Shown piece by piece: positions 1 through 64,000 of a DNA stretch of 64,000 nucleotides. Position numbers and translations under genes: made by a program. The stretch comes from Crambe crambe (lineage: Eukaryota; Porifera; Demospongiae; Poecilosclerida; Crambeidae), in contig OZ004588.1 of the NCBI GenBank assembly GCA_963924555.1, positions 2,604,001 to 2,668,000 of the forward strand, given 5' to 3'. Numbering within the stretch: position 1 is the first letter of the stretch; each line of letters opens with the position of its first letter. The notes beneath the pieces are model-generated. The model worked only from the letters and a program-made list of their open reading frames with translations, searched no databases and was not told the DNA's origin.

Positions 1-1410
1 AATGTAGTCTTCCAAAGAAGAAGTTTGCTGAGAATTAAAACTATTTGATAACAGTGAAAAATGCACTCCGCTGTTGCTGATGAAGGTTGCATGAGTAAAG
101 CAATTTTGCAGGCTTTATAGTTGCATGCCAATGAATCATTTCCCTTTCCACTGAGCTAGTCATAGGTTCCAATGTCTTAGTAGCTTCTATGTGACATCCT
201 GCATTTGACTACTTTCACTTGATCAACACAAGCTGCATCTGAAAGGCCCTCTCCTATAGGATGCTTTTCTGAGCTTATCTAGAAGACTAACTACTGGTAC
301 TTGAATGATAGGTCTAGTGATGTCATAATCACTGTTTCCAATTCTGAGCTCAGTGAGCTGTCTGTACCAAAATCACCAAGGTCACTTGCTTCAGCCATTC
401 CAGCTGTATATCATGTGCTCAGAATACCTGACACAGTGCTGAGAGACTCAACCTTGCAATTGAGCCCTGTATACATTTAGCTAACTCCACTTTGCATGCT
501 GCTGTGCATGCAGACTCTATGGCTACAGGCATAACAATTAATTACCTAAAATTCTCAAAATGATGCCTATTATGCTTATGCTTTGACATACCTAAAATGC
601 TCAAAAATAATGCTAGCATAATTTATCGAGGCCTAGTGGTGGCACATAGCAATGCACGTGCTAACAGTTAAATATTAAAAACTCCAAAATTACTATAGCT
701 ATATATGGACTTCAAATTGCACAGTGTTATATGGTAGTAGCTATATCACTAATACACACACTAAAATGGTTAATTCTTACAGGTGATATGAATCTTTTTA
801 CTCTAGAGATAAAAGGCATTGTTTCTCACTGACTGCTGAAATTAAGTGGCTGATTTTTGGCTTAAAGCTTCTTAGTAGCCCTCTCTACAAAATTACAGAA
901 GGATTTGTTGGTATCTAGCTACTTTACTTTTTAAGTTCCCAAAAGTGAGTATTTTAAGTTTCTGGGCCAAATCAAGAAGTAAAATAGATATCAACAAACC
1001 CTTCTGAAATTTTTTAGAGAGTGATGCTAGAAAGCTACAAACCAAAAATCAGCCAGTGAAGCTTGGTGGTTGATGCTTTTTACTTTGAATTCGAAAACTG
1101 TTCATAGCACCTGCAGGACTTGACCTTTCTTCTTTTTTTGTGTGTAGTATTACTAAGCTGCTTTATAGCCATGTGCAGTTAAAAATCTATGGTGCAAGTA
1201 TATGACCCCTTAGCAACCATGTGTGGGCAGGATGTGCCACCACCCTGAGAGCAATAATATGATGTATATGTCATCCAGTACTCTTCTTCTCCTTTCTAAT
1301 CGAGTGTTCAGTTGCAAACGGCCTCACCACCTGATGAATTGATACCACATTGAAATTGAACTGTACTGGACCTACTGGAGTGCTATTTTGGACTTTGTTG
1401 TAACTTCTTT
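1..1410 (-). repeat. Inverted-repeat arm (opposite of 11262-12690 and 55633-57073)
   Basis: The reverse complement of this stretch matches 11262-12690 and 55633-57073 almost base for base. Its first bases (aatgtagtcttcc) are the reverse complement of 12678-12690 and 57061-57073. The match reaches the window edge, so the repeat probably continues to the left. No gene is visible inside. It contains the truncated inverted copy of the 8-bp-TSD element described at 12048-12911; that element's end lies at 635 and the complementary duplication GTGGTGGC at 636-643. Confidence 0.9.
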
Positions 1411-3189
1411 TTGTAGCTATTGTGTATTATTAATTTTGACAATAAAGTATCAACTGGTCACATCAAATAATGATACTGAACTCTCATACAAAATAATGAT
1501 GATAAAATTAGACAACACCCACTACAATATAAGTGGGTGTTGCCACATGGGTGGGCTGATCAGTCACCACTGGTTCTCGGTAGAGTTAAAGCCTCCATAA
1601 ATTCATGAAGTGATAGAGTTTGTCATCTTCAGATTCTTGTGATGATACATCAACCCTCATCTCTCCTAGAAAGGGCAAAGGTCAAAGGATCATTATTGAC
1701 TTTACAGGGCCATAATCAATTCACAGCCTATAGTTACAAGTCATAGTGATTGGGAGGTGTGAGGGAAGACACTGGAATTGAAATAGGCTGAGGTAAGTGT
1801 GTAGGGATTATCTCATACATCAAAGGTTCATTAACCACATCATTGATATAAAAGGGTCCAAATTATGCAAATAAGTAACCTTTCTGCATATGAATAACTC
1901 CATGTACATACTTTCAATTGATCCAGAATCCATGTGTGCAAGTGCTCTTCAGTAAGGACCAGCTGGACCCATTTATTGGGGTGAGGCAATCTCTGTGGGA
2001 GGAGGGAAGAAGAGGTGGAGTCAACAAATCAGCAGCAACCAAGTTTTACAAGGACGAAATGCAGATCTCAGTTTTCCTTTAGCTGCAGCAGAAAACAGAG
2101 AGTAATGAATACCCAGTAAGTGCAGGACAAAATAGTTTCAACAATCACTGAACAATGGTAATTGCACACCTTAGTGGTATGAATAAGGTTATACCAGGCC
2201 TTATAGAACACTCAAGGGCTTGAGCAGTCTACAGCTTGCCAGTACGATGGTACCACCTGTCCATACACACAGCTGGTATGGCTAGCTTTAGTGCAACTGC
2301 TCTAGTCCTACTAAATGCTGATACAGTAAACTTAAAAAATACTGGCAACAACTCAGGCAACTGGTATTCAAAACGTATTCAAAACATATTACCATCGCTT
2401 TTCGACCAGACTATTAACATCGTACCATAATGGTCGTCAAAGCCTCAAACAACAACCATAGGGAAAGTAACTCTTTAACATCATATAAATCATTTCTCTC
2501 ATAATTGAAATTTTGTAACCCTGAATCTACTACCTCAACTAAAGCACCATCAATCGACCACCGTTACTTATTTTCGACCACCTGTTGAAAATCAAATATC
2601 AACAATCGTCCATCCCATTCTTTTATTAAACTTTTGCTCCACTATATGTCAGGAAAGATACTTTTAGACTATTTTATAGCATAAAATACATGATCATAAC
2701 AAATTTTATAAAACATGAGCCAAGCTTTTCTGTCATAAACTGCTTCACAATTTTGGTCAAATTTGCTGCTTGTTATAGCGAGGACTGTATGGATGGATAC
2801 GACTAGATTTTCTAACAATATGAAACACAGACCAATGAAGACTGTTTCTGAGAATTATTATCTGAATCCAACAAAAAGGAGAACTTCTGCAGCAGTTACC
2901 ATTCTACCATTAGTCGACAGTTTTTGTAGCTTTTGAGTAATCTTCCAGAGCCATAGGGATGGATAACGTGAGCTAGTAACTTACTTTCATACTACAGCTG
3001 ATAAATACGTAGTTCTCTGGAAATCTTTTTTAAGCTTTTCCCATACATTTTTCAATACAGCCATTTCTTTAGACTCCGTTTACGTTTGTTTACTACAGTA
3101 CACTTTCCGTGTCATTAATACGGTCGATTTGCCTTATGCTATGTTCTAGACAAGCAAAGAGTTACACATCATTAAGAATGCAATACAGA

Positions 3190-3500
3190 ATGGGTGGTGA
3201 GCAACATCCAATGTGTTACTACCATACATTAATCAATATGGGAAAGGTGGTGAGCATCAATGTAATAGTACAGGAAGGTGGGTGAGCAGCATCCAATGTA
3301 TTATATACCTCCAAGGGTGAGCATCATTAAGAACCAATATGTAATATGGGAAAGGTGGTGAGCATCAATGTAATAGTACAGGAAGGTGGGTGAGCAGCAT
3401 CCAATATATTATATACCTCCAAGGGTGAGCATCATTAAGAACCAATATGCAATATGGGAAAGGTGGTGCATGAACATCAGCCATTGTATATTACTACCAT
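3190..3500. repeat. Minisatellite, period about 108 bp
   Basis: The phrase aatatgggaaaggtggtgag begins at 3235 and again at 3343. The phrase gggtgagcatcattaag begins at 3315 and 3423. Both give a period of 108 bp, with just under three units. The matching place on the other strand, about 53690-53850, holds fewer units, so copy number has changed since the duplication. Confidence 0.85.
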
Positions 3501-5327
3501 GGGTGAGTCTCCCCCTCAGTATTGATCCCTGTTCTATATAGAGCATACAATTAAAGACCATTGATTACATATAGATAGAGAATAAAAACTGCAAGGTCCA
3601 TTATGGATTTACTCCACTACATGGTTGACAACAATTACCATGAAACTACCATGGGGAAAAGGCCATCAGTAACATGCTCGTATTATGAATCCATAAAGTA
3701 GCACACCCTCCTCAAATCTCTATCAAGGCTACTACTCAAATTAATTTTAATGGATGATACAAAGCCTCATATAATCAATAGAAAGTTAAACCATCTAGAA
3801 AGAAAAGGGTGGGGCATGAAGTGTTCACTATCAATGCTAGATGCAAAGTGATGCTAGGGACAAAGTGAGATGGGACAATGTAATTATTGGGGGAGGGAGG
3901 GACAGTCAGAAGACATATTGGACTGGGATAGAGATTATTGCAGTGGAACCTGACACACTTGGGACCCAACCTTTTGTCCTTTGTAGAGAGGTAATGCAAC
4001 CCACCTGTCACATGATATCTTAACACTATGTCATACTTTATGTATGTGCTTTTGTAACAGTCCCAACCTGGCAGAAATTTCACATACGTACATACCAACC
4101 AATGGAGGATATGCTCTAAAGGGTTGTGTTTAATCTGTCTGGGACTATCACACACACTAGCATCATAATACTCAAACTTCTAAATAATGGACAGTAAATA
4201 TGGTACACATGAGAGTGCTGATCAAGACATTCAAAAATTCAGACAATACTTACTAAGTGCAGCATGTCTCCCATTCCATTCTCAAACACCTTAATATTTG
4301 AAGTCAAATTCCTGCACAACTGCTGAGTGGGTAAAGGGTTTCAACATTAGAAAATCACAAGTTCAGAATAGTCAATGTCGACCTCTAGATCAACAGGGAT
4401 ATGCCATGAGATGTTCAGGTCTACAAACCTCCTCTCAACACTATCCATACTAGTAGAGGGGGGAGGGGGACATACTGATAGCCTGTCTAGGACAGGCTGT
4501 CTTGTAGGATCACAAGAGGATGTTACAAAGAGAATGTCTGTGAAAACTTTAAAAAATCTAAACAGCATTTTTCAACTGGTCAGGGTTCAAAGGTTACTAA
4601 TTAAGCACAACACCAAATTTTTATCGGATGAAGCCATAAAACATCAAATAAAAGAAAAATTTTCACTCTATAACAGGATATTCATTAATAGTCCTAAATG
4701 TTTATGGTCCAAAAGTTACAGTGCAATAAACAGTAGCCACTGCTCCAAAAATAGCGGATTTTATCGGTTTTTATTGGCTCTAGCTGAGAAGCCATACAGT
4801 ATCCACACTAAACATTTTTCACAAGAGGTTATTATATCATTCCCCACATACAAACCAAATTTTATCCAATTCTGAAGGGGTCACATTTCAATTTTCGTTG
4901 AATTGATATGGAATGACCCATGGCTCAAAATGATTTCACTAATTCAACAAGGTAAGGGGTCTCAACACTCAAAAACATCTCATTATATCTAGATTGACAC
5001 ATGAGGTGTCAGGTCAATGAACTCTCTCTCAGCACTATCCACTCTAGGGACAAAGTGAGATGGTGCAATATATAGGGGAGGGAGGGACAATCAGAAGATG
5101 TACTGATTATATGTACCCTATGCAACTGGTATCCACTGCACATATGTGGTCTTATTGTCGAACTTGCATTCTGAGCCAGTTCCCCACAAAAAGGCTTGAG
5201 CAAGGGATGGTAGAAATACAATTTGCAATGTTCAAAATCCACATCAAATTAAAAGAAAGTAACCGAGTAAGGGCTGCTTGGATCCAACAGACAAAATTGA
5301 GAAGGATTGATGGTTACCTGTAAGGGT

Positions 5328-5398
5328 TTGGCCTCCTGGAGGGATGATTATGACTGTTCCTCTTCCTTGAGGACTTCATCATCTCATTCTGTAATTGC
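5328..5398 (-). other. Exon-like module A (basic peptide), best preserved copy
   Basis: On the minus strand an acceptor-like tract (gcaattacag) precedes about 70 bases with an open frame, then an intact donor (cttacag then gtaacc). The peptide is short and strongly basic, with the core K-S-S-R-K-R followed by P-S-R-R-P-N-P-Y-R, like a nuclear-localisation patch. Related copies lie at 11156-11225 (minus, one base deleted), 13090-13140 (plus, decayed), 48786-48830 (plus, truncated), 51490-51561 (plus, donor lost) and 57478-57541 (plus, donor altered). No known family is recognised. It could be an exon of an amplified gene or part of an uncharacterised repeat. Confidence 0.5.
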
Positions 5399-8300
5399 AT
5401 ACACAACATACAGTGATTAGTTAGAATAAAAAAGAAGTGTGGAGGGGGTGGGGGGGTGTGTTTGTCAAAAACAGCTCTATCTGCAATGTATACGAACATC
5501 AGTGTTTCAGTGATCTCACAAATCTAAGCACACCCTCTTCTAGAGGCTACCTCACAGGACAATAGAAAGGGATCCAAATTGAAACAGAAAAGGGACTGGC
5601 ACATTATGCTTTTTTGCTTCCCTATAATTCCAGCTGTATAATTATAAAGTCATTATTCTTTTTTTACTGACCTATTATTCTTCAATTATGCTCTTGACTG
5701 TATTGAAAGATGACGCTATTTGCAATCTCACTTTTGGTCAAGTGGCTATAGCTAGTTTAGGCACACGTGATATATACATTCAAGAATCAAGATCAACCAT
5801 GGAGTTCACCATAGCTTATTATGCCAGCATTATGCTTCCTGCTTTGATAGACCCAAAACTATGCTGGCAGAATGTGTCAGTCTCTAAATGGGAGCCATTG
5901 TGAAACAGAGAGTAAACACATGCTACAACCTCTCTGGAGAGACACCTCAACGTTTAAAGTCACGTTCCTGTACTGCCACTCTAGCTGGGTAAAGGGTCTC
6001 TACATTAGAAAGTCATGCATGAGTACAGAATAGAATGATTGTGTCTACTAACTCCATCAGCACTTCCATGACAGGGAAAAGTCGTAAAATCATGTGGCTG
6101 GATAATTTGGTGGTTTGGCAATTAAGGATTTCAACTGTCAAGGTTCAAGAATAATAACATTTTAGAGTAACTGGTAAGGATTGACTACATGAATTTAAGC
6201 AATTAAGAGATGAATTGTACAAGCTAAAATGGGTAAAGCGTGTTACTAGGAAGTCAAAAACATATCTAGATTGACAGTGGGTGGTGTCAGGTCGAAGTGA
6301 GATGGTACAATATATAGAGGGAGGGAGGGGAGCAATCAGAGACAGTTCACAGCCAGAGGAAGGGCCTTCAATGGTTATGCTCGACATTATCTCATTATCA
6401 TGCACACCCAGCACACATGACATCATCAGAATACGAAACATTTGAAGCAATGGTCTAGAAAGACAGTGTGGGCCATGCATGAGGTGTTCAGGTCTATAAA
6501 CTCTCAGCACTATCCATGCTAGGGACAAAGTGAGATTGTGTATTTCATTTCTGTCTGGGGTTGTTAACATGAAACTTCTAAATAATGTACAGTTAAGTAC
6601 ATTACGGTATGTACACATGAGAGTGCAAGATATTCAAAACTCACTAAGTGCAGCAGTCTAATGCCTGTACCATGGTAATTTCTCAATTAGCACAGCCATA
6701 CATGAGAATTGTCACTGAGAGTCCAGAACAAGTTTTAATGATATCCTTGATAGTTTAAATAGACACATTAGGTTGTAGAATTACTTCTTAAACAATACCA
6801 TTAAAGCAATTTTGGGAGGGGAGATCTTATCACACACCCACCCACCCACACACGAGTCCCTGTTCTATTTCACTTCATAGTTGACAACAGTTACATGGAA
6901 AACACTTGTAATTCACATGGTTCAGTCTGAAAACTTACCTGGTAACACTAACATGCTTGGATTGTGAATCCATATTGTAGCACACCCTTCTCAAATCTCT
7001 ATCAAAGCTAAGCTCATGTTTTACAATACTTTATAAAGGGACCATACTGAAACAGAAAGTGAACGATCATAATTATTGACTGAAAGTGCTAACATAATAA
7101 CCTAGACACCAGAATGGGTAAAGGGTTTCAACATTAGAATGATACGTACACACGTCAACCATTGAGAATAATAATGAGGTGCTCAGGTCTATAAACCACC
7201 TCTCAACACTATCCATGTGTCACTTATCCATGCCAGTGATAAAATGAGATGGGACAAAGGTCAAAGGGTCAATCCACTAAGGGCCATAATCAATTAACAT
7301 ATAAGCCATAGTGATTGGGATGTGTGAGGGAAGGCCCTGGAATCAAAACAGGCTGAGGTAAATACCTCACCAATCCATTAACCACATAAGATGGAATATT
7401 CAGATATGGAGGTAATTGCACAGAATATAAATGTAACCTTTCTGCACCCAAATAACTCTAAAGTACGTACCATCAGTTGATCAAGAATCCTTGGGTGAAG
7501 ATAGTGAGTGTAAGCACTGTTCCAGTTGGATCCCTTCATCAGGGGAGGCAGTCTCTATGGGTACCGTATAAGGAGAAGGTGGAGTCAACAAAACAAACCA
7601 CACCCACCAAGCAATCATGTGACTCATACTAGTATGTATAGACCCAACTACTCTTCTCTAGAAGATTGTGAGTTATTAATATATCACATGTTGTATGGAA
7701 TATAACACACCAATAGAATTAAATACTCCCAATGCAAATACTCTCAAGAGTATTATCATTCCCCCAAGTAATGACCACATGGTTGACATACCCATAGGGA
7801 CCCTTTACCAGGACTTCAGTCTAAAGTCCAATACTAGACATAGTACAACCACCAAAAAAATCAGTCCCTGGATCATAAGAAATTAGTTTATAATGCACAT
7901 GGTATGTTATTGCCACACAGATATTAGTCAAGCCAGTGGATGTGCATGCATGTACATATGTGGTATCCAGAGGAAACACATAACAGGACACACGACACTA
8001 ATTTAGGCTTCATTATGGAGCAATCAGCTGTGGAAAAGTAATTACACCAGTTCTGAATAGACCAATTATATTATCAGGGGTGAATTTGGGGGGCCACAGG
8101 GGGCATTACATTCGTCCCCCTTTGATATATACACAGGAAAAAAGCAACTAATAATTAATGTTAAACTGATGCTACATCCACAATTTCCTCTCAGAGAGCA
8201 CTAAGTACAATTCTTTAGCTCAATACAAAAAATTAACATTCAGTTATGAAAATGGAAGGAGAATTAGCCAACAATGAGTCAGGGCTCACAATAACAGTCA

Positions 8301-9275
8301 GTCACAGGACATTTGTCCAGTCATTTTCTGCCTTTGTCTGACCAATTTTTCTATAGTAAAACTGCTATTAGATAATCATGTGTGGACAGTAATGTAGTGT
8401 TACTGTGAGCCCTGTTGTGTGTGTGTCCTACTAGTAGTCCAACTGTCAATTTTGGAGTGACACAGTAGCATTTCTCCTGCATGGGATATTAACATAATCA
8501 TGTGACAACAGGATGTTGGTGGATATGAAGGAGTTAGTAAAAAAATTAATGTATTGAGGTTGAATATAAAGGACAGCATGGGAGGGGTGGCATTTTAAAC
8601 TTTTTTGCAACTATGTAGTGACCAGCAGAGCATAAAATTCTGGAAGAGATTCTAACCACTTCCAGTTCACTAACACACACGTCTGATCTTTAAATGGAGG
8701 GAGGTTTATATTATATGAAGAGTATACAATTTTACTGAAAACTGCAACGTCTCAGAGTTGCTTATCAGATACTTTATTCAGTTTGCAGTCTTCTATGGAA
8801 TGACAGGATCTGTCAGGCACTGAAACTTTGGATAACACCACTGCTTACATAAAGATCTTAATCAGCTGATAATGGGGATTCATATTGAAACAGAAACTCA
8901 TATTGACTGAAAGTGTTATTATGAGGATACACCACTCCATTCCTTAGCAAGTTAGGGCTATAGTGGGCAAACTTTAGAAAGTCATAAGTGCAGAATATAG
9001 TCATCCAGATGACAGGGGTGGGCTGGCCAGCCATGAAGTGCTCAGGTCTACAAACTCTGGATAGGCATTATCCATGCACGCAGGGGATAAAATGAGATGG
9101 GACAGCATTATAGGGGGAGGGAGGGGCAATCAGAAGACGTATTGATTATATGTACCTCTGACTGGGACATAAAGTTGGCATATTGATACCTTCTGTATTC
9201 TAAAGGGGGAAGCTGGAAAAGATGCATAGAGGACATGATTCCAGTACATATATAGTTCATTACGACTACAAAGAG

Positions 9276-9277
<2 letters not shown>

Positions 9278-9312
<35 letters not shown>
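9278..9312. repeat. (GA)n microsatellite
   Basis: About 17 uninterrupted GA units. The corresponding site in the other block, 50503-50553, is a longer (CT)n tract, as expected for the inverted copy with length change. Confidence 0.95.
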
Positions 9313-9313
<1 letters not shown>

Positions 9314-10724
9314 TGAAATACAATATCAATGCTCAAGAAAAAATATCAAAAGAAAATCACAAGTGGAAGGAAAGTGACCAAGTAAGGGATTGATGGTCAT
9401 CCACACCACAAATAATACCTTAAAAGCTTGTGATAGTTTCATTATTAAAAGCATGATTTAAGGATTTCTACCTGATACTGTCACATAATAATGCCCACCA
9501 TACGTACTTCATCAAGACTTTACCAAGCAAAGGGTTAATAAGTGTATTGTCTGTATGTCCCATTGATACGTACAACTTGGGACTGAAGCTTATTGCATGA
9601 TGTCTGATACTTGCATTCTCCCTTGAGATGATGTGGTGATAAGAATTCATGTAGCTATACAGTGGAAAATGTAGTCTTTAAATAGAGGTGGTCTCTTAAT
9701 GGCTCTGCTACTAATTATTTTGAAGGGAGAGGGGCTTCAAGTGGTTCCTCCTATTTGGAAAATTTATATGAAACCCTAATGTGTGTGTGTGTGTGTTAAA
9801 CATGTGATAGCCCCAGAGTAAAACCTGATCTGGGGGCATCTAATACTCAAGGTTCTACATTCCCGTGACTTCAGCACTTTCTGGGTTTAATTAAGGTTAG
9901 TTGAAACATGCTCGGACTATGCATGGATTCATATTAGAGCACACCCTCCTAAAATAAATTCATTCTCAGCCTAAAAAACATACTGGCTTGATAATAGAAA
10001 GGGAGCCATTGTGAAACAGAAAGGAACAATCATATCGACTGAAAGTGCTACAACCTCTCTGGAGAGACACCTCAACATTCAAAGTCAAGTTCCTGTACTG
10101 CCACTCTATACACATTAGCTGGGTAAAGGGTCTCAACATTAGAAAGTCATAAGTACAGAATAGAATGACAGTGGTGGGACATGAGGTGTTCGCATCTACT
10201 AACTCCATCAGCACTTCCATGCTAGGGACAAACTTGGTAATTAGAAGATGTATCAAAGATACCAATCAGAGAGAGTCCTTCCTTCATGCAAGCAACTCGT
10301 ATTCACCCCACAACTGACAAACAGAGATGAGACAATATATAGGGGAGGGGCAATTAGAACATGTACTGACAATACCGAGTCCTCCCTTCATGCATGCAAC
10401 TCGCATTTAAGGGGTGAAGGGAGTTGAATTTGCATGTGGGTAGGTTCCCAGACATTCAGATGGTGCAAGAACCCTATCAAGGGAGAGAGGAATTAATCAT
10501 CAGTACAGAGGTACAAGTTTTTCCAACCTGGAGAAGCTAGAGTCATAAATATGATGCACAGATTTCCATGTGGATGGATAATTTGGTGGTTTGCAATTAT
10601 GCTACCAAAGTTCATTATATAATGTCACAAACGACTACATGAATTTAAGCTAAAAAAAATAATAAATGATTGTATCAAAATGGGTAAAGGGTCTCAACAC
10701 CAGAAAGTCGAAACTCAAAACATA

Positions 10725-10805
10725 CCATAGATTGACAGTGGTGGGCCATGAGGTGTTCAGGTCTACGAATTCTCTCTCAGCACTATCCATGCTAGGGACA
10801 AAGTG
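10725..10805 (-). other. Exon-like module B, representative copy
   Basis: Read on the minus strand, a pyrimidine tract and acceptor (tttgtccctag) lead into about 67 open bases starting with ATG, followed by a donor-like gtatgtt. The peptide begins M-D-S-A-E-R-E-F-V-D-L-N-T-S-W. Variants occur around 4395-4455, 4995-5055, 6460-6535, 7165-7250, 9010-9095 and 10165-10235 on the minus strand. Others lie around 49183-49255, 49612-49680, 50748-50840, 52725-52800 and 53320-53375 on the plus strand. Most are degraded. They alternate loosely with module A, in a repeating unit of roughly 0.5-1.5 kb. Function unknown. Confidence 0.5.
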
Positions 10806-11261
10806 TGATGGGACAATATATAGAGGAAGGGGCAATCAGAAGACGTACTGATTATACGTACCTATAAAAATGTGATGCACTACATATAGGTGACATATCA
10901 ACACCTTATTGTTAAGCAATAGGAATATTTATACCTTCTGAGCCAATTCCACATAAAGCACCGGCAGCTTATAAAGGGGAGGCATAGAGGACATGAATCC
11001 ACACATATGCTAGTACATACAATCACAAAGAGGCTTGAGCAGAGGGTGAGACATAATATCAATGTTTTAAAACTACATCAAAAGGAAATCACATGTGAAA
11101 GCAGGTAAGGGCTGCTTGGATCCAACAGACAAATCCGAGAAGGATTGATGGTTACCTGTAAGGGTTTTGTCTCTTAGGGGGACGATTACGACTGCTCCTC
11201 TTCCTTGAGACTTCATCATCTCATTCTGTAATTGCATACACAACATACAGTGATCAGCTAC

Positions 11262-12690
11262 AAAAAGAAGTTACAACAAAGTCCAAAATAGCACTCCAGT
11301 AGGTCCAGTACAGTTCAATTTCAATGTGGTATCAATTCATCAGGTGGTGAGGCCATTTGCAACTGAACACTCGATTAGAAAGGAGAAGAAGAGTACTGGA
11401 TGACATATACATCATATTATTGCTCTCAGGGTGGTGGCACATCCCGCCCACACATGGTTGCTAAGGGGTCATATACTTGCACCATAGATTTTTAACTGCA
11501 CATGGCTATAAAGCAGCTTAGTAATACTACACACAAAAAAAGAAGAAAGGTCAAGTCCTGCAGGTGCTATGAACAGTTTTCGAATTCAAAGTAAAAAGCA
11601 TTACTTCTCATCAACCACCAAGCTTCACTGGCTGATTTTTGGTTTGTAGCTTTCTAGCATCACTCTCTAAAAAATTTCAGAAGGGTTTGTTGATATCTAT
11701 TTTACTTCTTGATTTGGCCCAGAAACTTAAATACTCACTTTTGGGAACTCAAAAAGTAAAGTAGCTAGATACCAACAAATCCTTCTGTAATTTGTAGAGA
11801 GGGCTACTAAGAAGCTTTAGGCCAAAAATCAGCCACTTAATTTCAGCAGTCAGTGAGAAACAATGCCTTTTATCTCTAGAGTAAAAAAGATTCATATCAC
11901 CTGTAAGAATTAACCATTTTAGTGTGTGTATTAATGATATAGCTACTACCATATAACACTGTGCAATTTGAAGTCCATATATAGCTATAGTAATTTTGGA
12001 GTTTTTAATATTTAACTGTTAGCACGTGCATTGCTATGTGCCACCACTAGGCCTCGATAAATTATGCTAGCATTATTTTTGAGCATTTTAGGTATGTCAA
12101 AGCATAAGCATAATAGGCATCATTTTGGGAATTTTAGGTAATTAATTGCTTATTAATTTTTATGCCTGTAGCCATAGAGTCTGCATGCACAGCAGCATGC
12201 AAAGTGGAGTTAGCTAAATGTATACAGGGCTCAATTGCAAGGTTGAGTCTCTCAGCACTGTCAGGTATTCTAAGCACATGATATAGAGCTGGAATGGCTG
12301 AAGCAAGTGACCTTGTTGTTTTTTGGTACAGACAGCTCACTGAGCTCAGAATTGGAAACAGTGATTATGACATCACTAGACCTATCATTCAAGTACCAGT
12401 AGTTAGTCTTCTAGATAAGCTCAGAAAAGCATCCTATAGGAGAGGGCCTTTCAGATGCAGCTCGTGTTGATCAAGTGAAAGTAGTCACATGCAGGATCTC
12501 GCATAGAAGCTAAGACATTGGAACCTATGGCTAGCTCAGTGGAAAGGGAAATGATTAATTGGCGTGCAACTATAAAGCCTGCAAAATTGCTTTGCTCATG
12601 CAACCTTCATCAGCAACAGCAGAGTGCATTTTTCACTGTTATCAAATAGTTTTAATTCTCAGCAAACTTCTTCTTTGGAAGACTACATTG
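11262..12690 (+). repeat. Block Y, right arm of the inverted repeat and start of the gene duplication
   Basis: This block is a direct copy of 55633-57073 and an inverted copy of 1-1410. The junction near 11262 is abrupt: to its left the sequence follows inverted block X (module A end), to its right it follows block Y. From here to about 16400 the sequence stays collinear with 55633-60720. No coding region is supported; short ORFs here are not conserved as proteins. Confidence 0.85.
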
Positions 12691-12911
12691 AAACATCAAC
12701 TACAGAAAAGTAGCTAACAGTTTCGTAACAGTGAATGGGAATAATGAGTATAATGAGTCTCATTTTGTCACAATGTGAATGGGAATAATTAGCATAATGG
12801 GTTCAATTTTTTAGCATAATAGGTAGGATTTCAAAGCATAATAGGCACTGTGCATGGGAATTTGAAAATAACATAATAGGGAGAAAAGCTAGCATAATTT
12901 ATCGAGGCCTA
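12048..12911. mobile_element. 864-bp TIR element with 8-bp target duplication, copy 1
   Basis: The ends are inverted repeats (taggcctcgataaattatgc at the left, its complement at the right). They are flanked on both sides by the 8-bp sequence GCCACCAC at 12040-12047 and 12912-12919. An 8-bp duplication fits a hAT-like non-autonomous element, but no transposase is present. The same insertion with the same duplication is at 56424-57294, so it predates the gene duplication. Its interior carries several diverged copies of a phrase like gcataatagg. Confidence 0.8.
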
Positions 12912-12919
12912 GCCACCAC

Positions 12920-14350
12920 CCTTAAAGAAAGGTTTGAAACATCTGGAGTGGAGATAATGTGGGAAATCCCCCTCCCTCAGCAAAATATCGTGTTGCTGCA
13001 ATCACTGATAGTTGATGTTGTATACATTACAGATGGAGTTTTGTGCTTTTCCATTTCTTTTGCATCATTACTATATATAGTGTATACAATTGCAGAACGA
13101 GATGATGAAGTTCTCAATGAAGAGGAGCAGTTGTAATTGTAAGAGACCAAACCATTACAGTAACCAAATCATCACCTGTATAATAGTTTCTTTAAGATCC
13201 ATTTGATCCTATAAGAGGTATGCATATGTGGTAAAATGATATGGCAGCAAGCAACCCTTACTTGGTTATCACATGTGATTTCCTTTTAATGTGGTCTTAT
13301 GGAGGATTGTCAATTACCTCCCCCCTCTTTGTGGTTGTATGTACCACTAGCATGTGGAATCATGCTCTTACAGAGGATTGCAGGTTGGAGGGAGAAAATT
13401 TTGCTTATTGACATAATATACCACTAGCCATTGTTCAGGACAATAGCTGGTGGCCTCTTATATGAAGCCTTCTCCCTATGCATAGCTACATACATGAAAG
13501 AGAGAGAGAAAACAGACCAGGAACAAGTAAGGGGAAAACATTTCTATGAAATCAAAAAAATGTAGGGATGACCATTGCTCAAAAGGTAAGGAAACAAGGG
13601 TAGGGAGTGGAAATGGGATCAATCTTTGTTCTGTATATCCAGCCAACGATCCCTACATATACGTATATTTCTGCACTATAATCTGTTAATACGTATGTAG
13701 GGATTGTTGGCTCGATATATAGGACAAAGATTGATCCCATTTCCCTTGTTTCCTTTTTTGAGCAATGGTCATCCCTACATTTTTTTTTTTTTTTTTTATT
13801 GCACGGATATGATCCTTGATTATTTTTTGGCTTTTTGTAGTCTGAAGTGGGCATCCAGTATTTAAAGCTTCACGCTTCGTGTGGGAGGGGGTACACTCTC
13901 CCCCTCGAAGCAGCCTCTGGCCACACATTACAGATAACCTTGTCAGTATTGCTCCCATACTAAAAATCCTCTTCCTCTGCCTATGTTTATGCCACCCATT
14001 TCTATGTTGAGGATAGACCTCCTTTTTACATCAACTTTAATACATTTTAAATACACATCCATCACCTCAATTATGTACTTTATAGCATACTGTAAAATTA
14101 TTTTGGTACATTTTATCATTTTTTAAAAATTATAACCAGTGAGCTAAAAAGGGGCCTATATGTAAAAACTATGGTATCCTATTACTAGCTAATTTTTTAC
14201 TATAATTGTAATTTCTTATTTCGCTATAATTCCATTTTGACACTACATGTAGCAACCACCTAATGGTGGAAATCCGTTCTTTTGACAATACTTCCAATAT
14301 CCCCGGCCCTGTGTAGTGTGCACACACTGAGCATGAGTTAGTAAACATTA
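12920..14350. other. Upstream region of gene copy 1; module A relic and foldback element
   Basis: Collinear with 57303-58700. It holds a decayed module A (about 13090-13140) and a foldback element (13554-13790). The rest is AT-rich DNA with no coding region that can be supported. The open frame at 12948-13136 is conserved in copy 2 (57331-57519), but it reads through the acceptor into module A, so it is not taken as a gene. Confidence 0.6.
13554..13790. mobile_element. Foldback MITE with GTAGGGAT ends, copy 1
   Basis: Two arms of roughly 100 bases are imperfect reverse complements, beginning atgtagggatgaccattgct and ending with its complement at about 13780. The centre repeats the theme (gatccctacatatacg against cgtatgtagggattg). 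The same element sits at about 57903-58129 in copy 2, so it inserted before the duplication. Homopolymer T at the right end differs between the copies. Confidence 0.75.
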
Positions 14351-14389
14351 ATTTTAATTAGTTTTTGTGGTCAGATTAACATGAGTAAT

Positions 14390-14643
14390 TCTAAATCAAC
14401 TGCGCATGCGTAGTTCTCATGAATGCATATCATCACGGCAATATAGAGAGCTTTTTCTCTTATCATCGGGTTTGATTTGCGTGAGTGTTGGAGTCAGTTT
14501 GCTGATAGATCGTGTCTAAACTAGTACTAGAGTAGTAGTTTCTCTTCTAAGAGTACTCGGCGTAACTAACTAGTTGAAGTAGCGCCAGCTTACTTGTGGT
14601 CATTTTGGGAGGGCGGGGCTCGCTCTTGATCTTCAAAGCAAAG
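14390..14643 (+). promoter_or_regulatory. Promoter-like region and non-coding exon 1 of gene copy 1
   Basis: This stretch is unusually GC- and CpG-rich for the window and is strongly conserved in copy 2 (about 58740-58988). It contains an NRF1-like palindrome (ctgcgcatgcgtag, near 14400) and a GC box (gggagggcggggct, near 14608-14622). It ends in a good donor, aaag then gtacgt at 14644. The next usable acceptor is at 16144, just before the first conserved start codon. The transcription start is not determined. The assignment as promoter and 5' exon is inference from composition, conservation and the splice site. Confidence 0.55.
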
Positions 14644-16144
14644 GTACGTATGATAGTCATCACTAAATAGCTACACTAGCTATAATATAGGTTGCAACTA
14701 CAGACTCTTGAGCGGTCAGCACAGTCAAGCAGCTGAAGTTCTAGGGCTCAATAAATTATGCTCCAAAAATTCTCCCCATAATGCTATTCCCTAATTCTCA
14801 TGCACAAATTCAAATTCTTGATCATAGTTTTAAAAAGTTATCTAGCTATAGCTAGTTGTATTGGAGCATAGAAGTTTAAATAGTGTCATCCAAAGCAGAA
14901 GTTTGCTGGTCTGAAAAGTGAAAAAAACAAACAAAAAAAAAACAAAAAAAAAAACGAAACAAAACAAAACAAAGCACTCTGCTGCAGTAGAGGAGGGCTG
15001 TACTAACAGAATCTGTCTGCAAGTAACAGACCAGTGAGGGAGCTGATTAGCATATTTCTTCCACCATTCAAGCTTATCCACTTCAGAAGAAATCACCATC
15101 CACTTTTAAGTTGGAAGTTCTAAATCCTCTATTTGATCACCGAAAAAACTTGTTGTAGTCAATTAGTAAACTTGCAATGAACAGTCTCTGTGACTTAGTA
15201 GTGATTGTAATGGCCAAAATGTTCATATCTTAGGCTATTTCAGTCTCCTATCTCTTTATGTTGCAAAGTTGATGTTCAGCTAGCTAGCTTTAATGTGTAA
15301 TGATGTCCAAATTCTACTTAAAATGCTAAAAATGCTGCAGCACACCTAAAATGCTCAGAATGCTTCAGTGTGCATGCACTCATAATGCGCTTAAAAAATG
15401 CCGGCACAATTATTAAGGCCTATGAAGTTATTTCGATATCTCAAGATTTTCATTGGCAAATTTTAATAGCTAGTTATGTGTAAATCTCGAGAAAAATGTG
15501 ATATGATCTCAACACTATCATAGCTAGCTAGTACCTGATGGATAAAAACAGATGAAGGAATGCTTTGAAGCCTGTGGTCAATGTATAAAGGAAATCTTCA
15601 TACTAGCAGTAGTAGTAGCTATAGCTAATACAACTTATAAAAAGGCTGGACTCGATTTGTAACTATTAGCTATTAGAAAATTTCCTTAGCTGTTTTATTT
15701 TATGCATCAGCAGTTGAAATAGGAATATGAATAACAGGAGTAGTAGCTAATTCAGAATGTCTTCAACTCTGTGTAATAGCTAGCTAAATATCAATAAAAG
15801 CAGTCTGCATTAAGAGTATAATAGGAATAGGAATCAGACTTTGTGTAGCATGCTATGAATTATATATCAATATGTATAGCATGCTATGAATAATAATTCA
15901 TAACTAACTACATGTATAATTTCCAGCCATTCTCATATTATCTTACTGCATGTGAATCAGATACAAGAAGAGAGAAATAACTGCTTTTGATGGCTTTACA
16001 TTTTGAATGGCTGAGCATTTACCTTCAATATTAAAAGTAGGATGAGAATCGTGAGATTTATCGGCATAGTGGCAGTCCTTAGCTACTTTAAATCAACTAG
16101 CTTTGATTCCTGTTGGAAAGGCAGTGATGAGCTTATCATTTTAG
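14644..16144 (+). other. Intron 1 of gene copy 1
   Basis: Collinear with 58989-60469. It contains an A/C-rich simple tract (about 14928-14975) whose length differs between copies. No coding exon is seen in it. It ends in a pyrimidine-containing acceptor, cttatcattttag. Confidence 0.6.
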
Positions 16145-16365
16145 GTGTGAGAGGATGATCAGGTCTGAACTGGTGCAGTTGTGGAAGTCTCGGGTCCAGT
16201 ACCTGAGGCATTATTATTGCTTCAACGGCAATAGACCAAAGCAGAGAGGCTACCCCGTCCTTTCCCGCCATGTCTGGTTTATCCCTTTCATTTTGACTGC
16301 ATGGTGGTTGTTGATAGCTGTCATCTTTCTATACAAGCTCAAAATGCAGGATTTATTAAACACTG
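16145..16365 (+). CDS. Exon 2: start codon and N-terminal transmembrane segment
   Basis: The exon opens after the acceptor ttttag; the first ATG is at 16155 with an A at -3 (gagaggATG). It encodes 70 codons plus one base and ends at a gtgaga donor in phase 1. The first 38 residues are basic and aromatic, including R-P-K-Q-R-G. Residues about 40-60 form one hydrophobic helix (F-I-P-F-I-L-T-A-W-W-L-L-I-A-V-I-F). With positive charge before the helix and no signal peptide, a type II orientation (N-terminus in the cytosol) is expected. Copy 2 (60470-60690) has the same length and only a few substitutions, which supports a real exon and this start. No family was recognised for this segment alone. 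Confidence 0.75.
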
Positions 16366-17719
16366 GTGAGAATTAACTATAATAAGTGTAATGGGTGTAA
16401 AATTAATTGTTAACTACTATGAATGAAGTTGGTAGATTTACTTTCAAATACACTTTGAATGCTTTGCTCACCATGAATGAGCATACAAAAATAAATGAAG
16501 TCCAGTGTATTAGCTATATATTATATATCCAGTATGTTCCACATTGCTGGGTTGCATAGAGCTTTTGTGATTATTAGCTACTATCCTAGTTGTGAACGAG
16601 TGCAAGATAATGAGCTATTACAAGCACTCTGGAGTTTCATTCTTGCCATCTTAGTACTCACTACCATCATAAAGAGCCAACAATTATATGCCATCTTCTA
16701 TTTCTCAGCCATTGCTCGAAAGCACTAGCTAACAGTTCAGTTGTGCTACTGTTAGCTACGCCTTTTTTCCCTCTAGGATCAATGTACATAGTTTGATATC
16801 AAGTGCCAACAAGTGACGAACCTTAAGAAATATCTTAATAAGAACTCTGAATATTGTTGATAGAATAATAGTAATGATAAATTTTTTTTAGATCTTCAGT
16901 CTTCAGTATTAGCTGAATCTTGTAACCACCTGCAAAAAAGAAATTGTCAGTTCAAATGATGTACATAGCCAGTGCTGAGCAAAATTGTCATACTTGGTAT
17001 GCAGTTGCTTTTGAAATAATTTTTTAATCTTAACTGAAGTTTAATGGAGGACACGCTAAATGTCCATGTCAATTTTTTTACAGTTTTTGAAAACACTGAA
17101 GTCATATCAGGTCTTCCATATTGGGGGGGGGGGGGGGGGGGGGGGGTGGGGTGTAAAGTTGGAAAGCTCTCACAGAGAGCTCTCTTTTGAGACTTAAATC
17201 AAGCTTATAGAGGGTAGTATAGTAAAGATGTGGGTGTTTAACTGGGGGTTCAACCTCCCTTAATAATTGATGCCCCAAAACAAAATATCATGAAAACAAA
17301 ACAAGTTTCTTGCTCAGTGATATTGTTCTTATTACCATCAAAATTAATTTGGTGCAACAACTATAATCTCACATGCAAAAGCTTGGTTAAAAGGATGCTT
17401 TGCTCCTTACCTTTAAAATCAAAGAACTATATTATAGAGGAATTCTTTGCACTAGCAGTAGTAGCTAAGCTGTATCAAAGCAGGTGCATCAAAGTATTTC
17501 TGAATAGCTGTAGGGTAACTAGTTCAAATATAATTATCTGCAACTACTAAGTAAGAATTCCGAGTTAATAAGCTTACAAATTTGCATTTTAAAAATAGTT
17601 ATTATACAGAGTATAGGAATGGGAATGAGACTTTATGAAGCATGCTATGAATAATAATAACAGTAATAGTATTCCTACCATTCTGAATTACCTGAAAATG
17701 TTATTAAACACTCTTGATC

Positions 17720-17988
17720 TCTAGGGCCAAGCAAACTTGATTATTAGTTTTTCGTCACCACCCACACTGCACAGCATGCAGCAGCAGAGTTTCACTAGCT
17801 CTCTGCGCTCTCCCTGTAGATTGCTAAGCTGTATTTGAACTTGTGGATAACCTCGACATTCATTCCTTACTGCCATAATTTTTTCAAGACAGGAAGTATA
17901 ATGAAGTAATGAATAATAACACCCACCTGCATCCTTTTTAACAAGAGATGAGTTGAGAAACTAATAAGCAAGTTTGCTTGGCCTGAAG
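17720..17988. mobile_element. Foldback or TIR element
   Basis: The arms ggccaagcaaacttgattat (from about 17726) and its near complement (about 17950-17983) enclose about 200 bases. The element is absent from the matching intron in copy 2. No coding capacity; no clear target duplication was identified. Confidence 0.55.
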
Positions 17989-18711
17989 TACACTACTTCA
18001 CCTTGAATGAAGTTGGTATAGAATTATATATAGGTTATTGGATGAAGTCGAGGAATTCCACTATTTTAGGAACCTGAGAATAGCAAGCTTAACTAAGATG
18101 CTTATGGAGCTCAGGCTAGTCTTGCTTTACTGGTCATTAATTAGTTTAATGCCCTGGTGGCTTCACTTTTTTAAAAAACCTCATTGTGGTCAAAATTTCA
18201 AAGCATATTATGTCTAACTGTTTTGCTCACACAAACCGGAACAAGTAAAAATTATAATCAGGTAGCACTCTCTATGTAGGATGGGTGTAGCTTCTCCAAT
18301 ACAAACTAGACTCTCTGTATCTCTTCTATTCTTGCTACAGGCTCAAATAAACTTCTTCAGAAGATGATCATATGACCGCTCAAACTCCACCAGAACAGCG
18401 TCAACGATCGGCACCAGCCGCCGCCTAAATCTAAAATTTTTATGATTCGTTCATCATTATCATCATCATCAGATTCATTTTCTTGCCAGGCTGTAACTCC
18501 ATGATCTTTTCACATATATACGACAATAAATTCATATCAACTTGTGCAGTTATAATCACACTATGTGCTTTTAGCATCGTTATATCCACAGTTTCCCTTC
18601 AAAATAATCGAATGACTTTTCATTATAACTATGTCAGCCATTTTAAAATGACATCATTTGTCATGTGCGCGTGTCTGTCACTATCACGTGCAAGTGAAAG
18701 GGGAAAAAATT

Positions 18712-18958
18712 ATGCTAAATAAAAAGGCCATGTAGGGTTAGTCTGGACTTTAACACTTTCTGTTAAGCAAAAATCAAAGTTATGCATAATAATCCCTACA
18801 TCACTGCCTAAACCAAGCAGAACAATTTTATACTGACATGAACAATTAAAGCAGCTTGGTGGGAGGAAGTGATGTAGGGATTATTATTGAAGGCAGATTT
18901 TTGTTGACAGAAACTGTTAAAGTACAGACTAACCCTACATGGCCTTTTTATTTAGCAT
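18712..18958. mobile_element. MITE with long terminal inverted repeats
   Basis: The arms begin gctaaataaaaaggccatg at about 18714 and end with the complement at about 18957. Each arm is about 62 bases, and the interior also contains a smaller inverted pair (ataatccctacatcact against gtgatgtagggattat). It contains no ORF. It is absent from the matching intron in copy 2, so it inserted after the duplication or was lost there. Confidence 0.75.
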
Positions 18959-19929
18959 TTTTTTTCCTTTCATACCATTAAAAGCTACTGGTACAAGATT
19001 TTTCATTTCAAGGTATTAACTTAGCAGCTATACAAACAATACACTATTGATACTATATAGGCGAATGCCTTCACCATTGAAGGTCAAGAATTAGTTGAAT
19101 TTGGTACCCAATGATAACTATAAATGTAATGACTAAAAATCCAAAAAAGTTGGCTAGGTAGATAGCTAACATTTTAATTATTAATTTGAATGTCTATCTC
19201 CAAACTATGATTATACTGAACAATCATGCCTTAAATGTGAAGTATTCTAAGATTTTTACTTTAAAGTCATTTTCCTTTATTTTTATCATAGCTTTGCTAT
19301 CAACCTAGCCACCTTTTTTATTATTCATATTTTAGTCATGGTCTGGCCATCCTCTTATATTACTTTGTGCACAAATTTGCCGGCCATATAAAAAAAAACA
19401 ACCTTAACAGAGATGAAAATGTGCACTATGCTTTAACTTGAGAGCTCAATGCTTCCCAGTCTCCCGTCCACCTCTTCAAACTTAGCCTGGAGGTAGCCTA
19501 AGGATCAAGATATCACCCCCCCCCCCCCCCCAAAAAAAAAAAGGGAAAAAAATTGAACATGTTGACTTGCCTTGTTTCCTGCTTGGTGATCATTTTTTGT
19601 AGCTTGCTTTTAATCACTTTCAACACTAGGTTAAGGACATTGGATAGTAACATGCATCCAATAATATTTTAACAACGAAATAATGCCGTAATTATTATAG
19701 TTCACTGTGTGTATGTTTAAGCATGTGTACACATAATTATTATGAGATCTACAAGAACTAATAAAATATACAAAGTGTTAGTACTACCTAATGAATATTG
19801 TACATTCCCATATGAATATATTTGAGTATATCCACTGGCCCTTTGAGCTAGCCACTTGAGGTCAAGTAGTGTAATATGACTATAGCTACTATGTTAGAGT
19901 ATTGTAGACTCATCTCAGCTTTCTTCCAG

Positions 19930-20076
19930 GTTGCACAGAAGGTGATTTCAGACGTGTAAATGGAACTGGTACTGAGGGTCGTGTGGAGATATGTCTCAAT
20001 GGAACTGTATATGACCAGATGTGGAGTGACACTGATGCCAGTGTGGTCTACAAGCAACTGGGAATGTCATCTACAG
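19930..20076 (+). CDS. Exon 3: N-terminal half of an SRCR domain
   Basis: An exon of 147 bases with acceptor ttcttccag and donor gtagta, phase 1 at both ends. It encodes about residues 71-119. It shows the SRCR pattern: an N-terminal V-N-G-T-G segment, V-E-I-C-L-N-G, then W-x-D-x-D-A-S-V-V-x-K-Q-L-G. SRCR domains are extracellular ligand-binding modules. Only the first half is present: the next exon does not carry the second half with its G-P-I-W and W-G-x-x-x-C landmarks. The cysteine normally found in T-V-C is Y here but C in copy 2 (61131-61277), and the one in V-V-C is Y in both. The domain may no longer bind like a full SRCR. Confidence 0.8.
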
Positions 20077-20358
20077 GTAGTACTACAACCTAAACTGAAT
20101 GTTTGAGAAGTGGAAATGCAAAATAATTATTTATTCTACAATTCTTCAGTATTGAAAGAATGATGGTATAATTATATTATTAAACTCAACATTATGTAAT
20201 ATAATTTCACATAGCCCTACTCAGACTTTGATGGTTGTCAAAACTCCAAATTGCATAACTGGGACTTATCTAATGCTCCATGCTTGCATAAAAAATTCTT
20301 TCCCATGACCAGTCTCTGTGATATCTTTCATCATCATCATCTTCTTCTTCTTCTTCTT

Positions 20359-20642
20359 CATAGGCGGAGGAACCAGAGGGGCCAGGGGGCAATGGCCCCC
20401 CCCCCCAGATTTTAAACTTATGGTTTTGCCCCCCCCCCCCCCCCCCCCCCCCCAGATTTCATTCAACTATTTATGTCATTGTAGGAGATGATTATACATG
20501 ACTGCATATGCAAAGTGAAACATTTTCAATTCTTTTTTGACTCTTGTTTTTTAAATTAAATCACAACTATTGTCGGGTATGCATGGTGCAATGGGGATTT
20601 GGGGTTGGCCCCCCCAGGTAAAATTATGTTCCTCCACCTATG
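20359..20642. mobile_element. hAT-like non-autonomous element, 284 bp
   Basis: The ends are inverted repeats (cataggcggaggaacc, and tgttcctccacctatg at the right). The 8 bases ttcttctt flank both sides at 20351-20358 and 20643-20650. The flank is itself a ttc microsatellite, so the duplication alone is weak. However, copy 2 has an empty site at about 61590-61615, which supports an insertion. The interior carries long C runs (20396-20407 and 20429-20453). Confidence 0.75.
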
Positions 20643-20931
20643 TTCTTCTTCTTTCAAGGGCCAACTACACTACAAGTAGCTATGGAGAAATGAACCTATA
20701 ATACATCGCACTAGCCTACTGAACTGTCTGTGTTGCAATGGCTTGGAAATAGGACATGGCTTATAATTATGATAGTAGCAAAGTATAATCTAGTAGTTAG
20801 TATTGAGATGGGAAGAAAAAATTAAAGTGCCTGTAAATCAGAAACCTTATATTACATCATAGTAAATTTCTTTAAGTAATTAATTAGAGGTAAAATTGTA
20901 TCACCTCTTTTTAATGCTCTTTTTTATATAG

Positions 20932-21255
20932 GTGATATCACAAGGTACTTGCTTGCTTTGAACTTCCTGCTGGTATTGTTGTGGTGGAAGTTTGCCATAA
21001 CTGAATCTGAAGGAGCACTCAAACCTCACCCATATAAAGGCACCTGTTGTTCTATGTGCACCAATCACAAGCTTCAATATGGCTGCACTACTGCATACAA
21101 GAATGCCTCCATAAACACTTTACTACCCCTTCATGATGATTGGAAGTGGTATCGAAGAAGAAGATCTCTTTTCACTATCCACTATTCTGACCTTCAAGTG
21201 TTGGCACCATTATTATTACTATTGTGTGGTGATGTTGAAACTAATCCTGGTCCTG
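20932..21255 (+). CDS. Exon 4: hydrophobic segment, Cys-rich region and 2A ribosome-skipping motif
   Basis: An exon of 324 bases, acceptor tttatatag, donor gtgagt, phase 1 at both ends; residues about 120-227. It starts with a hydrophobic stretch at 125-142 (L-L-A-L-N-F-L-L-V-L-L-W-W). A region with four cysteines follows, then a basic cluster Y-R-R-R-R at 193-197. It ends with a leucine-rich run and G-D-V-E-T-N-P-G-P at 219-227. D-x-E-x-N-P-G-P is the established core of 2A peptides, at which the ribosome fails to join G to P and so releases the upstream chain. Known 2A motifs occur in picornaviruses, some non-LTR retrotransposons and some sea-urchin and sponge NLR-type genes. The final P would be the first residue of the downstream product. 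The matching exon in copy 2 is interrupted by a mobile element. Confidence 0.85.
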
Positions 21256-21507
21256 GTGAGTATGTTACTTTAGATTCAGTGTGTATTCAAGCAAGTGTAT
21301 GTGAAAAGTGTACACAGTATTATGGGCTAATAATAATACCCACAGTTAAAAGTATTCATCATGATGATGGCCACACATGGCTAACCTGATAGCTTATGTA
21401 TGTCATAATATGCTAGTGTGTGCATTGTACTAGACTGTACATCACCTATGTGGTAATAATATACCACCTCTTAATGCTATTTCATGTATTCTGCCTTTAT
21501 AATTCAG

Positions 21508-21531
21508 TGAGTGAGCGTAGCAATCAAGCAG
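21508..21531 (+). other. Candidate 24-base micro-exon
   Basis: After the acceptor ttataattcag, 24 bases are open in phase 1 (peptide V-S-E-R-S-N-Q-A) and are followed by a donor-like gtcatg, also phase 1. In copy 2 the acceptor reads cgg, not cag, so it is not conserved there. It lies between the 2A exon and the first death-domain exon, and including it would not break the frame. Evidence is weak; transcript data would decide. Confidence 0.25.
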
Positions 21532-22162
21532 GTCATGACTTATTAATCCTCAGCGTATGGACAAGGGCTATAGTGCATGTCTGTATGTGTATCTGTTACA
21601 TCCACTATGAAGCCAATAGTGATTATAGTGCTTCAATTTCATTAACAATGTCTAAGCGATACTCTTCAGTGCTTAAATTGAGCTGATTTCTTGATAAAGG
21701 CTTATTACTGAAAGAAGGCAAGATTTGCCACCTATGTGCACATGCGCTCAATAATGTATGTTTATCGACCATTACTTACTCATCTATAGGTGAGCTTTGT
21801 GTCTGTGGTACTCGTACATGAGTGTTACATATGAATAGAGTACTATATAATCATGCATGATGGGTGGAGTTTCGTATTGATGTTAACATGAATCTTATGT
21901 ATTTTATACATTAGTGTCCAATGTAGCCAAAGTAGCTAAGAGCAATGCTTCAGATAACCATAGTTAGTGTTTAGTAATCAATAGTTTAATTAAAAAGCTA
22001 CCTTAGTGCTTCCACTTCACTCTGATCTCTGAAACTTGTTAGTGCTGGGACTAATATGCATGCCTGTTTGCTCCAAATGTTTAAATCTGTTAGCAAATTT
22101 GAGTATGAGCAAGTTTCAGTGAATTGGAGTATAACCCAAGTATTACGTATGTCATTGGTATC

Positions 22163-22335
22163 TGTGATGTTCTCGATTAGACAAGATTATATAAATACAC
22201 TTGATCAATCATAAAGCATGAGGTTAGGTACTAAGTATACAGTACAGACTAATGATGATGACATCACAAAGATTAATATGATTGATGACCATTACCAAAT
22301 TATGATAGTGCAATGTCAAAGTACATTCCACCACA
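22163..22335 (-). repeat. 3' LTR
   Basis: It is 173 bp, with terminal TG...CA on the minus strand. Its first 154 bases match 26286-26439 with very few differences, including one gat/tat-type change, suggesting a fairly young insertion despite the coding damage. Confidence 0.9.
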
Positions 22336-22349
22336 TCTCCCCTACAAGC

Positions 22350-25300
22350 TCAACACCATGAGGGATTGTAAAATGTATGTGGGACAGAGATTCTTCCTGA
22401 CCTGGTCCTGATGACTCCTGGCAAGTCATGTGGTTGGTTAACAGGGGGGTTGTATGGTGGGTCTGCTGTTTGTTGACACTGTCTTGGAGATTCTTGTGGC
22501 TCTGAGATACTTTGCTCAGTAGAGTTTGGTTCCCGCTGCTCCTCCGTCCCCCTCGTCGAATCTTCGTCTAAGTCAATGTCTGGAAGGGCATTCAAGTGAC
22601 GTCTATTCCTTCTGAACTCTCCAGATGAGGTCATGACATTGTATGATCTTGGAGCTGTCTGTTCCACCACTACTCCACTCGATCGCCGGTCAGTAATCCA
22701 CACTGGATCTCCCGGTTCCAGAGGCTCCAGGCTCCTGGCACGATGGAGGTGGTCAAAATTGTCTTTCTGACACTGTTTAGCTGCTGCTTCCTTTTTTTCT
22801 CACCTCTGTCGTATCTGGCACTGATGGCTCGAGTTGGGTTGGAACCAGGGGTAGACTAGTACGCAATCGTCTATTCATGAGCAGCTCAGCAGGACTGTAA
22901 CCATTTCGTAGTGGTGTAGCACGGTAAACCAGTAACGCTTGGTAAGGATCATCTGCCTTCCGGAGTAGATTCTTTATGGTTTGTACAGCTCTCTCAGCTT
23001 CTCCATCGAGGACTACTTGTCTTATGATAAAACCCATACTCATCAGTGAATAGTTTAAACTCAGCTGCAGAAAATTGTGGTCCATTATCCGAAAAAACTA
23101 TTTCTGGAATTCCATGGCGAGCGATAATTGATTTCATGTGTCGTATGATGTCTGCACTTGACTCTCCTGTAAGTTTTACAATCTCAATGAACCTTGAAAA
23201 ATAGTCCACTATCAACAGGTACTTGGCTCCCTTCCACTCAAAGAGATCCATTCCTAATTTTTGCATGGGCCTTCTGGAAATGGGCCGGAGTGAAGTGGTT
23301 CCGGTCGCTGTTTCCTTTCTTTCAGACACACTGTACAGTTCAACACTACATCTTCTAGTTGAGTGCTAAGGCCTGGCCACCATACTGATTGCTGTGCTCT
23401 GTCTCTACACTTCACGATGCCTTGGTGTCCTTCATGAATGCGTTTCAGCATATCTGACTGTAGGGCTGAAGGGACAACAATTCTGTTCCCTCGCAGAAGG
23501 AGACCATCAATTACGGACAGTTCAGAAGACACGGAGTAGTATTTCTTCACAGGGCCTTTTAGTTGTGACTTGTGGGGCCAACCATTGATCACAAAAGACA
23601 TCAACTGTTTGCAAACCTCATCTTCTTGTTGATGCGCTTTTATTTCTTGGAGCCTCTTTTCTGTTGCCAGGAGGCCAGTTGTACGAATGCTGTGGTTTCT
23701 TGTTCTAACTCAAGGTCCTCTGGTCTGCTGTCGGTGACTGGGGCGCGAGATAGAGCATCAGCGATGATCAAATCCTTCCCGGGCACATGAGAGATGCTGA
23801 ACTGGTACCTCATAAGCCTCATGCGAAACCGTTGGATTCGAAGTGTCAACTCGTCAAGTTGTTTGTGGCTCAGGAGGGCAATCAGTGGCTTGTGATTGTA
23901 TAGATGTGGAACTTTTTACCAAGCAAGAAATGTTTGAACCTCTCGCACACCCAAGTTATACCCAGGGCCTCTTTTTCTATTTGTGCATATCTTTGCTCTG
24001 TGGCTGATAGGGTCCTGGATGCATACATTACTGGTTTCCACTCACCATTTGGTTGCTTTTGGAGCAAGACTCCTCCCAGGCCATATGAGGATGCATCTGA
24101 TGAAACAGTTGTCTCCAAGTTGGGATCATACAGTGCTAGCACTTGGTTGGAACCAAGCTCTGTCTTGATGACTTCAAAGGCCTTTTGTTGTGGTTCAGAC
24201 CAATACCAACTGTTCTTCTTGCTGAGTAGCTCCAGAAGTGGTTTAGACATTTCTGCCATTCGGTGAAAACTTGCTGAGCTGGTTAGTCATGCCCAGAAAT
24301 CGCCGGACTTCCGTGATGTTGGTAGGTTTTGGCATTGACATTATAGCCTTCACCTTGTCTGGGTCAGGCTGGATGCCATCTGGTCCAATTATGTGCCCCA
24401 GAAACTTCACAGTGGTTTTGGCAAACTGACACTTGTCTCGATTTAGTGTCACCCTAGCTGCTTCTAGTGCCAATCGCTGATCGTGCTCAGCTTTGGTCTT
24501 CCCATACACAAGTGTGTCATCAGTCTGATTGACAACTCCCTCCAGACCATCTAGAACCTCGGACATTCTACTTTGGAAGTACTCGGGTCCTGATGTGATG
24601 CCAAATGGAAGACGGTTAAAACAAAATCTCCTGAATGGTGTGATGAACGTGGTGAGGAGAGCCGACTCAGGATCCAGCTTGACCTGCCAGAACCCTGAGT
24701 TGGCATCTAGCTTGGAGAACACCTTTGCACCTCCTAGTTGGGCCAGAGACTGTTCCACAGAGGGCAGAATATGGCGGCCTTGCTTCACACTTTCATTCAG
24801 CTTTGTTAGGTCCACACAAATTCTAACTCGACCATCGTTCTTGGGTACGACTACCATAGCAGAGCACCAATCAGTTGGTTGATTCACCTTTGAGATGATC
24901 CCTGATTTTTCCATCGCTTCCAGCTCTTTTTTTTTTCTTTTTTTTGACATACGTGGAATAGCTACTCTTCTTGGTGTCGATAGGGCAAATGGTTGGGCAT
25001 CTGACCGTAGCTGGATACGGTACTCCCCTTTTAGGTTTCCCAGGCCGTGAAACAGTTTTTGATGAGCTGAGATAATGTCAAATGCTTCGGAATCTATAGC
25101 ACATACCCGAGACAGGAGGTTTAGACTTTTGATCACTGGTCGCCCAAGAAGTGGATTTTTCAACCAAGATACTACAAATATTTCCTCTTTGATGGTGTTC
25201 TTATCCAGTCGTAATTCGGCAGTAAACTTTCCCAGTACCTTCAGTGCATGATTACCAGGTCCATACAAGGCTTTGGAGGTGGGGCTCAACGTAACACCTT

Positions 25301-25403
25301 TCAGGTTTGCTAACATTGACTCAGGTATCACACTTACGTCAGCTCCTGTGTCGATTTTTAGCTCGACAGGAATGTTGTTGAGCCTCAGTGATACACCATC
25401 CAT
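22350..25403 (-). pseudogene. pol: pol of the Ty3/gypsy element: protease, RT, RNase H, integrase
   Basis: The first open segment (25403-24243) has an aspartic protease with D-T-G-A-D near its start, then a reverse transcriptase ending in F-L-G-H-I-I-G. In the RT active site the usual Y/M-x-D-D reads Q-T-D-D; both aspartates are kept. RNase H follows (24259-23640), with S-D-A-S and D-A-L-S motifs. The integrase has an H-H-C-C-like region near 23500-23350, a D-L-F-E-W segment, S-D-N-G and G-E-A-E-R. Frame breaks lie near 24250, 23890, 23635, 23300, 23020 and 22780. It is a relic and no intact product is possible. Confidence 0.9.
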
Positions 25404-26258
25404 GGCTTGGAGTCACCTTGAGGGTCCCCTACAGCACCGAGGAATGTCATTTCATTGTCACTGTCTGAATCTGAGCAAACCTCTGCCACTAACTTGGTCC
25501 TACAGAACTCTTGATAGTGCCCCACTTTTTGACATCTGTGACATGTAGCAGTGATAGCAGGACAACTATGTTTTGGATGAGGTGGACCCTTACTGCATCG
25601 TGTGCACTTGGGCCCGGCAGGATTTGTGGCTATAGGTCTTCCAACTTTCTTGTCATTATATGCCTTCTTGAACCGAGGCCTATTGGACTGAAGGAGGTCC
25701 ACAGACTCTCCTGTGATGCCACTGTCTTGTTTCAACAAAGCTTGTTCTTGCTTCACATACTCTTGCTGGCGTGCAGCAGTTATAGCTTTCTCTAATGTCA
25801 GCCTCTGGAGCTTCATAGAGAGTTTCTTGTCTCTCACCCCTATCACTATTCGATCCCTAATCAGGTCATCTCGAAGATCTCCATATGCACAATGCTCCGA
25901 TAGCTGGTAGAGCGAAGTGATGAAGGTATCAATGGCCTCTCCTTCTTCTTGCTTGCGAAGATTAAATTTAGCTCTCTCAAACACCACATTTCTTTTCTTA
26001 ACGAAATGTGCCTCAAACTTTGCTTTAATTAACTGTTTCGAATTTCTTGCTGTCTTCCTCACTCAGACCGAATGATGCCATTATATCATCAGCTTCTGGG
26101 CCCATGCAGTAGATTAGAGCATTCACTTGGCTCTCTTCTCCCTTCTCAGCAAGGCCTGATGCTTGTCTAAAGCGTAAGAATCGACGGATCCACATGGGCC
26201 ATTTGTCTGGTTGGCGAAAAATAAACTTGTCTGGAGGTGAAATCTGATAAGATGCCAT
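25385..26258 (-). pseudogene. gag: gag of the Ty3/gypsy element
   Basis: On the minus strand the ORF starts at the ATG at 26258 and runs to a frameshift near 26030. A second frame then continues to 25385. The second part carries a zinc knuckle C-H-R-C-Q-K-V-G-H-Y-Q-E-F-C (CX2CX4HX4C), typical of nucleocapsid, preceded by another Cys/His cluster and a basic linker. The upstream part is the capsid-like region. One frameshift breaks it, so it cannot make full-length Gag. Its end overlaps the start of the protease frame (25403) by about 19 bases, as in elements where gag and pol are in different frames. Confidence 0.85.
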
Positions 26259-26285
26259 GTCTAGATAGCTTATCCCACCGCTTCT

Positions 26286-26439
26286 CAAGATTATATAAAT
26301 ACACTTGATCAATCATAAAGTATGAGGTTAGGTACTAAGTATACAGTACAGACTAATGATTATGACATCACAAAGATTAATATGATTGATGACCATTACC
26401 AAATTATGATAGTGCAATGTCAAAGTACATTCCACCACA
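26286..26439 (-). repeat. 5' LTR, truncated at its inner end
   Basis: It matches the first 154 bases of the 3' LTR. The 19-base inner end is missing, and gag begins only about 28 bases further on. A normal primer-binding site is therefore not recognisable. A deletion across the LTR end and primer-binding site is the simplest reading. Confidence 0.8.
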
Positions 26440-26856
26440 GTATCCATACAGAATGAAAGGTAGCTGCACTCACGAGACACGACACTATGGTATCTGATCA
26501 ACAGTACCATAAATTTCATTGTTAAATTTTTTTGGTGTGTTCAACAATTATTTACCATGCATAGTAAAAAGTAACATGAAAAATGTAAATAGCAAAAAAT
26601 TTCCGAACTTACAGTAACTACTTACTTGGTTTATCCACTAATCAAAATTCCTAGTGGGAGTGGCTTTACACCTAGCTCATACAGAATGACATCTGCTAGA
26701 ATGATTAATACTTTTATCTGAACATAATATGAACAGTTAATGAAGATTCATCTTATTCAGCGCAAAACAAGGTTCACTTCCCTTCCTGCTCCAAAAGAGT
26801 TGGATGACAGATCTGTTTAATCAGGTATTTTAATCATGGAATCTTTGTTGTCATAG

Positions 26857-27135
26857 ATATTGATGAAAAGACTCTGCTAAGTGAACTAGCTTCAGTGGAG
26901 ATCAAGTGGTTTCAAATAGGCATCCAGTTAGGCATCAAAGGAAGCAAACTTAAAACATTTGAAGAAAATTACTCCTCCACTTTCAGATGCTTGATGGAAA
27001 CTGTGAGCCATTGGTTGGATGGGAATACGAATGTTCCAGTATCCTGGAAATCTGTAGTCACAGTTCTTAATGATCCTTCAGTTGATGAGTCAGGAATAGC
27101 AAAGCAAATACAGGAAAAGTACTGCTCCAAGAAAG
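26857..27135 (+). CDS. Exon 5: death domain 1
   Basis: Exon with acceptor gttgtcatag and donor gtatat, phase 1 at both ends; residues about 228-320. It begins D-I-D-E-K-T-L-L-S-E-L, then W-F-Q-I-G-I-Q-L-G-I, an L-x-x-F-E-E helix, C-L-M-E-T-V-x-x-W-L, and V-S-W-K-S-V-V-T-V-L. This is the six-helix spacing and the conserved W of the death-domain superfamily, which mediates homotypic protein interactions. In phase 1 it joins directly to the P of the 2A motif, so it would be the start of the downstream cytosolic product. Copy 2 has the same exon from 63798, running off the window. Confidence 0.82.
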
Positions 27136-29012
27136 GTATATTTTTGTGACCACATAATATTTAAAGCTTAGTGCTATACATTAGTATGGTATGATATGAG
27201 GGGAATATGGGGAAATATTTAGTTCAAGGCTGGCAGTATTGGCCCAACTGCAGGGAGGGACAATATACAACCCGAGAACTGATACTTATTGTACACTTGT
27301 GCATTGATTTATTACTAGCTATGTACCCAATGTTGGGATAGGCCTAGAAGCCTACCAGACCTACAAACAACTGCTGTAGAATTCTATTAAGCTTGCCTGT
27401 ATCACCTTCAGAAATTTCGGCCAAAAACATTACTAGGCTAGTCTGTGCATGTGTAGAATACTATGTGAAAATTAAAACCTCCAGATCTACAGAAAAAGGA
27501 AAATGTGTGACAATCTGGTTCCATGGATGCATGTGGAGAGGTGTGTGTGACCTCTTTGTCCAATACTTGCCTAGCTAGCAATCAAGTAACAAATTTTTGC
27601 TAGCAATTAGTCTATACTAAGACCCACTATAACCTGGGTACTCAGGAATGTACATTATCAGCAACCACAAAACAAAGCACGCATGATGGTATGAAGTTTC
27701 ATAACATTCATGTGAACAACTATTACAACTTTAAATTCTGTCGCTAAAACTAGGACAATGTGCAACATTATTTGACAGCAAGCAAGCAAGTATTCTTTAG
27801 TGCTTCCACTCTTTAGAAGATTTTGCTGTTGAATTTACCTATATGCAGCATTTGACAGTGAGCAATTAAAAAAGCTGATAGGCTCCAGTGCTGAAAGAGG
27901 CAAGAGTCATGTAAGTGGTGGTTCCAACCAGGAAGCTCCATACAAAGAACGCTGTAAATGCTTACCACAAACACTTAGATAAGCCAAGCACCTACAACCC
28001 ACTTAGATAAGCCTAGCCCTCTATGACAAAAGGCTGTAGAAAACAATCTAGCTTGATTACAAGTGGAGCATGCGCATTATGCACACACAGCGCTACTAAT
28101 TCGGGACATGTATGTATGTATGTACATGTACGCCTGGGGTATTTTGGAGTGTAGACCTATTTTACAATTTCAATGGAGAGTCAGCTCGCTCGCTGAGATA
28201 TGAACAACAAAGGATTATGGCGCACCACGAAATTTGCAGCACAGTGCCACACCCACCAATGACGTTTCTAGGCAGGAGATGAGCCAGAAAACCAGTTGAT
28301 ATCTCTAATTCTGGACAGGTAGGAGTTACCATGGTAGTATAATACTAGGTATTGAGGTCAGGGATGATATCATCCAAAAATGAAGTGCCACTGACCTTTT
28401 GCTGCACGTTGCTGCACAGTCTACTGAAAATCGGGAAAATAGACAGAGAGAGAAGGCCGTGTAGCAAGGACGTTATAAGCCTAAAGCCATTAGCTAGTCA
28501 TAGAGGGTCAACAGTGATACTAGTGGGTCTAATATAGACTGCTGTGGAGCTATAAAAGATTCGAAGTTAGTTTTGAGTATGCCAGTTCGTGGTTAAAAAG
28601 TGGTGTTTTTGTCACTATTTGTGACCGTGTATCTTGAAGCACGAAGTATGATACTGAAAAGTTTCAAAGGTATGTTGAAATATGAAGCATAGACTACCTC
28701 TCAGCAAAGAGTCAGATCAGGAAAGCGTTTGCTCGACTTGCACAGTCAACCCAAGTTACCACCCTCCAGTAAATTAACTTCTAAAGCTGCCTTGTTTTTC
28801 AATGGACTATTCAAGTAAAAACGTGGCGTAGGTTATAAATCAACTATTATTTGTATTATTATTGAAGTAAGAAACGATAAATCATGATAGAGAAGACTGT
28901 TGTAACTAAGTACATATATTCTAGTGAGTCTTTTGAAGCCAATAATCATAATGATGGATGGCTAAGTCTGCCACCCGTCTTATTATTTTTCATCTGTGGA
29001 TGAACCTGATAG

Positions 29013-29464
29013 TACCTTAAGGTGACTATTAAAAATGGGTACTAATTTTAGCGAATTTTAGCCGATTTGTTAATAAACGTTAAAATTAATTTGTACCTAC
29101 TAATAAAACATTACAACACAAAGTAACTATGAATATTATTACAAATAACAAACAAAACAACATGCATGACAAGCTTCCCACAGCTGGCTAGTGTTGCCCT
29201 CTTCTCTCTTCACTAGTGCAGCACTTCATTGATCTTGCTCTTCTTCGTCATCTGTATCAGAGTCTAAGCCTTCAAGAACTTCATCAGTTACATCTTCAAG
29301 CTCCTCATACTTCACCAGGGCTTTCTTGTATTGTAGCTCTCCATGTGTATTGTGATTCACACATTCTTTTATTCATAAAAATCGCTAAATTTAGTACCCA
29401 TTAAATACAAAGAAATGTAAAATCGCTAAATTTTTACCCCGTTAATAATAGTCACCTTAAGGTA
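29013..29464. mobile_element. Tc1/mariner-pogo-like deletion derivative with TA duplication
   Basis: The termini are CCTTAAGGTGACTATTA and its complement, flanked by TA on each side. Both ends therefore read as the palindrome taccttaaggta. A second, sub-terminal inverted pair (aatgggtactaa against ttagtacccatt) lies inside. The interior keeps the 3' end of a transposase-like ORF on the minus strand. TA target duplications are typical of Tc1/mariner and pogo elements. Confidence 0.8.
29226..29342 (-). pseudogene. C-terminal tail of a pogo/Tigger-like transposase
   Basis: The minus strand is open for about 38 codons, ending in a very acidic tail (L-D-S-D-T-D-D-E-E-E-Q-D-Q) and TGA. Acidic tails after the DDE domain are common in pogo/Tigger-type transposases, and the TA-flanked ends agree. 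No catalytic residues remain. Confidence 0.5.
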
Positions 29465-29792
29465 GTATGAAACACTTCACTGCTATTTTTCCATGTGAGC
29501 CTTCTTTGCATACTCAAAGAGAGACAGTAGTACAAAATTATCACAAGGAGATTCAGTTGTGCTACGTACAAAACCACCAAAATGGACACCAGTGTATTAT
29601 CATTAATATAATTCATCACTCTTTGAGTAGAGTAAGTGAAACAGAATTCAAAAAAAACTTGTTAGAGCATCAACTCATATTTCCTTTCAAGAAAGCTACG
29701 ATGACAAAAAGATAGACACACAGGAGCTTTTGCAGCTAATTTTCGATCATCAATCTTACACAGCTGTGTTTGTTTCTAGACTGGAGACAAAT

Positions 29793-30012
29793 TTGTGACG
29801 TCACAAGCACCATGTGGCCTTGTTAGTTTGCCACCATTATCCCACTGCATGCAGCTACAAATCTGTAAAAAGATGACAATCGACATGTTAGCAAAGTGTT
29901 TTAGCTAAGACAGAGATCTGCATCTTGTATTTTTTTTCTACAGGTCTGCAAACTTACAGCGGAAAATGCCAGTAAACTAGTGAGGCCAGCATGTGGTGCT
30001 TGTGATGTCACA
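29793..30012. mobile_element. Short inverted-repeat element
   Basis: The arms ttgtgacgtcacaagcacca (from 29793) and the near complement ending at about 30010 (tggtgcttgtgatgtcaca) are about 42 bases each with a few mismatches. They enclose about 135 bases without an ORF. No target duplication could be assigned. Confidence 0.6.
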
Positions 30013-32760
30013 TCCTGCTACAATTCGTTGCTGAATCCGAGCTTTTACATCAGCCTTGCGACAAATGCAGCTGTAACACAGAGGATGGAACTCGATTTTA
30101 GGAGTGATGTGAACTGGACACTAGCTGGACATGCTTTTTAAATAATAGCTACATCTTAACTACAATATTTGGACAAAATATGATCTAAACACTTTAGGAC
30201 CTAAAAATATGAAGAAAAAATGGCTTCTACTGAATATTGTGGAAACTTACCTTCTGCTAGGATGGCAAAGAAAACTGTAGAGGTGATACTAATGCTAGTG
30301 GAAGAATGTTCAAGATTGTAGGCCTTGACTAAATGAATTATTGAAATTATGAGCTAAAGACAGTGAATCCCACAACCATTTTAGGTGCAGTTTTTTATAA
30401 GCATTCATTTAAACATTGCTCTAGTGAGAGTGATAGCTGATTTATATCCATGCTGAGTTTTAGAGTAGCTTAGAAAATACAAACTCTAGAAGACAGAAAC
30501 ATAATTACAAAAAGTTCTACTGTATAACGCAGTGAACCCTTTACCCTATTTGTCAAAAGAGGGGTGGCGATGTAGTAACTTTAGTGGGCTTAGAGTGATG
30601 GGGAACTAGGCAGGCGAAAGGAAGCTTGAAGTCCTCCAAGTAACCCTCGGGTATAATGTATGCTCATGAAGCAATGAGACCAGTAGTAACTAACTAGGCT
30701 TCAGTCTAATATGCTATTTTTGTAAATTTGGAAATTTTCACTGTTAATGATTCATGTTTGGCTCAAGCAACAAAAATTAAACAAGTGATTAAAACATTGA
30801 AAATATACACATTGCATACTTGCTAGTGAGCTTGCATTGTATTCATGTCTCTCCTCAAGTATTTGAAGCAGAAGGATGGTCTTCCAGATCCCAAGTGATC
30901 TTTGTCTGACGCTGTTCTTTCTCGGACTATTGCTTGAGCAAATTATGAAGTCGAGGCAGAGTTAGTTAGTTCAAGATATTCTTTTGGCCACATGTCCTAC
31001 AATCGTACCTGATTCCTTCACTGCCACCGCATACTTGTCCTTTTCGTTTGTTGGCTCCCTCTCACAATCTAGCATAGACTAGCATCCTATATGTTACGGT
31101 GCACATGGTAGCCATGAACACAGTAAGTGATCTGGAATTCTGCTGCACTAGCAATGATTTAGTAGCAAAATTCTTCGTTGAAAATTATTTGTGGGTGATT
31201 CAAAAAATGAATAACAAAAAATAATAAAATGCGAAGATATTTTATGCCAATTTATGGTTTTATGCTTTTGAGCAATTCCTGTATAAGCTACCACAAAATT
31301 TATGCTGAAGTTATTCCCACAATGTATTGAAATTTGATTCATTAAACAAAGCCAAGAAGTCCATTAGTTGTAGATTTTTTTTTTTGAGTCAGTAACTCAC
31401 AAACTATACACATGACTTATTGGAGTAAGAGTGATAACTTTATAAGGATTGAGCGTGCCCAGATTGAAGCTCTGGCAGGTCAGGATTGTATATCCACCAT
31501 ATAATTATGTAGCTAGCTACTTAGAGTGTAACTGATGATCAAACATAATATTATTATGGATAATGTTGATTGAATGTCAAACTACAGCTAATTATGACAT
31601 CTAACTACTTAATTCTGTTTGCCAGGCCTTACTGCAAGAGAGGTGATTTCATTTTCAGTTTTTTCATCTCAAGCTGCTCTTTTTCGCTCCCTTTAAAAAC
31701 ATAATTATACAATAAACCTAGCTACATAGCTATAGTTATAAACCACAATGTTGATGTTTGGAGCACAAAAACTCCATTCTAAAATCAAACTATGAGAAGA
31801 AAGTGTTCATCATATTATGTGATCATGCTTTAGCTGTGAGTTTGCAGTTATACAGCTTCATCATAAAGTTTATCCAAAACACTTGAAAGCCTGACAAAGT
31901 TTACACCTCTAAATGTTGTTGATGGTTTATATTTTATACAGATATTGCTATTGATGAAAATGATCCATGCCATATCATGTAAACTTCATAGTTTCTGCTT
32001 TATAGAAGAATATTACTGCAACACAAGAGTGTGAAGGCTGCACAAATCTTTTTTGGTACATAATGGACACTATAGTGGTTATAATTTCTGAGTTGATCTA
32101 CTAATTTCATGATAGAAGGCATCATACATAACTAGTTCAAAACATTACCATACTTTTTTGCTTACCGAAACTCGCTCACAAAGACATCTACCTCTTCCAA
32201 ATCCAAGTATTGTGTAGCAATCCGGATGTGCTGCGAGGATTTGTATTAGCCCTAATGGGTGTACATACGTAGTCCATATATCTATGGTTGGGGTGTGTTA
32301 GGTGTGCCAAATTAAACAGCTGTGGATCCCTTTCCTGTCTATTATAGGAGCTGCCGAGTCAATTGGGGAATCCAAAACTCAATGTGTAGGCTGGATTTTC
32401 ACCCCTATAGAGGAACTCAATTTACTTCCTCCATGTACATGTACATATTGAACACCATAAAGTGTGGTGTGGATGGTGTTACCAAGTATAGTGGTTAATG
32501 AGATCAATTTGAGTAGGTCCCTGCTGATATTGTATTAACTAGGGTATGTTCGTGTAACATATTCAATTGGCGAGTGAAGCAGTTGGTGGAAGTCATTTGT
32601 ACTTTGACTTATTGGGCTAAGATATTGCAGCTGCTACACAGGAGGCTGTATAATGCTTACCACAAGCACTTAGAAAGCCAAGCCCTACAATCCACTTAGC
32701 GCCTCTATGACAAAATGCTGTACAATAAGTTCTAGCTGTTTGTTCTAAGTGCTATGGGCA

Positions 32761-33194
32761 TAGCCTCGTCCCCCCAGAAGAACTTCTGCTGTTTCACTAC
32801 AACAAAAAGACCAATTCACTATGGCTATACAACCAAGGACATACTAAAACTTGTGAAGAATTCTGAGGCTGATCTATTTATAATCCAGCTAAGCCTAAAA
32901 TCTAGACTACTTGATAGCTTACTATCTAACTATAGGCAGCTATGATACTATCTAGTGCTAGGCTAGCAAAGCGTAGCAAAACTTGAACTCAGTGGCAGCT
33001 CAATGGCTCAGTGCCTCTTCTTTCTTAGTGTGTGGTCGTACTGATTGTGCTACCAATTCGTCAGGTGACTTATGTGATGGGAATGCGTTCCCTTGGACAC
33101 ACCCACGCTATGGGGTTTCTATGGTTTTGCGAAAGTTTCGTGTACTAGGCCCTCCACAATCATAATTAAAAAGGAGGGCCTGGGGACGAGGCTA
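32761..33194. mobile_element. 434-bp TIR element with 9-bp target duplication
   Basis: The element begins TAGCCTCGTCCCC and ends GGGGACGAGGCTA. The 9 bases CTATGGGCA are repeated exactly at 32752-32760 and 33195-33203. A 9-bp duplication is typical of Mutator-like elements, but the family is not proved. No transposase is present. The open frame at 32983-33165 is judged to be chance. Confidence 0.85.
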
Positions 33195-33289
33195 CTATGG
33201 GCATGTTTCATTTATGGGGTTAAAGGTCAAACGAACGATGCGCATGTGTATTCTTAACGAACTAGCCCGGAATCTTGCAAAAATTAATC

Positions 33290-34297
33290 ATAAAGTTTAT
33301 CATCTTAGTTCTTGGCTTCTCTCAAAGTCACTGAGCCATTGAAAAAGGCTATTTTATCACAAGTTCCTGACTATATATATGAAATCATGAGTGAGCAGAT
33401 GAAAGCCAAGGCTGAAGTACACAACTTGAATTGTGCAAAATCCTCTACAGAAGCCTCTCAAATAAAGCAATTTCTTCCAGACAATCTTAAGAGAGCTATG
33501 GATCTTGCTTCTGAAAAAGGTGCCTCCAGTTGGTTAACCACATTGCCAATTGATGAGTATGGATTTGCTCTTCATAAAGGTGCCTTCCATGATGCTTTAG
33601 CCCTAAGATATGGATGGCAATTTTCATATTTACCCACTAATTGTGATTGCGGGAAAAAATTTTCGATTGAACATTCACTTTCATGTCCAAGAGGGGGTTT
33701 TCCTATCATTAGGCATAATGAGATAAGAGATGTTACTGCTAATTTGCTCTCCGAAGTTTGTAATGATGTGAAGATAGAGCCTGGCCTGCAAGCTCTCACT
33801 GGGGAAGTGCTTTCCGGAGCTAGTGCAATTGGAGATGATGGTGCCCGTCTAGATATTTCAGTCAACGGGTTATGGGGTGGAAGACATGAGAAAACCTTCA
33901 TAGATATGAGGATATTCAACCCGCATGCTCCTTCAAATAAGAAATCCACCTGTCATCTTGTTATAGGAACCATGAGAGACTTAAGAAAAGAGCATATGAA
34001 CAGAGGGTAAGAGAAATCGAGCATGCTTCCTTTACTCCACTGGTTCTCTCAGCTACTGGTGGTTTTGCAAGAGAGGCAACTATATTTTATAAACGTTTGG
34101 CTTCCTTACTAGCTACAAAATGGGAACAACCATATAGTTTAACCATTGACTGGCTGAGATGCACCATCACTTTCTCTTTACTCAGATCTGCTATCCAGTG
34201 TATTCGGGGTGCTCATTCGAGAAGTGGGTTCGCATCAAGATCTCCCCCTTCTCAAATGGACCTCATTAGATCTGAAACATTTCTAACAAAATCATAA
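33290..34297 (+). pseudogene. C-terminal remnant of a retroelement ORF (PD-(D/E)XK-like region)
   Basis: One frame (33312-34010) and, after a frameshift near 33950, another (to 34297) together resemble the C-terminal part of a long ORF found in many invertebrate retroelements. Landmarks are G-A-S-S-W-L-T-T-L-P-I, G-A-F-H-D-A-L, C-D-C-G-K...S-C-P-R-G-G-F (zinc-binding), then D-G-A-R-L-D-I and F-I-D-M-R-I-F-N-P. The last two suggest a restriction-like nuclease fold. The reverse transcriptase part is absent, so the copy is 5'-truncated. The exact element class is not certain. It lies inside intron 5. Confidence 0.7.
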
Positions 34298-34814
34298 TAC
34301 TCTTCTGATAACTTTCGAACTCGATTTGAACTATAATTATTATTATTAGCTATATATCAGCATCATATTATTATTATTTATTATGTAAAAAAAAAAATTA
34401 ATCGTCAGGCGTCATCCGTAAACTGACTACTACGCATGCGCACAACTTAAAAATTTGAAATTGCACTCAAATTTGGAAAAAACTTTAGAGAAGTGAGCTC
34501 TGAAGAGCTAGCTAGTGACTGTTCTAGTAGAGTTCTAACCTATTAGCATGCCATTCACCTTCTCCGGTGAGATTTTCGAGACTCAAAGTTGAGCATGCGC
34601 ACTCAGCATATTGCAAGATTCCATAAAACCGCAGTATAAACATTGGGCATGTGCGAGATTTGACGTATATACATATATCGTGAATCTCAATTGACATGAC
34701 AAGTGTGTGCTCTGCTCGCTTTGCTCGCTCGCTAATTAGTGAGTATTTTAAAAGTGGTGGGTACATCCCTGCAGATATCTATTAATTAGTGTGTCATTGA
34801 TATTTCATTTGTAG

Positions 34815-35084
34815 CTCCTCCCCTCAGTGTGAACAATATTGTGGAAGTCCTAAACATGCTTCCATGGAAAGATGTTGGCAAAAAATATCTGAATGTTCCC
34901 GAGTCTAAGTTAAATGCTATCAAAGACAAGTGTGATACGGATGAAGAAAGGCTTGTAGCCATCGTTAGATACTGGTTACTAAATGACCCGTATGCATCCT
35001 GGAGGAAACTTATACGTCAGCTTGACAACTGGGACCGTTCAGATATAGCAGACAGGATACGGAAGTATGCAGAGAAACTAACAG
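34815..35084 (+). CDS. Exon 6: death domain 2
   Basis: Exon of 270 bases, acceptor tcatttgtag, donor gtcagt, phase 1 at both ends; residues about 321-410. It reads A-P-P-L-S-V-N-N-I-V-E-V-L, then W-K-D-V-G-K-K-Y-L, a K-x-x-x-I helix, R-Y-W-L-L-N-D-P, and S-W-R-K-L-I-R-Q-L ending with A-D-x-I-R-K-Y. That is the death-fold helix pattern with the conserved W in helix 5. It is distinct in sequence from death domain 1, so the array was not formed by a very recent exon copy. Confidence 0.82.
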
Positions 35085-36937
35085 GTCAGTGAGAGCTTCA
35101 AACATTGACATATGTGCATGGAGAGATTAGTTAATAACATTGCTATTGTTCTGTTAGACAGGACTCAGTTGTATTATTTCTAAATGGTAGCTAGTTTAGG
35201 TAATCTACAATTGCATATAATTATGTATTCTAACTTCTATATCTGCTATATCTTGGGGTTGATTGTAACTACTTGACTACTGCACATGCTGAGACCCATG
35301 TCCAGTTGTTAAGAGTACTTAGAGACTCAAGTCCTGTAATACATGTAACAAAGTTTAATTTTTTGCTAGCTAATTTCATTCCACTATTCCAACAAACCCT
35401 ATTATAGTCTACTTACATTCACTCTGACACCTTGAAGCCAATGAGTTATGTATAACTTTTTACTGGTATAAAGTAGAGTCTTATAGTAGCCACCATCAGC
35501 TCTCTGGTGATGTGAGTGATGTCTGAAATCGGTCAGGAATTGACAAAGTTATAACAATTATCACAAGTACTCCAAGTGTTAAGTTGTTTTTTAGATCTTG
35601 GGGTTAGTAGGTGAATGCACAAGTGAGTCAAGTAACCATCCATCACCAGACTCAAGAACCACAGCAATATTACCAAAATACTATTCCTACTTCACTCCTA
35701 TTAGGCGTCCTAGGAGTGAAGTAGGAATAGTATTTGGTAATATTGCTGTGGTTCTTGAGTTTGGTGATGGATGGTTACTTGACTCACTTGTTGCTGAAGG
35801 GAGAGTGAAGTAGGGATTTAAGTTGGACATAGGTGTGGTTACTGAAATTAGGAGGGCTGAGAGTGATAGGAATAGTAATAATGCAGCTATATTTTATGGC
35901 TATCCCTACTTATTTTTTATTTAGAAGAAATTTTTTGCGCTCACTTGTTAACTATAGAGATGCAACAGTCATTGAAAGGACAACAAAGAGGTTCTATATT
36001 ATTTAATATATGGAAATCTAGCCTCTTGATCACAGCACTGAGATCACTAGCATATGTGAGGAAAGGCTCTTGTAGAGGTTTTGTTCCTAAGGGTGTGGTT
36101 AAGCTTTTTTTTCTTGGCTAGAAATAGTGATGCAAAATGTTAAATAAGGTTTGTCAGTCGAATTGTGAACTTGCTGTATTCTCATATACTTGAGGGAAGT
36201 TTAGGATTATTTTAGACAGGTTGTTCGACATTCAGTGGGTGAAATTTCCCCTACGCTTCCCCCAAATGGTTATATACATCCAACAGTGAGGTTTCCATGC
36301 ATTGGTTAACAGTGACTTCTAAATATTTGACCTCGTAGCTAACTTCCCCTCCAAGTGGAAAATCCTAGATGAAATCCTGATAACTACAATTTGTATGCTT
36401 TGGTACATTATGAAAGATCAATCTTTGGAAAAGCTGGACCATCCACAGCTACTTTAATTAGGTATTGTGTCTCTGAAAGTTTGAGCTGAGTATTTGCATG
36501 TGATGATTATTTTAAATATACACTATAGCATTTTTTCTACTGAGCATACAAAAATGGCATACAATATGAGTGCATAATTTGTTTACTGTGCAATGAAGAC
36601 ATGTGAACTTGACCAAACCCACTTCATGTTAGTGATGTAATTCTGCAATCAAGTGGATGGCTACACAAAACATATGGAAGTGAGGGGATCATCATGCTAT
36701 TAGCTAAGTAGGACCCTCACCTCCTAAATAGCCTAATATTATTGATCCGTTGATAGCATAAACTTCCCCTCCCCTCCCACATTATTAATTATATTATCCT
36801 CAAACATATACACACCCACACACAAACATGCCAGTGCCTCACTCTCTATATGGAACCCTCCATGGTGCTTGACTAGTACTGTAAAATTCTGTGGGTTTGT
36901 CTTATCTGAGGTAATAGAAATGTTTGTGTCCTCCCAG
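35085..36937 (+). other. Intron 6 of gene copy 1
   Basis: About 1.85 kb, AT-rich. It contains the hairpin element at 35619-35791 and a further related piece at 35900-35945 (ccctacttattttttattt). No additional exon is seen. Confidence 0.55.
35619..35791. mobile_element. Near-perfect foldback element, 82-base arms
   Basis: The left arm (35619-35700) and right arm (35711-35791) are reverse complements with few mismatches around a 10-base loop (ttaggcgtcc). The open frames on both strands here are a by-product of the palindrome. Parts of the arm (caagtaac, catcacca, ctattcctacttcact) recur in the element at 40956-41142, so the two belong to one family. Confidence 0.85.
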
Positions 36938-37234
36938 ATCCCAACCTCACCTCTCATGATTTGCTGGCTGCTCTGGACACTGTGGGGAATGTAGAGGACA
37001 TCAGTGAGACTTCTATTGGTGGTGTCTTGGAGGGAGTACTTGAAATACCAAATCCAAAGTGGAAGGAGATGGGATCACAATGTTCTTCAGAGGCTGAATA
37101 TCATTACCAACTTATGGAGTATTATCTAAAAAGTCATGAACATCCTGGATGGAATCACCTGGCTGGGCAACTTCTCTGCTGGAAACAACACAGAGCTCTT
37201 CACAAAGTGAAGGGGAATGTTACAGCTGATAAAG
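36938..37234 (+). CDS. Exon 7: death-fold domain 3
   Basis: Exon of 297 bases, acceptor gtcctcccag, donor gtaagt, phase 1 at both ends; residues about 411-509. It starts D-P-N-L-T-S-H-D-L-L-A-A-L-D. The middle carries a linker richer than usual in G and E, and the end has L-M-E-Y-Y-L-K-S-H-E-H-P-G-W-N-H-L-A-G-Q-L-L. The last part is a good match to helices 4-5 of death domains; the first helices are weaker. It is the longest and most diverged of the death-fold exons. Confidence 0.72.
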
Positions 37235-38782
37235 GTAAGTGTGTGGTAGATGACACATACCAAGTGAGGCAAGGGTGAATATAGTCATGTGATTGGTCAA
37301 TAGTGGATACAAGATCTCATATATTCCACCTTGAAATATCACCATAGGAGGTAGTGCAACACCTGTGGCACTAGCACAGGCAACGATTGTAATCTGTGCC
37401 TTGTTACCCGAAGATCTCCCATAAAATTTCTTCGTGCCTCTCTCAGCTATTCATTTTGGTTGCTTATGCTCAAGGTTTTTATCAACATTGTTAATACGAT
37501 GTGGTTTATCAGCAATGTCGTGTTCTTCACATGTTGACTGGAGCAATTTGAAGTATTTATCAATCTTATTCCTGTGTGATGGCATCTGCCCTAGCTTTTG
37601 ATAGAGGATCAGCCATACACAAGATAACTTAGGATTACGGCTCATAAATCGAGACTACCAGCCCTATCCATTGAATTTCTCGGTATCAACGCCTTTCTTT
37701 TCTACCGTCTTTTGAACCATTGCAAGCAGCTACCTCTCTCTTGGTTTTTCTATAACCTATGGATGCTGCTTGCTTGAGAAAAGTCACAAGCTCCTTCTCT
37801 TCTTCACTGAAAAGGTAAGGCTTGGGGCCAGATTTCTCTCCATGCATTACTCGGCCAGTAATCTTGTCCTTCAGGGTTGACCTATACACCTGGTAACTTC
37901 TGGATGCTTCATTCAGCCCAAGGGTTCCTTCCTTAATGGCTTCTATAGCTTGTAGCATGCTTTCATCCGACCATTGCTTGAACTTTTTTGGCCTTTGACT
38001 TGTTTCAGTGACTCTCTTTCGTTTTCCCATCCTCTTTTGCTCTCTATAATATGACTGATATTAAAAAAAACCGGAAAAAAACAACCCAAACATGAAAAGA
38101 AACAAAGAATGGCAATCTACCTTGTGTTTTGACATTGATTAGCACACAAAAAAGTTATCTTGTAGGATAGAACAAGAAACCATCAACGCAATAAACTCCG
38201 GCGCCACTCCGCTACTTCCGTGCATGAATGAAACTGGTCGACATTGAATGACGAGGATAGATGGTGGACGACAATAGATAACTTGTTAGGAGTTCAGTTT
38301 ATCTTCCTTTTCTTTTCTTTTTGTGTATTTGTGTAAGAATATCATGAAATGGGTCTTATCTATCACTTCATTAATTCTTTTGCCAACAGATATACAATTT
38401 GGAGGGTTTTTTGTGGTTTTTCTATTAAGTCCAATATGCACTCCTTGTTGAGTGCATATATGGCTAGAGGGTGTGAACCAGGATAGTTATGGTTGTGCAT
38501 AGTGTGGGAGGGGCTAACAGCTGGATAGCACTATTTCATTATTGAAATGTGCAACACAAGTCTTTTTATGTCAAAGCAATTCCCAGCATATACAGTACCT
38601 ATCATTCATCTCTTGATGTTAACACTAAGTGCATGCATACACCTCATATTGTCTTTAGAGCATGAACTATAGTAGACTGAAGTAATACATGCTCATACTA
38701 TTTCCATTTGTTCCTGTTACTTGTTGAATGGACTTGTTTCTATTGCTCATCTCATGTTATATCTCTATGTTCTCTCACACAG
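37235..38782 (+). other. Intron 7 of gene copy 1
   Basis: About 1.55 kb. It holds the broken pogo-like transposase at 37450-38030 on the minus strand. The remainder is AT-rich with no exon that could be supported. Confidence 0.55.
37450..38030 (-). pseudogene. Pogo/CENP-B-like transposase, N-terminal remnant
   Basis: The minus-strand frame from 38030 begins M-G-K-R-K-R and has a helix-turn-helix of the pipsqueak/CENP-B type (F-K-Q-W-S-D-E-S-M-L-Q-A-I-E-A-I, then G-L-N-E-A-S-R-S-Y). After a break near 37690, a second frame (37645-37451) has F-K-L-L-Q-S-T-C and N-N-V-D-K-N. That corresponds to the first catalytic aspartate region of the DDE domain, where the usual E after D is replaced. The sequence between and beyond is deleted, so it cannot be active. 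Confidence 0.65.
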
Positions 38783-39046
38783 ACCCCTCCCTCACCCTCA
38801 CTAATCTCACTCAGCTGCTGGAGGATGTGAGGTATTGGGATAATGTGGTTTATTATCTAGACATCCCCAACTCAGTGTGTACTAGTATTCAAACACAACA
38901 GTCCAGTGAGTCTGAACGTAGGAAGGCTTGTTGGGAGTGGTACCTGAACAACCACCCATGCCCTTCATGGCGTCACATTGCTAATGCTCTCTATATGAAA
39001 GATGAGCATGGAGTGCTAGAAGTGTTGAAGAATCGCTACCTTAAAG
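38783..39046 (+). CDS. Exon 8: death domain 4
   Basis: Exon of 264 bases, acceptor tctcacacag, donor gtgagt, phase 1 at both ends; residues about 510-597. It reads D-P-S-L-T-L-T-N-L-T-Q-L-L-E-D-V, then W-D-N-V-V-Y-Y-L-D-I-P, a C-W-E-W-Y-L-N-N-H-P helix, and S-W-R-H-I-A-N-A-L-Y. This matches the death-fold pattern and resembles exon 7 at its start (D-P-x-L-T) and at x-W-x-H-x-A. The two may be old duplicates. Confidence 0.8.
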
Positions 39047-39520
39047 GTGAGTCTCTGTGATGATTACTAAAATGGTTGTATTTGCATGTGAGCCTTCTCT
39101 CATGTCCACAAAAAAAATTGTCCTATGTCACACATGTTATTGTTGGAGTACTTGCAGGAAGTTACATATATACAATACTCTCCTGCCATCATATGTATTT
39201 TCTTCTGGTACTTAAGCCACTCTAGTGAAGTAGAAAGTAGCAGTCCTTATGAAGAGATGCAGTCTTGCTGGTCATATATTATGTCTGCCTACATTCAAGA
39301 ATGAGCCTTCAACAAGAGAACAATGTTCTAGGATAGAATTCTTTCTTTGCATACCAAGACAAGTACAGCTTGGACATGAAGCTTGTTGTCAGCTGATTCA
39401 ACCTCACATGATAGCAGTCTTCTGTGCCTAATTGCTTCAGCCAGTTAACAAATATTGAGATAATAGTGGTTTGGATGACCAGTGCTTGTACGTAGCAGAG
39501 CATGAGCTACCCGTGTAGAA

Positions 39521-39759
39521 CTTAGCGCGAAATAGTGCACAATCTAACGATAATCGCGTTATTACGCGTATCAACTCCTTTCAACTCCTTTTATCGCACT
39601 ACAGAATACGCGCAATGTAGCAACGCAAAAACGTGCGAAATCGCGCTCCTACGCGAATTTACGTAGCCATAATAACGCGTAATCTGCGACTTTTTACGTG
39701 AGATGACGTTATTTTTTGACAGCAAATTAACGCATTATTAAGCGCTATATCGCGCGAAG
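39521..39759. mobile_element. CpG-dense short element with imperfect terminal inverted repeats
   Basis: This stretch of about 240 bases contains around 30 CpG, many as cgcg or acgcg, while the surrounding intron has almost none. The ends (cttagcgcgaaatag and ctatatcgcgcgaag) are imperfect inverted repeats of about 15 bases. No ORF of note. A MITE-like element is the best guess. A regulatory CpG island is possible but lies deep in an intron. Confidence 0.5.
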
Positions 39760-40012
39760 CTTCATACATTAAATATCAATGCTATCTAAGTACTATAACT
39801 ATTATACTTGTGAGACAGTACATCATATTCCGAGGGCCATATTTGTTTTATATTGTCTCCACAAGAATAGATTGCAGGTATTAAATTTTGATGAATAGTG
39901 TTGACTTTAGTATCAGAGAGTACAATAGTACTCTCTAAGTAGGGATGGCATGGATGCTCCATTGGAGTAGTACTTGATATTTTCTTTCATAACTCCAGAA
40001 TACTTACCTCCT

Positions 40013-40283
40013 CAGTGGTGGATTTAGAGGGGTTTCTAGGTTTCCACTGAAACCCCCTTTCAACAGACAAATGTAGAGTTATAGCAGGCCAGACAGAGCC
40101 AGCGCTATATACGAGCTGCTATGTTGTGGGGTCAAAGTACGGCGCATAAGCATGCGCACTAGCTGTCAATCAGGCATGCATAGTTTTTAAAAAAGTGGGT
40201 GTGGTCAATGAAAATTTTCCCCGCATGCAAAAAAGCGCGCGGATCTTAGAGACCCCCTCTATAAAATTCTAGATCCGCCACTG
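40013..40283. mobile_element. 271-bp CAGTGG-type TIR element with 5-bp duplication
   Basis: The element begins cagtggtggatttag and ends ctagatccgccactg, and is flanked by CTCCT at 40008-40012 and 40284-40288. It is the same family as the 489-bp element at 62227-62715, which has a TGTGG duplication. The end sequence looks hAT-like, although 5 bp is shorter than the usual 8. It has no coding capacity. Confidence 0.85.
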
Positions 40284-40955
40284 CTCCTGCAGTCTGGGAC
40301 TCAAGTATGAAGAGCAGAGAACAAAGCAATATCATTTTACAGCGACTTTAAAAATCGCCGTTTTCATCTGGTCGTTCATCATCATCATCATCATCATCAT
40401 CATTAAACAACTTATTTCAGAAATGGTTCATTCAAATGCTATAATTCTTATACCAATCTACTCAGAAATGACTGCGCTATAATCCTTTACCTTTAACTCC
40501 ACATGTTCAAAAATAGCATGTCATTTTCCAATTTGTTAGCTTTCAACATACAATGAGGCAGACATTTTTATGCCCCGCTCCATACACGTGATTCTTGGAT
40601 CTTAACCTTGCAACTGACTAGTGAATCTGTCATTAGCTGTCTCTCTTGATGTTGGTCTCTCAATGCTCAGAGCATAAACCCTAGACACTAGTCTGGTTAT
40701 GAATCAAGTCTTGATGCAACAGTATATCAGGTAGGTACATATCAGTAAAGGCCTTAAAAATTATATGCAAAATTAGGTAAATTGGAATCTTATAAACTCT
40801 ATGGATCTTCCAAATCAGATTCATTTCAGCTCATACAATATTATGATGAAATCTCCAATGAACTACATAGCTACAATACATAAACTTTAATTTTTGATAG
40901 CATCCAGTTGCCTATAATAAAATAAAGCATTACATCAAAAAAGATGAACAGGTAA

Positions 40956-41142
40956 AGGAAAAAATATTTATTCTAAATAAAGAAGAGAAGTAGGGATGGC
41001 TGTGTGCGGTTCAAAAAAGTTCAGCAAAAAGAGAGTGTACTTTAGTCAAGTAACCCCTTACCCATCACCAACTACAAGCCAACTATTCCTACTTCACTGC
41101 CACACCCATCCCTTTATTATTTAGAATAAAATTTTTTTTCCT
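40956..41142. mobile_element. MITE with inverted ends, relative of the foldback at 35619
   Basis: The left end (aggaaaaaatatttattctaa, then agtagggatgg) and the right end (cccatccctttattatttagaataaaa) are inverted repeats. The interior shares several 8-15 base phrases with 35619-35791. It contains no ORF. Confidence 0.65.
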
Positions 41143-41745
41143 TTATCCATAATAATACTGTATAGCTGCAAATATTGGCATAGACTTCATTTGGCAGTTT
41201 GGCAGTTGATTTCTCAATCGCCAAAATTAATTCCACAACAGTAAAAGGTTATTTACATAGATATGGTAAAGGTTATCAACATTACGAATCTGCAAATAAC
41301 ACGATTTCGATCGATAGTTAGACGAAATAGTGAAGCAACAGTAGAGTCGGTGTCCAGGTACTTTTGTAGATATGATGTCCACTTATTCAGACGCCATAGA
41401 TTGTTTGAAAGTAGCTACTCACACTTACATGTGCTTGCTCGATATAGCATGCACGCACTGTGCCAATTAATTTTATGAAATGCGCATGCATACTCTACTT
41501 AATATATATATTTTTTTTTCATAGTGTCTTTTTTAATTTATATTATTATTCTTTTATTCCAATTTTTTTTCCCGAAATAGTAGGTGATGATGAAACAAAC
41601 AAACAAACAAAAAAATAACAACAAAAAAATAACAAAAAACACAAAAAAACAAAAACAAAAAATAAATAAATAAAATAAAAAAAACCAAACCAAACTACAG
41701 CAGCAACAAACCAAAACAAAACAAGAAAGAAAGAAAAAAGGCTGA

Positions 41746-41958
41746 CTACAAAAGATCGTCCAGTTCAGGGGGTAGGGTTGGCTGGCGGTGCAGCCCTAGA
41801 CTTGCATTTCCGCACCACAGAGCAATGGCCACACGCCCGAAGAGGTGCTTGGTGGATGAGGTAGGATCAGGCGAACCAGTCCTCTGTCCGATAGCATAGC
41901 CGATTGCACGGATGGTGGTGATAGCGTCCTCCACGAGGCCACCTAGAGTTTCAGCCAT
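41746..41958 (-). pseudogene. Retroelement ORF C-terminus, 5'-truncated
   Basis: The minus strand is open for about 70 codons. The pattern G-x-L-V-E-D-A-I-T-T-I-R, G-Q-R-T-G, then L-F-G-R-V-A-I-A-L-W and H-R-Q-P-T-L-P-P is one I recognise from the end of long retroelement ORFs in invertebrates. Directly downstream on the same strand is a T-rich simple tract (complement of 41600-41740), which looks like the 3' tail of a target-primed insertion. The upstream part is missing. The element class is not certain. Confidence 0.55.
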
Positions 41959-42429
41959 GAGAGGAATAAATTCAAGCTAGAATCAAGTAAGGTATTGAAG
42001 AGGTAGTGAAAATAGCTTAGTTCATTATTCCAAGTCCATAACCTTAAAAGCCCACCTTATAGCTGTTGTGCTGGATTCTCTCCGTTCACTAGCTAGCTGA
42101 ACCAAGACCCTCGTGAGACTATAGCTAGCTTTAGAGCTTGATTTGAAGTCTCACTCTAAAATCATCCACTTTCTGTTTTGCAACAACTGAATTGCTCCAT
42201 AGGAAGTAGGCATCCTTGTTGTTGTTTTTTGTCGAGGAAGGGGGTGATGGGGTCACTGGTGGACTACAAGCCTGTGACTACACAGTTTCAGCATAGACCT
42301 TTTTATAGAACTTATCCAGACTGAGCCTGGTACATTCTGTGATTCATAAGGAGCCCCTCCCCCATTTATGTCCACCCCCTAGCCATAATCATATGATTTT
42401 GAACTTACAATATACTGTCACTTAGTGCA

Positions 42430-42620
42430 GTCTAGAACTGAAATGGAGAAAGTTGAATATTGTGTCTCCACTGTAGCTCTGGACTTCTCACTTGGAGGTC
42501 CTTGTCTCAGTTCTTACTGCAGTCACACTTGCTTGCTTGTCTCAAATGACAATCAGAGCTAGTTAACAGCATCACCTAACCACATACCTCAATATCTACA
42601 AGCACATTACAAGCAACAAC
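42430..42620 (+). pseudogene. Decayed fragment of the COR part of the GTPase exon, first
   Basis: Phrases such as tagctctggacttctcacttgg, ggtcc, ctgcagtc and aatgacaatca follow the order seen at 45920-46070 in the intact exon 9 but with many changes and indels. It has no open frame. It shares its downstream end (gctagttaacagcat, accacatacctcaatat) with the second fragment at 42775-43000, so the two fragments are themselves a tandem duplicate. Confidence 0.65.
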
Positions 42621-42774
42621 CCAAGAACCAAATTTAAAGTTAGTGCTTTCTAGCTCTATAGGAAGCATGCATGAAGAAATCCTTTAGTTAAAAACATGTT
42701 TACTATATCATCATTCTATGAAACGTTTCCCTGATTCCTCGTTGATTCTTAAATAACTTCAAACCTGAAATACA

Positions 42775-43000
42775 GTCACTTGATTAGAATAGTATAGAAC
42801 TGAAATGGAGAAAATCCATGAATATCATGTCTCCAATAATTTGGCAGTAGTTCCTCTTGCTCTGGACTTCCCACTTGGTTGTTACTTCTTGCAGTCTTAC
42901 TTGTCAAATAACAATCAGTTTACTCTTGAGCTAGTTAACAGCATTACATAACCACATACCTCAATATCCACAAGCACATTACAAGCATATGCATGCAAAT
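42775..43000 (+). pseudogene. Decayed fragment of the COR part of the GTPase exon, second
   Basis: It carries the same order of phrases as exon 9 around 45920-46070 (actgaaatggagaaaa, atcatgtctcca, cctcttgctctggacttcc, ttgcagtcttac, aataacaatcagttt) with a deletion in the middle. It is closer to the intact exon than the first fragment. It is not open and lies upstream of the intact exon, in the same orientation. Confidence 0.7.
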
Positions 43001-44355
43001 TTACAAGCCATTTGTAATGCGATTACAGGAAGGTTAGGGGAAGATTCAAAGAGTTATGTTCGTGGAGTTGATATCAAGGCAAGGCCATCATCCAAACCCA
43101 ACAAAAGCCAAGAACTACTTCATGTTCAGATCATTGATGAAACTTCAGTTATGTCAGCTCCAGGACTTACAATAAATAGAAAACAAAGAAGAAACATAAA
43201 GATTTAGATATTCAACTGGACACATTGAAGGCTTACCATCCATAATGAGCTTTCTATCACCTCATAGAAAAGAATCACCTGTTCCTTAGATTGATGAATT
43301 TGAGCATTTAGTTTTCATAAGGTTTATATGATGAAGCACTATTGAATTAACAAGGTCTCAAATTGCATCTTGGGACCAATTAGCTCTTTATGGAATCAGT
43401 GTAAATACCATAATCGTATAAATTTTCAGAGGTTTTAAATTTCATGATTTCCGGAGCTGTTCCTATAATAAAGAATTTCTGCAGATCTAATTTACACATG
43501 GAAAATAATGCATGCGCATAATAGCTATATCATTGCCTGCTGCTGGGGCCGAGTGACATGCATGATGGCTACCTTCTCGTGATTTGTGGCTACTACAGAG
43601 AAACCTAGATAGTCCCCCAAAAAGAAGAAAAGCTGGGCTGGCGATGCCAGACTAAAATCTGGACTGCTATATACGGAAAGCGAGACACTTCATTGTAGAA
43701 GAGAGACAGGTAATGGCCATGATCCCGCATCACGCACGCATGCGCATCGTTATCATTATGATGTCATAGTACTAATTATTTTCAAGGATTCTGATCGACT
43801 ACAAAAAAAACAAAAATAAAATCCCATCGAAAATTTATACGATTACGGTATATTTTTTCACTGCTACTACTTTTCAGGAATGTGATAAGTATATATTATT
43901 AGTTTGATAGGAAGGCACTATCGGCATTATCAGGTTCTCCACCATTGGCTGACTAAAGTGGTACTAGGTAGCTAGCTATCCTGTCAATTACTTGATTGCT
44001 GATTGATTCTTGACCTTACGTAATTTGGAGCTGGCTACCACTAACATGATCAGCACTCACTTGGCAGCTAGTGAGCATAAAGAAAGAAGAAAGGAAATTG
44101 TTTTGTTTATCATTCCACTATCATATCTGGAATATAGTAGAATGTCCTTACATGTGCATGCAAAAAAAACTGTTACGTAATGTCCAAGAAAAAACTGCAG
44201 GACAGTATGCAATGATGTTCTATGTCTGCTGTGTGTGTAACACATACCAAGTAGAAAAAAACTAAATTTGAGTGGGTGTATTAAATATTAGTAATATAAT
44301 TTATACATGCACAAATGACATTCGTCTTTTTTTTTATTTCATTGACTACCCGTAG

Positions 44356-46470
44356 GTTCCGCTGAGTCACGTCGACTGTATAATGAAGCAATGAAGCAGG
44401 GACACGTAAAGTCCCAGATCAACAAAGCCCTCCTTTATGGGGCTCCAGGAACCGGAAAATCAAGTTCGATGGACCTTTTTGTCGGTAACCCTCCAAGACA
44501 AGCCAGAATAAGCACTCCTTTAGCTGCTCGTCCAATTACAATGATTCAAATGGGAATCACATCAAAGGAGTGGAAAAAGCTTCATCCAAAAGAACGGAAA
44601 GAAATTCTAGCAAGGGCCATATATACTCAGCTTCATGCCAACGACACATCAGCTAATTCTGGTGAGGGTTCTGATTCTGATGAAATATTAACGACTCCTG
44701 AGCATAAAGAAGCTCGTAGTAAAGAGGATAAGTCGTCACGTGACGTACATCCACGAGTACACCCAGCAACTCCTTCCAGTCCAACATCTGCTAGGAAACC
44801 AAAGAAAGGTTCTCATTCAAAGGAAAAGATTTCACTGCCATCCCTTGGCACACACGATGAACTAACAAAATTATTGGATGAAATTTCCAAATCAGATGAT
44901 CTTGAAGCTTTAACTGTCTTCCGGAAAGTTAAACTAATCGATTCTGGTGGACAACCGCAATTTCATGAGGTGTTACCTGTATTTCTTCGTCGCATGTCCC
45001 TCTACATATTTTTCATCAAGTTGTCAGAAGAACTCGCCACCAAGCCCATGGTAGAATATTTTGGGGAGGATGGGAAACGTGTGGGGACACCTTACCAATC
45101 AGCTCAGTCCAATGAGCAGCTATTGAAGCACTGCCTTCGCACTTTGCACACTCACAGATCATCTCCCGATACTAAAGGTGAGTGCTCCAAAATCATGATC
45201 GTAGGGACCCACAGGGACGAAGAACACCTGTGCACGACCGAGACAAGAGAGGAGAAGAACAAGAAGTTAGAAGAGCTGTTACTGCCGATGTTCCAAGAGG
45301 AAGTCGTCTATTACAACCTGGCAGAAAATGAGGTGATCTTTCCAGTCAATGCCAAAAATCCTGAAGAGCTTGATAAGAGTACAGCTAGTGATATCCAAAA
45401 TGTAGTCCTAACAGAGTGTATGCCTGATCCCATTGATGTGCCCCTTCAGTATTTCTCTTTGGAAATTATCCTTGAAGAAGTCAGCCTTTCTTTAGACAGA
45501 GGGGTATTGAGCAAAGAAGAATGCCTTAGAGCAGCAGATAAGCTTTTCTTTAATGAGCATACACTGGATGCAGCTCTCCAGTTCCTAGATGAAATTTCGT
45601 CAGTCCTTTATTTCCCCGAGGTTCTGGATGGTGTTGTATTTACTAACCCTCAAGTCCTTTTGGATAAGGTAACCGAGTTGGTGGAGATTACCTATTGCTT
45701 GAGAGGTGGAAAAGCACTTCGTGCACTCTCTGGAGGCTGGAAGAAGTTTAAAGATCATGGCATTGTTAGCTTAGAGCTTCTGCAAGAGAAAGAGTTTAAT
45801 AAGCATTATGTGCCTGATATCTTTACTCCTGTTGATCTGGTCAAGCTCTTTAGAAAGTTGCTCATCATAGCTGACTTTAGTGCTTCAGAGTACATCATGC
45901 CTGCCCTCCTTCCTGTTCTTGAAACTGAGAAGGTTCATAAATATCGTGTCTCTAATGATTCACTTGTAGCTCCTCTTGCTCTGGACTTCCCACTTGGAGG
46001 TCCTCGTCTCGGTACATACTGCAGTCTTACCTGCTTTCTCATCTCTAATGACAACCAGTTTCCCCGTCCTTGGAAAATAGTGTTGCTTCCTCCTTCCAAC
46101 ACTCCAGCTTGCCTGAATAGAAACTGCACCCAATTCATGGTACCTGGCTTTCCTGGCTCAGTCACTCTGATTGACACATTCTTTCATGTTGAGATCCATG
46201 TGGATGACACTGCCGAGAAAGTTTGTAGCAAGCTCTGCTCTTTTGTCTCTCAGGCTGTGTTTGCAGGTTTAAAGAAAGCCATGATAGTTCTTGGGTACAA
46301 CAACTCGATCCCTTCGAAAGCACTTCTTTGTCCTTGTGGGGCTAAAGATCCCCATGTTGCCACTTTCGGGGATGGTCTCTGGATCTGCAGTCGAGATAAC
46401 AAAGTATTTGGAGATCTCACTCCTAGACACCTGCTGTGGTGTGATCAACCAGATCATTCTCCTATGAAAG
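44356..46470 (+). CDS. Exon 9: Roc-COR GTPase module (Roco family)
   Basis: One exon of 2115 bases, acceptor gactacccgtag, donor gttggt, phase 1 at both ends; residues about 598-1302. It has a Walker A/P-loop G-A-P-G-T-G-K-S-S (626-634), G3 D-S-G-G-Q (793-797), a G4-like T-H-R-D (882-885) and a G5-like N-A-K (929-931). Between G1 and G3 lies a low-complexity linker of about 65 residues, first acidic and then S/K/P-rich. After G5, a COR-like region begins near 960: F-S-L-E-I-I-L, L-F-F-N-E-H, then S-S-V-L-Y-F-P. The exon ends with a Cys cluster (C1256, C1258, C1275, C1293, with H1264) that may bind zinc. Roco proteins are GTP switches; here, flanked by death domains, it resembles DAPK1/MASL1-type architecture. 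No leucine-rich repeats or kinase are seen. Confidence 0.85.
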
Positions 46471-46607
46471 GTTGGTCAAATTTACATCCTTGACTTATTG
46501 TCTAGTTTTATTATTATTAATTTAGTTAGTGCCTTCCTTCACTGCTTCGACTTTTAATAATTTTAGTCTTATCTTTATCATGGAATTTGTGATCATTTCA
46601 TTTGCAG
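46471..46607 (+). other. Intron 9 of gene copy 1
   Basis: 137 bases, T-rich, starting gttggt and ending tttgcag. It is by far the shortest intron of the gene. It contains nothing else. Confidence 0.75.
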
Positions 46608-46927
46608 GAGCTTCTGCCTCTTCAACTCCTACTATGATGGAAATCATTTGCTTCCCTCTAAAAGATTCCAAAGTTGATTTGGCTGAAGAAATTGGAACTA
46701 AATATTTCAAACTAGGAACTTTCTTGCTTGAAGATGCCACTGGTGCTCGTATTAGTGCCTTGCAAAAAGAGTTGAGATATAATGCACAAGATATCAATTG
46801 CGAAATCTTCAGAAAATGGCTGAGTGGGGATGGGAAAAAGCCTGTTTCATGGAAGACTCTAATTGCTGTACTTGAAGACATTGGATTGAGTGAACTAGCA
46901 AAATCGATAGCAGAAGTCAAGCAATAA
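46608..46927 (+). CDS. Exon 10: C-terminal death domain and stop
   Basis: The last exon opens in phase 1 after gatcatttcatttgcag and ends at TAA 46925-46927; residues about 1303-1408. It reads P-T-M-M-E-I-I-C-F-P-L, then W-L-S-G-D-G-K-K-P-V-S-W-K-T-L-I-A-V-L and L-S-E-L-A-K-S-I. The second half is a close match to helices 4-6 of the death domain in exon 5 (P-V-S-W-K). The two may be copies of one ancestral domain, now at both ends of the cytosolic product. The first half is more diverged. Confidence 0.8.
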
Positions 46928-46986
46928 GCACATTATTATTTTTATCTACATTTCATGTGTACATTTTACTTCTGTAGCACTGTTGA

Positions 46987-46992
46987 ATTAAA
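46987..46992 (+). terminator. Candidate polyadenylation signal ATTAAA
   Basis: ATTAAA lies 60 bases after the stop codon, followed by a GT-rich tail (gttttgtgcac). This is a common variant hexamer at a suitable place, and no AATAAA is nearer. Confidence 0.5.
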
Positions 46993-47064
46993 GTTTTGTG
47001 CACATTAAGTATATAATATCAACAATGGGAATTATATATCTTCTTCATGACAGCCTTTTAATTC

Positions 47065-47195
47065 CTGTGTCTTTCTCTACTCCAACTATGATAGACATCC
47101 TGTATCTTCTCCTAACTCTGCAAGACCTTCAAACATTTCATAGAACATTTCTTCAAGAACTTGAGCTCAATTCATTTGTTGAGAAGATTGGATGA
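47065..47195 (+). pseudogene. Decayed copy of the start of the C-terminal death-domain exon
   Basis: The order tcttt, ctactccaactatgatagaca, tcctgtatcttctcct follows the beginning of exon 10 (ttcaactcctactatgatggaaat, then ttgcttccctct). It remains open for a while, but the later death-domain helices are not recognisable. Probably a leftover of a tandem duplication of the 3' end of the gene. Confidence 0.45.
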
Positions 47196-48439
47196 CTATT
47201 TTTATTTCAGTTCTGACACCCAGTAAGGGGGAAAAAAGCAAACAAACAATAAAACAAACCAAAAAAGCACTAGTAGCTATAACACAGAGCAGAGTTCCGC
47301 AAGTAAAATTTACTGTTAACAATGAGCTTGATTTAAACAACACGAAATAATTATGTAGTAACAAAAACAATACCTGAATTGAATATCAACATCATTTACA
47401 ACACTTTAGATGAATATTCAATGGGTTGATCCAAAAGATGTACATCAGGTACACCTTTGCAGAAAGGATTGATTCTTTCCCTGATGAGTCTGCAATTCTT
47501 CTTTACAAGTATACAACTGATTCTTCATCATTCATTATACGAGATCCCTCTCATCCAATAAACGACATAGAAATCTCAACTTCCACTCTAGGATACTCTG
47601 AATCACCAGTGATGGGGGAATGTTTTATACATCTAAGACCCTGCTTGCAGAAATCACCCAGACTGACCTGCACATTCTTCTCTCATATACTCCAATTTTC
47701 AATTCCATAGGAAGCACTACTGATCGCACAGAAAGAGGACTCAATATAACCCATGGTGCAGTGCTTTCTTTACATCCTCTTTGTGGAGTTAGTTGCCAAA
47801 GGATTGTATCCATAGGCGTATGAACCATGGGGCTCTGGAACTCTCTCTTTAGCACTCTAAAATAGACCAACTGAACTATTGTGCACAAACCATGGAATAC
47901 AAAATGCCATGGCAGTTAGTAAAGTAAGGACTACACTGTGACTGGACTGGAACTGGACTGGATTTGTATTGTTCCACAGGTTCACGCACTTTTATTTTTG
48001 CTAAGTGAAAAGAGATCAGTAGCTAATCAAGTGGATGAATTCCAAAAATACATCTGTAGATATTATTCCCTTGACTGTTCCATAAGTATTGCCTATTCAT
48101 ATGCCATATTCTCACTTTTCGGAAGCATCGAGGGTGACAGTGTTCTCTTATAAAGTGAGACCAGAATTATATAACCAAAATCGCAAGATTGAGTCCTAGA
48201 ACCTAGATATTCCATGAAAATCTATCATATCAATGACCTTCAGTCTTATTCTCCTAGAGCTCATTCCTAAACTTATTTAGCTAAAGAATATCTACAAATA
48301 TACTTTGGAATTTATCCACCTGATTGCTGATTTCTTCTCAATATCACAAGGTACAATGTGTGAACCTACAAATCCAGTCCAGTCCTTACTTTAGTAACTG
48401 TGAAATCCCATAGGATCACTACAATAATTCTCATTCATT

Positions 48440-48660
48440 CTTTTGCGCATGAGCAATTTTTGGGGGTGGGGCAGACAGGTTGCATGGTGGGCATTATTTG
48501 CATCAGTGGTTAGCATATGCATTGAAAATTCTGACCGATGTTTGACCGAGAGAAGGCGAGGACTCTGTTTGAAGATCGAGGTGGAGACAGCTTACTTGTT
48601 GAGTATCTGCAGTCAGCGCCATTGAATGAGGTTTCATTTACAGTAGAGGGAAGTGTTCTG
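48440..48660 (+). promoter_or_regulatory. Candidate promoter/5' end upstream of block X
   Basis: It contains gcgcatgagc, a G-rich patch (tttttgggggtggggcaga) and cagcttacttgttgag. These faintly echo exon 1 of the gene copies (cagcttacttgtgg, tttgggagggcggggc), though in a different order. It stands just before the first module A of block X. Suggestive only. Confidence 0.25.
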
Positions 48661-48759
48661 CGTTAATAACTGGCATCTTTATAAGTACCTGCCTTTAGAC
48701 ATTTGGGTTTAACATTTTAGGTTGTTTTTTTTCCTTTCTCCTTTTGGTCCTAGCTAATC

Positions 48760-50499
48760 ACTGTATGTTGTGCATGCAATTACAGAATGAGATGATGAAG
48801 TCCTCAAGGAAGAGGAGCAGTCGTAATCGTCCTTCAATCCTTCTCGTTGGATCCAAGCAGCCCTTACTTGCTTTCACATGTGATTTCCTTTTGATGTGGT
48901 TTTAAAACATTGATATTATATCTCAACCACCCCCACCCTCTGCTCAAGCCTCTTTGTGATTGTATGTACTAGCATGTGTGTGGATTCATGTCCTCTATCC
49001 CTCCCCTTTATAAGCTGCCGGTGCTTTATGTGGAATTGGCTCAGAAGGTATAAATATTCCTAGTGCTTAACAATAAGGTGTTGATATGCCACCTATGTGC
49101 AGTGCATCACATTTTCATAGGTATGTATAATCAGTATGTCTTCTGATTGCCCCTCCCTCTATATATTGTCCCATCGCATTTTGTCCCTAGCATGGACAGT
49201 GCTGAGAGAGAGTTCATAGACCTGAACACCTCATGGTCAATCTATTGTATGTTTTGAGATTGACTATTCTGTTTTCGACTTTCTGATGTTGAGACCCTTT
49301 ACCCATTTTGATATTATACAATCAATTTGACCTTCTCTTGCTTAAATTCATGTAGTCGTTTGTGACATTATATAATGAACTTTGATAACATAATTGCAAA
49401 CCACCAAATTATCCATCCACATGGAAATCTGTGTATCGTAATTATGACTGTAGCTTAATAACTTGCACCTCTGTATTGACATTATTTTCACATTAATTCC
49501 TCTCTCCTTTGATAGGGTTCTTGTACCATCTGAATGTCTGGGATCCTACCCACATGCAAATTCAACTCCCTTTACTCCTTAAGGTATTATCAGTAATTCC
49601 CCTATATATTCAGTTTGTCCCTAGCATGGAAGATGCTGATAGATGTGAACACCTCATGGCCCACCACTGTCATTCTATTCTGTACTTATGACTTTCTAAT
49701 ATTGAGACCCTTTACCCAGCTAATGTGTATAGAGTGGCAGTACAGGATCTTGACTTTAAATGTTGATGTGTCTCTCCAGAGAGGTTGTAGCACTTCCAGT
49801 CAATATGATTGTTCCTTTTTGTTTCATAATGGCTCCCTTTCTATTATCAAGCCAGTATGTTTTTTAGGCTGAGAATGAATTTATTTTAGGAGGGTGTGCT
49901 CTAATATGAATCCATGCATAGTTCAAGCATGTTTTAACTAACCTTAATTAAACCCAGAAAGTGCTGAAGTCGTGGGAGTGTAGAACTTTGAGTATTAGAT
50001 GCCCCAGATCAGGTTTTACTCCTAGGCTATCACATGTTGAACACACACACACTCTATAGGGTTTCATACGAATCTTCCAAAAAGGGGGAACCACTTGAAG
50101 CCCCTTTCCCTTCAAAATAATTAGTAGAGTAGCAAAGCCATTAAGAGACCACCTCTATTTATAGACTACATTTTCCACTGTATAGCTACATGAATTCTTA
50201 TCACCACATCGTCTCAAGAGAGAATGCAAGTATCAGGCATCATGCAATAAGCTTCAGTCCCAAGTTGTACGTATCAATGGGGCGTACAGACAATATACTT
50301 ATTAACCCCTTGCTTGGTGAAGTCTTGATGAAGTAGTTTAAATTATGTATGGTGGGCATTATTATGTGACAGTATCAGCTTAAATCATGCTTTTAATAAT
50401 GAAACTATCACAGGCTTTGTCATTTAATGACCATCAATCCCTTACTTGGTCATTTTCCTTCCACATGTGATTTTCTTTTGATATTGTTTTTGAGCATTA

Positions 50500-50555
<56 letters not shown>

Positions 50556-53500
50556 GCCTCTTTGTGATCGTAATGAACTATATATGTACCAACATGTGGA
50601 ATCATGTCCTCTATGCCTCTTTTCCAGCTTCCCCCTTTAGAATACAGAAGGGTATCAATATGCCAACTTTATATCCCAGTCAGAGGTACATATAATCAAT
50701 ACGTCTTCTGATTACCCCTCCCTCCCCCTATAATGCTGTCCCATCTCACTTCATCCCCTGCATGCATGGATAGTGCCTATGTAGAGTTTGTAGACTTGAG
50801 CACCTCATGGCTGGCCGGCCCACCCCTGTCATCTGGATGACTATATTCTGCACTTGTGATTTTCTAAAGTTTGCCCACTATAGCCTAACTTGCTAAGGAA
50901 TGGCGTATCCTCATAATAGCACTTTCAGTCAATATGAGTTTCTGTTTCAATATGAATCCCTTTCTATTGTCCCATATAAGTTGAGCTTGGCCTAGGAGGG
51001 TGTGTGTAGGCAGAGGATATTTAATATCAACTTGTCAGTCATGAATCACAAAATCAGCTGTCATGCAATGCAAGTAAAATAATCAATTTTTGCTGATTAA
51101 GATCTTTCCAGACAGATCCTGCTATTCCATAGAAGACTGCAAACTAAAATGTGTGATATTATCTGATAAGCAACTCTGAGACGTTGCAGTTTTCAGGAAG
51201 ATCAGACATGTGTGTTAGTGAACTGGAAGTGGTTAGAATCTCTTCCAGAATTGTATGCTCAGCTGGTCACTACATTGTTTTAAAAAAGTATTAAAGTCTG
51301 GGGGTTGGAGATAACATGGGAAATCCCCCTCCCCCTCAACACGATACATACACATAATGTGTTGCTGCAATCACTAGTAGTTGATGTTTTTATACCTCTT
51401 TTTTTTTTTTTTTTTTTGGACAAACACCCCACCCTCCACATTTTTTTCATTGTTCTAACTAATCACTGTATGTTCTGTATGCAATTACAGAATGAGATGA
51501 TGAAGTCCTCAAGGAAGAGGAGCAGTTGTAATCATCGCTCTAAGAGACCAAACCCTTACAGATAACCATCAATCCTTCTCACCTTGTACTGTGTTTCTTT
51601 AAGGTCCATAAAAGAAATTCCTTTTTGATGTGGTTTTTGTGATTCAAGCCTCTTTGTGGTTGTATGTACTAGCATGTGGATACTCTTATCCTGCTCCCCT
51701 TTAGAAGGTGCCAGTACATTATGTTTTCCATGGCTCAAAAGATATCAATGTGCCACCTTTTTCCATGCTAAACAAAGTGTTGATATGCCACCCCTCCCGT
51801 GCTGTCCTTTCTATTCAACCTCAATGCATTTCCTACTAACTCCTTCATATCCAGCAACATCCTGTTGTCACATAATTATGTTAATATCCCATGCAGGAGA
51901 AATGCTACTGTGTCAGGGCTCACAATAACTCAGTCACAGGACATTTGTCCAGTCATTTTCTGCCTTTGTCTGACCAATTTTTCTATTATAGTAAAACTGC
52001 TATTAGATAATCATGTGTGGACAATAATGTAGTGTTACTCTGAGTCCTGTTGTGTGTGTGTCCTACTAGTTGTCCAACTGTCACTTGCACTTATAATAAC
52101 ACCAACCACTTCACAGTACAGCTTTTCCACTGAGTTTACACAAGTACATCACAACTAGAGAATTACTTTTTCTCCAGCAGAACAACAAAGTGAAAAGTGT
52201 AATTTGTTAATCAGCCAGTGAGTTGTGTACAGGTTATGCTCAAACCATTGAGTGTTCCATTTTCCTCTGTAATCAGTCTATTCAGAACTAGTGAAATTAC
52301 CCTTCCACAGTTAACCTCATCATATTGATGGGGAGACCCCCTAAATTAGTGTTAGTTGTGTGTTACTTACCTTATCATGTCATGTGTTTCCAATCACAAT
52401 CCTGTTAATTTCCTCTGGATACCACATGCACATCCACTGGTTTGTGTGGAAATTCTTACTAATTTGGGCAATGCATATACAGTATGCCTAGAAGGTATAT
52501 TATCCAGTGACCTTAAAAAAAGGGAGTGTCTTATAGTAAAACACCAGGTAAGGGGTTGATCCTATTGGATGAGAGTACTTATGTTCTATACAACATAATG
52601 AGCCCTTCGATGCGTGAGATAATCCCTACACACATACCTCAGCCTGTTTCAATTCCAGGGTCTTCCCTCACACCTTCCAATCACTATGACTTATAACTAT
52701 AGGCTATCAGTATGTCTTATTGCTGCTATGGATAGTGTTGAGAAGACCTGTAGACCTGAACATCTTTCATGGCATATCCCTGTTGATCTAGAGGTTGTGA
52801 CAGGGCTAGGGCATTGACTATTTGTGATTTTCTAATGTTGAAACCCTTTACCCACTCTAGTGTATTGAGCGGAATTTGACTTCAAATGTTAAAGTGTCTG
52901 AAAATGGAATGGGAAAATATGCTGCACTTAGTAAGTGTTATCTGGATTTTTGAATCTCTTGATCAGCACTCTCACGTGTACCATATTTACTGTGCATTAT
53001 TTAGAAGTTTGAGTATTATGACAGACAGATTGGACACAACCCTTTAGAGCATATCCCCCATTGGTTGGTATGTACGTATGTGAAATTCCTGCCAGGTTGG
53101 GACTGTCACAATTAATGACTACAGCACATACGTAAAGTATGACATAGTGTTAAGATATCATGTGACAGGTGGTGGGTTGCATAACCTCTCTACAAAGGAC
53201 AAAAGGTTGGGTCCCAAGTGTGTCAGGTTCCACTGCAATAATCTCTATCCAAGTCCAATGTGTCTTCTGATTGCCCTTCCCTCCCCCTAATAATTACATT
53301 GTCCCATCTCACTTTGTCCCTAGCATCACTTTGCATCTAGTGAACACTTCATGCCCCACCCTTTTCTTTCTAGATGGTTTAACTTTCTATTGATTATACG
53401 AGACTTTATATCATCCATTTAAAATTAATTAGAGTAGTAGCTTTGATAGAGATTTGAGGAGGGTGTGCTACTTTTTCATAATACGAGCATGTTACTGATG

Positions 53501-55630
53501 GCCTTTTCCCCGTGATAGTTTCATGGTAATTGTTGTCAACCATGTAGTGGAGTAAATCCATAGTGGACCTTGCAGTTTTTATTCTCTATCCATATGTAAT
53601 CAATGGTCTTCAAATTGTATGCTCTATATAGAACAGGGATCGATACTGAGGGAGGGGCTCACCCATGGTAGTAATATACAATGGATGATGTTCATGCACC
53701 CCCTTTCCAATATTACATATTGGTTCTTAATGATGCTCACCCTTGGAGGTATATAATACATTGGATGCTGCTCACCCACCTTCCTGTACTATTACATTGA
53801 TGCTCACCACCTTTCCCATATTGATTAATGTATGGTAGTAACACATTGGATGTTGCTCACCACCCATCCTGTATTGCATTCCTAATGATGTGTAACTCTT
53901 TGCTTGTCTAGAACATAGCATAAGGCAAATCGACCGTATTAATGACACGGAAAGTGTACTGTAGTAAACAAACGTAAACGGAGTCTAAAGAAATGGCTGT
54001 ATTGAAAAATGTATGGGAAAAGCTTAAAAAGATTTCAAGAGAACTACGTATTTATCAGCTGTAGTATGAAAGTAAGTTACTAGCTCACGTTATCCATCCC
54101 TATGGCTCTGGAAGATTACTCAAAAGCTACAAAAACTGTCGACTAATGGTAGAATGGTAACTGCTACAGAAGTTCTCCTTTTTGTTGGATTCAGATAATA
54201 ATTCTCAGAAACAGTCTTCATTGGTCTGTGTTTCATATTGTTAGAAAATCTAGTCGTATCCATCCATACAGTCCTCGCTATAACAAGCAGCAAATTCGAC
54301 CAGAATTGTGAAAGCAGTTTACGACACAAAAGCTTGGCTCATGTTTTATAAACTTTGTTATGATCATGTATTTTATGCTATAGAATAGTCTAAAAGTATC
54401 TTTCCTGACATATAGTGGAGCAAAAGTTTAATAAAAGAATGGGATGGACGATTGTTGATATTTGATTTTCAACAGGTGGTCGAAAATAAGTAACGGTGGT
54501 CGATTGATGGTGCTTTAGTTGATGTAGTAGATTCAGGGTTACAAAATTTCAATTATGAGAGAAATGATTTATATGATGTTAAAGAGTTACTTTCCCTATG
54601 GTTTTTGTGAGGCTTTGACGACCATTATGGTACGATGTTAATAATCTGGTCGAAATATGTTTTGAATACGTTTTGAATACCAGTTGCCTGAGTTGTTGCC
54701 AGTATTTTTTAAGTTTACCGTATCAGCATTTGTAGGACTAGAGCAGTTGCACTAAAGCTAGCCATACCAGCTGTGTGTATGGACAGGTGGTACCATCTCG
54801 TACTGGTACTGGCAAGCTGTAGACTGCTCAAGCCCTTGAGTGTTCTATAAGGCCTGGTATAACCTTATTCATACCACTAAGGTGTGCAATTACCATTGTT
54901 CAGTGATTGTTGAAACTATTTTGTCCTGCACTTACTGGGTATTCATTACTCTCTGTTTTCTGCTGCAGCTAAAGGAAAACTGAGATCTGCATTTCGTCCT
55001 TGTAAAACTTGGTTGCTGCTGATTTTGTTGACTCCACCTCTTCTTCCCTCCTCCCACAGAGATTGCCTCACCCCAATAAATGGGTCCAGCTGGTCCTTAC
55101 TGAAGAGCACTTGCACACATGGATTCTGGATCAATTGAAGGTAAGTTATTCATATGCAGAAAGGCTACTTATTTGCGTAATTTGGACCCTTCTATATCAA
55201 TGATGTGGTTAATGAACCTTTGATGTATGAGATAATCCCTACACACTTACCTCAGCCTATTTCAATTCCAGTGTCTTCCCTCACACCTCCCAATCACTAT
55301 GACTTGTAACTATAGGCTGTGAATTGATTATGGCCCTGTAAAGTCAATAATGATCCTTTGACCTTTGCCCTTTCTAGGAGAGATGAGGGTTGATGTATCA
55401 TCACAAGAATCTGAAGATGACAAACTCTATCACTTCATGAATTTATGGAGGCTTTAACTCTACCGAGAACCAGTGGTGACTGATCAGCCCACCCATGTGG
55501 CAACACCCACTTATATTGTAGTGGGGTGTTGTCTAATTTTATCATCATTATTTTGTATGAGAGTTCAGTATCATTATTTGATGTGACCAGTTGATACTTT
55601 ATTGTCAAAATTAATAATAATACACAATAG
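48760..55630 (+). repeat. Block X, direct copy with exon-like modules
   Basis: Reverse complement of 1410-11262 with several deletions, so about 3 kb shorter. The exon-like modules run on the plus strand here: A at 48786-48830 and 51490-51561, B at about 49183, 49612, 50748, 52725 and 53320. A (CT)n tract lies at 50503-50553 and the minisatellite at about 53690-53850. No intact gene is recognised. Confidence 0.8.
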
Positions 55631-55632
55631 CT

Positions 55633-57073
55633 ACAAAAAGAAGTTACAACAAAGTCCAAAATAGCACTCCAGTAGGTCCAGTACAGTTCAGTTTCAATGT
55701 GGTATCAATTCATCAGGTGGTGAGGCCGTTTGCAACTGAACACTCGATTAGAAAGGAGAAGAAGAGTACTGGATGACATATACATCATATTATTGCTCTC
55801 AGGGTGGTGGCACATCCCGCCCACACATGGTTGCTAAGGGGTCATATACTTGCACCATAGATTTTTAACTGCACATGGCTATAAAGCAGCTTAGTAATAC
55901 TACACACAAAAAAAGAAGAAGAAAGGTCAAGTCCTGCAGGTGCTATGAACAGTTTTCGAATTCAAAGTAAAAAGCATTACTTCTCATCAACCACCAAACT
56001 TCACTGGCTGATTTTTGGTTTGTAGCTTTCTAGCATCACTCTCTAAAAAATTTCAGAAGGGTTTGTTGATATCTATTTTACTTCTTGATTTGGCCCAGAA
56101 ACTTAAATACTCACTTTTGGGAACTCAAAAAGTAAAGTAGCTAGATACCAACAAATCCTTCTGTAATTTTGTAGAGAGGGCTACTAAGAAGCTTTAGGCC
56201 AAAAATCAGCCACTTAATTTCAGCAGTCAGTGAGAAACAATGCCTTTTATCTCTAGAGTAAAAAGATTCATATCACCTGTAAGAATTAACCATTTTAGTG
56301 TGTGTATTAGTGATATAGCTACTACCATATAACACTGTGCAATTTGAAGTCCATATATAGCTATAGTAATTTTGGAATTTTTAATATTTAACTGTTAGCA
56401 CGTGCATTGCTATGTGCCACCACTAGGCCTCGATAAATTATGCTAGCATTATTTTTGAGCATTTTAGGTATGTCAAAGCATAAGCATAATAGGCATCATT
56501 TTGAGTATTTTAGGTAATTAATTGCTTATTAATTTTTATGCCTGTAGCCATAGAGTCTGCATGCACAGCAGCATGCAAAGTGGAGTTAGCTAAATGTATA
56601 CAGGGCTCAATTGCAAGGTTGAGTCTCTCAGCACTGTGTCAGGTATTCTGAGCACATGATATACAGCTGGAATGGCTGAAGCAAGTGACCTTGTTGTTTT
56701 TGGTACAGACAGCTCACTGAGCTCAGAATTGGAAACAGTGATTATGACATCACTAGACCTATCATTCAAGTACCAGTAGTTAGTTTTCTAGATAAGCTCA
56801 GAAAAGCATCCTATAGGAGAGGGCCTTTCAGATGCAGCTCGTGTTGATCAAGTGAAAGTAGTCACATGCAGGATCTCGCATAGAAGCTACTAAGACATTG
56901 GAACCTATGGCTAGCTCAGTGGAAAGGGAAATGATTAATTGGCGTGCAACTATAAAGCCTGCAAAATTGCTTTACTCATGCAACCTTCATCAGCAACAGC
57001 GGAGTGCATTTTTCACTGTTATCAAATAGTTTTAATTCTCAGCAAACTTCTTCTTTGTTTGGAAGACTACATT
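55633..57073 (+). repeat. Block Y, upstream of gene copy 2
   Basis: Direct copy of 11262-12690 and inverted copy of 1-1410. The similarity continues without break into the promoter and exons of gene copy 2. To the left it joins block X in the orientation expected for the unrearranged state. No coding region is supported. Confidence 0.85.
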
Positions 57074-57294
57074 GAAACATCAACTACAGAAAAGTAGCTA
57101 ACAGTTTCGTAACAGTGAATGGGAATAATGAGTATAATGAGTCTCATTTTGTCACAATGTGAATGGGAATAATTAGCATAATGGGTTCAGTTTTTTAGCA
57201 CAATAGGTAGATTTCAAAGCATAATAGGCACTGTGCATGGGAATTTGAGAATAACATAATAGGGAGAAAAGCTAGCATAATTTATCGAGGCCTA
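56424..57294. mobile_element. 871-bp TIR element with 8-bp target duplication, copy 2
   Basis: Same element and same flanking duplication GCCACCAC (56416-56423 and 57295-57302) as at 12048-12911. The shared insertion site shows that it was in place before the duplication. Confidence 0.8.
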
Positions 57295-57302
57295 GCCACC
57301 AC

Positions 57303-58740
57303 CCTTAAAGAAAGGTTTGAAACATCTGGAGTGGAGATAATGTGGGAAATCCCCCTCCCTCAGCAAAATATCGTGTTGCTGCAATCACTGATAGTTGATG
57401 TTGTATACATTACAGATGGAGTTTTGTGCCTTTCCATTTCTTTTGCATCATTACTATATATAGTGTATACAATTGCAGAACGAGATGATGAAGTACTCAA
57501 GGAAGAGGAGCAGTCGTAATTGTAAGAGACCAAACCCTTACAGTAACCAAATCATCACCTGTATAATAGTTTCTTTAAGATCCATTTGATCCTATAAGAG
57601 GTATGTATATGTGGTAAAATGATATGGCAGCAAGCAACCCTTACTTGGTTATCACATATGATAACCAAGAAAATTTCCTTAGCTGTACTACTAGCATGTG
57701 GAATCATGCTCTTACAGAGGATTGCAGGTTGGAGGGAGAAAATTTTGCTTATTGACATAATATACCACTAGCCATTGTTCAGGACAATACCTGGTGGCCT
57801 CTTATATGAAGCCTTCTCCCTATGCATAGCTACATACATGAAAGTAAGAGAGAAAACAGACCAGGAACAAGTAAGGGAAAAACATTTCCATGAAATCAAA
57901 AAAATGTAGGGATGACCATTGCTCAAAAGGTAAGGAAACAAGGGTAGGGAGTGGAAATGGGATCAATCTTTGTTCTGTATATCCAGCCAACGATCCCTAC
58001 ATATACGTACGTATATTTCTGCACTCTAATCTGTTAATACGTATGTAGGGATTGTTGGCTCGATATACAGGACAAAGATTGATCTCATTTCCCTTGTTTC
58101 CTTTTTTGAGCAATGGTCATCCCTACATTTAAAAAAAAATTTTTTATTGCATGGATATGATCCTTGATTATTTTTTGGCTTTTTGTAGTCTGAAGTGGGC
58201 ATCCAGTATTCAAAGCTTCACGCTTCGTGTGGGAGGGGGTACACTCTCCCCCCTCGAAGCAGCCTCTGGCCACACATTACAAATAACCTTGTCAGTATTG
58301 CTCCCATACTAAAAATCCTCTTCCTCTGCCTATGTTTATGCCACCCCTTTCTATGTTGAGGATAGACCTCCTTTTTACATCAACCTTAATACATTATAAA
58401 TACACATCCACCACCTCAATTACGTATGTACTTTATAGCATACTGTAAAATTACATTTTATCATTTTTAAAAAATTATAACCAGTGAGCTAAAAAGGGGC
58501 CTATATGTAAAAACTATGGTATCCTATTACTAGCTAATTTTTTACTATAATTGTAATTTCTTATTTCGCTATAATTCCATTTTGACACTATATGTAGCAA
58601 CCACCCAACGGTGGAAATCCGTTCTTTTGACAATACTTCCAATATCCCCGGCCCTGTAACACATGTGTAGTGTGCACACACTGAGCATGAGTTAGTAAAC
58701 ATTAATTTTTGTGGTCAGATTAACATGAGTAATTCTAAAT
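57303..58740. other. Upstream region of gene copy 2
   Basis: Collinear with 12920-14390. It contains a module A relic (57478-57541) and the foldback MITE at 57903-58129. A stretch present in copy 1 (13280-13350, including gattgtcaattacctcc) is deleted here. No coding region is supported. Confidence 0.6.
57903..58129. mobile_element. Foldback MITE with GTAGGGAT ends, copy 2
   Basis: Orthologous to the element at 13554-13790. Both arms are intact, with small changes in the arms and in the adjoining homopolymer. Confidence 0.75.
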
Positions 58741-58988
58741 CAACTGCGCATGCGTAGTTCTCATGATTGCATATCATCACCGGCAATATAGAGAGCTTTT
58801 TCTCTTATCATCGGGTTTGATTTGCGTGAGTGTTGGAGTCAGTCTGCTGATAGATTGTGTCTAAACTAGTGCTAGAGTAGTAGTTTCTCTTCTAAGAGTA
58901 CTCGGCGTAACTAACTAGTTGAAGTAGCGCCAGCTTACTTGTGGTCGTTTTGGGAGGGCGGGGCTCGCTCTTGATCTCCAAAGCAAAG
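58740..58988 (+). promoter_or_regulatory. Promoter-like region and non-coding exon 1 of gene copy 2
   Basis: Nearly identical to 14390-14643. It keeps the NRF1-like palindrome (actgcgcatgcgtag), the GC box (gggagggcggggct) and the donor aaag then gtacgt. Preservation of all three supports a shared regulatory role. Confidence 0.55.
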
Positions 58989-60469
58989 GTACGTATGATA
59001 GTAATCACTAAATAGCTACACTAGCTATAATATAGGTTGCAACTACAGACTCTTGAGCGGTCAGCACAGTCAAGCAGCTGAAAGTTCTAGGGCTCAATAA
59101 ATTATGCTCCAAATTCTCCCCATAATGCTATTCCCTAATTCTCATGCACATAATGCACAAATCCTTGATCATAGTTTTAAAAAGTTATCTAGCTATAGCT
59201 ACTTGTATTGGAGCATAGAAGTTTAAATAGTGTCATCCAAAGCAGAAGTTTGCTGGTCTGAAAAGTGAAAAAAAAACAAAAAAAACAACAAAAAACAAAA
59301 AAAAACAAAAAAAAAAACAAAAACAAAACAAAACAAAGCACTCTGCTGCAGTAGAGGAGGGCTGTACTAACAGAATCTGTCTGCAAGTAACAGACCAGTG
59401 AGGGAGCTGATTAGCATATTTCTTCCACCATTCAAGCTTATCCACTTCAGAAGAAATCACCATCCACTTTTAAGTTGGAAGTTCTAAATCCTCTATTTGA
59501 TCACCGAAAAAAAACTTGTTGTAGTCAATTAGTAAACTTGCAATGAACAGTCTCTGTGACTTAGTAGTGATTGTAATGGCCAAAATGTTCATATCTTAGG
59601 CTATTTCAGTCTCCTATCTCTTTATGTTGCAAAGTTGATGTTTAGCTAGCTAGCTATAATGTGTAATGATGTCCAAATTCTACTTAAAATGCTAAAAAAT
59701 GCTGCAGCACACCTAAAATGCTCAGAATGCTTCAGTGTGCGTGCACTCATAATGCGCTTAAAAAATGCCGGCACAATTATTAAGGCCTATGAAGTTATTT
59801 CGATATCTCAAGATTTTCATTGGCAAATTTTAATAGCTCAACACTATCATAGCTAGCTAGTGCCTGATGGATAAAAACAGATGAAGGAATGCTTTGAAGC
59901 CTGTGGTCAATGTATAAAGGAAATCTTCATACTAGCAGTAGTAGTAGCTATAGCTAATACAACTTATAAAAAGGCTGGACTCGATTTGTAACTATTAGCT
60001 ATTAGAAAATTTCCTTAGCTGTTTTATTTTATGCATCAGCAGTTGAAATAGGAATATGAATAACAGGAGTAGTAGCTAATTCAGAATGTCTTCAACTCTG
60101 TGTAATAGCTAAATATCAATAAAAGCAGTCTGCATTAAGAGTATAATAGGAATAGGAATCAGACTTTGTGTAGCATGCTATGAATTATATATCAATATGT
60201 ATAGCATGTTATGAATAATAATTCATAACTAACTACATGTATAATTTCCAGCCATTCTCATATTATCTTACTGCATGTGAATCAGATACAAGAAGAGAGA
60301 AATAATTGCTTTTGATGGCTTTACATTTTGAATGGCTGAGCATTTACCTTCAATATTAAAAGTAGGATGAGAATCATGAGATTTATCGGCATAGTGGCAG
60401 TCCTTAGCTACTTTAAATCAACTAGCTTTGATTCCTGTTGGAAAGGCAGTGATGAGCTTATCATTTTAG
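58989..60469 (+). other. Intron 1 of gene copy 2
   Basis: Collinear with 14644-16144. The A/C simple tract (59266-59336) is longer than in copy 1, and about 40 bases near 15470-15510 of copy 1 are missing. No exon is seen. Confidence 0.6.
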
Positions 60470-60690
60470 GTGTGAGAGGATGATCAGGTCTGAACTGGTG
60501 CAGTTGTGGAAGTGTCGGGTCCAGTACCTGAGGCAATATTATTGCTTCAATGGCCATAGACCGAAGCAGAGAGGCTACCCCGTCCTTTCCCGCCATGTCT
60601 GGTTCATCCCTTTCATTTTGACTGCATGGTGGTTGTTGATAGCTGTCATCTTTTTATACAAGCTCAAAATGCAGGATTTATTAAACAACG
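60470..60690 (+). CDS. Copy 2, exon 2: start codon and transmembrane segment
   Basis: Same length and phase as 16145-16365, with ATG at 60480 and donor gtgaga. Among 70 residues only a handful differ (for example K-C-R for K-S-R, R-Q-Y-Y for R-H-Y-Y, N-G-H-R for N-G-N-R). The hydrophobic helix is unchanged. Retention of the reading frame between copies argues that it is translated. Confidence 0.75.
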
Positions 60691-61130
60691 GTGAGAATTA
60701 TGTATAATTTATATTAAGTGTAATGGATAGTTAACCACTATGAATAAAGTTGGTAGAATTACTTTGAAGTGTCTAAATGAGCACCTAAATGAAGTGTCTC
60801 TACAAAGATTACCACATACCTTGGTCTGTTCATTACAGAGAGTTAGAATGTGTTGTTATAGTTACTTATAAGTTTGATCTTATTATAACTAGGGTATTTT
60901 GACAAGCATTGGGTAGACTTTGCCAGTTTCTGATCCTAAGAAAGCAAGCGATTATGTCCTGTCTTGGTGTGTCTAGCTACCAGGTAGCTCTATAGCTATG
61001 ATGTTCCATTAAATCACTTCCTGTGTAAAGCTATAAACTTAACTAGTTGCCTATAGTTAGTAAAATCTGAAGTATTAAAAGTCCATTCTTGGTGGTGTTG
61101 GTTACGCAATTAAACTTTGATGACATTTAG
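60691..61130 (+). other. Intron 2 of gene copy 2, compact
   Basis: 440 bases, against 3.56 kb in copy 1. After the first 50 or so bases it shows no clear match to the copy 1 intron, so it may include unrelated sequence. No feature is seen. Confidence 0.5.
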
Positions 61131-61277
61131 GTTGCACAGAAGGTGATTTCAGACTTGTAAATGGAACTGGTACTGAGGGTTGTGTGGAGATATGTCTCAA
61201 TGGAACTGTGTGTGACCAGATGTGGAGTGACACTGATGCCAGTGTGGTCTACAAGCAACTGGGAATGTCATCTACAG
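61131..61277 (+). CDS. Copy 2, exon 3: SRCR half-domain
   Basis: 147 bases, as in copy 1, phase 1 at both ends, acceptor gacatttag, donor gtagca. It keeps the SRCR cysteine as T-V-C, where copy 1 has T-V-Y, and has an extra cysteine at E-G-C-V-E. So copy 2 has the more typical SRCR pattern here, plus one odd cysteine. The second half of the domain is again missing. Confidence 0.8.
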
Positions 61278-61928
61278 GTAGCACTATAACCTAAACTGAA
61301 TATTTGAGAAGTGGAAATGCAAAATAATTAGATTATTTAATATTGCATATAAGAGAGAGAGAGAGAGAGAGAGAGAGCAGTAGCTCTCTCTTACCCCTCC
61401 TCCTTAGGAAAAAAAAATAAAGTCAATAATTATGGTACTCATTATTCATAATGCATTCTATAATTCTACAGTATTCTCAGACTTAATGATTGTCAAAACT
61501 CCAAATTGCATGACTGGGACTTTGTACCCACAACCCAATGCTTCATGCTTGCATAAAAAATTCCATCCAGTCTCTGTGATATATTTTTTCTTCTTCATCA
61601 TCATCTTCTTTTGGCCAACAGCACTATAAGTATAAATGAACCTATAATATAGAGTTGACATCACACTAGCCTACTGAGCTGTCTGCGTTTAACTTTTCTG
61701 AGCATGGCTTAGAAATAGGACATGGGTTATAATTATGATAGCAGCAAAGTACATAGTCTAGTAGTTAGCATTGAGATGGGAAGAATAAACTAAAGTGCTT
61801 GTAAATCAGAAACCTTATATTACATCATAGAAAATTTCTTTGAGCTATTATAATTATTTTTATTTCTACTAATGAGATAAAATTGAAATACTTATACTTA
61901 ACTCTTTTAATGCTCTGTTTTTCTATAG
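61278..61928 (+). other. Intron 3 of gene copy 2
   Basis: It contains a (GA)n microsatellite (61351-61376) and is otherwise collinear with 20077-20931 minus the hAT-like element. The empty site is near 61590-61615. Confidence 0.6.
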
Positions 61929-62746
61929 GTGATATCACAAGATACTTGCTTGCTTTGAACTTCCTGCTGGTATTGTTGTGGTGGAAGCTTGCCATAACTG
62001 AATCTGAAGGAACGCTTAGACCTCACCTATATAAAGGCCCCTGTGGTTCTATGTGCACCAATCACAAGCTTCAATATGGCTGCACTACTGCATACAAGAA
62101 TGCTTCCATAAACACTTTACCACCCTTTCATGATGACTGGAAGTGGTATCGAAGAAGAAGATCTCTTTTCATCATCCACTATTCTGACCTTCAAGTGTTG
62201 GCGCCATTAACATTACTATTGTGTGGCAGTGGCGGATTTAGGGTGGTTCCTAGGGTTCCATGGAACCCCCCTTTCATACAAGAACCCCCTTTCATACAAT
62301 AAGGCTGGCAGAGTCTTGGCAGAGACTCTAAGCAACTTATAAGAGTCTCCTAACCTACGCACTACTAATTCGATCTTCTTATTCTACGATCGATCGCGGG
62401 CTCCGCCTTTTCCGGAACTGTTTAGCTAGAAAGGGAATTTCCCACTGCTACGTGTTGTTTATAAGCAGCAGGTCGCTTGACACTAGTACTTCAGCCAGCA
62501 AGGTCACATGGACCAATCAGATTCATGCTGACATCATTGCCTGCAAATCTGATTGGTCCATGTGACCTCGGTGGCTGAAGTACTAGTGTCAAGCAACCTG
62601 TATACAGCCTATAGTGGGTAAAGTTTAACCAAAAGGGTGTGGTTAGGTAAAGTGGGCGTGGCTAAGCCAAAAAATTTTCGGAACCCTCCTTTCCATTTTT
62701 CTAGATCCGCCACTGTGTGGTGATGTTGAAACTAATCCTGGTCCTG
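61929..62746 (+). pseudogene. Copy 2, exon 4 (2A exon) interrupted by a TIR element
   Basis: It begins as in copy 1 with the hydrophobic segment, Cys region and Y-R-R-R-R cluster, and is open up to the leucine run L-T-L-L-L-C-G. The element at 62227-62715 follows. Reading on into it meets a stop codon at about 62300, after some two dozen unrelated residues. The 2A core (62722-62745) and the donor (gtgagt, from 62747) are intact on the far side. Without splicing the downstream death-domain part is cut off. A splice-acceptor-like tract at the element's right end could rescue the 2A core in frame; see the findings. Confidence 0.8.
62227..62715. mobile_element. 489-bp CAGTGG-type TIR element inside the 2A exon
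   Basis: It begins cagtggcggatttag, ends ctagatccgccactg, and is flanked by TGTGG at 62222-62226 and 62716-62720. The empty site is seen in copy 1 (21222-21230), which contains ttgtgtggt once. So the insertion is exact and recent enough for a clean duplication. Inside is a second hairpin (62466-62525 against 62548-62605) with arms of about 55 bases, either a nested element or part of the family. No ORF. Confidence 0.93.
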
Positions 62747-63797
62747 GTGAGTATGTTACTTTATATTCAGTGTGTATTCAAGGAAGTGTATGTGAATCAA
62801 GTGTCTATATACGTACACAGTATGTGGGCTAATAATATACCAGAGAAAATTAATAGTATTCATGGCCACAAATGGCTAATTTTGTAACCTGATAGCTACT
62901 GTATGTCATAATATGCTAGTATGTGCATTGTACTAGACTGTATATCAACTATGTGGTAATAATGTACCAACTAAAACTCTTAATGTTATTTCATGTATTC
63001 TGAATTCATTATTCGGTGAGTGAGCGTAGCAATCAAGCTGACTCTGAGGCTAACCCTCAGCGTATGTGCAAGGGTTATAGTGTGTGTCGTATGTGTATCT
63101 GTTACATCCATTACGAAGCCAGTAGTGGTTATAGTGCTTCAATTTCAGCATTAACAATGTCTAGACGATACTCTTCAGTGCTTAATTTTTTGATAAAGGC
63201 TTTATTCCTGAAACTATATGTTTGTCGACCATTACCTACTCATCTATAGGTGAGCTCTGTGTCTGTGGTACTCATTCATGAGTGTTATGATTTAAATAAA
63301 TAGACTATTATATAATCATGATGGGTGGAGTTTCATACTGATGTTATGATTTTATACATTAGGAGTTAAAGATAGCAATGGTTCAGATAACCATAGTTAG
63401 TGTTTAGTAATTAATAGCTTAAAAATTGCCTTAGTACTTCCACAAATTTCATTGTTAAATTTTTGTGGTCTGTTCAACAATTATTAACCCTGCACAGTAA
63501 AAAGTAACATGAATTTCCCAATTTACAGTAACTAATTACTAGGTTTATCTACTAATCAAAATTCCTAGTTCAGAGTGGCTTTACAGCTAGCTATGGAATG
63601 ACATCTGCTGATGGAGATAGAACGATACTTTTACCTAGAAATGAATGAACATAATATGAACAGTTAATGAAGATTCATCTTATTCAGTGAAAAACAAGGT
63701 TCACATCCCTTCCTGCTCCAAAAGAGCTGGATGAGGCTAGAGTATAGATAGATCTGTTTAATCAGGTATTTTAATGATGGAATCTTTGTTTTTATAG
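62747..63797 (+). other. Intron 4 of gene copy 2
   Basis: About 1.05 kb, collinear with the flanks of intron 4 in copy 1. It carries no LTR element. The micro-exon acceptor of copy 1 reads cgg here. Nothing else is coding. Confidence 0.6.
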
Positions 63798-64000
63798 ATA
63801 TCGATGAAAAGACTCTGCTAAGTGAACTAGTTGCAGTGGAGATCAAGTGGCTTCAAATAGGCATCCAGTTTGGCATCAAAAGAGACAAACTTAAAACATT
63901 TGAAGAAAATTACTCTTCCACTTTCAGATGTTTGATGGAAACTGTGAGCTATTGGTTGAATGGGAATACAAATGTTCCAGTATCCTGGGAATCTGTACTC
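63798..64000 (+). CDS. Copy 2, exon 5: death domain 1, truncated by the window
   Basis: It starts in phase 1 after the acceptor tttatag and follows exon 5 of copy 1 with few changes (for example V-A-V-E-I-K-W-L for A-S-V-E-I-K-W-F and K-R-D-K-L for K-G-S-K-L). The frame is open to the window edge. That the death domain is preserved although the 2A exon is broken suggests it is still used, by splicing around the insertion or from another promoter, or that the insertion is young. Confidence 0.8.

Follow-up and report, generated by a model that had tools for sequence, protein, structure and literature searches.

Does a gene of the sponge Crambe crambe use a ribosome-skipping 2A (StopGo) sequence to make a membrane leader and a separate death-domain/Roc-COR effector from one reading frame? 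The available text of PMC12846837 treats StopGo as a viral device that cells use rarely. The initial annotation of this DNA had invoked earlier reports of 2A motifs in sea-urchin and sponge NLR-type genes; the sea-urchin case is documented in the accessible part of PMC4981915, whereas the sponge case was not confirmed among the papers listed in the literature searches. According to the same sea-urchin text, 85 of 241 Strongylocentrotus purpuratus NLR proteins have an N-terminal 2A leader; such leaders show activity and divide their products between the cytoplasm and the exocytic pathway. All positions given here refer to the window, i.e., the whole 64,000-nt stretch of Crambe crambe DNA analysed, in which the gene spans 16145-46927.

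Results

Exon structure of the gene

The initial annotation predicted nine coding exons joined in a single frame of about 1408 codons, and both counts held. The exons (Table 1) sum to 1408 codons plus a stop and have AG/GT borders throughout, the acceptor of exon 9 being putative. Exon 1 ends in phase 1, and exons 2-8 are multiples of three (phase 1-1). Because all internal exons are phase-symmetric, the open joined frame is weak evidence of joining. Stronger evidence comes from a paralogue (G000:C11:2909389-2939300) that carries exons 1-8 in order on a single strand, the comparison covering these eight exons.

Table 1. Features of the 2A-containing gene and its tandem copy in the window.
Feature	Position	Strand	Basis
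Exon 1: ATG, basic N-terminus, TM helix at residues ~40-62	16155..16365	+	Sequence, genome matches
Exon 2: half SRCR domain, 49 aa	19930..20076	+	Sub-cut-off Pfam SRCR, Ephydatia similarity
Exon 3: second TM helix, Cys-containing segment, leucine-rich stretch, 2A	20932..21255	+	
2A/StopGo core DVETNPGP, predicted skip G226/P227	21231..21254	+	Exact pattern, 0 expected
Exon 4: death-domain-like	26857..27135	+	Similarity to last death exon and NACHT protein P0017
Exon 5: death domain	34815..35084	+	Pfam Death
Exon 6: weakly death-fold-like	36938..37234	+	hhalign 57% vs death exons
Exon 7: related to exon 6	38783..39046	+	Sequence comparison
Exon 8: Roc GTPase and COR	44356..46470	+	Predicted fold, PDB fold matches
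Exon 9: C-terminal death domain and stop	46608..46927	+	Putative acceptor, one among several possible
Second tandem copy: exon 1, SRCR exon, broken 2A exon, start of exon 4	60480..64000	+	

A conserved 2A core closes exon 3

Two exact 2A patterns were found in the window, the second of them in the tandem copy, and none in 100 shuffles. Genome-wide, D(V/I/M)ExNPGP was found at 208 sites and DVExNPGP at 167, with zero counts in the controls. The shuffles, the zero-count controls and the linkage to exon 1 described below rule out a chance origin. DVETNPGP satisfies the StopGo core consensus (D/G/C/N)(V/I)ExNPGP, as does the family at large. The preceding residues, PLLLLLCG, match the description of the L-rich (A/S/C)G motifs 2/6 in the available text of PMC12846837, and the family context, L-rich (A/C)G with D at p12, falls in the same 'LLLLSG-like' class (motifs 2/6), for which that text reports activity in an assay of motif 6.

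Exon 3 ends one base past the 2A proline codon, and the splice donor keeps this place in 38 of 39 distinct uninterrupted copies. These copies (9 loci recruited by the exact 2A pattern, the remainder by protein match; the 40-row codon table less the interrupted tandem copy) vary silently at all eight 2A positions, and their residue changes are confined to V/I and x. Exon 3 dN/dS was 0.17-0.40 in seven pairs. All 86 exon-3 match rows in the genome are without stops, and 63 run from position 3 or earlier through the last 2A residue. The motif is also retained in 94 of 96 database proteins, some only ~30% identical, whose recovery was aided by the shared 2A words; one database protein reads NLGP instead of NPGP. 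These data support a canonical 2A, conserved in its family and of a context class with an active member, placed where a membrane leader meets a death-domain/Roc-COR effector.

The membrane leader

Exon 1 gave 71 match rows in its own genome, the window copy among them. At least 69 of these are followed within 20 kb, on the same strand, by an exact 2A (a minimum, as the 2A list used omitted the C10 rows at 4.68-4.98 and 6.6 Mb and one further listing), and the exon-1 query contains no 2A letters. The 40 bases 5′ of the ATG are identical in all four other loci examined (L062-L065) and in the tandem copy.

The half SRCR domain previously assigned to exon 2 is backed by 51% identity to an Ephydatia muelleri SRCR protein (across 16% of a 340-residue query), but the Pfam match of the window protein is below cut-off (18.7 bits against 26.1). 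A complete SRCR domain of about 100 aa was not found, since only profile positions 7-44 of 100 are covered. One sub-threshold row for SNaCT11, a NACHT-associated C-terminal family, also fell on the SRCR part (E 0.075). The SRCR exon is present at the window gene, its tandem copy and the paralogue. At 7 of 65 related loci (drawn from the 86 exon-3 rows after short or weaker rows were dropped), only 76-150 bp separate exons 1 and 3, leaving no room for the 147-bp SRCR exon; the ectodomain therefore appears dispensable. In the predicted structure of exon 3, helix 2-28 alone is confident (pTM 0.29). Among 16 protein-database matches in the size band (15 SRCR, 1 death-NACHT), none was a full-length homologue with the leader.

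The effector

For exon 8, the earlier assignment of Roc-COR is clear by predicted fold, although Pfam on the window protein placed Roc below cut-off and returned no COR. The AlphaFold2 model (pLDDT 79.6, pTM 0.80) matched LRRK1/LRRK2/Roco in a fold search of the PDB, where a sequence search gave no match. In the model, COR directly follows Roc, the arrangement of a Roco protein. Pfam scans of 10 relatives detected Roc in 6 and COR-A in 4 at E ≤0.01, all under cut-off. The P-loop GxxxxGKS and the DxxGQ motif are present in exon 8 as GAPGTGKSS and DSGGQPQF; G28, G33, K34, D195 and G198 are invariant and Q199 nearly so in 46 sequences. The dN/dS of the Roc-COR exon was 0.22 in one pair. Up to E 1, neither leader nor effector gave a Pfam row for NACHT or NB-ARC, and the scan of the window protein gave none for kinase, LRR or ankyrin.

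Four death-fold domains had been proposed ahead of Roc-COR and a further one behind it. Of these, exon 5 is secure, holding the best stretch of the Pfam Death match (whole-protein E 2.8e-9). Exons 4 and 9 are weaker: exon 4 is 32% identical to the last death exon and 35% to the N-terminal part of NACHT protein P0017, and exon 9 matches Pfam Death under cut-off (E 0.0047). Exons 6 and 7 have no Pfam Death match and only a weak hhalign profile match (57%) to the other death exons. Against one paralogue, exon 7 has 25 amino-acid-changing differences and 1 silent difference; with a single pair, an uncorrected P of 0.016 and eight exons examined, we do not claim positive selection.

Linkage across the genome

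Roc exons lie ~6 kb downstream of the 2A exon in the C10 and C5 copies, and a second Roc query (P0046) led to the same genomic arrays. Placement was counted for 203 of the 208 2A sites, the other 5 being absent from the listing. At 31 of the 203, a death-domain match follows within 2 kb on the same strand; the three other placements gave none. This bias fades with distance, to 35 downstream vs 2 upstream within 6 kb and 44 vs 7 within 15 kb. For COR, the counts were 9 vs 2 within 8 kb, 11 vs 6 within 15 kb and 26 vs 21 within 32 kb; upstream matches are almost as common as downstream ones because the genes stand in tandem, and the directional statistic over 32 kb is uninformative. The 2A-to-COR argument is carried instead by the regularity of the distance and the intervening exons. 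Among the Roc-COR exons listed on C11, 25 of 37 are without a 2A exon of the family as partner.

These searches scored 150 of 685 candidates for exon 4, 150 of 337 for exon 7 (94 rows), 63 of 569 for exon 8, 103 of 232 for NACHT and 150 of 241 for COR (126 rows). COR placement used 75 of the 126 rows; the 51 omitted are on C16 (11), at least ~1 Mb away from the 2A sites there, and on C17 (17) and C18 (23), which have no listed 2A site.

A leader of the same type also stands upstream of some NACHT genes in this genome. The earlier view that a Roco protein, rather than an NLR, behind a 2A would be unusual thus needs refining.

Discussion

The sequences lend good support to the view that gene families resembling cell-death/defence genes open with a membrane segment closed by a 2A. 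The present gene would be a member of such a large host multigene family, its exons spliced into one mRNA, with exons 1-3 forming a membrane leader that closes in a working 2A. Ribosomes would usually skip the Gly226-Pro227 bond, leaving in the membrane a short protein with two TM segments that ends in NPG, and would continue into a separate death-domain/Roc-COR/death-domain protein. This effector would stay cytosolic because it is without the leader. Failed skipping would yield a minority full-length product tethering the same effector to the membrane, and the two pools may serve a cell-death or immune switch. A point against this is that, in certain artificial polyproteins, 2A activity can be lowered by a signal sequence placed upstream. 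We consider that the leader, with its 2A working, probably yields separate membrane and cytosolic products alongside a tethered minority. Being in phase 1 and ending one base past the 2A proline codon, the cassette could be joined to any phase-1 effector gene.

Near-complete skipping would instead give a 1:1 pair, a membrane half-SRCR hairpin sensor and a Roco effector acting together. The canonical core, whose class includes an active member per the available text of PMC12846837, and the SRCR exon kept in three copies agree with such a pair. Against it, the ectodomain is missing its place at seven loci, and the N177 glycosylation sequon, located between TM2 and the 2A, fits poorly with a cytosolic segment in a simple hairpin, though this evidence is weak; we regard the pair as rather unlikely. 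Separate genes or alternative splicing, with exons 1-3 encoding a membrane protein unjoined to the effector, seem improbable. Phase-1 symmetry permits any joining and would hide exon skipping, and the introns are large; against this, the near-universal donor behind the 2A proline means that translation is expected to run on into another exon, and the same downstream exons recur in the paralogue and, for Roc, in the C10 and C5 copies.

A 2A that is now inactive, as a fossil or neutral remnant of a leader from a mobile element or ancient gene, is very improbable. 2A motifs do occur in non-LTR retrotransposons (PMC11512398), the tandem copy's 2A exon is split by a transposon-like insert at ~62227-62715, and one database protein has the NLGP change. 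Yet the octapeptide changes only at tolerant positions and persists in nearly all the database proteins (with the recovery bias noted), and the retroelement beside the gene's 2A exon, an LTR element at 22182-26439 (154-bp terminal repeats, 98.7%), lies antisense in the following intron, which rules out a retrotransposon origin of this 2A copy at the locus. In the paralogue, that intron (intron 3) measures ~1.0 kb. The reverse-transcriptase-like frame nearby is antisense and intronic, and the 2A is not in frame with an endonuclease or reverse transcriptase; the downstream in-frame exons are the death and Roc-COR exons.

Returning to the separate and tethered products, the chances seem about even that StopGo has been domesticated genome-wide, with several unrelated phase-1 leader types, each ending at a 2A, before Roc-COR, NACHT, ankyrin and Ig effectors, and with a ratio of released to tethered forms set by the nascent peptide. 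If true, the 208 sites would far exceed the sea-urchin case as a use of ribosome skipping by cells, and about 200 host sites, many heading expanded death-domain families, would make StopGo a regular expression mechanism in an early-branching animal. They would also show modular attachment of one membrane leader to different innate effectors and offer dual targeting and partial skipping for direct test, with a natural leader series.

DAPK1 is a Roco protein with a C-terminal death domain. The window protein shares the Roc-COR tandem with DAPK1 and LRRK1/LRRK2, and the C-terminal death domain with DAPK1; unlike them, it begins with a 2A leader followed by several death-fold exons. In the available part of PMC8195603, Amphimedon Death-like/TRADD-N expansions have 1-3 N-terminal Death-like domains and variable C-termini; the Crambe family resembles them as a sponge lineage-specific expansion with N-terminal Death-like domains, and neither a 2A nor a Roc-COR architecture was found for them in that text. 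Relative to the viral StopGo motif 2/6 as presented in the available text of PMC12846837, the DVETNPGP core, D at p12, G at p11 after A/C/S and leucine run are alike, whereas the Crambe 2A sits in an arrayed host gene family. The sea-urchin leaders tabulated in the accessible part of PMC4981915 are 26-aa signal sequences before NACHT-LRR proteins, in contrast to the Crambe leader, which is 226 aa long, contains a half SRCR and two TM segments, and precedes a Roc-COR effector. Judged by that same text, however, the two systems share a D(V/I)ExNPGP closing a hydrophobic N-terminal leader, a DEATH-domain effector behind it, and a large expanded family.

Results

All nine exons that the initial annotation had assigned to one gene were found, with consensus splice borders (the last acceptor was placed by inference) and a single frame of 1408 residues. 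Because splice-border analysis gave phase 1-1 for every one of exons 2–8, the open frame is a weak guide to which exons join. A paralogue lying 0.29 Mb from the window gene carries exons 4, 5, 6, 7, and 8 in order and on one strand, at 87, 68, 66, 80, and 87% identity, respectively (tblastn; extracted loci L066, L070, and L071), with its exons 1, 2, and 3 directly upstream. At the sequence level, this exon order is independent support for the predicted joining of the window exons. Intron 3, which separates the 2A exon from the first death exon, measures 5.6 kb in the window, where it holds an LTR element, vs. about 1.0 kb in the paralogue. The second copy of the gene start has its 2A exon split by an insert, one end of which recurs elsewhere in the window, where another copy of the same element perhaps lies.

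Features of the window gene, its paralogue, and its second copy
Feature	Position	Strand	Remarks
Leader exons 1, 2, 3	16155-16365, 19930-20076, 20932-21255	+	TM; half SRCR; second TM and 2A (DVETNPGP)
Death-fold-like exons 4, 5, 6, 7	26857-27135, 34815-35084, 36938-37234, 38783-39046	+	Effector
Roc-COR exon 8	44356-46470	+	Effector, GTPase
Death-domain exon 9	46608-46927	+	Effector
Paralogue	G000:C11:2909389-2939300		Same assembly
LTR retrotransposon	22182-26439	minus (antisense)	154-bp terminal repeats, 98.7% identical; Ty3-like, with gag, reverse transcriptase, and integrase-like frames (by eye)
Pogo/Tigger-type transposase-like frames	37220-38060	minus	Around/after exon 6; by eye
Second copy	60480-64000	+	Tandem copy of gene start
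Insert	~62227-62715		489 bp; inverted ends CAGTGGCGGAT/ATCCGCCACTG; flanking TGTGG repeat
Recurrence of insert end	about 40269-40283		15 bases

The exact DNA pattern for DVExNPGP occurred at 167 sites in the 143-Mb assembly (backward-read control, 0), and a pattern open to V, I, or M at the second position gave 208 sites (105, 29, and 74; controls, 0). Among the 203 listed sites, 167 fall in groups of three or more with gaps below 200 kb. An exon 1 query, devoid of any 2A letters, returned 71 match rows, 69 of them with an exact 2A within 20 kb downstream on the same strand; of the other two, one had its 2A at 302 kb and one was a 27-residue fragment with a 2A at 24 kb. The exon 3 protein query gave 86 match rows, none containing a stop, and 63 spanned from position 3 or earlier to the exon end. 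Among 39 distinct exon 3 sequences, from loci of which nine had entered via the exact DVE pattern and the rest via protein match, silent variation was present at all eight 2A codons. Residues changed only at V (I in four) and x (I in one), the same two positions left open in the published core motif. Conservation along exon 3 is highest in the stretch before and within the 2A; this holds for a set of eight sequences whose identity goes as low as 42% and for a 31-sequence alignment that includes members at ~30%. The motif was present in 94 of 96 database proteins matching the exon 3 profile (one has NLGP instead), a count that is biased since shared 2A words contributed to the retrieval of these proteins; the exon 1 test is free of this bias. 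For the host, which the initial annotation calls a sponge, the organism evidence from this analysis is that the first two protein-database matches were both SRCR proteins, from Ephydatia and Amphimedon.

The leader is linked to Roc-COR exons in several arrays. On contig C11, 12 of 13 exon 3 copies have a Roc exon 21 to 43 kb downstream on the same strand, ahead of the next exon 3. The distance is ~6 kb in four of five copies on C10 (8.47-8.56 Mb), the fifth having a COR match at 11 kb, and in all three copies on C5 (4.67-4.75 Mb). Altogether, a Roc partner was found for at least 21 of 65 exon 3 loci, where the best 63 of 569 Roc candidates were scored; for many of the other loci, the remaining candidates lie outside that scored set. 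For 31 of the 203 2A sites, a death-domain match lies within 2 kb downstream on the same strand, and the other three placements gave no match at that distance; widening to 15 kb brought the counts to 44 vs. 7, 2, and 0. Two opposed arrays on C10 (4.10-4.98 Mb) comprise 32 listed 2A sites, ten with a death-domain match within 0.4 kb downstream.

Both the leader and its SRCR exon appear optional. Of 37 Roc-COR exons listed in tandem on C11 (1.6-3.85 Mb), 12 are paired with a 2A leader of the window-gene family and 25 are not, so the leader is optional for Roc-COR genes, and the unpaired 25 must have gene starts of another kind. Likewise, the SRCR exon is optional, since exons 1 and 3 are only 76 to 150 bp apart in 7 of 65 loci.

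Against the paralogue, dN/dS was 0.18 for exon 1, 0.40 for exon 3 (0.17-0.40 over seven pairs), and 0.22 for exon 8 (113 silent and 98 changing differences); exon 2, with five differences, gave 1.08. The ratios for exons 4, 5, and 6 were 0.74, 0.66, and 1.05, and exon 7 (window 38785-39045 vs. L071:399-659) showed 25 amino acid-changing differences and one silent (P = 0.016, uncorrected). From this contrast, based except for exon 3 on one or two pairs, the leader and GTPase switch look constrained and the death-fold exons relaxed or diversifying. While the Roc-COR exon is conserved, exon 7, a death-fold-like module, may be under diversifying selection.

Other effector classes also follow 2A sites. 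Among the NACHT matches listed, those within 12 kb lie downstream of six of the 203 sites and upstream of one; three of the six (C16:2088616, C8:6449150, and C21:1489881) have an exon 1/exon 3-type leader. At C12:668135, the 2A precedes a death domain and NACHT, those two in one 999-aa open frame. Locus L067 (C9:300000-307000), from an array comprising 23 2A sites (C9:306738-572027), carries DVESNPGP; behind it come a segment judged death-like by eye (no Pfam match) and ankyrin repeats. In L068 (C1:3553600-3559600), DVELNPGP heads an array with Ig domains in downstream frames. A TAZ zinc finger (CBP/p300)-like frame was seen by eye downstream of a DVEVNPGP leader in L069 (C5:6257000-6263000). 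The leaders vary between arrays, yet a leucine-rich stretch and (S/A/C)G precede the 2A in each (21 loci). We infer, from order and distance only, that 2A exons join NACHT, ankyrin, and Ig exons.

Discussion

Rao et al. (2025), as cited in PMC12846837, have reportedly treated eukaryotic and viral 2As. Among the matches listed from the open-access literature, we found no description of a 2A in sponge genes or ahead of a Roc-COR protein; the cellular case named by a 2024 paper is NLRs (PMC11512398).

In established 2A biology (PMC4981915 and PMC12846837), the ribosome releases the upstream peptide and resumes at proline. Here, ribosomes would usually let the leader go at G226 and resume from P227. 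The freed effector, being without any leader, would be expected in the cytosol, and the unskipped product would be tethered to the membrane. The domain content, the tandem expansion, and the death-domain expansions described for Amphimedon (PMC8195603) suggest a putative role as an immune or death switch.

A sea-urchin NLR leader has been demonstrated to operate through such skipping, with split destinations for the products (PMC4981915). Ahead of the window 2A lies an L-rich (A/S/C)G context with D at p12, a class listed as motifs 2 and 6 in PMC12846837, where one motif 6 example is active in vitro.
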